Origin: Scenedesmus sp. ARA3 | Lineage: Eukaryota > Chlorophyta > Chlorophyceae > Sphaeropleales > Scenedesmaceae | Assembly: GCA_004335835.1 (NCBI GenBank) | Contig: RWJK01001464.1 | Location: 1 to 42,287, forward strand | Length of the DNA stretch: 42,287 bases | Reading direction: 5' to 3' | Part shown: one piece after another, positions 1 through 42,287 of the stretch | How the letters are laid out: every line of letters begins with the position of its first letter | How positions within the stretch are numbered: the stretch's first letter is position 1 | Made by a program: the position numbers and the translations under genes | Notes under the pieces: generated by a model | Database searches by the model: none | What the model was told of the DNA's origin: nothing | What the model saw: only the letters and a program-made list of their open reading frames with translations

Positions 1-62
1 CAGCAGCAGCAGCAGCAGCAGCGGCAGCAGCGGCAGCAGCAGCGGCAGCAGCAGCAGCAGCA
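1..62. repeat. (CAG/CGG)n trinucleotide repeat
   Basis: Nearly pure CAG repeat interrupted by CGG triplets, running into the left edge. In frame 3 it encodes poly-Ala and continues into the open frame ending at 197, so it may be coding. Confidence 0.9.
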
Positions 63-197
63 GGGGGTGGGAATGGTGACCCTCCCGGCGACCCCACGTA
101 CAACTTTGCTCCATTGCATCCAGCATGTTATGTAAAAAAATATTGGCGCAAGCTGCTGGCGCAACAAATGCTAGGAACTGTGTCAAAACAACTTTGA
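3..197 (+). CDS. Possible C-terminal fragment of an upstream gene (poly-Ala tract)
   Basis: Frame 3 is open from the left edge to a TGA at 195-197. It reads about 19 Ala, then GGGNGDPPGDPTYNFAPLHP and a basic tail with KYWRKLLAQQ. The non-repetitive tail has a balanced composition, unlike the neighbouring repeat frames. The start lies outside the window and no family is recognised. It could equally be chance readthrough of a CAG tract, so this is a weak call. Confidence 0.3.
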   Translation, partial: AAAAAAAAAAAAAAAAAAAAGGGNGDPPGDPTYNFAPLHPACYVKKYWRKLLAQQMLGTVSKQL

Positions 198-977
198 TTT
201 TTTCTTTTTCGTCCGTCAATAGGCACCTTAAAAAAACAAATGGCCTTTCTCTCTGATTGCTCGAGGAGTAAAGTATTGCAGGCCGCTGTGGTGCCGCATG
301 ATCTGTTGGAGCCTTGCTGTCTGCTGTCATCCTTTATTCACGGACTTGCTGGTGTCGCCCGGTATAGCTACCAAGCACTGCACGTACTGTGTACAGTACT
401 GCACTGCACTGCATTGCACTGGACTGAGATCTCTAGAGTTCATGTTGAGCATACTACCGCCTGTGATTTTGCCAGTGCACAAACAGCAGATTGGTGCATG
501 TGTCACTTATTAAAGTGTCGGTTGGGTTTGTGTCCAGATGCAGCTGGCCTGCATCAGGGTGTGCTGCCAGGCAGCAGCAGGGATCCCTGCTCCGGAGCAG
601 CAAGACTGCATGCAGCTGGTGCATGGTGCGCTGCAGCAGCTGTCTATCAGCATAATAACAGCATCTGTAGGTTATGCAAATAGTCATAATATGGTACCTC
701 GAAGTAGCTCTTCTCGAGTCACCGGGTAACTGTCACCACAGTACTGTACGACCAGTGACAGTACCCAAAAGCCCTGCAGGCCTTGCAAAACGTTGTGGTC
801 CCGCTCACAGTTTCTTCGACTCGTGGATAAAATCATCAGCAAAGTCAACCTGCCGCGACAGCGGCCAATCGCCGTTCTTCAAAGACAGGCGCTGTTGGAG
901 CAAGCAGTCCCATCAGAGCCAGCCGTCGACCTCTTGTTCCTGCAAACTCCTACATTACTGAAACGCGTCTGATCACC
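198..977. other. Gene-poor stretch upstream of the protease pseudogene
   Basis: No convincing gene. Short overlapping frames are Cys/His/Leu-rich with no recognisable motif. The stretch holds an imperfect hairpin at 724-766 (12-bp stem with one bulged A: GGGTAACTGTCAC paired with GTGACAGTACCC). It probably contains the 5' flank of the pseudogene starting at 978. Confidence 0.5.
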
Positions 978-3900
978 ATGACGTGCGTGCTGCTCGTGCT
1001 GCTTTTGCTGGCCGGGCACGCTGCAGGTGCGTTGGGGGTTCCGACCGGGTTCTCCTCTGCGATGAGCGGGTCTGCAGTGCCTGTGCAGTATGCTGAAGGT
1101 TACTGAGCAACGATACGGCGGATACAGCCAAATGGCGCCGTAAGCGTTCATGGTGTCAAGCGCCTGCAGGCTGTTGCTGCTGCTGTGGCTCTCACCATGT
1201 GATCAGTCGTTTTATGCTCTTGAATGCTGCTGCTGCGCCACAATTGGATTGTCATCCTCACAGGTCAGGGCCTGCTGCCCTCCCAAGTGCCACCTGTTGG
1301 CGCCAGCAATTCGCTGAACCAGCTGCAGCTACTGTACAGGAACAGCAAAGCCTGCAGCTGCAGGCTGGAGCCTGCAGGCTCCAGCTGGAGCTCCGAGGCG
1401 CCTCGAGGCGCGCCTACAAGCAGCGCCCAAGCGCAGCATGCTCCAGGACTGGCAGTGCAAGCCTGTGCGCTGCACAAGCAACAAGTTCTATGAATGCATA
1501 TGCCCAATTGATGCTGGCAACGTCGCCTCAAGCATACAACACCACATGGAACAGCAAAGTACGCTTGGTGGCACCAGCTCAGGACCAATCTGAGTGCCAA
1601 GCATGTACCGCTTTTGCTGTGGCAGCAGCAGCGGAGACAGCCATGGCTACGGCGCTACAAGTCGACGTGCAGCAGTGCAGCATCAGCGTGCAGGCCCTGT
1701 ACTTCTGCACTCCAAACGGGCCAATCCGGAGCTGCGACGCTGGTTGGAGCCTGCAAGCCCCCCTCCAGCAGCTGCAGGAGCGGGGACAGAGCCTGCCAAC
1801 ATCATCATGCCTTCCCTTCAAGCCAGATCTATTCGGCGAACAGAGCGCGGCAGCAATGTGCAATGCCGTGCAAAAGCCCCAACATGCATGCCGGGCGTGG
1901 CAAATTTTCCTCGCAGATGATCACCAGTGTGTGGAAGGCGCAACAACACATTCGGCAATATGGCGCTGTCGTGTCACGCTTTGACGTGAGCGCAAAAACT
2001 GACATAGCCAGATTGCTGGTGATAAGGTGCACCAGCTGTCTAGCTGATTCTCGTTGATGCTGCAGATTGTCAGCATGCCTTGTTTCATCACCAGTTGCAT
2101 GCAGTCGTTAACAGTTCCGTTGTTCCCCGCAAGTCATCAGACAAACATCACGTGCCCTGTTGCTGCTGCTGCTCGCGCCCTTGTTGCTTCAGCTGTACTC
2201 AGACTTCAAATCCTTCTTTGCTGACAAGCGCAACGCCCAGGCAGTGTACCGGCCTAGCCCCGGCGCCTACTTCAAGGAATACCACGCCATCACGCTGGTG
2301 CGCTCAGCTGCCACGCTCCTTGTCCGCGGCACTCTCTGCAACTTTGCTTGTGTGTGCTACGTAGTATGCTCACTGCTAGCACAGAGAGCGTAAGCATCCG
2401 GCATGACCACGAAACAGAACATGTGCTGCTTGCAAACCCCAACCATGGCTTGTGCATACATGGCTGCTCATAGGTGGGCTACGACAACGAGCAACAGTAC
2501 TGGCTGGCCAAGAACAGCTACGGCAGACACTGGGCAGACAACGGAGTTTTCAAGGTGAGTGCTTTGTGTTTGCAAGCCGGCGCCCCCTACTCAATGCACA
2601 CTTGATGACGTCACCTGGTGCAGCAGCACTGCCGCTTCAAAAGTTTGGAACATAGTTGCTGGTGTCGTAAGCATTTAGTTGAAGTAGGGTGTTAGTGGCT
2701 TGAGGTTGGTTCATAACGGAGCATTGGTTTGACCTCATCACTAGCCCTATCAGAGTCTTTGCCAAAACAGACACACGCCAATTGTCTTGAACGTCAAGTC
2801 TGAGTCACGTCAGGCGTGGGGTGTGAGTGGCCAGACTATGCAGCAGAAGTACCCAGATGTTGTGTGTCTGCTATCGTCGCAGGTTGCGTTTGGCGTGTGT
2901 GCCATCCTAGCGGCAGGCAAAGGCGAAGCCTACGGCATTGTGTGGACGCCCAGCAGCGTGCCTGATGCACTGTAGCTGCCAGTGACAGCTGGGCCGCGTC
3001 AAGACTGCTACTGGTACCAGGTGAGATGTGCTGCATCATTTTGTGTATCCTGCGACTGTGGGTTGTGGCTAGAGCTCCATGTCAGTCTTTCCTCATAACT
3101 GGGTTCAGCTTGATGCTCAACGTTGGTATTGGATGACTAATAAGCAAGCTTAGGCTTGAATGCAAGCAGTAGATACAAGTGAACCATTGAATTGCGTCGT
3201 ACACATGCACAACTCCTGCCAGCATGGAAGCCAACGCTTTCCTCCGACAATGTGTCTCTGGATGACATTGTCGCACTTTCGGGTGGCGGCCTTGATACTA
3301 GACCTTCAAGGAGCTTTACATTTCAAAAAGCTTGACTAAACTGGTTGTGCGGGTTTGCTGCTGCAGGCACAGGGTGGTGACTACCTGTCCAAGCTAGCCG
3401 GCATTCGCCTGGACAAATTCATGCTGGACAACACTGGCCTGGTCAAAGACCTTGACGCCCAGCTGCAGGGAGTGCAGCTGCTGCTGTGCAACCCCGCTCC
3501 AGGTGAGTGAGCACAAGTATGAACCTAAGGCATCTTGACAAGTGTCAGTGGTTCTTGCTGGATCTTACATCTGCTATGCAAGAGCAGAGTGCGTTACTGC
3601 ATGGGGTACTACTTCTGCTTATGCTTTGTCATTAGGCATGCTCCAGGTATGTGTGGCCAGTTTGGCCCAAACTGTTCTCATGCCCTGGAGCTACTAAGTA
3701 CTTGCTAGCTTTGTGTTGCCTGCTTCCCAAGAATGTTTTCAGCTGTAGACATTAACGGTGTATACTCAAATAAAGTGAATGCTGACGCAGGCAATATCAA
3801 GATCCCAAACACAGGCTCAGACCCTCAGCTTGAGGCGTTGCTGTTGGTCAAGGCGGCGACCGACACAACTGGGAAGCTGCAACACTGGCAGAGGGCAGCT

Positions 3901-4899
3901 GGCACCAACGGTGGCTACTGCAAGTGGCGCGGGGTTGAATGCATTGACGGCACAAACACTGTGTATAGGATCGTCATTATTCTTGGCAACATCATCTCAG
4001 GACTCCAAGGCACACTGCCTCAGGCTACTGCACTTGGTGGCCTTTCGGGCCTGACCATCATCGGCATCAGCCATCAGCCTGGCATTGGCGGCACTCTACC
4101 TGCAGACTGGTCACGCCTGAGTCAGTTGCAAGACATCCGGTTGGCAAGCAACTCCCTAACTGGCAGCATTCCGCCATCCTGGGGCAGCCTGGACAAGCTG
4201 CGCGTGTTGTACTTGTTTGGCAACAAGCTGAGCGGGTTGATCCCTACAAACTTCAAGGCCTTGACTGCGTTGGAGGAACTATTCATTTACAAAAATGCGC
4301 TCAGCGGCACCATTCCTGACCTTAGCAGCCTGAACAAGCTGCCGACGTTGTACCTATATGAGAACAAGCTGAGCGGGAGGATCCCTGCAAGCTTCAGGGC
4401 CTTGACTGCGCTAGAAGATGTGGATGTTTCAGCCAATGCTCTCAGTGGCACCATTCCTGACCTCAACAGCCTGACCAAGCTACGGTTTATAAACTTGTTT
4501 GAAAACAAGCTGAGTGGGTCAATCCCTGCAAGTTTCAGGGCCTTGACTGCGCTGCAGGAGTTGGGGTTAAATGCCAACGAGCTGAGCGGCACTATCCCTG
4601 ACCTCAGCAGCCTGACCAAGCTGCGGAATTTGCACTTATGGGGGAACAAGCTGAGCGGGTCTATCCCTGCCAGTTTCGGGGCGTTGACTGCGTTGGAATA
4701 GCTGGTTTTGGGAGAGAACAATCTCAGCGGCACTGTTCCTGCCTCACTGTCCAGCATGAGGAGCTGGAAGGAGGTGTACCTGTGGAAAAACCCGCAGCTG
4801 GGCGGCTGCTTGCCTGCATCATGGCGTCGGCAGATGTCAGGCTTTGACTTCCAGAAACGGGTATTTGGAACACGCATCAAAAGATTCTGTGGAGTATGA
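978..4899 (+). pseudogene. Decayed papain-type protease/LysM-like/LRR gene (copy 1)
   Basis: All seven exons of the intact paralogue at 7794-11731 can be matched: 978-1026 (signal peptide), 1264-1985, 2193-2297, 2474-2554, 2883-3020, 3367-3502, 3791-4899. The protease exons keep the triad context: QACTAF for Cys, YHAITLV for His, AKNSYG for Asn. Four lesions break the frame. They are a net 50-bp insertion near 1351-1410, a 2-bp deletion near 1866-1875, an in-frame TAG at 2973-2975 where the paralogue has CAG, and an in-frame TAG at 4699-4701 inside the LRRs. Exon 2 is 48 nt longer than its counterpart, exactly +50 minus 2. Exon 6 is 9 nt shorter and exon 7 is 138 nt longer (two extra 23-residue LRRs), both in frame. 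Splice sites look intact. It could still be transcribed or yield truncated products. Sequencing error is unlikely to explain all four lesions. Confidence 0.85.
1351..1410. repeat. Palindrome-rich 50-bp insertion in pseudogene exon 2
   Basis: Compared with the paralogue (AGCAAAGCATGGAAGCGCGC near 8187-8206), this copy carries 50 extra bases made of nested palindromes. They include a perfect 22-bp palindrome at 1364-1385 centred on CCTGCAGG, a CTGCAGCTGCAG at 1352-1363, and GAGGCGCCTC at 1395-1404. The insertion shifts the reading frame. Confidence 0.85.
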
Positions 4900-5688
4900 G
4901 TCCAGCCTTGGCTAGCTTAGTGCATGAGGTGGTGCCGTGATGTTGCAGAATCAATAAATGCTGCTGAGGTAACTCCATGTCTATCACCGTAGGTGCCTTG
5001 GCCATGCTCAGCATGCAACATTTATAGGTGCCTCGACAATGCTCCAGCATGCATGTACGCTTACGGTGCTGTGTTCGTCAGAATACACTAGTAGGATACA
5101 GTCTTTCAGCGCCAGAGCTCTGGCTCGAGCCAGCTTCAGTCCTGCTTACATGTTGTAAAATGAAAACTCTCCCTTTACAACACCATAAGCGTGCACCATG
5201 CCACAGAGCTTAGACCTGCAAATCATCCTGATCAGATTTCATCATCATCATGTTACGCTTATAGCCACAGCATAAGCCGCAACTTGAGTCATGAACACCT
5301 GATTGTCTCACAGGCCTGCTCAGCAGCAGGATCATGGCATCATGGCATCAGTGTAACCCCTCTCTCTCTAAACCATGTAGACAACTGATGAAATCCGTCA
5401 TGCTCAATCAGCGCCTACAAGAATTTTTTTAGGCAAAAGTCGGCAAGCTGCTGCTGCTGCTACTGTTGTTGTGGCTGCCACGACTAGTGCGTGCTGCTCC
5501 AGTTGTACAACACTCGTCCAATACTGTTGTACTGCAGATGCAATACCTGCAAATACATGGTGCGCTACCACTGATTGCTGAAGAGCTGCGCAGAAGCCGA
5601 TAGTTCACCTGATTACGGCAGCAGCACTACCTGCACGCTCTAGCTGCTGCTGCGGCTGCGGCTGCGGCTGCGGCTGCGGCTGCTGCTG
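4900..5688. other. Downstream flank of copy 1, duplicated after copy 2
   Basis: No gene that I can support. Blocks here recur after copy 2. The segment just after the stop (4900-5030) resembles 11732-11850, the stretch at about 5267-5345 resembles 12190-12270, and about 5445-5530 resembles 12876-12970. A TGTAA near 5155 could be a remnant poly(A) signal. The right end is a GCTGCG/CTG repeat. Confidence 0.5.
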
Positions 5689-5707
5689 CTACTGCTGTTG
5701 TTGCTGC

Positions 5708-5745
<38 letters not shown>

Positions 5746-5755
5746 CTGCTGATGC
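5641..5755. repeat. GCTGCG and CTG trinucleotide tract
   Basis: Interrupted CTG/CGG triplet repeat. On the minus strand its right half encodes the poly-Gln tail of the MYND protein. Confidence 0.85.
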
Positions 5756-6465
5756 TGCTGTTTCCGCCACTTCTTGCACATGGTGCGGTGCTGCTGCCAG
5801 TGCAGCGTCTGGCAGGCGGTGCTGCAGTAGCTGCATGCAGCAGGGGAGGATCAGAACAACAGACAGCAACACGAGCAGCAGCCCATGTTTGATTGATTTT
5901 TTTGATGGTCGTCCGAAGCTTGGACATCACACCCGCTATCAGAACAGCAGATGACTTTACAACCCAGCAAGCCAGGCGCCAACTACAGCTGCTCCAAGCG
6001 TCTGTATCTTAGCAAGGCAGCTGAGGCAAGGCAGCTGCCTTGCCTCAGCTGGTTTGCAGTTAACCATGGCACAATCGATAATGGCAAACACATGGCAAAC
6101 ACAATGTTCAATGGGGGTGTAGCCTACCTGGCGACCTTGCAGCGGCTGCAGGTGCTAGTCGCCACGTGCGCCTCGCTGGTCTTGCTGACATCACCGCAGC
6201 CAGGGTTACTGCACAGCCCATGCAGCGCCAGCCCAGCACACAACGCATCAGCAAGCACCGCCTGCTGCTCTGCAAGTTGCTGCACAAGCTCGCAGGGCAA
6301 CGGAGCTGCAACATCTGCCACTGCATTCCTACATGCTGCTGCAGCTACTGCGCGTGGCTTGCATGACTCCTTTGCTTGCGCCCGAGAGAGTTGCAGCTTT
6401 CGCAGCCAGATTAAAGCAGAGCTAGCTGCTGCTGCTGCTGATGCTGATGCGGTGGCGTGTATGCG
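5689..6465 (-). CDS. MYND-type zinc-finger protein, last two exons
   Basis: Two minus-strand exons reconstruct a split MYND finger. The upstream exon (6465-6128, open from a TGA at 6468-6466) contains LCSNPGC and TCSRCKVA and ends at donor AG/GTAGGC. The last exon (5830-5689) begins after a GCATGCAG acceptor with YCSTACQTLHW, then HRTMC, then a poly-Gln tail ending at a TAG (5691-5689). Phases agree (2 plus 1). The order C-x4-C, C-x2-C, YC-x3-C, H-x3-C fits the MYND form common in green-algal proteins, which usually binds peptide partners. The N-terminus is unresolved. A Gln/His-rich open frame at about 6745-6475 (with LRIFKIDRVEQQSSPHVVVM) and another at about 7126-6896 are candidate upstream exons, but I could not close their phases. 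The gene lies antisense between the two tandem protease genes. Confidence 0.65.
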
Positions 6466-6474
6466 TCATGTGCT

Positions 6475-6745
6475 GCTGCTGCTGCTGCTCAGTTAGCAGA
6501 TGGTGCAGCAAATTTGTCCCAGCAAGAGCCTCTTGCGCCACCTGTCGCATAACAACCACATGGGGGCTGCTCTGCTGCTCTACTCGGTCTATTTTGAAGA
6601 TGCGCAACCCAGTGGATGCAGCCTGCGCGCTGCAATCACCACTTCCTCTGCCAGCATAGCACCGCCACCGCTGCTGCTGCTGCTGATGCTGCTGATGCTG
6701 CTGATGCTGCTGCTGCTGTGACTGCAGCCATTGCTTGAAGGCGTC
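6475..6745 (-). CDS. Candidate Gln-rich upstream exon of the MYND gene
   Basis: A minus-strand frame reads FKQWLQS, a Gln/His run with three CAT interruptions, then a non-repetitive stretch with GLRIFKIDRVEQQSSPHVVV and VAQEALAGTNLLHHLLTEQ. Composition is more protein-like than the other frames here. A donor CAG/GTGGCG exists near 6539, but its phase does not match the next exon simply, so boundaries are open. It may be an exon of the MYND gene or a separate fragment. Confidence 0.3.
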
Positions 6746-7072
6746 TGGTGCTGCTGCTGGTGCTCACCATTACATCACTCTGCAACTCTGCTGCAGCAGC
6801 ACACGTGCAGGGCTGCTGGCAGTGCACAATCCGCCAGGCTTGCAACTGTCACACATTGAGTGCGGCTGCCTACAGGCACACCTCGTGCAGTGCCTTCACG
6901 CATGGGCACAGCAGCAGCAATAGCAGCAGCAGCGGCTTCTCCTGCTTGCCACATGCTGCGGTTGCCCCTGTTGTGGTTTTCGCCTGGCCAGCTGCTCTGA
7001 CAACCTGTGCACGAGCTGCCGCCGCCGCCGCCGCCGCTGCTGCTGCTGCTGCTGCTGCTGCTGCCGCTGCTG

Positions 7073-7123
<51 letters not shown>

Positions 7124-7793
7124 CATGCCTGTGCTCTAGCTGTGGTACAGCTGTGCATGCGTATGCAACCAACAACGTCAGGCTTCAGGGCCAGCCCTAG
7201 ATGAGCAGGTGTTTCTGCCCCTCGGCGTTGCTGCGGCACCATGGTTTGGCAGCAATTCTGCCAGCAACAAACTTGCTGTTGCTGCACACATGCGGTTGTA
7301 AGGTAGCCCATTAACATGCAATTTCTCAGGTGTGCTCAGCGGCTGGGCAGCAGTATGAATTGTGTAGAGACTGCAGTTTTGACGTTGACAGTCAATACGA
7401 AAGAAGTTGAAGGAATAGAGCTTGTGCTTTTACAAGCACAGGTCCAGTGAAGAGGCCATTATCAGATCAGCCCGCTGCGCCTACGGATGGGCCGGAGCCA
7501 GCCGGCAAGCACCCCAACCCATGGGGCTGCAGCAAGTCACCCCGGTCCGACCTGTGACGGTCACTTGCAAGTGACAAGTGACAAGTGACGAGCTTAAGTG
7601 CATCGCAGGCCCCGCATCAGCAATGTATTGCCGTTAATGATCATGGTAACGGTCTCGCAGCAGTACAGTAACGGTCTACCGCAAACTCACCGCTCGCTTG
7701 CAGGACAGGTGCTATCGGAGAATGCACCCAATCATAGTCAGTCCGTGACGTCAGGTTGCTCATTCATTAAACTCTCGGTTTTCTATATATTTA
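6746..7793. other. Low-complexity interval before copy 2
   Basis: A CCG/CTG tract at about 7017-7116 gives homopolymer frames on both strands. Beyond 7200 I see no gene. Local structure includes a 7-bp stem (TGTGCTT/AAGCACA) near 7423-7440, a perfect 16-bp palindrome at 7560-7575 (GTCACTTGCAAGTGAC) and three AAGTGAC units immediately after it. The promoter of the 7794 gene must lie in this interval. Confidence 0.5.
7017..7116. repeat. (CCG)n/(CTG)n trinucleotide tract
   Basis: Long run of CCG then CTG triplets with few interruptions. It produces long homopolymeric frames on both strands, which I do not read as evidence of coding. Confidence 0.9.
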
Positions 7794-10700
7794 ATGATGC
7801 AGTGCACGTTGTTAGCACTGCTTTTCTTAGCCTGTGCTGCCCGGCATACAGCAGGTGCGGTGGGGTTCCGGAAGGAATTGTGCCTGCAGCCGAGGCGTGT
7901 CAATGCCGGTGGTAAAGACAACAGCTTGCGCTGCAAAAAAATAGCAGAACCAGCTGGCTGGTGACTTTAGCATCCGCAGTGTTGGGGGCCTATTCAGAAC
8001 TGCCGCTGCTGTACAGCAGCATGTTGTGGCACTTAATACGTGGACAAACCCATGACCAGGTCCCCCCTGCTGCTGCGGTGCAAAAACAAACAATGCGAAT
8101 TTCTAGGCCAAGGACTGCTATCCTCCCATGTGCCGCCTGTTGGCGCCAGCAACACCCTTAGCCAGCTGCAGCAGCAGTGCAAGAACAGCAAAGCATGGAA
8201 GCGCGCCTACAAGCAAAGCCCAAGCTCCGCATGCTCCAGGAGTGGCAGTGCAAGCCTATGCGCTGCGCAAACAACAAGCGCAACTGACGCATACGCCCAG
8301 CTCATGCTCGCAACCTCACCTCAAGCATACAGCAGCACGAGCAGCACCAGAGTGCACCTTGTGTCACCAGCGCAGGACCAAGCTGAATGCCAGACATGCA
8401 CCGCGTTTGCCGTGGCAGCAGCAGCAGAGACGGCTATGGCTGCTGCTCTGCAAGTTGACGTGCAGCAGTGCAGCATCAGCGTCCAAGCGCTGTTTTTCTG
8501 CGGCCCAAACGAGCCCACTAGGAGCTGCAAAGCGGGTTGGAGTTTACGTGACGCCCTGCAGCAGCTGCAGCAGCGTGGACAGAGCCTGCCTACAGCATCG
8601 TGCCTTCCCTACAAGCCAGACATGTTTGGTGACCAGAGCACAGCAGCGTTGTGCACGGGGTCCTGCAACAGCCCCAGCACATATGCAGGGCACGGCAGGT
8701 TTTCCTCTCAGATGATCACGAGTGTGTGGAAGGCGCAGCAGCACATACGCCAGTACGGCGCTGTTGTGTCACGCTTTGATGTGAGCACCAGCATCGTTGC
8801 TAATCTGTCTTTGCATGATGCTGCGAGACACGCGTGTTTGATGCATGGTAGGGCCCGTTGCATGATGTTGAGGGTGTAAGCATAAGAATGCATGTTACAT
8901 TTGGTGTCAAGCAAAGACAGTGCAAGGCCACCACCGGAAGAAGAGGATGCCTAGCAAAAAGGAATCGCCAAAGCGCCTGAAGTTCCGACAAGACGCACCT
9001 GATGTTCCGTGTTGCTGCTGCTCTCTACCCATGCGTTATCGATGTGGCGCTGCTGCTGCTGCTGCCTCCTGCGGCCGCTACTGCTGCAATCACTCTGCTG
9101 CTGCAGGTATACAGCGACTTTGAGTCCTTCTTTGCTGACAGGCGCAACGCCCAGGCAGTGTATAGGCCCAGTGCCAGTGCCTACTTCCAGTACTACCACG
9201 CCATCACGCTGGTGCGCTGGGTGCATCATACAACCATTGGCTTCACCTGTTTGTGCAAAACACTCGTGTTGTTGTTGAAAAAAGCAATACTATTTGTGCA
9301 AGGTTCACAACACAAAACTTGGAAGCTGCAGCAGTCCAAGTCAGTGCCGTTGACGCATAACTGCCTGGTGCTGCTGCTGTGTTGATGCTTGTAGGTGGGC
9401 TATGACAATGAGCAACAGTACTGGCTGGCAAAGAACAGCTACGGCAGCACCTGGGGCGACACGGGTCTGTTCAAGGTGCGTGCCATGCGTATGTTGGGTT
9501 GGGCCATTTGTCTGTAAACAGCAGCTGTTGCAGCAGCAGCCGATCAGCTTTTGCCAAAGCATTGCAAAAGGCGCCAATTGCAATGTGGTGTCAGTCCATT
9601 ACGGGCCTCGTAGCCTAAGGCAGGTTCCTTGAAAGTACGGAGATGAAATCCAGTCCCGTGAACAGCAGGATTGAACTGCTGCTGCAACAACAGATTTGGT
9701 GACTGGTGTCAGCTGGCTCAGCACAGGCGACCCATAATGGCGTGGGTGGGCTGAGTGTGCCGCAGGCGTCAAAGCGGCGCGGCCGATCACCTTCTGCTTT
9801 TTATGTCTACTTGCAGGTCGCGTATGGTGTGTGTGCCATCCTGGCGGCTGACAAAGGTGAAGCTTACGGCATTGTGTGGACGCCCAGCAGCGTGCCTGAT
9901 GCGCGGCAGCTGCTAGTGACAGCTGGGCCGCGCAAAGACTGCTACTGGTACCATGTGAGGTCCTGATGCATGAGCGTGTAGCCGTGGGCTTGCAACCTAG
10001 AGCTCCGTAGAACGTGTCTGCGTGCTAAGATTGTCAACCATTGGTGATATTCAACTTACAATGGGCTTTTGTTCAACCGCATGGTGCAACCGAACAAAAG
10101 CCCATTGCAAAAACCAACAACAAAGCAAGACATGACCAACAATGCATCATCATGTGCGCCAACCGTTGCCAACCTGGCAGCCTGATTGTTGTCGGACTGC
10201 TGAGCAAGTCTTACCGCCATTGTGTCACTGGATGTAGCTCTGTAAACTTGTGATGACTTCTCGTGGTGCTGTGTTTGACATTTGTTTTATTGTGTTTGTG
10301 TGTTTGCTGCAGGCACAGGGTGGTGACTCTCTGTCCAAGGTTGCATGGCTGGCTGGCATACGCCTTGACAAGCTCATGCTTGACAACACTGATGTTGTCC
10401 GGGACCTGGATGCACCTCTGCAGGGAATGCGGTTGCTGTTGTGCAACCCCGCATTAGGTGAGCAAGCGAATTCTGAGGCAAGCTTCCGCGCTTTAGTTGC
10501 ATGGGTTGCTTTTGCTACAGCCTTAGAGGCAATCTTTGCACAACCATTTAAGATGCTGCTTCCGCTCCACTACCAGGTGTAGGCCCCACATGCGGAGGAA
10601 TTCACCCACCTGTGCGATCACTTTGGTTCCTAATACTTCACACCCGACTGTGAAGCAAGTTTTGCAACACGCTAGGCTTGCACCATATTGGATGTTTGCT

Positions 10701-11731
10701 TGTGAGGTCTCTCTGCATTTATAGAACCTTGAAGATGAAAAAACGCAAATGTTTATGCAGACAACCTCAAGGGCCACATACCATGGTCAAATCCCCAGCG
10801 TGAGGCACTGCTGAGGGTCAAAGCGGCGATCGACACAACAGGGAAGCTGCAAGACTGGCACAGGTCAGCTGGCACTAACGGTGGCTACTGCAAGTGGCGC
10901 GGGGCTGATTGCATTGACGGCACAAACATTGTGTTTAGGATCAACATTTGGTCTGGCCAGGTCATCACAGGACTCAAGGGCACCCTGCCACAGGCTGCTG
11001 CATTTGATGGTCTTGTTGGCTTGACCGATATTGGAATAGGCGATCAGCCTGGCATCAGCGGCACCGTACCTGCAGACTGGTCACGCCTTAGTCAGTTGCA
11101 AGTTATCAAGTTGGCAAACAACTCCCTATTTGGCAGCATTCCACCGTCATGGGGCAGCCTGACCAAGCTGCGCGTGTTGTACTTGTACGACAACAAGTTG
11201 AGCGGGTCAATCCCTACAAGCTTCAGGGGCTTGACTATGCTCAAAGAAGTACACGCTTCAACAAATGTGTTCAGCGGCACAATACCCGACCTCAGCAACC
11301 TGACCAAGCTACGGGAGTTGTACCTTTACAAGAACAAACTGAGTGGGCCTATCCCAGCAAGCTTCAAATTCTTGACTGCGCTAGCAGAATTGGGTGTTGG
11401 AACCAATGAGCTGAGCGGCACCATACCCGACCTGGGCAACCTGACCAGGCTGCGGGGGTTGAGCCTACATGATAACAAGCTGACCGGGTCGATCCCTGCA
11501 AGTTTCGGGGCATTGACTGCGTTGGATTTGCTGATGTTGGGAGGCAACGCTCTCAGCGGCACGGTGCCTGCCTCACTGTCCAACATGAGGAGCTTGAAGG
11601 AAGTGTGCATGTGGGGCAACCCGCACCTGGGCGGCTGCTTGCCCGCATCATGGCGACAACAACTGTCAGGATTTGACTGGAAGAAACAGGTATATGATGG
11701 AACACGCATCAAAGGGTTCTGTGGAGTATGA
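7794..11731 (+). CDS. Secreted papain-type cysteine protease fused to LysM-like and LRR domains (copy 2, intact)
   Basis: Seven exons with matching phases: 7794-7854, 8107-8780, 9107-9211, 9395-9475, 9817-9954, 10313-10457, 10761-11731; total 2175 nt, 724 aa. Residues 1-20 form a signal peptide (MMQCTLLALLFLACAARHTA). Residues about 100-350 are a peptidase C1A domain. The catalytic Cys is probably 118 (DQAECQTCTAFAV; papain's Trp after Cys is Thr), His276 (YHAITLVGYD) and Asn294 (AKNSYGSTWGD). Residues 354-402 are LysM-like (GDSLSKV ... LMLDNTDVV ... LLLCNP). From about 410 comes a plant-type LRR N-cap (REALLRVKAA ... GGYCKWRGADC) and about eight LRRs of the LxxLxxLxLxxNxLSGxIP type, ending in a Cys-containing cap (FCGV). 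No transmembrane segment follows, so it is probably extracellular. I infer a protease tethered to carbohydrate or protein ligands; the substrate is unknown. TGTAA at 12281 is a possible poly(A) signal. Confidence 0.88.
10059..10107. repeat. Perfect 16-bp inverted repeat (hairpin) in intron 5
   Basis: CAATGGGCTTTTGTTC at 10059-10074 is exactly reverse-complementary to 10092-10107, with a 17-nt loop. It lies in intron 5 of the intact protease/LRR gene; I did not notice a counterpart in copy 1. It could be a tiny mobile-element remnant or an RNA hairpin. Confidence 0.85.
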
Positions 11732-13902
11732 GTCCAACCTTGGCTTAGCACATGAGGTGGTATCGTGATCTTGCATCATCAACTGATGCTGATGAGGTAC
11801 TTCAATGTTTGTCACCATAGGTCCCCTGGCCCGGCCATGCTCAGCATGCGGGTTGCGCATTGGTAACTTGCCACGTTGGGTAATTTGACGGCTGCTACAA
11901 GAAACACCACCACAAGCATACACCATGCCACAGTACGTAGACATGCAAATGATCATGATCAGATATACAGAGCCACAGACCTGAGCAGCTTCAGCTCTGC
12001 AATACTACAAGATGTGCAGCGGCCATGTACGGCGCTGCCACACAGCGCCGTGCTGTTTGTGTAGCGCGCCGCCATGCCGTAACGTGCCGCGCCGCAGGGC
12101 CTAGGCCCAGGTCGCTGTCGCTATGGCGCCCACTGCCCCTCCCCCCTTCTTCCTCTACTCTAGAACAGGGACGATCATGTTACCCTTTCAGCCACAACAT
12201 AAGCTGCAGCACGTGTCACGAACATGTGATTGTCTCCTTGAGCATGCTCAGGCACTACGATCATGGCATGCTGCATCATGTGTAAAGATGGACAGTCTAG
12301 CATGAAAAAAGCAAAGCTGGGCACCTTCGAAGCAAAGCTCGGCCAGAAGACCCCCCGCCCTGGGTCTCCCGGCGCTCCAAGTGGGCTGCCCATGTAAGCA
12401 CGTCCGTCCAGCAGCAAGGCATCATATCATTATGCGAAGTTCTCACCTGTAGGCGCAGAGAAGATGACAGGGCAGGGTCGTTAGGGGTCCTATGGCGAGA
12501 CCACCTGTGACCCCTGCCCCCCGTCTTCAAGTAGTCCTGGGTAGACCGTGGTGTAGGTTCCAGTCATGACAAGGTCACTCGCAGCGAAACACAGACAATC
12601 AAAAACACACCGGGCATCAGTGAAATTTCGTAATCGTTGTTGCATGTGGTCATGAGTGCACACATGTGTGCAACATGATCAATACGCCAAGTGTCCATAA
12701 GTCACGGTTTGTATGCATGCAAACCCTATCTTGGCCACCCGCCACGTGGAAGTGTGAGGGTGCACTGAGCTTACAGACCACTTGAAGAATACACGACACC
12801 GTCATGCTCAATATATTGAGCATAATCAGCTGTTTAATCAGCGACTGCACGCAGTTTCATCGTAAAATGCCCGAGCTGCTGCTGTTGCTGGTGCTGCTGC
12901 TGTTGTGGACGGTGACACTCTAGTGCCGCACGGTGCTGCTCCCAGCTGCACAACACCTAAATTGTCCAAAACTCTTGTAAAATGACGAATTCTAGACAAA
13001 GCCAGGATGCCGAAGCACGTCAGCACTTGCTGCAGTGACTCAGCTACGCTGCGCAGCTGCATGGCAGCAAGTTCAAGTTTGGCGCGTGTTACTGATGTCG
13101 CCATGGCTGCTTGCTGCTTGCGCGTGCTGCTGCTTTGTCCTGCAGTCAGTGGTGCACACCGCTGGTGTTGCTGTTGCTGCCTCTGCTGCTGCCACTTATT
13201 GTGCTGCTTCTGCTGCGGGCCGGCTGCTCAGAACGGCTCTTCCAGCAGCAGAAAGGCGGCACTATGCTTTTGAACTTGCTGCATATGAGACTGACACTTC
13301 TCCCTGCACAACGCTCAACTGCTGGGTATGCTCAGTATCCTGCACATCAGCAACAGCACGCCAACAGCAGCATACAGCAGTAATGCCAGCAGGCTGGTGT
13401 TTGCCCCCAAGTCCCAAGTGCAATGCAGTGTTCATAAGACTGTAGATTGTGGTTCATGAGCACAACGTCAGCTGTATGTTGAGTTTAAGGGTGTTTCAGG
13501 CCAGACCTACCTGGCAACAGAATGCCTGGCGACTTCCAGCTCCTACTCCTCGCATTGGTGAACTCCAACGGTGAAAGTTTAAATTTAGTATATTATGCCA
13601 TCAAAATGACGCCGTTATCCAAAAACGTGCTTCTGGAAGCGCAACCGGTCCAGATAGTATCATGTCATGCATTTGAATGTGTTTGAGCGCCAAGTGCCTC
13701 ATCCGCGACGTTGAGAGCGACCAAGCCTCACGTATAACACCCATCGATCGACTTGCAAGAAATTTGCATTTGTTGTATGCTTGCTGCTGCTCGCTGCCAC
13801 TGCGCGTGCAACACCACCTGCAGTTCACAGCTACGCGTCCTGCACAGGCCATCGCTGAACACTCAGCGTTCTGCAGCAAAACGCATCGATCGACATCGAA
13901 TC
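11732..13902. other. Interval after copy 2; duplicated flank plus unassigned frames
   Basis: The first ~1250 bp contain blocks shared with the flank of copy 1. On the minus strand 13104-12838 is open and begins MATSVTRAKLELAAMQLRSV. On the plus strand the frame from 13098 (MSPWLLAACACCCFVLQSVV) looks like a signal peptide and runs to a possible donor after TTLNCW. These overlap and at most one can be coding; neither shows a known domain. Otherwise nothing I can name. Confidence 0.4.
12838..13104 (-). CDS. Unrecognised minus-strand frame, 88 aa
   Basis: ATG-initiated frame with an amphipathic start (MATSVTRAKLELAAMQLRSV) and an Ala-rich end. Its 3' half resembles DNA at about 5410-5530 after copy 1, as expected from the segmental duplication. 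That similarity does not itself prove coding. It may be a terminal exon or noise. Confidence 0.2.
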   Translation of the reverse strand: MATSVTRAKLELAAMQLRSVAESLQQVLTCFGILALSRIRHFTRVLDNLGVVQLGAAPCGTRVSPSTTAAAPATAAARAFYDETACSR

Positions 13903-15312
13903 ATGCAGGTCCTCAGCGCACAGGAGAACCTGCCTTCCATGGAGCCCCCAGCAAAGCAGCCCCGCCTGCAGCAGCAGTGCAGTTTCAAGGTCAAGCTGCT
14001 AAACCAGCACGCACAGGCACCCAAGCGGGGCTCCGCACTAGCTGCCGGCTACGATCTGTCCAGGTGAGCAGTGGCAACGTGGAAGACACAGCAGCAGAAC
14101 TCGTGTGCTGCACTGCTAGCTGTGTGCTTGAAGGCAGCATTCTTGCATGCACTGCTGTCTGCCTGCAGCCACGCATGCATGTCACGTATGCGTGACATTC
14201 CAACATCGCCGCTGTATCCTTTGTTATAGCACTGTGTCAGCAGACATGCATGTTGCTCGCCACGCAACAGCGCTTTCAGCACCACTGCAGTCTGCTGCTG
14301 CAGTTTTACTTGCCCTGCGTCGCTTGTGCTGCACCAACCACCATTGCCATTTAGTTCCATACCAAGCCTCTGTTATCACCTCATCCCTCCTTACCCTTCC
14401 TGCAGTACTTCCTGCAGCACTGAGGACTGCATGGTCCCAGCACGCGGCGTGCATGCAGTGTGCTGCTGCAGTGCTCACCAGCTTGCGCTGCCCTTCTCAT
14501 GTTCCCAGTTCAGAATCATGTGCTGCTGCCCTGTCTTTCCCCTCCTGCAGTGCCGAGGACTGTGTGATCCCAGCACGCGGGAAGCTTGCAGTGCACACAG
14601 GCCTTGCAATCCACGTACCACACGGCACCTACGGCCGCGTCGCGCCGCGCTCCGGGCTTGCAGCAAAGCACTTCATTGATGTGGGCGCTGGCGTGATTGA
14701 TGAGGACTACCGGGGGGAGGTGCTGGTGCTGCTATTCAACCACAACGACACAGACTTCAAGGGTGGGTGGTTGCGCTCCAGTACTGTACTGTACAGTACT
14801 GTTCTGCTGTCATCATGTGCTGCTGTGATCATGTGCAGCTGTGATCATGTGCTGCTGTGATCATGTGCTGCTGTTAAACCAGAACGACACAGACTTCAAG
14901 GGTGTGTGGTGAGGCCAGCAAGCATGTATGGCACAAAAGATGCCTGTGTGCTTGTTGGCAACTGGCAGTGCGGGTGTGTGGGCGTTTGTACTGTGCAGAT
15001 GTTATGTATGCAGCACATCAATGCAGGCAAGGTGTGATAGGGCCGCTCAATCACCACAGAGAGATGTTCAAAGGGTGGTGGTGTCAGTTGTTACAGTATG
15101 CAGGGGTGCTGATGCTTTGCTGCTCCTGCTGCCTGTGCCTGTCTTTTCTTCGTGCTGCTGCTGCTGCTGCTGCTGCAGTGGCCAAGGGCGACCGCATCGC
15201 GCAGCTGGTGCTGGAGTGCATCGTGACGCCAGATGTGGAGGTGGTTGAGGACCTGGACGACACCAGCAGGGGCGCAGGCGGCTTTGGCTCCACTGGCGTT
15301 ACTGCGCAGTGA
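13903..15312 (+). CDS. DUT: dUTPase (deoxyuridine 5'-triphosphate nucleotidohydrolase)
   Basis: Hydrolyses dUTP to dUMP and pyrophosphate, keeping uracil out of DNA and supplying dTMP synthesis. Exons 13903-14063, 14551-14762 and 15179-15312 join in phase to 168 aa, the usual size of a trimeric dUTPase subunit. All five motifs are present: AAGYDLSSAED (47-57), PRSGLA (86-91), [11 protein letters not shown] (101-111, with the catalytic Asp104 and Tyr107), GDRIAQ (128-133) and [10 protein letters not shown] (155-164, the P-loop-like C-terminal arm). The frame is open upstream to an in-frame ATG at 13777 that would add 42 residues rich in Ala, Arg, Cys and Ser with almost no acidic residues, like an organelle-targeting peptide. 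I chose the 13903 ATG as the conservative core start. Introns 1 and 2 contain diverged partial copies of exon 2. Confidence 0.93.
14408..14461 (+). repeat. Exon echo: 5' end of dUTPase exon 2 with acceptor
   Basis: TTCCTGCAG followed by a sequence encoding a damaged version of [10 protein letters not shown] (GAGGACTGCATGGTCCCAGC here, GAGGACTGTGTGATCCCAGC in the real exon at 14551). It lies in intron 1, about 140 bp upstream of the real exon, and carries small indels. Confidence 0.75.
14809..14873. repeat. 16-bp minisatellite (TGTGATCATGTGCTGC)n
   Basis: About four tandem units with a GATCA core in dUTPase intron 2, directly before the exon-2 donor echo. Confidence 0.85.
14876..14909 (+). 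repeat. Exon echo: 3' end of dUTPase exon 2 with donor
   Basis: ACGACACAGACTTCAAGGGT repeats the end of exon 2 (14744-14763), including the donor region, about 138 bp downstream. The minisatellite separates the two copies. Confidence 0.85.
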
Positions 15313-16198
15313 TTTTAGACACACAGAAGACACATAGATGTACAAAAAGGACTAGCACGGGGTGCTTATGTATAGTTTTTTGATGCACAGTGGCCATGGG
15401 GCGAGCAGCAGTGAGCACAAGTGAGTAAGCAATCGTGGGGGTTGTCCTGATGTGCGTTCCTGCAGGCCACAGTGTTGATGTGGTGGGGGACTTGAGCCAT
15501 GGTCGTGCATGGTTGTGCACTCTTTGTGCTGCTGTGCACACCGCAACTTGGAGCTTTTGGTGGCAGGCTTTTGGTGGCAGGCTGGGCATCGTCTGCTGTG
15601 CAGTGGCTTCAAGCAAGTTGCCTCCACAACTGATGCCAGCCTGCATGTCTGGTTCTGGCATGGTGAGAGCAGCTGCTATGCATTCATGCACGAAGAAATG
15701 GTGATGCTGGGAAAATGCTGTGGAACATGCGTCGAACCATAACATATCGGATGGATCAGTCAGAAGTGAAGCTTCCCGCCCAAGCAGCAGACCTTGTTCG
15801 TCTCACTTCCATACAGCAAACATGGCGTTGGTCGAAAGCCCGACACGAGAATGACATTTGCAGCATTTTGAAGTCGAATTTGGTTTACAACATGTACGGG
15901 TCGTCGCATGGTCTTCGTTGTCGTTCCTGGTTACGCTAGTTACACTGACGCTACGCCCTGGTTCGCTCCACTCAGCAGCTGCCATCAGGTACACTGCGGC
16001 AAGAGATGTAGATAGATGCCTGATTACACGACGTTGACCGATCGCCTGTCAGCACCTGCTCCACCGTGACTATCCATCACCGAACCCAGACGTTGCAAGC
16101 CCACTAGGGGCTTCAAAATCCTCTACATATCATATCAAGAGCATACTATCTGCTAAAGTCTTTTCAGAGTCGGGCGGCGCACCCGGCGACCCAACTGA
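15313..16198. other. Interval between dUTPase and GH79 genes
   Basis: Contains the dUTPase 3'UTR and the GH79 promoter. Short frames here have no recognisable domain and no consistent splice pattern. I see no RNA gene or mobile element. Confidence 0.5.
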
Positions 16199-19100
16199 AT
16201 GGGGCGTGAAGGCGACAGAGGCAGCCCTAGTGGCCACGCAGGCGCTTCCCAACTTACGATCAGTGTTTGCCGCAGCACTGTCAGGACGGCTGCCTGGACT
16301 GCAGCAGGCGTGGCAGTTACACTGGCTGTAGTGCTGCTGCTGCTGCCTTTGAGCGGCACCACACTGCTCCAGCAGCTGACAGCGCCCAGCGAAGCGCAAA
16401 GCTTCGCAGATCGATGTTCGAAGCTGCCTGGCTTTCACGGCCAGCTGTGCAGCGCGTATAGCCAAGCGGTTGGAGAGGACAGATGGGCAGTTGCCAGTGC
16501 CTGGCAGCAAGCGTCACCTGCATCATGTGAGTGTCTTGCAGTGTGCTACACTATATCAGCCACTGCATTTGAGGGCAGATGAATGCAGCAGGTCTCCATC
16601 CTGCAGCTTGATAGTCTGCAAAACCTATGTTATGAGTTTTGCTTTTTGCCGTGATGTCACACACTTCATTTGCAGCAGTTGTTATTCTTGGCCCTTCCTC
16701 AAATCCTGTTGTGAAGGTCACTTGTCCATACTCATTTGAGCCGCCTGCAGTGGAGGGGGAGCAATGGGAAGGTTCTGCGCTTGTGGCGGGCACAGCAAGC
16801 ATGCATGAGCCTCGACCGCTGACCTCTGATTGCTGTCCTGTCTGTTTTGTCTGTTTTTGACAATATATCTGCAGATATCTGTGCTGGGCTCAGCATGGAG
16901 TGCTTACAGCAGGACCTCAGCAGCAGCGCAGCAGGCAGCAGCTGCACGCCACTGCGGGACGGCAGCCAGTGTGCAGCAAATGGCAAGCGCTGCAAGCGGA
17001 GCTTCTGTGGAGGTAAGACACCGCGGCCCTGTGCTTGACATGTCGTTACACAAAACATGACTGCCCGCATGCACTCATGAGCTGAAAGCCGCTGATACAA
17101 GCCGGCGTGCCACCACCTGACAAAACCTTTGAAGGACTTCAACAGGATGTGGATCAAGCAGCTCACGGCATGCTCGTCATGCCTTTGCTGTTGCTGCTAC
17201 TGCTGTTATGATGCCGCTTGCAGGCAAGCCGGCAGGCTCCCCAGTTGGCCAGTCAGAGGTGCAAGCTCTGCTGGCCACACTGCAGCAGCAGCAGCAGCAG
17301 CGGCAGCAGGAGGAGGATGAAGCCACCCTTGCAGCCGGCAGCGTTGCCAACTCCAGCACTGCCATGCAGTTGCAGACACAGCAGCAGCAGCAGCAGCAGC
17401 AGCGCGATGCAGATGCCCCGGTTGCGCGTATGTTGGGAGCCAGGTGGTCCTACAGCCAGAAGTACAATTTGGACAAGCCGATTGGTGCCTGGCCGACCGC
17501 AACAGTCAGCGTCAGCAGCGGCCCTCTTGGAAAGCGTGTCACTGACACCTTCCTAGCTACCTCGCACGAGTACTTGAGGGTTGGCGACTATGGCGATGAG
17601 CGCATTGTCAGCGTGAGTGTCTGTTACATAACTTTGTTATGGTATGTTGTGAAAATAAGATTCTGCAGGCGCGTAGTGCAGTGTATATTGGATGAGCTTG
17701 CAGGGCAGGATATGTGATGTGCCCGCATCAGCATGCACCGTGATGGAGTGTGCAGTAGGTGCCTCGCGACGACAGCGGCCAGCAACCCAGCTAGCCTGAT
17801 AGGCACTAAAGCGCTGACGATGCTGCTGTGTGTGCTGGCTGTTACTGCTGCTGTTACTGCTGCTGCTGTTGCTGCCGCAGGCGTGGGCCAACATTTTTAA
17901 GATGCTGTCTCCCTCACCTGTGGTTCGTGTGGGGGGTGCCAGCCAGGACAAGATGACGCGCGTGCCTGGCAACAACGTGTGGATCGCGCTCAAGAAGTTC
18001 AGGGACGCAACCAACTGCAGGTGCGAAAGGCGGCGGAATTTGTGGTTGGTATGGAGTATTTGGGGGGCAGCACTGCGCTGGTTGCTGAAAAAATGTGCCA
18101 AGCAGCCGGCTGCAATGAGTTACAAATGCTGTTGCTGAGAATTTGCTGGTGGCAGCGGAGGTGGGCTTCGGTGGGAGGTGCCAGCAAGGACAAGAAGATG
18201 ACACGGGTGCCTGGCGACGATGTGTGGATAGCGCTCACGAAGCTCAGGGACGCCACCAACTGCAGGTGAGCATGCCTTGAGTGAGTCGGGCCCAAGAATG
18301 CAGCGTTATGAATGTCTCCTGTGTTGCGATGGCGTTGACAGGCGACGCTTCTGTACAGCCGCCGCATCTGCAGACGCTGCGGACCATTTGCAAGAGGATC
18401 ATTGTTGATGGCTAGTGAGTGCTGCTTGATGGCTGGCGAGGCCTGAAACTATTGTGAATATTTCTTGATGATGTTTATTGCCGCAGGTTCATCCTGGGTC
18501 TGCCGCTGTTCCCCAAGAACTCCATTGACACGTCCCAGAAGATCACGGAGCAGTCACACAAACTCTAGACACCCAATTGTCATGTGCTGCACCATATCTG
18601 CTGCAGGTTCATCCTGGGTCTGCCGCTGTTCCCTAAGAACTCCATTGGCATGTCCCAGAAGATCATGGCGCAGTCGCGCAAGTACCTGGGCGACTCGGTC
18701 ATTGGCTACGAGCTGGGCAACGAGGTGAGTGCTAGCGGCAGCAGCTGCATGCTTTGTGGAAGAGTTACGAGGCAGCAAAACGATCATGGCGCAGTCACGC
18801 AAGTACCCGGGGGACTCCTTCATCGGCTATGAGCTGGGCAATGACGTGAGTGCTGCAGGACCAGCTGCAAGGTCAGCAGCCTGGCCTCAAGCCTGGGTGG
18901 CTGGACACAGACGGTGATATGTAACACGAACATGCTTCAACTTCAAACATACTGTAACACAACTGGTCTGCAACTCCTGCGATTGATTGCAGCCTGAGTT
19001 GTGGCCAAAAGGTCTGGCCGGCTGGACACAGCCAGTGACATATTCAGCACGTGCATGATAATTTCAAAGCTTACACAGAAACTTACTCCTGCACATGTTA

Positions 19101-22100
19101 TGATCTGCTGCCTGAGTTCTGGCCCAATGGCCTCGGCGGCTGGGGCTCTGATGGCAAGTGGAAGGCGGGCTTTGAAGCATTCACTGCATTCGAACTCTTC
19201 GGGGACTCGTCACAAACATGGGCTACTATTGCTGGTTGCCACCCAGCAGGCGATGACATGATCACTTTTGTGAAGCAGGCACCTGCTTTGGTGGCTGCTT
19301 TTGTGCACTGCTGCTATCTGATGCGGTGTCACCCGGACACTGATCCTGAGGTCTTTCTGTCCTCTCAGGCTATTGCTCAAGCTATTGATGATGCTGATGA
19401 GTTTTTTTCTGCGTTTTCGTCTGACGGTTTGGACGATGATGAGTTGTTCTTCGATGTTTCCTCCCCCTATGAGCCTCTCGTTGCCTCCTGACTGGGGTTC
19501 CCACTCCTCGTTGAGTGGAGCATGTAATGTAATGTAATGTAATGCATTCTCAGTACAGCTGCGTTGCTGCTCCTGCATTCAATTACTTGCAGCCTGAGTT
19601 CTGGCCCAATGGCCTGGGCGGCTGGGGCTCTGATGGCAAGTGGAAGGCTGGCTTTGAGGCCTATGCGCAGTGGTTCCACAAAGTCGCTCTGGCCATCAAT
19701 CCCTGCGGCAGCAAGAAGATGCTGTCAGGCCCTGGCTGGGGTGAGCGCCATCATTGTGTTATAATTGTTATTGTGTTATGATTGTGTTATGAATGTATTT
19801 TGTTGGGTTTTGTGGCGCAGCCAGCGGTTTCGGCAGGGTGTAGGCGTAGTGGTCCCACCAGGTAGCGCTTGCCATCAACGCCTGCGGCAGCAAGAAGATG
19901 GGGGCAATCAACCCCTGAGGCAGCAAAAGAAGATGCTCGCAGGGCCTGAACGGAGTGAGCCTTTGAACTGTGGTATGGTTGGGGTTGTCTGTATGTGCAC
20001 TGTCACAGGCACAGCAAGCTCACATGGTGCTTGCCACCTAGCCGCTGGTCTACGTAGCTCACGCAAGGTGTTGCTCCTCTTACGCTGCACAATGTCTGCT
20101 GCTGTTGTTGCTGCTTACTTGCTGCCATGCAGGCAATGTCAACACGCAGCCCGTCAGCTGGCTGGCGCGCATCTTGTACCAGGGCAAGGAGTGCTACCTG
20201 CGCGAGCTCAACGTGCACTGTGAGCGCCTGGCTAGATAGTCACAAACATCTTGGCGTGTCACACCTAGCACAGATCTCTGTGAAGATGCGCTGCGCTACC
20301 TGCGGCAGCTCAGCAGGCACTGTGAGCGCCCGCCTCTATGTTGTTGATGATGTTTGCCTGTTATGCCCAGCCTAGAAACCTCTGAACATAAGCAGAGGTG
20401 CTTGCGGGAGCTCAACACGCACTGTGCACTCTTTCATCACCAACTGTGGGTTCTATCTGCCGCTGCTTGTTTTGCTCTGCGCAGTCTACCCCTACATCAA
20501 CAACGAGACAGTAACAGCCACGCAGCTGCTGAGTCAGCCGCTGCAGGACTTTGGCGTCAGCAAGTACAAGGATTACCAGCGCATTGGGACTAAGGAGCGC
20601 CTGGGCATACGCATCAGCGAGACCAACTCCCTGTGAGTGATCATCATCAACCATTTAAATTAAAAGCAGTATATGTCTGTTATAATCTGATGCTGCTCTG
20701 CATGCTTTGCAGCTGGTCCATCCTTCTTGCTATTCACAGCAAAGTATTAATCACTACAGCTACATGCCATGTCCTTCAAGTCTTGCACGTGTGTTGTGCT
20801 GTGCTATCTGCCGCTTGCTTGCAGGTACGGAGGGGGCCGGCCCTCTTTGAGTGACACGCTGGTTGGGGCCCTGTGGGTGGCAGATGCGCTGTTCGCATTC
20901 TCCGATGCAGGTGGGTGCTGTGCAGCGCAGCTTGACCAGCTTTGACCAGCTTGACCAGCTTTGACCAGTTTGACCAGCTTTGACCAGTTTGACCAGCTTA
21001 GGCTGGTGTTGGGAGCCAGCAAGGGGGTGCACACGGGTGTGTCACAGAGCCATATTGTTGTGCACTTGCAAGCGTGTGAGCAGTGTTGTGGCTGTCATGG
21101 CTGCCACAAATGGTTGGCGCACTCACAAAGTATGCATGTTCTGATTTGGGGAAGGTGATCGGTTGCGATCGTATTAGTCGGCTCATGTTGTTGATAGTGA
21201 GATTGCAGTTTGCATGTCAGCATTCTAGCCGTACAGTTTTGACTTGCCTCACCGGAAGATCTAGCAGTACTGCCACCGCTGCTGCTGCTGCTGCTGCTTA
21301 CCATGCTTTCTTGCAGGTGCTGTTGGGTTCCACCTACACTGGGGCATTGGCGGCCTCCCCACTGACGTTGCTGCTGCTACTGCTGCTGCTGCTTTGTTGC
21401 AGGTGCTGTTGGGTTCCACCTGCATTGGGGCATTGGCGGCCACCCGACTGAAGCCTTGGGTCAGCCCAACACAGGCGTGCAGACAAACTATGCTTACAAC
21501 GTGCGTTGCTTGATTTCTGATGGCGCCTTTCCCCCTCAGCTTATGTAGATGCGTGATTGTATGTCACATACAGTATGTGCATTGCCCCCATGGCTTGCCA
21601 CGCCTGCCTCATCAAAAGCCTGCAGCAACAGATCCTGCTGGCAAGTCCATGAGACCATCAATTTGACGTCTGTTATAAAACTGGTATTCAACTGTGTGTC
21701 TCATTTGCTTTTCAGGTGCGTCCAAAAGAGCCCCCGCTGCCGTATCCAAGTGTGCATGCCCCCTGGTATGGCTACCTCTTCTGGACCATTGCTGCTGCTG
21801 GTGACTACGGCAGGCATGCGGATGCCAACTTTGTGCCTGTGTGGGTGCAGAACAGGGGCAGGTGCAGCGCCAACATGAAGGTGGGTGCGCTGCTGCTGCT
21901 GCTGCTGCTGCAGCTTCTGTGCTTAGAGCAGACATGCATGACCCAACTTTGTGCCTGTTTGAGTAGAGCAGAGGGGCAAGTACAGCGCCAGCAGGAAGCT
22001 GAGGGCAAGTGCTGCTGCTTATGGTGCTGTATTTTTGCAGAGTGTTGTTGTTTGGCTGGAAATTGTATGCGCCTCTGCTTAGCATCCACAGCTTGCCGTG

Positions 22101-22571
22101 GAACTACTTCATCAACTCAAACTTTGCAAGCGGCTTGCCTCCGATCCCTCTCTCAGTTTCCTGTACTTTCTGCTGCCCTGCGCGCCCCCTGGCATTGCCT
22201 TCACAACCCCTCATATGGTCGACCTGCAGATCTGGGCGCTGAAAGCAGACATGGGGGACTTGCGCATGGCCCTACTCAACAAAGATGAGGCCCGCAACTG
22301 CAATGTGAGGCTCATTGTGGACCCGCAATACTGCAAAAAGGCCGGCATCCTCACTCGGCTGCTGCCTGGGCCGGAAGGCATCTTCAGTAAGGGCATGATC
22401 ACATGGCAGGGTCAAACATACGAGGGCTCAGGTTTGACCGGCAAGATCCAAGGCAGCAAGGCAGTGCAGCAGCTGATGCCGGTCAAGACGAAGGATGGCA
22501 AGCGCTGCAAGTTTGAGGTGCCGGTTCCGAGTGCCAGCGGGGCAATCCTGGCTGCAAAGTGGTCTCGGTAG
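16199..22571 (+). CDS. GH79 (heparanase-like) glycosidase, membrane-anchored
   Basis: Thirteen exons in consistent phase: 16199-16526, 16676-16771, 16875-17012, 17224-17612, 17881-18020, 18607-18724, 19593-19740, 20133-20219, 20485-20632, 20825-20910, 21403-21500, 21716-21880, 22230-22571; total 760 aa. Residues about 31-52 form one hydrophobic segment after a short basic N-terminus, which suggests a type II signal anchor. A Cys-rich and Gln-rich linker precedes the catalytic part. GH79 retaining glycosidases use two Glu residues. Here the acid/base is Glu403 in YELGNE and the nucleophile is probably Glu527 in ISETNSLYGGGRPSLSD. The C-terminal beta-domain has MKIWALKADMGDLRMALLNKD. Family activity is on uronic-acid-containing polysaccharides or proteoglycans; the algal substrate is unknown, perhaps cell-wall or matrix glycans. 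Several introns hold diverged copies of adjacent exons. Confidence 0.88.
18171..18271 (+). repeat. Exon echo: 3' two-thirds of GH79 exon 5 with donor
   Basis: Encodes GGASKDKKMTRVPGDDVWIA and LRDATNCR against GGASQDKMTRVPGNNVWIA and FRDATNCR in exon 5 (17881-18020), followed by a good GTGAGC donor. No clean acceptor precedes it. Confidence 0.85.
18487..18568 (+). repeat. Exon echo A of GH79 exon 6 (5' part, acceptor side)
   Basis: CCGCAG acceptor then codons for FILGLPLFPKNSIDTSQKIT, like the real exon at 18607, but it ends in a TAG (18566-18568) before the catalytic segment. Confidence 0.88.
18782..18845 (+). repeat. Exon echo B of GH79 exon 6 (3' part, donor side; E to D)
   Basis: Encodes IMAQSRKYPGDSFIGYELGN then Asp (GAC), followed by GTGAGT. 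The real exon encodes ELGNE at this point. The copy lacks the 5' half of the exon. Confidence 0.88.
18993..19026 (+). repeat. Exon echo 1 of GH79 exon 7 (acceptor side)
   Basis: GATTGCAG acceptor then CCTGAGTTGTGGCC, coding PELWPKGLAGW against PEFWPNGLGGW in the real exon at 19593. The frame ends soon after. A still weaker copy of the following segment is seen near 18890-18945. Confidence 0.75.
19109..19191 (+). repeat. Exon echo 2 of GH79 exon 7, interrupted
   Basis: Encodes PEFWPNGLGGWGSDGKWKAG, almost identical to the true exon 7 start, then is cut at 19191 by the insertion described at 19192-19542. Confidence 0.88.
19192..19542 (+). mobile_element. Short LINE-like (non-LTR) insertion, 5'-truncated
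   Basis: A 351-bp segment splits an echo of GH79 exon 7. It is bounded by TGCATTC at 19185-19191 and again at 19543-19549, a 7-bp candidate target-site duplication. It has an open frame ending in a strongly acidic C-terminus (AIAQAIDDADEFFSAFSSDG, DDDELFFDV) with a TGA at 19489-19491. A short 3'UTR follows with a 6-bp stem-loop (CCACTC-CTCGTT-GAGTGG, 19501-19518) and a (TGTAA)4 tail. Simple-repeat tails and 3' hairpins are typical of 5'-truncated non-LTR retrotransposons. No reverse transcriptase remains, so the class is inferred. Confidence 0.6.
19840..19960 (+). repeat. Two exon echoes of GH79 exon 7 3' end
   Basis: GCCATCAACGCCTGCGGCAG (19871-19890) and AATCAACCCCTGAGGCAGCA (19906-19925) with AAGAAGATG and GGCCTG(G/A) context repeat the end of exon 7 (19692-19740). 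The second also keeps a GTGAGC donor. Both are diverged. Confidence 0.75.
20284..20432 (+). repeat. Two exon echoes of GH79 exon 8 3' end with donor
   Basis: CTACCTGCGGCAGCTCAGCA then GGCACTGTGAGCGCC (about 20296-20332) and TGCTTGCGGGAGCTCAACAC then GCACTGTGCAC (about 20400-20430) copy the end of exon 8 (about 20196-20227), including the donor position. Confidence 0.75.
20929..21003. repeat. TTGACCAGC(T) minisatellite in GH79 intron 10
   Basis: About eight tandem 9-11-bp units alternating TTGACCAGC and TTTGACCAGT. Confidence 0.9.
21311..21368 (+). repeat. Exon echo of GH79 exon 11 (acceptor side)
   Basis: TTGCAG then GTGCTGTTGGGTTCCACCTA matches the real exon 11 start (GTGCTGTTGGGTTCCACCTG at 21403) and stays close through GGGGCATTGGCGGCC before diverging into a CTG tract. 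Confidence 0.9.
21940..22010 (+). repeat. Exon echo of GH79 exon 12 3' end
   Basis: CCAACTTTGTGCCTGTTTGA and the following GGGGCAAGTACAGCGCCAGC copy the end of exon 12 (about 21826-21880). A stop replaces Trp and the donor is degraded. Confidence 0.8.
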
Positions 22572-24637
22572 CTGCTGGGAGAGGCAGCTGCAGGAGGGCC
22601 TGGCGGCTGCACCAGTGACGCTATATATGAAGAGTTTGAGGAGGCAGCACCAGCAGCAGCAGTAGCAGCAGCAGCAGCAGCCATGCATGCTGCAAAAAAA
22701 GGATGTTCATTGCATGCATGCACCATCTGCACAGTGTGGTGTGATGTGCTGCACGTTTGAAGTGCCTGTTCCACATGCAAGCAGGGCGATCCTGGTTGCA
22801 AAGTGGTCCTGGTAACTGCTGGAAGAGGCTGTTGCTCAGGCGCAGGGTGGAGGCTTGTGAAGTTGAAGCAGCAGCAGCAGCAGCAGCAGCAGAAGCGGCA
22901 GCAGTGCTGCATGTTCCATGAATAGGGGAGGCCAGTGCATGCATTGACCATTTGCACAGCGTAGTGAGGTGCCGTATTCCGCACAGCGTCGTAATCTGTA
23001 GTAGCAATCCCAGGGTACACATAATGCCGGAGTTGATGCTGCACACATACATTCAACTTGCTGACGTTTTGCTGTAGGTGCACATTGTCATAGTTGTTGC
23101 TGCAGTTTGCTAGAGTTTGCTAGAGTTGCTGAGCTGCCCATAAATCTGTCAGATACTGTCACAGATCAGGCGCTATGTCTGCCAAGCATGATGTGTGCAC
23201 CCGCTGCATTCAAGCAGGCCACATCTGCCGTGCAGTGAAGAATGCATGTTTGCTCTTACCTTTTGCTTGTTGACACTTAGTGCTTTAGACTAGCAGTTGA
23301 AAGTTGTTTATGTAGACCAGTCACAGGACTTCTTTTGATTTGTCCAGCAGGGCCCGAACTGAACTGAATGTGTGTATACGCATGGCACACAGCTGCCAGC
23401 ATGCAACATTGGCGCGCGTCGCAGCATATCCATGGCTATGTTGTCATTTGATCGCATCAAAGGTGGTGCGCTGTGCAGCAGCTTGCATGCGGCCAGGTGG
23501 TGGCGCTCCAACATGGTGCACAAGTCTCTTGCTGAAACAGGACAGAGGGCACCAACAGACTGGCATCTGTATGCCAACCAGGCAGCTTGTCGTGACACAC
23601 ATATGATATTCTACATTAGGAGCATCACCATGCTCGTGCCTTGTTGGTGACTGGCGTCAGTGTGCCAACCAGGCGGCGCGGATGTGCTCCAGGTTTTTGC
23701 ATTGATGTGGATACCGTGTGCATATAGTTGCGGCTGCATGTGCGCTGTGTGTCGTCATGCCAGGGCCCTCTGCTTGCAGTGACTCATGCCACAGCACACT
23801 GAGCCAAGTTGGCAAGAGCAACATGTGCACAGCATGACTTTGTGCACAGCATGATTGTGTGAACAGCTCGACTGTGTGCACCACCTTGTGAATTGTGTTT
23901 CGCAAAGGTTTGATTATGCCATGATGTGCGTCCGGCATAGCCTCACATGTGCTCCCCGCATTTGATGCCTCAGCCCTGGTTTACTGATGCACTATCAGCT
24001 GAATGTTGTACTGGTCTTGTACTGACGCTATTGCAGTGCGCGTGATGATCACACAACATGGTTCCATGATAAGCATTCATAGTGGCTGCTGTCAAAGGTT
24101 TGGGTGTTTTCTCATCCCTTCAAGGACAGCGGATGGAGACGCGGGGCGTCACAGCGCTTATCACAATGTCACACTGTGAGGGGTGAGGGGTGTAAGTGCT
24201 TTACGTATCGCCTTACTGTCTTTTTGTGGACAGAGGCAACCTTTTGTAATTGATACAAGGCAAGTTTCATGGTGAGGGCTGCGAAGGGTCTCAGTGACTG
24301 GCAAACAAGCAAGCCTGGCCTGCCAGGCCCAGGCTGGGCATGCCATCAGGGCTTTCTCTGCTTGCAGGGCAGCAGTTGGTGGCGCTGAGTGGCAGTAACA
24401 TCACTGTCTGCAGACATGACTTTACAGAAGTGAACACTTCATTGCTGTTTCTGATGGTTGCTTGTTTGCTCAGCTGCACTTTGAAAGGTGACCAGGAGGG
24501 AAGTGGGAGGGTTCAATGTCATTGTCATTATTTGAGCGGTGCTGCTGCTGAGTTTTGTGCAGCTGCAGCAGCGCACCCACGCTGATGTTGCCATGTTGCT
24601 TTTTGGTTAATGATGATAGCACTGCAATGAAGCAAAC
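22572..24637. other. Interval between GH79 and DYRK genes, with a terminal-exon echo
   Basis: At about 22748-22840 the end of GH79 exon 13 is repeated. It encodes CTFEVPVPHASRAILVAKWS then Trp, then TAA instead of TAG, and the downstream GCTGCTGGGAGAGGC-like stretch is also shared. CTG tracts occur near 22650 and 22867. From 22920 to 24637 I see no gene: short Cys/His-rich frames only. The DYRK promoter should be at the right end. Confidence 0.55.
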
Positions 24638-27600
24638 ATGGAAGCTTCTGATGACTTTGTGGAAAGGCTGAGGCAGGTACTGCAGTTCCTACAGGATCAC
24701 GGCTTCAATAAAGCTGCAGAGGCTGTATATGAAAGTTTAGAATACCTTGAAAGAAAACCTAGCCTCGATTCAACTGATGAGCAGCTGCAGGCCTCGCTGC
24801 ATTCGGCACCAGTGGCCTTCGGAGAGGACCAAGACTTTGCAGATCAGGAAGGTCCACAGGAAGAGTATAGAAGCAGATCAGCGGAGCCTGTCTTAGTCAG
24901 CAGGTGAGTGCGATCGCAAAGGCGGGTGCGAGTTTCACGTTCTGCAGTGATGCTGTGCTGACCGAGGCCCTGGCCCCGCTCTGCAGTCGTGGGGCTTCAG
25001 AGGACGCTGATGAAGGACGTGAGGAGCAGCGGCAGAGCCCTTGGCTGCCTGGGGACGCAGCAGCGCTCACCAAGCGCCTGTCTGGTGAGAGTCATGGCAC
25101 TGCCTATCCGTTGTGGGTTGCAGGAGCGTAGTCTGCTACCCAGACGCACGTCGTGTTGACTTGGTTCTGATTCAACGTCATCTTGCTTCTGTACTGCGTC
25201 AGGCCCAGCGTATGCTGGTGTACCAGTGCTGCCCTGCTGTTGTGATGCTGCGCTGCTGCTCTGTGCAGATGCCCTGATGCTGTGAACCCGCCTGTTGGGC
25301 GGTAGCCACCTGTTGCATCTTTTGCGGACTCCAACCCAACAGCATGCGCATAAGCAACAGCAGCTTGCAGCCTGTGATGCTGCACACCTGCTGGCCTCTG
25401 CACATGTCTGCATGTGTTGCTGATGCTTGTGTGGTGCGCGCAGGTTCCACTCGCTTGTATGAGGACCCAGATGTGGATGAATACGAAGGCATGGATGATA
25501 TCGGCTATGTGCGGCGGCTGGTGCCCCACCAGCAGGAGTTCATCATGCGGCAGCTGGACCTCTTGCAGGACAGCGAGGTGGAAGGCTACGCCTTTCCTGC
25601 AAGCAGCAGCGAGCAGCCTTACATCCCCAGCGAAAGCGCACGCTCGCGCAGCAGCGCCAGCAGCAGCGCCAGCCTGAGCAGTCCAGGCATGTCCTCCTGC
25701 AAGCAGAATCACGTGGGGCCGCCCTCGCATGACAACGCACAGCAGCAGGACCAGCAGGGGCTCGGTAGCGCCTACCAAGTGCGTGCAGGCAGCTATGGCA
25801 GCAGCCCCACAGCAGCAGCAGCAGCAACAGGCGATGCAGCTTGGGACAGCGGTCCTGCAGGCATCGTGTTTGCAGAGCCGGTCACAACACCCACAAAGGA
25901 CTCGCGGCGCAGCACCAGCAGCGAGCCTAAGTGCAGCTTGAGTCGAGTGGAGTCCCTCTCAAACTCATTCATAGATGAGCTGGAGTCCTGCGAAGGCGCC
26001 GGCGACCGGGACGGCCGGCTCTCTGAGGTGTGCAGCACTGGCGGCGACATTTCTACTTCGCTGCGGCGCAGCGGCGCAGATGGCAGCAGCGACAGTGCGC
26101 CTCGCGGCCGCAGCAGCACAGATGCAGCAGGTGCAGGGGGTTATGACGATGTGATTGATCTCAGCCCGCCGAGCCCGCCGCCTGACTGTGCTGCCGATGC
26201 TGGCATAGACCTCAGCAACATCTTTGAGCTGGGGCTGCGGGGCAGCAGCAGAACCTCGTCTGTGGATGTGCTGTATGGCTCTGTGCGCTGCTGGAGCGAG
26301 ACTGACAGTGAGTTCAGCAATGACCACAGGCCACGCTCGCAGGGAGCTGGCAGCACCTCTGCGCCAAGGCTGCTTTCGGGGCTGGGGCGAGCAAAGCCGG
26401 CGTCCAAGCTGCAGCCGCCGCCGCAGCAGCAGGAGCAGCAGCAGCAGCCTGAGCAGCAGCAGGAGAGCTTGCTGCTGGAGCAGCAGCAAGAGCAGGGGCT
26501 GCAGCAGGAGCAAGCGCAGCTACAGCAGCGAGATGAGGTGCAGCAGCAAGATGAGCAGCAGCAGGAGGTGCCGCAGCTGGAGAAGCAGCAGGAAGAACCG
26601 CAGCAACAGCAGCAGGAGCAGCAGCAATTGCAAGCAGTTGCAGAGCCTGCTGAGCAGCAGCAACCGCAAATACAAAGGTGAGGCAACAGCAGCAGTTGCA
26701 AGCACAACACAACCTTGAGACATGTCTCAAGTAGCCTGTGTACAGCATGCACCGTATCAACATACCATGTGTTTGTACCGCCAAAATGCTGGCGGCAGAT
26801 TGCACGGCAGTTGCCAGACAGCCGTCATTTGCATGCGGTTTCTGGGCGCAGGTCACTGGACCTGCAATGGAGCTACTGCTGAGCACTCCTTGGCTGACCC
26901 CACACCTGCATGCCCGCACCCGTCTGCCTTGCTGCAAACCTTACTTTCCTGCTCGTGCAGTCCCACCAGCAGCAGCGACACTGCAGCGCCAGGGCTAACC
27001 CTAGCAGCGCCTGCGCCAGCAGCAGCAGGCGGCAGTGGTGGTGGTGGTGGTGGGTTTGGCTTCAGCTTCCCCACCACGCCGCCGAGTGCTGTGGATGCTG
27101 CTGTGCATGAGGAGCGGGCTGAGCGTGTGTTCTCCACCTGGGCCAGCAACCACAGCAGATCAGGGCTGGATGCTGCAGGGGCCTCAGATGATGAAGGTGC
27201 GGGGTGTGGCAGAGTTTATGCATAGCAAATGCGTCACTTTGCATAGTAGCGCCTGCAGTAAAGGGCGCAGCTGGTGTGTGCAGCTGCAAAAACCTGGTTG
27301 GCAGTACAACTATGATGCCAGTGGCTGCCTTGGTTTGACAGCAGCTGCAATGAGGCACACATTTCGTCAACATATGATGGCCTGGAACTGTGTCTGCAAG
27401 GCCGTCAGTGATGTAGTGGCACTGTGTGATGGTACTGCGATCTGTGCCATCTGTGACGGCGCATGCAAGTGGTTGATGCTTGACATGCTGACATGCTGCT
27501 CATTCTGCATCTGTTGTCGTTATTGCTTGCAGCAGACACAGGCAGCAGCAAGCCGTTTGTGGTGCTGCCAGACAGCAGCAGCGATGCAACGCAGGAAGCA

Positions 27601-28716
27601 GCAGACCCAAATGACACCTCCTGGGAGTTCCCCATGACGCCAGCAGCTGTGCCGGAAGTAACACAGAGCAGCAGCAGCGGCGCTGCGGGCGGCAGCGCTG
27701 CAGATGCAGCTGCGGACGGCTCGCCTGCTGCTGCTGCTGCTGCTGCTACTGCTGATACAGTTGTGCTTGCTGCGCCTGTAACACCCACAAGCATGCCGCC
27801 AATCAGCCCTCGTTCTGCTGCAGCAGCAGCAGCAGCAGGCGCTGCTGCCTCCCCTGCTGCTGCCGATGCAGCGGCGGAGCCGCAGAGTGTGTTTGCAGCT
27901 GTAGCAGCAGCAGCGCTCGAGCGCGGCGGCAGCGGCAGCATGGCAAAGCTTGAGCGCGCAGCAGCAGGCAGCGCCAGCGGCAGCAGGTCAGGCAGTAGAC
28001 CTCCCAGCAGCTCCCTTGGGGGCGCAGGGCAGCTAGCAAAGCGCGGCAGCAGCAGCAGCTTGGCGAAAGCAGGCAGCCAAAGCAGCACACCTACGCCAGC
28101 AGCTGGCGCTTTGCCAGGCATGGCTGGCGGCAGCTACCGCAGCAGTCCAGTCGCTGGGGCAGGCTCTGAAGTGCAGGAGGGTCTGCCTGTGTATGCTGGG
28201 CAGCTGGGCCAGGTAGAAGGCGATGCTGATGCAGCGTCAATTGGCACAGGTGTGTGATGAGCTGTGCAGCAGAGCGCTGCTGTGCTGCCTTTTGTGCATG
28301 CGTAGTTTGGGAGTGCAGGAGGGGCTGCCTATGTATGCTGGGCAGCTGGGGCAGGTGGAAGGTGATGCTGATGCAGCCTCAGTCGGCACAGGTGCGTGGT
28401 CATGTGTGCAGCAGAGCGCTGCTCTGTCGCTGTTTTTGCATGCGTGGTCTGGAAGTGCAGGGCGGCTTGGCTGGCTGCCTATGTATGCTGGGCAGCTTGG
28501 GTTTGTGGGTGGTTTGCTGCAGCCTGGCGAGGCTGATGCTGCCTCAACAGGCAAATGTGCGACTGGAACTGTGTGCTGGCATGTGTGGTTTGGACTAGCA
28601 CCCTGTAAGACCACCCTGCGGATTTTGTGCTCTAGGCCTTAACAGATAGAAGCGTGCAAGCACACAACACAATCATTGGACTGACGCTAGTCGAGCCCTG
28701 CTGCTGCCGGCGCCGC

Positions 28717-28751
<35 letters not shown>

Positions 28752-30076
28752 GATCAGGTGGCTACGCGGGCTCCGAGCTGGGCGCGCCGCGCTATGTGGT
28801 GGACGAGTCGGGCAACCTGCTCTACGAGTACGACGCGGCCTACGTGGACAGCAAGTGAGTGCAGACGGGAGGCCATGAAATGTGCTTGTGTTGTCCCTGA
28901 GGCATTGCATTTGCACGGCCGCGTGCGCGTGACCAACCGTTCAACAAGCGGCACCACCTGCTTTGCCACCATCATCACCTGCCGCGTCACCTGCTGCGGC
29001 AGTACAAGAAATTTTGTGCTGCCTGTCTTCCACCGACGGCGCCTCACCACTTCCTTTTGTTGCTGCATGCATGTGGACTCGTAACTTCTGAACAATTTCA
29101 ACATTGTGCCGCAGGTACGAGACGTTTGAGCTGCGCGTGATCCACCGGCGCCGCCACACCGGCTTTGAGGACAGCAAGGAGTTCCCCATACGCAAGAACG
29201 ACTTGATTGCGGGGCGCTACCAGGTGTGGCAACCACGGGTTGATGGTTGAGTGTGTTTCATTGTGTTTGTGTGTGGTTTTAGAACAGCAAGGAGTTCCCC
29301 TTACGCAAGAACGACCTGATCGCGGGATGCTACCAGGTGCGGCTGGTTGCTGTCTTGTTTATTCCCTGAAGCCTTGAAGCATGTGTGCTGATGATACGTT
29401 CTTGGTTGCCGAGCGTTCGGGTGATATTGTTGTAGCGCTGTGCGCTGCACTCCTTGGCTTCCTTGTTTGTGTTGCCCTCGGTTTGTGTTGCTGACGGTGG
29501 TAACGGTTGGCGCCGTGTCTGTGCTTACACACCGCTGTCATGGCCTGCACAACATGCAGGTGATGGACTTCCTGGGCAGTGCGGCCTTCAGCCAGGCGGT
29601 GCAGGCGCTGGACACGGCCACAGGCGCGCTGGTGTGCCTGAAGATCATCAAGAACAACAAGGTGCGGGTGTTGACCGTTGAGTTGGATTGCTGACTGTTC
29701 TGTTCTACTGCCTTGGTGGTCGCGTTCATTGCGGGTCCCTACACTAACGGTGCAGGACTGATCCATTGCTGCAGCAGCTCATTGTTGTTGAGCTATCATT
29801 TTGCTGTCACCTTGCCGCCCGCAGGACTACTTTGACCAGAGCCTTGATGAGATCAAGCTGCTGCGCTACGTGAACGCTGCCGACCCGGAGGATGAGCACC
29901 ACATCGTGCGCCTGTACGACTTCTTCTACTACAAGGTGCGACCGCGGTTTTGTGGGTTCGTGGCAGTGCTATTGCCGCTGCTGCTGCTGCTGCTGCTGCT
30001 CTGACGAGTACCATATTGTGCGCCTGTACGACTTCTTCTACTACAAGGTGCGAGTGGGTGTGCGTGTTTGTGGCAG

Positions 30077-30130
<54 letters not shown>

Positions 30131-32543
30131 GCCAAGCACCACATGGTGCGCCTGTACGACTTCTTCTACTACAAGGTGCGTGTGGGTTTGTGGGTTTGTG
30201 GCAGTGCTGCTGCTGCTGCTGCTCTGCCAAGCGCCACATCGTGCGCCTGTACGACTTCTACTAAAAGGTGCGTGTGGAATTCAGTTGGTGTCCAGAACTT
30301 AATGACCCTTTGTAACGCTGCCTCTGTTGATTGTGTTTGTGGTGTGTGGATTACTGCGCACATTGCAAGGGAAACTGCCCACATTGCAAGTAGAGATTGG
30401 AAAATTGCGTACATGACGGGCTAACGACATCATGCTGCTGCTGCTCCTGCTGCTTCTGCTGCTGCTGCAGGAGCACCTGTTCCTGGTGTGTGAGCTGCTG
30501 CGTGCAAACCTGTACGAGTTCCAGAAGTACCAGCGCGAGAACGGCGACGAGCCCTACTTCACGCCGCCACGCATCCAGCGCATTGCGACGCAGGTGCGCA
30601 GCAATTGGATGGTGAAAGGTTTTTTTAGGTTGCTATGATGAGATCTGCGGTGTGAGGGCAGCATTCAGTAGCTATTCCACGCCGCCTCGCATCCAGCCAT
30701 CGCGACGCAGGTGCGCATATTGTTGGAATCAAGTGTCCTGATGTATATATGTCGCTTCACGCGGTCACGCATCCGCGTAGGTGCGCACACCATAGAAGCA
30801 AAGTGCAATCCTTGAAATGCATGTGTGGATCTTTGTCACTCCACGTCGCCACGCATCCAGCGCACCGCCATGCACGTATTCACACCGTGAGTTAAAGTGA
30901 GATCCTTGAAACTGCTGCAGAGCTTGGCCTTCCTGCGCACAGCCTAGGCCTGCTGCACAAGTACCTTTCAGGCTACTAGTATTTCTTTGGTATCTGCAGG
31001 AAACTGAACCCTTCTCTGCTTGCATACACGCAACTGCAGGTGCTGCAGAGCCTGGCCTTCCTGCACAGCCTGGGCCTGGTGCACAGCGACCTCAAGCCCG
31101 AGAACATCCTCATCAAGAGCTACTCCCGCTGCGAGGTCAAAGTCATCGACCTGGGCTCCTCCTGCTTCGTGACAGACCACCTGTCTAGTTACGTGCAGAG
31201 CCGCAGCTACAGAGCGCCGGAGGTCATTCTGGGGCTGGCGTATGGGCAGAAGGTGGACCTGTGGAGCCTGGGGTGCATCCTGGCTGAGCTGGCGACTGGA
31301 TACGTGTTGTTCCAGGTGGGCTGTGACTGCTGTTTGACCGGGGTTTGACTGTGGTTTGACTGTGTTTAACTGGATGGACGGATGGCGTATGGGCAGAAGG
31401 TGGACCTGTGGAGCTTGGGATGCATCCTGGCTGAGCTGGCGACTGGATACGTGCTTTTCCAGGTGGGTTTGACTGGGGTTTGACCAATGTTTGACTGCAG
31501 TTTGACTGAGGTTTGGGTGTTATTTGACTCGCTGGCGAGGTGGCGTACATGCTGACGATGGACCTGTGGAGTTTGCATCACATCCTGGCTGAGCATGTGA
31601 CTGGACACCTTTTGTGATTTGTCTGCTGACAAGTAAAGTAACACACTGCGCAACTGCTACTGTTACACATGCATCACTGCAGAATGACTCGCTCGCCACG
31701 CTGCTGGTGCGGCTGGAGGGCATGCTGGGCCCACTTCTTTTGCCTTATGACTGGCATGCTGCACTGGCTGCACTCATGTATCGTGCTTCTGCACAACGCC
31801 ACACTCCTCGTGCGCCTGGAGGGCATCTTCTCCAACACATCTGCGGACGAGTAACACACTGCGCACCTGCCAACCTGATGCTTGCAGAACGACAGCCTGG
31901 CCACGCTGCTGGTGCGCCTGGAGGGCATCCTGGGCCCGCTGCCCAGCTGGATGATCAGCCAGGGCCGCTACAGCAGCAGGTACTACACGCGCAGCAGGCA
32001 GATCTACGAGCGCAACAAGAACAGCGGGCGGTGAGTGGCCTCACCAATGCGTCTATGTATGTACTTGGCTGGCTTGGGTTCGGAACACGTGATCTAGATG
32101 CGATGACACGGCCGGCTGAAGACCAGCATGTGCTGCTCCTGGCGCTTGGTTGCAGTAGGTTCTGCCCATACAACGCAGGATCAGCGGCACCACGTGCTGT
32201 GCTCCGCCTGTTACTGGCATGGAAGCTTGCTGCTGCTTGCTGCTTGATCGCAGGTACGAGCTGCTGCTGCCCGAGCGCACCAGCCTGCAGCATCACATAA
32301 CTCTTGCCCTTACTCATCCCCTTGCCTGCTTGCCACATGCTTGATCAACTGTGCAGGTACGAGCTGCTGCTGCCCAAGCACACCAGCCTGCGGCACCGCG
32401 TGCCAGGCGCTGATGAAGGCTTCCTGGACTTCCTATCGTACCTGCTCACGCCAGACCCCAGCGCACGGCCTAGCGCAGAGGACGCGCTGCAGCACCCGTG
32501 GCTGAGCCACCCCTACCCGCCAGCAGAGCAGATTCCGGATTAG
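24638..32543 (+). CDS. DYRK-family protein kinase (plant/algal DYRK type) with LisH-like N-terminus
   Basis: Thirteen exons in consistent phase: 24638-24903, 24987-25084, 25444-26677, 26961-27196, 27533-28249, 28758-28854, 29115-29223, 29560-29661, 29825-29935, 30471-30593, 31040-31315, 31888-32030, 32357-32543; total 1232 aa. Residues about 6-36 resemble a LisH helix pair. Residues 90-860 are Ser/Gln/Ala-rich and probably disordered. The kinase domain is about 920-1225: Lys947 (VCLKIIKNNK), Asp1048 (HSDLKPENIL), Asp1068 (VIDLGSS, DLG form) and the activation loop SSYVQSRSYRAPEVILG with Tyr1082, the residue DYRKs autophosphorylate. DYFDQSLDEIKLLRYVN and YFTPPRIQRIA support DYRK. In Chlamydomonas a plant-type DYRK affects starch and oil accumulation; orthology is inferred. 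Partial exon copies flank most kinase exons. Confidence 0.92.
27531..27535 (+). other. NAGNAG acceptor at DYRK exon 5
   Basis: The sequence TTGCAGCAGACACAGG allows exon 5 to start at 27533 or 27536, adding or removing one codon without changing frame. A similar TGCAGCAG occurs at GH79 exon 2 (16671-16678). Confidence 0.6.
28312..28555 (+). repeat. Two exon echoes of DYRK exon 5 3' end
   Basis: Copy 1 (28312-28395) repeats the segment encoding VQEGLPVYAGQLGQVEGDAD through GGCACAG/GTGCGT. Copy 2 (about 28452-28555) keeps TATGTATGCTGGGCAGCTTG but has an insertion and loses the donor. The original is at about 28171-28255. Period is roughly 140 bp. Confidence 0.9.
29280..29342 (+). repeat. Exon echo of DYRK exon 7 3' end with donor
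   Basis: GAACAGCAAGGAGTTCCCCT then ACGCAAGAACGACCTGATCG and CTACCAG/GTGCGG copy the end of exon 7 (about 29170-29229), with Arg changed to Cys before Tyr-Gln. Confidence 0.92.
30018..30272 (+). repeat. Three exon echoes of DYRK exon 9 3' end with donor
   Basis: The 35-nt end of exon 9 with its donor (29906-29940, coding VRLYDFFYYK) recurs identically at 30018-30052 and 30146-30180, and in shorter form with a stop at 30241-30272. Successive spacings are 112, 128 and 95 bp. Each unit includes the same intron start (GTTTGTGGCAGTGCTG) and a CTG run of different length. Confidence 0.95.
30067..30127. repeat. (CTG)n tract in DYRK intron 9
   Basis: Nearly uninterrupted CTG run between exon-9 echoes 1 and 2. 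Shorter CTG runs lie in the other units. Confidence 0.95.
30676..30875 (+). repeat. Three exon echoes of DYRK exon 10 3' end
   Basis: CCACGCCGCCTCGCATCCAG then CCATCGCGACGCAG/GTGCGC (about 30677-30716), a shorter piece ending CGCATCCGCGTAG/GTGCGC (30752-30785), and CCACGTCGCCACGCATCCAG (30841-30860) copy the exon-10 end (about 30560-30598). Divergence increases with distance. Confidence 0.8.
30909..30961 (+). repeat. Exon echo of DYRK exon 11 5' end
   Basis: CTGCTGCAGAGCTTGGCCTT then CCTGCGCACAGCCTAGGCCT matches GTGCTGCAGAGCCTGGCCTT at the real exon start (31040), with a small insertion that breaks the frame. Confidence 0.85.
31384..31616 (+). repeat. Two exon echoes of DYRK exon 11 3' end
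   Basis: 31384-31467 matches 31237-31320 at 80 of 84 positions by hand count, including the GTGGG donor. A second, more decayed copy is at about 31542-31616. Unit periods are 147 and 158 bp. Between them lie tandem TTTGACTG-type repeats (31320-31375 and 31466-31532). Confidence 0.95.
31674..31846 (+). repeat. Two exon echoes of DYRK exon 12 5' end
   Basis: CACTGCAG then AATGACTCGCTCGCCACGCT (from 31682) matches the exon-12 start AACGACAGCCTGGCCACGCT (31888). A second partial copy (about 31791-31835) keeps TCGTGCGCCTGGAGGGCATC. Confidence 0.88.
32251..32299 (+). repeat. Exon echo of DYRK exon 13 5' end
   Basis: CGCAG then GTACGAGCTGCTGCTGCCCG and CACCAGCCTGC match the real exon-13 start (32357), with AAG changed to GAG and later divergence. 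Confidence 0.9.
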
Positions 32544-34334
32544 GCTACACTATTTCTACGCTGCAGCCTGGTGCTGCCTGGCTGGCGCAGTGGTGTTGCA
32601 AGCGGGACCGGGCTGCAGCAGCAGAGCAGATCCCAGACTAGGCTACTGTAAATGTGTGCTGCAGTGTGGTGCTGGCTGGCCAGTGCAGGATAAAGGACTT
32701 GAGCAGCCCTGGCCAAGCCGCTCTTATCCTCCTGCGAAGCAAGTCCCTGACTAGGCAGCTGGCCGGTGCAGGGTTGCTGGGGAAGGGTGCTGTCGGCAAC
32801 TGGGAAGAGCAGCAGCAGCAGCAGCAGCACCCCGGGCCCTGGCCAATGCACCCTACCCGCCAGCAGAGCAGGTCCCCTGTTTGCTGAGCAGCTGCGCAGC
32901 GGCCCGCATCTGTTGTGATGTAGTGGGGACTGCTGGGTTGCCGTGTGACAAGCGCATGAGTAGGCAGCTGTAGTGTGGCAGCAGCGTGACTGAGCTTTGC
33001 CACCTGCAAGCATCAGCACAGCCCAGCCGTAGCTGCCGGGGACGCAAGCGCCAGCAGATGCCAGCAACACTGATGGGCGCTGCTGCAGCTGCCTGCCTTG
33101 GCTAGTACCTTTCCTGTGCCAAGCACCTCTGTCACATATCTATTGATTGGCATCGGGTGCGCTGCATGGGGCTGTGCACGAATGCATCGCAGAAAGGGAC
33201 TGCTGCTGTCTCCTGTGGTTGTTCCTTCTGCGCTGTCACCGCAGCTTGTTGGCTGGGCAGTGGCGAATTGCACAGGGATGTGCACGGTCGATCATCCAAC
33301 ATAATCAGCTGGGTGATAGGTGCGTGCAAGGTAGAATGTAAGCTGGTCCATGAGCATGGTTGCAACCAGTTGCAGCGGTGCTACCGTGGTGTGCGCTGCT
33401 GTGCAGGCTTCCATTGGGCCTCTTGCTGCTTGTGTGTGCTTGCACGTGCTGCGTATTTGCTGGAGTTGTGTCGTGTGGTGTCTGCTCATTCATGCTGCGC
33501 TGTTTTGTGCAACAGGCGGGGTTGTGTGCTGTCCATTGACAGCAGATGTGAGGCAGGGGGCTACCTGCAGCATGGTGCTGCGTTTGCAGGTCTGCCACAG
33601 ATCTGTCGCATAGCGTGTTCTTAGCAGCCGAGGTTTCTGTTGTTTGGGCACCCTTACGCATCCGCTACTGTATAGGAACCAGGCCAGCAGCTGTGATGTA
33701 GCTCAGGCGTTGGGGAATTGATTGTGTGTGTTACTTTGTTGCTTTCATGCGCGTGTTGCGTCTGGTGTTGTGCCACCACAGTCCCAGCTGGCAGCTTTCT
33801 TCCTTTGGGTTCCGTGTGCATGCCTTGGCCGACCTGAAGCTCGTTGCTGTGACGTGTTTGTCTGCCTTGGTTTCTTCAGGTTATCGCGGCTTGATACATC
33901 CGCATCCCGTGTGGTGCCATACAGCTGGACTGAATTCAGGTGCATGCTGTGCATGCCGGTCCAGTGTTCGCAATGGGCGACTCCGTTCTCAATCTCTGTT
34001 GTTTATGTCTTGTAAAGTAGTTTCTGACACATGATATGCATGGCAGAGACACACCTTGATTGCCGCAGGAAGTTCCCAGCCGGGAGCAGAACAGACGTCA
34101 CTGTCACTCGCAACCACGCACGCGATAAGCGGAGCCGTGCCCCACTTCACGTTGCATATCACGTGACTGTTCCGTCAAAAACATTTCACCGTGCGGAAAG
34201 CCTCAACAGTGACCAGCATACTTCCCTTCCACTCAAGTTCCAGCTCCCTGCATCACCGTTTCCAACACAGCACCAGAGGTTATCGGACATGTATGCGGCT
34301 TAAGCTGAACCTATCAGCATATAACGGTGCTACA
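32544..34334. other. DYRK 3' flank with echoes of the last exon, then no recognisable gene
   Basis: The terminal stretch coding PPAEQIPD-stop is repeated near 32616-32645 (GCAGAGCAGATCCCAGACTA then GGCTACTGTAA) and near 32848-32873. The first repeat supplies the TGTAA (about 32647), the likeliest poly(A) signal. From about 32900 to 34334 short frames show no domain and no splice pattern. The promoter of the 34335 gene lies at the right end. Confidence 0.55.
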
Positions 34335-36021
34335 ATGAGGTTGCAAAGGATGGCGAGCTGGCGCAGGACCTTTGTAGTGGCGTTGGGCATGTGCTGCTTC
34401 GCCTTGCAATCGCAAGTGCAGGCAGACGAGAGCATAGTGGCCAGCTTCAGCGATCCCCTTGTAAAAGCTTGGGTTCAATCTGCAGCTGTGCCGACTGCGG
34501 CCACAGGCATCAGCGTTAGTGAATTGCCAGTAGCGCGCCCTGGGTGAGCCAGGAGCAGGCACATGCTGCTACGGCTTTGCAATTGAACTTGCACGCCAGC
34601 AACATCTATTCAAGTCACGCGATTACACAGAGCAGCACCTGCAGTGCTAGGAGTGCTGTGCCACAGTGTCGGGGGCGCTGCTGCAGCTGAATAGTGAGCA
34701 CTACTGCTGCTTGCTGCGCAGTTCCTCGTCATCGTGGCCTAGATGCCTTCAGTTGGATACAGCTTCGAGGCACCTCTGACGAATTCTGCAATGGCCTGGC
34801 TGACTGCTGTTGCACCGCTCCTCATCTCAACGCAATGCAGGCAGGGAAAGCCGTACAGCTTTTGTACACTCGGCAGCTGCGCTACGCGCGTGCGCGTGAC
34901 AAACAAAGATCCATTGACAAACACGACTGGTATGCTGTACATGGACCTAAGGTGCGCTGGCACACAGCACAGAGCAGCACTGCTGCTGTCAAGCACATGA
35001 CGTGGTGACACAGGCGTAGCAAGGTAGCCGGGTGACACCTGAGCAGCGCATACAGCACGGCTTGCAGTGACATTTGAGCAGTGCATGCAGCACAGCTTGC
35101 ATTGTCACCCCAGCAGTGACACCCTGAGGAGCGCTTGCAGCACGGCTTGCAGTGTCACCCCAGCAGTGACACCTGAGCAGTGCATGCAGCACAGGTTGCG
35201 GTGTCACTTGAGTAGTGACACTTGAGCAGCACAAGCAGCACAGGTTGCGGTGTAACTTGAGCAGTGACACTTGAGCAGCGCATACACCACCGCCTACAGC
35301 CTGAAGGCGAGCCTCTCCTATTGGTTATCAAGTGCTGAGCAACTTTCCACCTGGCCAGGTGTCACTGAGTGGCACTTGGCAGCTGCAGAGGTGTGACCTG
35401 CCCTAAATGTACTGCAGCTGCTCACAGCTAGCATGGGACTGCCTGCTGAGGGCGTCCCTGCAAACGACGACATTCAACAACCGCAGCAGCATAAGCAGCA
35501 GGATCTTTACTTGCTGAATCTTGCTGAAGAATCACACTGCTGCTGCTGCTGCTGCTGCCTCAGGTACAAGCCCATTGTGGGTGTAAACAGCACAATGATG
35601 ACTTGGATGTTTGAGAACATGGCGAACAATGCAACCTATGCGCCCACCAATGAAACGTTCCCCATGTAAGTGACTTAGGAGGACTGTTGACGTGGGTAGG
35701 TTTACAGTGCCTTGAGCGGTACTACTACAACATATGCACAGTTGCTGGTTGCTCCTTGCTTCGTGCAGCGCAAGGTGCTGCATATGCTAGGTGACCTGCA
35801 GCTGCCGGAACAGCATGTTTTTGGCTGCAACACGTCAGGCTGCTACACGCAGGCCAGCCGCACACACTCTGCTGTCAGCTGCTGCGGCTAGCGTTACTAA
35901 CGTTGTTGTAACGCTTGTATGGTGGCCTTGCACAGGTACCTCATCTTCCACCCAAGGTGAGCTGCAGCTGCTGGCTCACATTTCTAAGCTTGCCAGCCAA
36001 AGTAGGGCTGCTGTGGTACTG

Positions 36022-36054
<33 letters not shown>

Positions 36055-36096
36055 CCACCACCAACACCATTATCATCATCATCATCATCATCATCA

Positions 36097-36128
<32 letters not shown>

Positions 36129-36547
36129 TGCTGCTGCTGCTGCAGCATTGTCCGCGGCCGTGGTAAGGGTGTCAGCCCCATTGCTGCTGAAACTCCTCCA
36201 GCCATGTCCACCTGTCAACTAGCCAGCAACTGCAGTAGCTGAAAGCAAAATTACTTTAGACTGAATCCCTGAAGTTATGCAGTGTGATGCGTTGCTGGTG
36301 CTAACGCGGGTGTGCGGCTGCTGCTGCAGGGATCATGTGGTGCACGAAGTGCAAAAGGTCAACGGTACCGTCAGCCGTGGAGCACACCTCACTTGGTGGG
36401 TGCGCAATTCTGTGTATTACATCACTCTGCAAAGGCAGCTGCGCCAACGATGACAAAGAACTTGCCGCCGCATGGCATGCTTGCCGTGTCAGTGCAATGC
36501 CCCTTGCAGGGTGACCCAGCAGTCAGCTTGTAGATCAAACATTTGAT

Positions 36548-36589
<42 letters not shown>

Positions 36590-37326
36590 TGCACACAAGC
36601 ACTTATGTCGCGGGCAGGCACTAACCAGGGCGGAACCAGTTGCAGGGTGAGCCAGCAGTCAGCTTGTACAACCAGCCATGTGGTGCAGCAGCAGCGTGCA
36701 TGGCACTGATGCGTGCAGCGAAGCACATGCCTGCAGGCCTACCGCGGGCGATTTGATCCACATCTACCACAACACAATGCATAAAACTTGCAATGATCTT
36801 GATGGGTGCAGGTGTGAGATGATTCTGAGCAACTGCATCTACAACAAAAACAGTGCAATGGAGCCGTGGGTGTGTCCCCCCAATGCCAAGGGCTTCATTC
36901 GATCTGATAAAGAGTCCTCTTGGGCCAAGAAGTACAAAACGAAAGAAAAGATGGTGGTCAACTGGTTTAGGAGCACAGGCATTGAGTTCAGCAGAATCGA
37001 GGTGAGTCGTCACTTCAGCTCACCACAGCTCTGTATACATGCATGTTGAGTTGCCGAGCTGTTGTGGCATGCTTGCATCATGTTACATGTCAGCACACGG
37101 CAGAGCATTGCACAGGTGTGCACAGCAGGTTGGTGTGCCACACAGGAGCCGCTTGTTCAAGGTCCAGATGCCACTAGGACGATTGGGGCAGCGAGCCCGC
37201 AGTGAAGACCAGCTCTGCTGGTGTGTACAGCGAGCTACTAAGCTAATTGACCCAGAGTCCACAATACTGATGCATCACCTGGAAGGCAGAGGGATAACAG
37301 TCATGCTTTGCGTCAGGCATCCAAAC

Positions 37327-37382
<56 letters not shown>

Positions 37383-37479
37383 AAGCCAGCCTCCTCTTGG
37401 GCCCGGTGCCTCGTGTGGTGGCCACAACACGCCACACCTGCATCCAACTTCTGATGTTGCTGTTGCTGCTCCTATTGCG

Positions 37480-37510
<31 letters not shown>

Positions 37511-37858
37511 CAGGCCAGCCCCCTCTTGGGTCCGAAGCCCCGCGTGGTGGCAACAACACGCCACACCTGGAGAGACAGTGCTGCCGGCACTGCCCTTGTT
37601 GGCATGCGTACACAGCTGTGGATCGGCCTGATGGACATCAACACCACCACCAAGTTCAACACATCGGACTTTGCAAACAGTGTCAACGAGTTCATCAAGT
37701 TCCAGGTCATGGGAGGCACGAGCGACCTGCCCACCCAGAATGTGACAGCGCTCGGCTGGATGAATGCGCTGCACTTTGTGGAGGAGTACGGAGGGACGAA
37801 AACATGGCTGCCTGCAGTATGGAGGGCAAGGAAACAGGCTTCACCTGAGGTTGGGTGA
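34335..37858 (+). CDS. Secreted glycoprotein, possibly DAPG-hydrolase (PhlG-type) related
   Basis: Proposed exons 34335-34543, 34763-34951, 35564-35665, 35936-35956 (a 21-nt microexon), 36330-36395, 36737-37001 and 37514-37858 close in phase to 398 aa. Residues 1-31 form a signal peptide. Eight N-glycosylation sequons (for example NTT, NST, NAT, NET, NGT, NVT) fit secretion. Segments VGVNSTMMTWMFENM, YLIFHPRDHVVHEV, GDLIHIYHN and WMNALHFVEEYGG resemble the order GVxxxMxxWxF, WHPxDH, His, HCxEE of the DAPG hydrolase family, which cleaves a C-C bond in acylphloroglucinols with a metal held by His and Glu. I infer this from motif shape only; identity and substrate are uncertain. The exon 2 acceptor (ATACAG at 34757-34762) is the least sure junction, and an exon between 37001 and 37514 may be missing. 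Confidence 0.5.
35032..35290. repeat. About 50-bp minisatellite with GTGACAC/GTGTCAC arms
   Basis: Five to six diverged units of the form GTGACACCTGAGCAG, GCATGCAGCACAG, TTGCGGTGTCAC in intron 2 of the 34335 gene. GTGACAC and GTGTCAC in each unit are reverse complements, so single strands could fold into serial hairpins. Confidence 0.85.
36023..36136. repeat. CAG, CAT and CTG trinucleotide tracts
   Basis: (AGC)n, then (ATC)n, then (AGC)n/(CTG)n in intron 4 of the 34335 gene. Confidence 0.9.
36506..36680 (+). repeat. Duplicated acceptor-like segment in intron 5 of the PhlG-like gene
   Basis: TTGCAGGGTGACCCAGCAGT (about 36505) and TTGCAGGGTGAGCCAGCAGT (about 36641) are near-identical and both continue TCAGCTTGTA. 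A (CAG)n tract at about 36547-36588 lies between them. Either may be an unused or alternative exon; the phase of its donors does not fit my model, so I left it out of the coding sequence. Confidence 0.7.
37329..37440 (+). repeat. (CTG)n tract plus exon echo of the last PhlG-like exon
   Basis: A long CTG run ends at GCTGCAAG, then GCCAGCCTCCTCTTGGGCCC and GCCACAACACGCCACACCTG copy the start of the last exon (GCCAGCCCCCTCTTGGGTCC at 37514, CAACAACACGCCACACCTGG). The acceptor AG is retained, preceded by CAA rather than CTGC. Confidence 0.88.
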
Positions 37859-40033
37859 TTGAGCATTATGTTCCATTGTGCTTTTGCAAGGTGTGCTTCC
37901 TGCAGTGTGGCGCCAAAGTAGGTAGGCATTTGTTGTGGTTTGTGGATGGCAGCGCAAGGGAAGTTGGAATGGTGGTATAATGTGCTCAGAAGCGGGCGCG
38001 CATGCCGCAGCACAGAGCAGTGACATTGCTGTGGTTGCATGAATCCCAACATTGGCTTTCATGAATTGCTGTGTCATGCGTGGAGTTGAGCTGGTAGCGC
38101 TGCTGCGCAGGGGGTGGCTTAAGCTCTAGACGCCACATGTCTGCGCAGCAATTATATGCAGATGCACCATCCCAGTGGGGTCAGGAGGAGTGTCCTGGGG
38201 ACATGGCCACCCGCGGGTTGACTGGCTAATTTGGCGGGCAAAGAGCCAGAAACTATTGTCAGCTGCCATGTTTGCAGTGATTGGTGATTTGGCTGAAGCG
38301 CAGAGACCTGTGGGTCTCGCAGCTGCAGCATACGCAGAAATTCTGCAAGTTGATGAAACTCTACTGTTTTACTATGGGAACTCTAGGATGAGTTATACGC
38401 CAGTGCTTACGTTGCATGTGCTGTAAGCTGGCAATGTGTTTTCTGATAAAATTATTTGAATAGAGTTATTCGTCAGCCCTGTCAGCATGGCATGGCGGGA
38501 TTCTTGAGTGTGTTGTGCATCACGCTGACTTTGGAGGTCGTCAATTCAGAGCATGGCGTCTGGTGCAGCTGTTGCTTTTTTTAAAGTGCTGCGAGCAGGG
38601 CAGACAGCACGCTGGCACAACTCATCAGCCTGTCGGCACCTGCACCGACACTGATCCTCCAGACATGGAGTATGCGTGTCTGATCATGGTGATGGGATTT
38701 TGTCAGGACCTTGCACGCGCACCGTATGCTGCTATAGCTGCGTAGTTGTATACTTACCCATGGCTACAGTTACTGACGCATGGCAGCAACTGAGGCCCTT
38801 GCATTTGCAATCAGGACTTTGTAAACCTGCATTTCTCCTGAACTGCTATGCACAATCACATCATCATGTTGCCATGTGAGCCATAGCCTGCTATGCACAA
38901 TGTAACAGTATATGGGTTGCACCGTCAGTCACTGATAGAAGCAGAACTCTGCTGCTCCAAGCACCAGCCCCACATCCCCGCCACACTCCGAATACGTGTG
39001 CAGCTCCCCACCCTTCAGCTCCTGCCACGCCCAAACCGCCGAAAACATAACTCCAGCCGTACTGTCGCACCAAAACTTGTGCCACTTGGCTTTCCAATCC
39101 CATTCATTTCTCACCGGGAAGCTCGAAGCGCAAGCTGTTAGGAAGTTCCCGAGCATGCGGTGGTCGCAGGCTTGCCGGCCGTCCCTGCCGGACCAGCCCA
39201 ACTTGTAGGCGCATAAGTAGCAGTAGTCTGCAGCGTATGGCATGGCGTGGCAAGGCAGATGAAGTTGAGTGAGTGAGCGACTACCCAGGCAGCTCTGCAG
39301 CTCCCGGGTAAGAAGGCGTGTGTGGCCAGGGGCGGCGCCCCTGGGCTGCACACCCTCTACCAGACAGATGCAGGTGGAGGTGAGGCATTATCAGCAGAAA
39401 CAGGATATGGCGGCTGTGCCTGTGTTGTGCACAAGCCGCTGTAGTGTGTTCATGCTGGTGGCACGCACTCAAAAGCCTCCCAGGCTGTGTTGGTATGCTG
39501 AGTCAGCACAGTGCATATGAGATGTTGCTGTTATGCAAATCAACAACAGTATATACAGCATGCACCGCTTTGCAGAAGGCTAGCAGCATGACACTGTTGC
39601 GTCACCATGTGCTGGCATTGTTGCTGCTGCACTGATAGGACTGCTCCCAACCACCTGGGCTTACCATGTGCATTGCAGCTGCGCATGTGAGCATCGCCAG
39701 CAGCAGTCGCAGCAGCAACAAAGGTGACAGCAACAGCAGCAGAGCAGCATCAGGTTAGTATCAGCAATGACCCGCTGCAGATGTAATCAGCTCAGCTGAT
39801 CCAACTTGTGCTGACAGTGCCCGCCTATCTTTCCAAACGATTATCATCTGTCTTCTGCTCCTTTTGCCTGCCTGCAAGCACTCAGCCTGACAGCAACATC
39901 TTGCAGTTTTGTTTAGGCTGCACTGCACTTGCCAGCTCCACAGCAGTGTGGCACACGGTACAGCCGCGCCAGTGCCCCTTGCTTGCTGCCTGCAGCAGTC
40001 ATCATGAACATCATGCATTCTGCTGCTCAGGAC
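37859..40033. other. Interval without a supported gene
   Basis: No clear gene. A minus-strand frame at 38929-39351 is listed separately. A strong GC hairpin lies at about 39330-39348 (CCAGGGGC, loop GGC, GCCCCTGG), flanked by weaker GTGTG/CACAC pairing. A plus frame at about 38265-38426 (DLAEAQRPVGLAAAAYAEIL) has protein-like composition but no domain. Confidence 0.45.
38929..39351 (-). CDS. Unrecognised minus-strand frame rich in Trp/Cys
   Basis: A 140-aa frame whose second half looks protein-like (YCYLCAYKLGWSGRDGRQAC, NEWDWKAKWHKFWCDSTAG, VMFSAVWAWQELKGGEL). A GCTGCAG acceptor precedes the YCYLCAY part and a CCG/GTGAGA donor follows FLTACASSFP, so the coding part may be one short exon (about 39225-39121) of a larger gene. 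No family is recognised. Confidence 0.3.
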   Translation of the reverse strand: MQPRGAAPGHTRLLTRELQSCLGSRSLTQLHLPCHAMPYAADYCYLCAYKLGWSGRDGRQACDHRMLGNFLTACASSFPVRNEWDWKAKWHKFWCDSTAGVMFSAVWAWQELKGGELHTYSECGGDVGLVLGAAEFCFYQ

Positions 40034-40614
40034 TCACCAAGGAGTGAGGACATCTTGGTACGCCAGGCCGTCAGAGGGGCCACTGCAGCCATCAGCATAC
40101 CACGGACACACTACCTCTTGGCCCAGCTGCTGCTGCTGCTGCTGCTGCTGCTGCAGCGGAGGCGGCTGCAGTGACACTTGCTGCAGGTAGCTGCCATGCC
40201 CTGATACAACCGACACAGAGCATGCAGGCTCTTGACTCTGTGCTAGCATTGCTGCTGCTGCTGCTGCTGCTGCATCTGCTGAAGGTGACAGAGCTGCTGC
40301 TGCTGCTGCTGCTGCTGATTGATGTCTGCCAGTGCTGCCAGATATAACATGCTGCAGCTGGCTCAGGCTGGGTGCAAGTGCTGCACTGCAGATGCCTTGC
40401 AGCTGCTGCCCCGGCTGTAGCAGGCCACTGGCCCCAGACACAGCAGCAGCAGAAGCAGCAGCAGGGTTGCACAGCAGCAGCCACAGTGCTGCTGTGCTTG
40501 GAGGCTGCAGATGGGGATATGCTGCTGTCACAACACCCAGCCAGGTGGACTGTTGCTTGATGCTTATGCTGGGCCCGCAGCCGCAAATGCCGGAGAGCTG
40601 TAGCGCCTGCATGC

Positions 40615-40645
<31 letters not shown>

Positions 40646-41247
40646 GTGGTGGTGGTGTATCCTGCTGCTGTTGTTGTTTCCAGCGGAGCGTTGGCTGCTT
40701 TTGTGAGTGCCGACCACTTGTTGTGCAGTGGGCAGCTGAAAGACTGGCAGCGACAGTGTAATGCCGGCATCCAGCTGCTGCTGGCCCTCTACTCCAGGAT
40801 CAACAAATCCGACTGCTGCCTTGCTGCACAGGGCAACTAAAGACCACATGGGCTCCCATTGCATGCCTGGATATGCTGCTGCCATAATGTGCTGTGCAGT
40901 GTTGCCTGGCTGCACTGTGTACACCTCTTGAATGTTGCCGCACTGCTGCTGCCACAGAGCGTCATGTGTGCCTGTTGGCGGTGCAAATTTACCATGGAGT
41001 AAGTTACTTGACTACTGCAACCTGTGCAAAGTGCTGAGACAGACTCTGAGACAGGTGCAGCAGCAGCAGCACTGGCAGCAGCGGCGTGTGCTAGTGAACA
41101 TGCAGGCTCACGAACCAGGGTATGCTCACCCCCCACTGTCGACAGCGCTGCTGCTGCTGCTGCGGAAAAGCGCGCCAATAAAAGCAGCGAAGCAACAAGC
41201 AGTCTTCGCGCAGGGCCACCACACGTGGTCGGCAGCGATGGCGCCAT
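40034..41247 (-). CDS. Secreted LysM-like protein with poly-Gln/His tracts
   Basis: Minus strand. The first exon probably starts at the ATG at 41247 with MAPSLPTTCGGPARRLLVAS followed by a Leu/Ala-rich core, a typical signal peptide. A GTGAGC donor follows STVGG near 41130. The main open region runs from about 40990 to the stop at 40036-40034. It opens NIQEVYTVQPGNTAQHIMAA and ends its first module LDAGITLSLP, the beta-alpha-alpha-beta pattern of a LysM domain (binding of chitin or peptidoglycan-like glycans). A His5-Gln9 tract and a second, weaker LysM-like block (QSTWLGVVTAAYP ... LLLCNP ... LLQPGQQLQGIC) follow. The middle splice junctions could not be fixed, so the exact protein is provisional. 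LLLCNP also occurs in the LysM-like exon of the papain/LRR gene. Confidence 0.5.
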
Positions 41248-41519
41248 TTTTGGTGGCCACTATGTGTCAGCAGCCATCTGCTGAATCGTGTCTATGATTA
41301 AAAACAAGTCAAATCTACTAGAGTGTATGCACGTTTGACAGCGCAGGTCGTGGACGGCATGTCATGGAAGCAACACTTTGACAACAACCAGCAACAACCT
41401 GTGAACTTAGCTTGCAGGAAGCCCAGCCCACTGCTGCGTGCACAAACATAGATTAGAACTGCATGGCCCTAAATAGCTTCCGTGATCACTGCAGCAAGTA
41501 GCCTGACGCCTCCGTTGCA
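41248..41519. other. Divergent intergenic region
   Basis: Lies between the minus-strand LysM-like gene and the plus-strand gene at 41520, so it probably carries both promoters. No recognisable motif. Confidence 0.4.
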
Positions 41520-42042
41520 ATGGCGCTACCAATCAGAGCAGTGCAATGCGTCGCATATACAGTCGTATTACTAATTGTTATTAATGCAAACCGAGCGGAT
41601 TCAGCATGCAGCAGTGTGGCGTCAGTGTTCGGTGATGCTGACATAGCCTCAAAGCTAGGAGCGATGATCAGGCAACTCAACCCTCGAGAAGTAAAGCAAT
41701 TAGATTTACCACCAACCAGGTGAGGAATCACGCACGTCGTGTCTGCTGCGAAAGCAGTGCTTCTTGAGGCGGGAGAAGCTGGCGCGCTGCTTTCGCGCTA
41801 AGCAATCAGCAGCCTATCAGCTCATACGCGATGTAAGTGTTGATTTGTGAGCCAGTGTTTCACAGAATTAGAAGATGCGGTTCCAACATGGTCTCTGCCA
41901 CTGCGTGGTGCTACTGCTGCTACAGGCCTCCGCCCAACACCCCCTCGGGCTGGGACTTCTGCGGCTGGGACTGCCTGCAGCAGGTCAAAGTGCTTGTAGG
42001 AGAGAAGGGAGAGACCAAGGGAGTCTACGAAATGGAAGCTGT
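41520..42042 (+). CDS. 5' exons of an unrecognised secreted protein (truncated by window edge)
   Basis: Exon 1 (41520-41719) encodes a signal peptide (MALPIRAVQCVAYTVVLLIV ... NRADSA) then SVASVFGDADIASKLGAMIR and QLNPREVKQLDLPPTR. Exon 2 (41926-42042) reads PPPNTPSGWDFCGWDCLQQV then KVLVGEKGETKGVYEMEA. Phases match (2 plus 1) and a GTGTGAGTG donor follows. The rest lies beyond 42287. The GWDFCGWDC stretch could form a disulphide, but I do not recognise a family. Confidence 0.55.
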
Positions 42043-42228
42043 GTGAGTGTAACGGCTGGCAGCATGAGGAACAAGCAGCAGCTGCTGCATGGCTGCAGCA
42101 GCACTGAAATCCCTTTTAGTGCAAATCGACAGACCAAGGGAGTATAAGCATGAAAGATTAAGCCCTGCAGCAGCAAACATGATTATGTATCAGCAGCAGC
42201 TGTACCAGGGCTTGTTATTGACTGGCCC

Positions 42229-42229
<1 letters not shown>

Positions 42230-42287
<58 letters not shown>
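42230..42287. repeat. (CTG)n tract at right edge
   Basis: Uninterrupted CTG repeat running off the window, in an intron or flank of the 41520 gene. Confidence 0.95.

What the first reader, a model, noticed from the sequence alone, without database searches (positions are those of the whole stretch)
14408..37440. Exon echoes: introns carry diverged copies of the neighbouring exon edge with its splice site
In four unrelated genes (dUTPase, GH79, DYRK, PhlG-like) partial copies of exon ends recur inside the adjacent introns or the 3'UTR. I count more than twenty, at most DYRK kinase exons and most GH79 exons from exon 5 on. Copies include either the acceptor plus exon start (upstream) or exon end plus donor (downstream), are generally less intact than the true exon, and range from identical to badly decayed. 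Tandem duplication is known to create exon variants and introns, but this density across neighbouring genes is striking. It could be a genome-wide process of short tandem duplication feeding alternative splicing or intron growth.
Basis: seen in the sequence. Interest (0 to 1): 0.9.

Follow-up and report, generated by a model that had tools for sequence, protein, structure and literature searches.

The report
Exon-edge tandem duplications in algal introns
In this green-alga-like genome, short stretches that straddle the border between a coding exon and its intron have been copied head to tail again and again, so that introns carry fading copies of the neighbouring exon edge; the kind of mutation is known, but its density here looks unusual and it may help introns to grow.

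Summary
In the DYRK and GH79-like genes, 16 of 34 comparisons of an exon with its adjacent intron (or 3' flank) give an echo (score >=20), against 0 of 546 with non-adjacent introns and 1 of 34 reverse complements. The true exons alone splice into open frames. It is genome-wide: 17 of 40 exon loci picked by rule from two families hold such direct copies, 0 of 40 inverted ones, 0 of 40 after shuffling. Nearest-copy lags cluster at 86-168 bp (74 of 131) and 219-285 bp (33), with 4 between; the second peak is partly two units with a decayed middle copy (11 of 24 tested). In 14 of 21 donor pairs the intron part is alignable too: tandem duplication across the border. The copy contiguous with the exon serves the frame; the spare copy decays, its intron part fastest. 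Classified events are nearly all at borders, more than a placement model predicts, though the excess is weaker in random sequence. Splicing of echoes is untested (no RNA). A known kind of event, with unusual density and a narrow unit size.

The parts
14726..14910 (+). dUTPase exon end (14726-14771) and its echo (14865-14910), lag 139
   Evidence: dUTPase domain on 14552-14770
14410..14593 (+). pair 14410-14460 / 14543-14593 near the dUTPase exon, lag 133, 80%
   Evidence: exon model not built
17881..18265 (+). GH79-like exon 2 (17881-18020) and donor-side echo 18162-18265
   Evidence: score 69
18487..18844 (+). GH79-like exon 3 (18607-18724) with acceptor-side echo 18487-18561 and donor-side echo 18776-18844
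   Evidence: scores 61 and 47.5
19111..19917 (+). GH79-like exon 4 (19593-19740) with acceptor-side echo 19111-19178 and donor-side echo 19841-19917
   Evidence: scores 62 and 41
20133..20426 (+). GH79-like exon 5 (20133-20219); weaker donor-side echoes at 20295 and 20390-20423
   Evidence: one search score 18 (below 20, not counted)
21317..21500 (+). GH79-like exon 8 (21403-21500) and acceptor-side echo 21317-21365, lag 86
   Evidence: score 41
21716..21998 (+). GH79-like exon 9 (21716-21880) and donor-side echo 21928-21998
   Evidence: score 41
22230..22814 (+). GH79-like last exon (22230-22571) and echo of its coding end in the 3' flank, 22748-22814
   Evidence: score 43
28123..28576 (+). 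array of period about 142 upstream of DYRK exon 28759, read as repeats of an exon end with donor
   Evidence: exon model not tested here
29002..29336 (+). DYRK exon 29115-29223 with acceptor-side echo 29002-29048 and donor-side echo 29277-29336
   Evidence: scores 21.5 and 46
29825..30277 (+). DYRK exon 29825-29935 and three donor-side echoes (about 30003, 30135, 30230)
30471..30877 (+). DYRK exon 30471-30593 with donor-side echoes 30672-30710 and a weaker one 30838-30877
30913..31615 (+). DYRK exon 31040-31315 with acceptor-side echo 30913-30966 (seen, not above threshold in the masked test) and donor-side echoes 31380-31462 and 31541-31615
   Evidence: score 73 for 31380
31683..32030 (+). 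DYRK exon 31888-32030 with acceptor-side echoes 31683-31735 and 31797-31827
   Evidence: score 37
32254..32876 (+). DYRK last exon 32357-32543 with acceptor-side echo 32254-32292 and an echo of its coding end in the 3' flank, 32837-32876
   Evidence: scores 33 and 23.5
36504..36668 (+). PhlG-like region: pair 36504-36532 / 36640-36668 beginning at TTGCAG, lag 136
   Evidence: exon model not built
37385..37569 (+). PhlG-like region: pair 37385-37440 / 37514-37569 behind CTG tracts, lag 129
   Evidence: exon model not built

Best explanation
Stretches of roughly 85-170 bp are duplicated head to tail in many places of this genome. When the unit straddles an exon border, the copy contiguous with the rest of the exon keeps the old junction; the other copy (exon edge, splice site and some intron) falls inside the intron, or behind the stop codon in a last exon, where it does not enter the reading frame. 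Such events are tolerated. The spare copy decays much like neutral DNA, its intron-derived part fastest, and later rounds add further copies. SHOWN: direct local copies, narrow unit size, border position, open frame from the true exons alone, tandem structure in most donor pairs tested, occurrence on many contigs. INFERRED: that the spare copy is spliced out, that events inside coding exons are purged, and why borders prevail. For the last point I favour retention (lock-in): duplications wholly inside an intron can contract back to one copy without harm, while contraction through a decayed exon copy would damage the exon. UNKNOWN: the lesion that makes the duplications.
For: 16 of 34 against 0 of 546 and 1 of 34; open spliced frames. 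17 of 40 rule-picked loci direct, 0 inverted, 0 shuffled. Random 10-kb stretches: 91 direct and 0 inverted pairs at lags 100-800, score >=28. Lag peak 86-168, repeated in the later DEAD set. Intron part alignable in 14 of 21 donor pairs; 29 of 52 close pairs have spacer homology. Both last exons examined have echoes of their coding end behind the stop, which fits 'tolerated outside the frame' rather than a need for a splice site.
Against: Exon-derived parts diverge 2.5 times less than intron parts (44/647 against 159/947) and show no gap columns against 230: more than I would expect from constraint on one exon copy alone, so gene conversion or selection may also act. Synonymous share is 57% against 23% for random single changes; part comes from the true exon, but weak selection on echoes is not excluded. 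23 of 52 close pairs show no spacer homology. Lock-in itself is untested. Few very young copies: 5 of 116 cores >=95% identical, 25 at 90-94%.
Confidence: 0.65

Rival explanations
1. Duplications fall at random and the border pattern is mainly detection bias: exon-derived copies stay recognisable longer, and with short exons many units span a border anyway.
For: In random sequence only 32 of 60 events hold a predicted splice site, a two-fold excess over shifted positions (mean 16.0, largest of 500 was 25), which mild bias could explain. Simulation gives border events a 1.5-fold advantage in detection (51/221 against 67/424).
Against: With that advantage about 45% of border plus intron-only events should be border (my arithmetic), yet the 13 kinase events and the DYRK/GH79-like self-hits I classified are all border, and the DEAD events are border with one ambiguous. 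That classification was by eye and not blinded, on windows centred on exons.
Confidence: 0.2
2. Border-specific mutation: something at exon-intron junctions (chromatin, transcription or replication) makes 85-170 bp duplications centred there.
For: The junction lies near the middle of the unit: exonic share mean 0.51, 2 of 28 above 0.65 against 40% in a uniform model.
Against: The 28 pairs were hand-picked and exon ends may be shortened by decay. Echoes behind stop codons and events without predicted genes nearby (L006 and L021) do not need a splice junction.
Confidence: 0.25
3. Echoes are functional alternative exons or splice sites kept by selection.
For: Exon-derived parts and splice motifs persist better than the intron around them; synonymous share 57%.
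Against: Echoes are partial exon copies in the 16 tested cases; some have stops or frameshifts; mismatch phase in unframed pairs (0.520) is close to random (0.502, sd 0.011).
Confidence: 0.07
4. Exon edges are copied without their intron, for example through RNA or by insertion at splice-like sites.
For: In some close pairs similarity stops within about 7 bases of the junction and 23 of 52 close pairs lack spacer homology.
Against: 14 of 21 donor pairs keep an alignable intron part and several arrays are complete tandem units.
Confidence: 0.05
5. Assembly artefact.
For: Only contigs, no reads, were available.
Against: Copies show graded divergence (cores from about 60 to 100% identical) and recur on unrelated contigs in direct orientation only. 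Collapse of near-identical copies could instead hide young events.
Confidence: 0.02

Closest known systems
Tandem duplication across an intron-exon border, potato RdRp gene (PMC4974935; passages seen)
   Same: [quoted passage not shown] a second, 83-bp tandem duplication lies inside an intron of the same gene.
   Different: A single gene, and there the duplicate made a new intron and inserted exon sequence. Here many genes, no sign that the echo enters the frame, and both acceptor and donor sides.
[quoted passage not shown] passages seen)
   Same: Local tandem duplication that involves splice-site sequence.
   Different: There the exon segment is duplicated and a new intron lies between the copies. 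Here the intron already exists and the echo lies beside its own exon.
Internal gene duplications (Gao and Lynch 2009; recalled, seen only as a reference)
   Same: Duplications internal to genes, exonic or intronic.
   Different: I recall 8-17% of genes affected in six genomes; here 17 of 40 windows of about 1.7 kb, with a narrow unit size. Not measured the same way.
Novel intron positions by sliding or tandem duplication in Drosophila (PMC2891723; search listing only)
   Same: Tandem duplication near splice sites.
   Different: By its listing, individual novel intron positions rather than a genome-wide pattern; not read.
Introners (PMC9860276; search listing only)
   Same: A mass source of intron DNA.
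   Different: Introners are copies of a dispersed element; these units come from the neighbouring exon and rarely match other sampled loci.

Membership tests
Tandem genomic duplication | Copies in direct orientation, close together | tested here: met
   17 of 40 loci direct, 0 of 40 inverted; lag table
Tandem genomic duplication | Whole unit duplicated, including the intron side | tested here: met
   14 of 21 donor pairs have an alignable intron part; the 7 others and 23 of 52 close pairs do not show it
Tandem genomic duplication | Unit spans a splice junction | tested here: met
   16 of 34 comparisons, match reaching the border; 28 pairs measured
Intron gain by AGGT duplication | New intron between the copies; echo of the upstream exon end abuts the downstream exon | tested here: not met
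   Donor-side echoes in DYRK end more than 200 bp before the next exon (coordinates)
Intron gain by AGGT duplication | Intron absent at this place in relatives | not testable with these tools
   No relative's genome is held
Mutually exclusive exon duplication | Complete exon with both splice sites and frame | tested here: not met
   The 16 echoes match part of the exon only
Mutually exclusive exon duplication | Both copies used in RNA | not testable with these tools
   No RNA data
Introners | Same sequence at many loci | tested here: not met
   17 cross-locus match rows, mostly between kinase exons or to one mobile-element piece; sample of loci only

The most novel reading that the evidence does not exclude
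A one-way ratchet of intron growth: units of about 125 bp are duplicated continually; those within introns contract again, while those across an exon border become locked in once the spare exon copy decays. The introns of a genome would then be built in good part from dead copies of their own neighbouring exons, with echo divergence as a built-in clock.
Probability: 0.3. Interest if true: 0.82.

Novelty: new variant of a known kind. Interest (0 to 1): 0.62.

Why it matters
Where intron sequence comes from and why introns lengthen is a standing question. A genome in which 17 of 40 rule-picked exon neighbourhoods hold a recognisable copy of an exon edge would let age, rate, direction, loss and splicing effect be read from many events. 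The echoes also look like exons: my crude gene finder called several of them as exons, so annotation of such genomes is at risk of false exons.

Tried and rejected
Selection on echoes as the main cause: codon-phase and synonymous counts were weak or ambiguous. A shared element family: few cross-locus matches. AGGT-type intron creation: echo positions do not fit. A separate 240-bp class: 11 of 24 tested second-peak pairs show a decayed copy in between against 2 of 19 controls, and 9 of the 11 lie at 0.45-0.57 of the lag; the other 13 did not reach the threshold, and 9 further pairs were full-length and not tested. Dropped rows: one search's shuffle criterion (see observation check); L040 (score 20, 62%) under the threshold of 26; L005, L012 and L016 for N content. 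One search is a hand-picked list of 31 of which 3 had no echo string entered; 28 rows remain, lags of five were halved by hand (one unit of two copies assumed), and L055 (lag 261) may also be two units. The lag tables include the coding LRR repeats of the window and several pairs from one array, so events are not all independent. The home-made gene finder gave noisy first calls, found 10 of 18 known exons exactly and 26 of 34 known edges, and was used only for the shifted control. Eight paper searches, seen as listings apart from passages of PMC5966456, PMC3488318, PMC3443670 and PMC4974935, showed no report of exon-edge echoes at this density; most subscription papers are not held.
Full report
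WHAT WAS LOOKED AT. The window lies on contig C1086 of an 87.3 Mb genome in 1567 contigs with no relatives held. Its DYRK protein is closest to a Monoraphidium minutum protein (87% over 96%). GC of the usable random stretches is 0.55-0.60 in all but one (0.64, L017). Tetradesmus obliquus is listed at 57% GC, 108 Mb and mean intron 462 bp (PMC5966456 Table 1, passage seen). That it is a sphaeroplealean green alga is my inference.

GENE MODELS. DYRK exons joined at GT/AG sites give an open frame of 381 codons (Pkinase E=4.3e-53). The GH79-like exons give an open frame with only the terminal stop, but Pfam supports GH79 only below its cut-off. Neither frame needs an echo. Full models of the dUTPase and PhlG-like genes were not built.

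ECHOES ARE REAL. Each exon was compared with its adjacent introns, or with 400 bp of 3' flank, after masking simple repeats: 34 comparisons. 16 score >=20; of 546 comparisons with non-adjacent introns none exceeds 19; of 34 reverse complements one reaches 30.0. In the 16 the match reaches the border facing that intron exactly in 12 and within 1-7 bases in 4. A looser shuffle criterion (18 of 34) was dropped because unrelated introns often passed it too (47 of 546).

GENOME-WIDE. Twenty 10-kb stretches were fetched; three were dropped for N, leaving 17 with 150,283 unmasked bases. At score >=28 direct/inverted pairs number 2/1 at lag 30-100, 40/0 at 100-200, 40/0 at 200-400, 11/0 at 400-800 and 3/1 at 800-6400. 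Then forty exon loci were taken by rule before their flanks were seen: every fifth row from the fourth of the kinase list, and the first twenty contigs of the DEAD-helicase list. 9 of 20 and 8 of 20 hold direct copies; 0 of 40 inverted ones; 0 of 40 after shuffling.

SIZE RULE. Of 131 nearest-copy lags (window, random and kinase loci), 74 lie at 86-168 bp, 4 at 169-218, 33 at 219-285, 19 above and 1 below. The DEAD loci, fetched later, run 110-168 and then 223-269, followed by longer lags. Of 24 second-peak pairs tested, 11 have a significant copy in between (2 of 19 controls), 9 of them at 0.45-0.57 of the lag. I take the basic unit to be about 85-170 bp. These tables include several pairs from one array and the coding LRR repeats of the window.

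TANDEM STRUCTURE AND DECAY. In 21 donor pairs (several from one array) the intron part beside the echo is alignable in 14; there exon-part mismatches are 44/647 with no gap columns and intron-part mismatches 159/947 with 230 gap columns. The exon parts were delimited by similarity, which favours gap-free stretches. Of 52 close pairs 29 have spacer homology and 23 do not. So most tested pairs are tandem duplications of border plus intron. Constraint on one exon copy explains part of the slower exon-part decay; gene conversion or weak selection may add to it. In 17 framed pairs changes are 40 synonymous, 28 non-synonymous and 2 stop, with 23% synonymous expected for random single changes.

BORDER PREFERENCE. 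Units of observed size placed at random over the two genes are 56% intron-only, 32% border, 2.5% whole-exon and 9% inside an exon. Simulated decay favours detection of border events 1.5-fold (51/221 against 67/424), so about 45% border would be expected among border plus intron-only (my arithmetic). By eye, not blinded, I classed all 13 kinase events as border, likewise the DYRK/GH79-like self-hits (one search list) and the DEAD events except one ambiguous pair (L045, 346/460). The windows are centred on exons. In random sequence the excess is smaller: 32 of 60 events hold a predicted splice site against a shifted mean of 16.0 and a largest value of 25 in 500, with a gene finder that finds 26 of 34 known edges and flags 12 of 16 known events. 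In 28 hand-listed pairs the exonic share of the unit averages 0.51, 2 of 28 above 0.65 against 40% in a uniform model.

READING. Duplication across an exon border is tolerated because the copy contiguous with the exon remains in use and the spare one stays outside the frame; both last exons show echoes of their coding end behind the stop. Why intron-only events are scarce in genes is open; I favour lock-in, with border-specific mutation and detection bias as rivals. Very young copies are few (5 of 116 cores >=95% identical, 25 at 90-94%), from a past burst or from collapse of identical copies in assembly.

NOVELTY. The event type is known: a potato case duplicated an intron end plus exon start (PMC4974935, passages), and tandem duplication is a recognised route of intron gain (PMC3443670, passages). 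The density, unit size and border focus did not appear in the eight searches named under Tried and rejected.

Noticed in passing
window 19410-19544: A 135-bp piece inside the GH79-like intron is 97% identical to L008:612-746 and ends in a TAATG run; it looks like the end of a mobile element inserted between an exon and its echo (19111-19178).
   Followed up: partly
window 1262-5237 and 8105-11964: Two neighbouring LRR-type genes are tandem duplicates, 72-90% identical in blocks that look like exons, the stretches between not aligned; their coding LRR repeats have a period of 141 bp.
   Followed up: no
window 22230-22571 against the intron 21881-22229: The only strong reverse-complement match (score 30.0) in the control.
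   Followed up: no
window, many places, e.g. 7036-7124, 30077-30132, 37328-37382, 42230-42287: CTG/CAG runs are scattered through introns and exons and often form the tract before an acceptor; several echo units include one.
   Followed up: no
window 35032-35299: Array of period 49 in the PhlG-like region, shorter than the echo units.
   Followed up: no
L015:6631-6731 and 6868-6969: A pair at lag 237 with 95% identity whose second copy has one extra base; the middle copy is decayed.
   Followed up: partly
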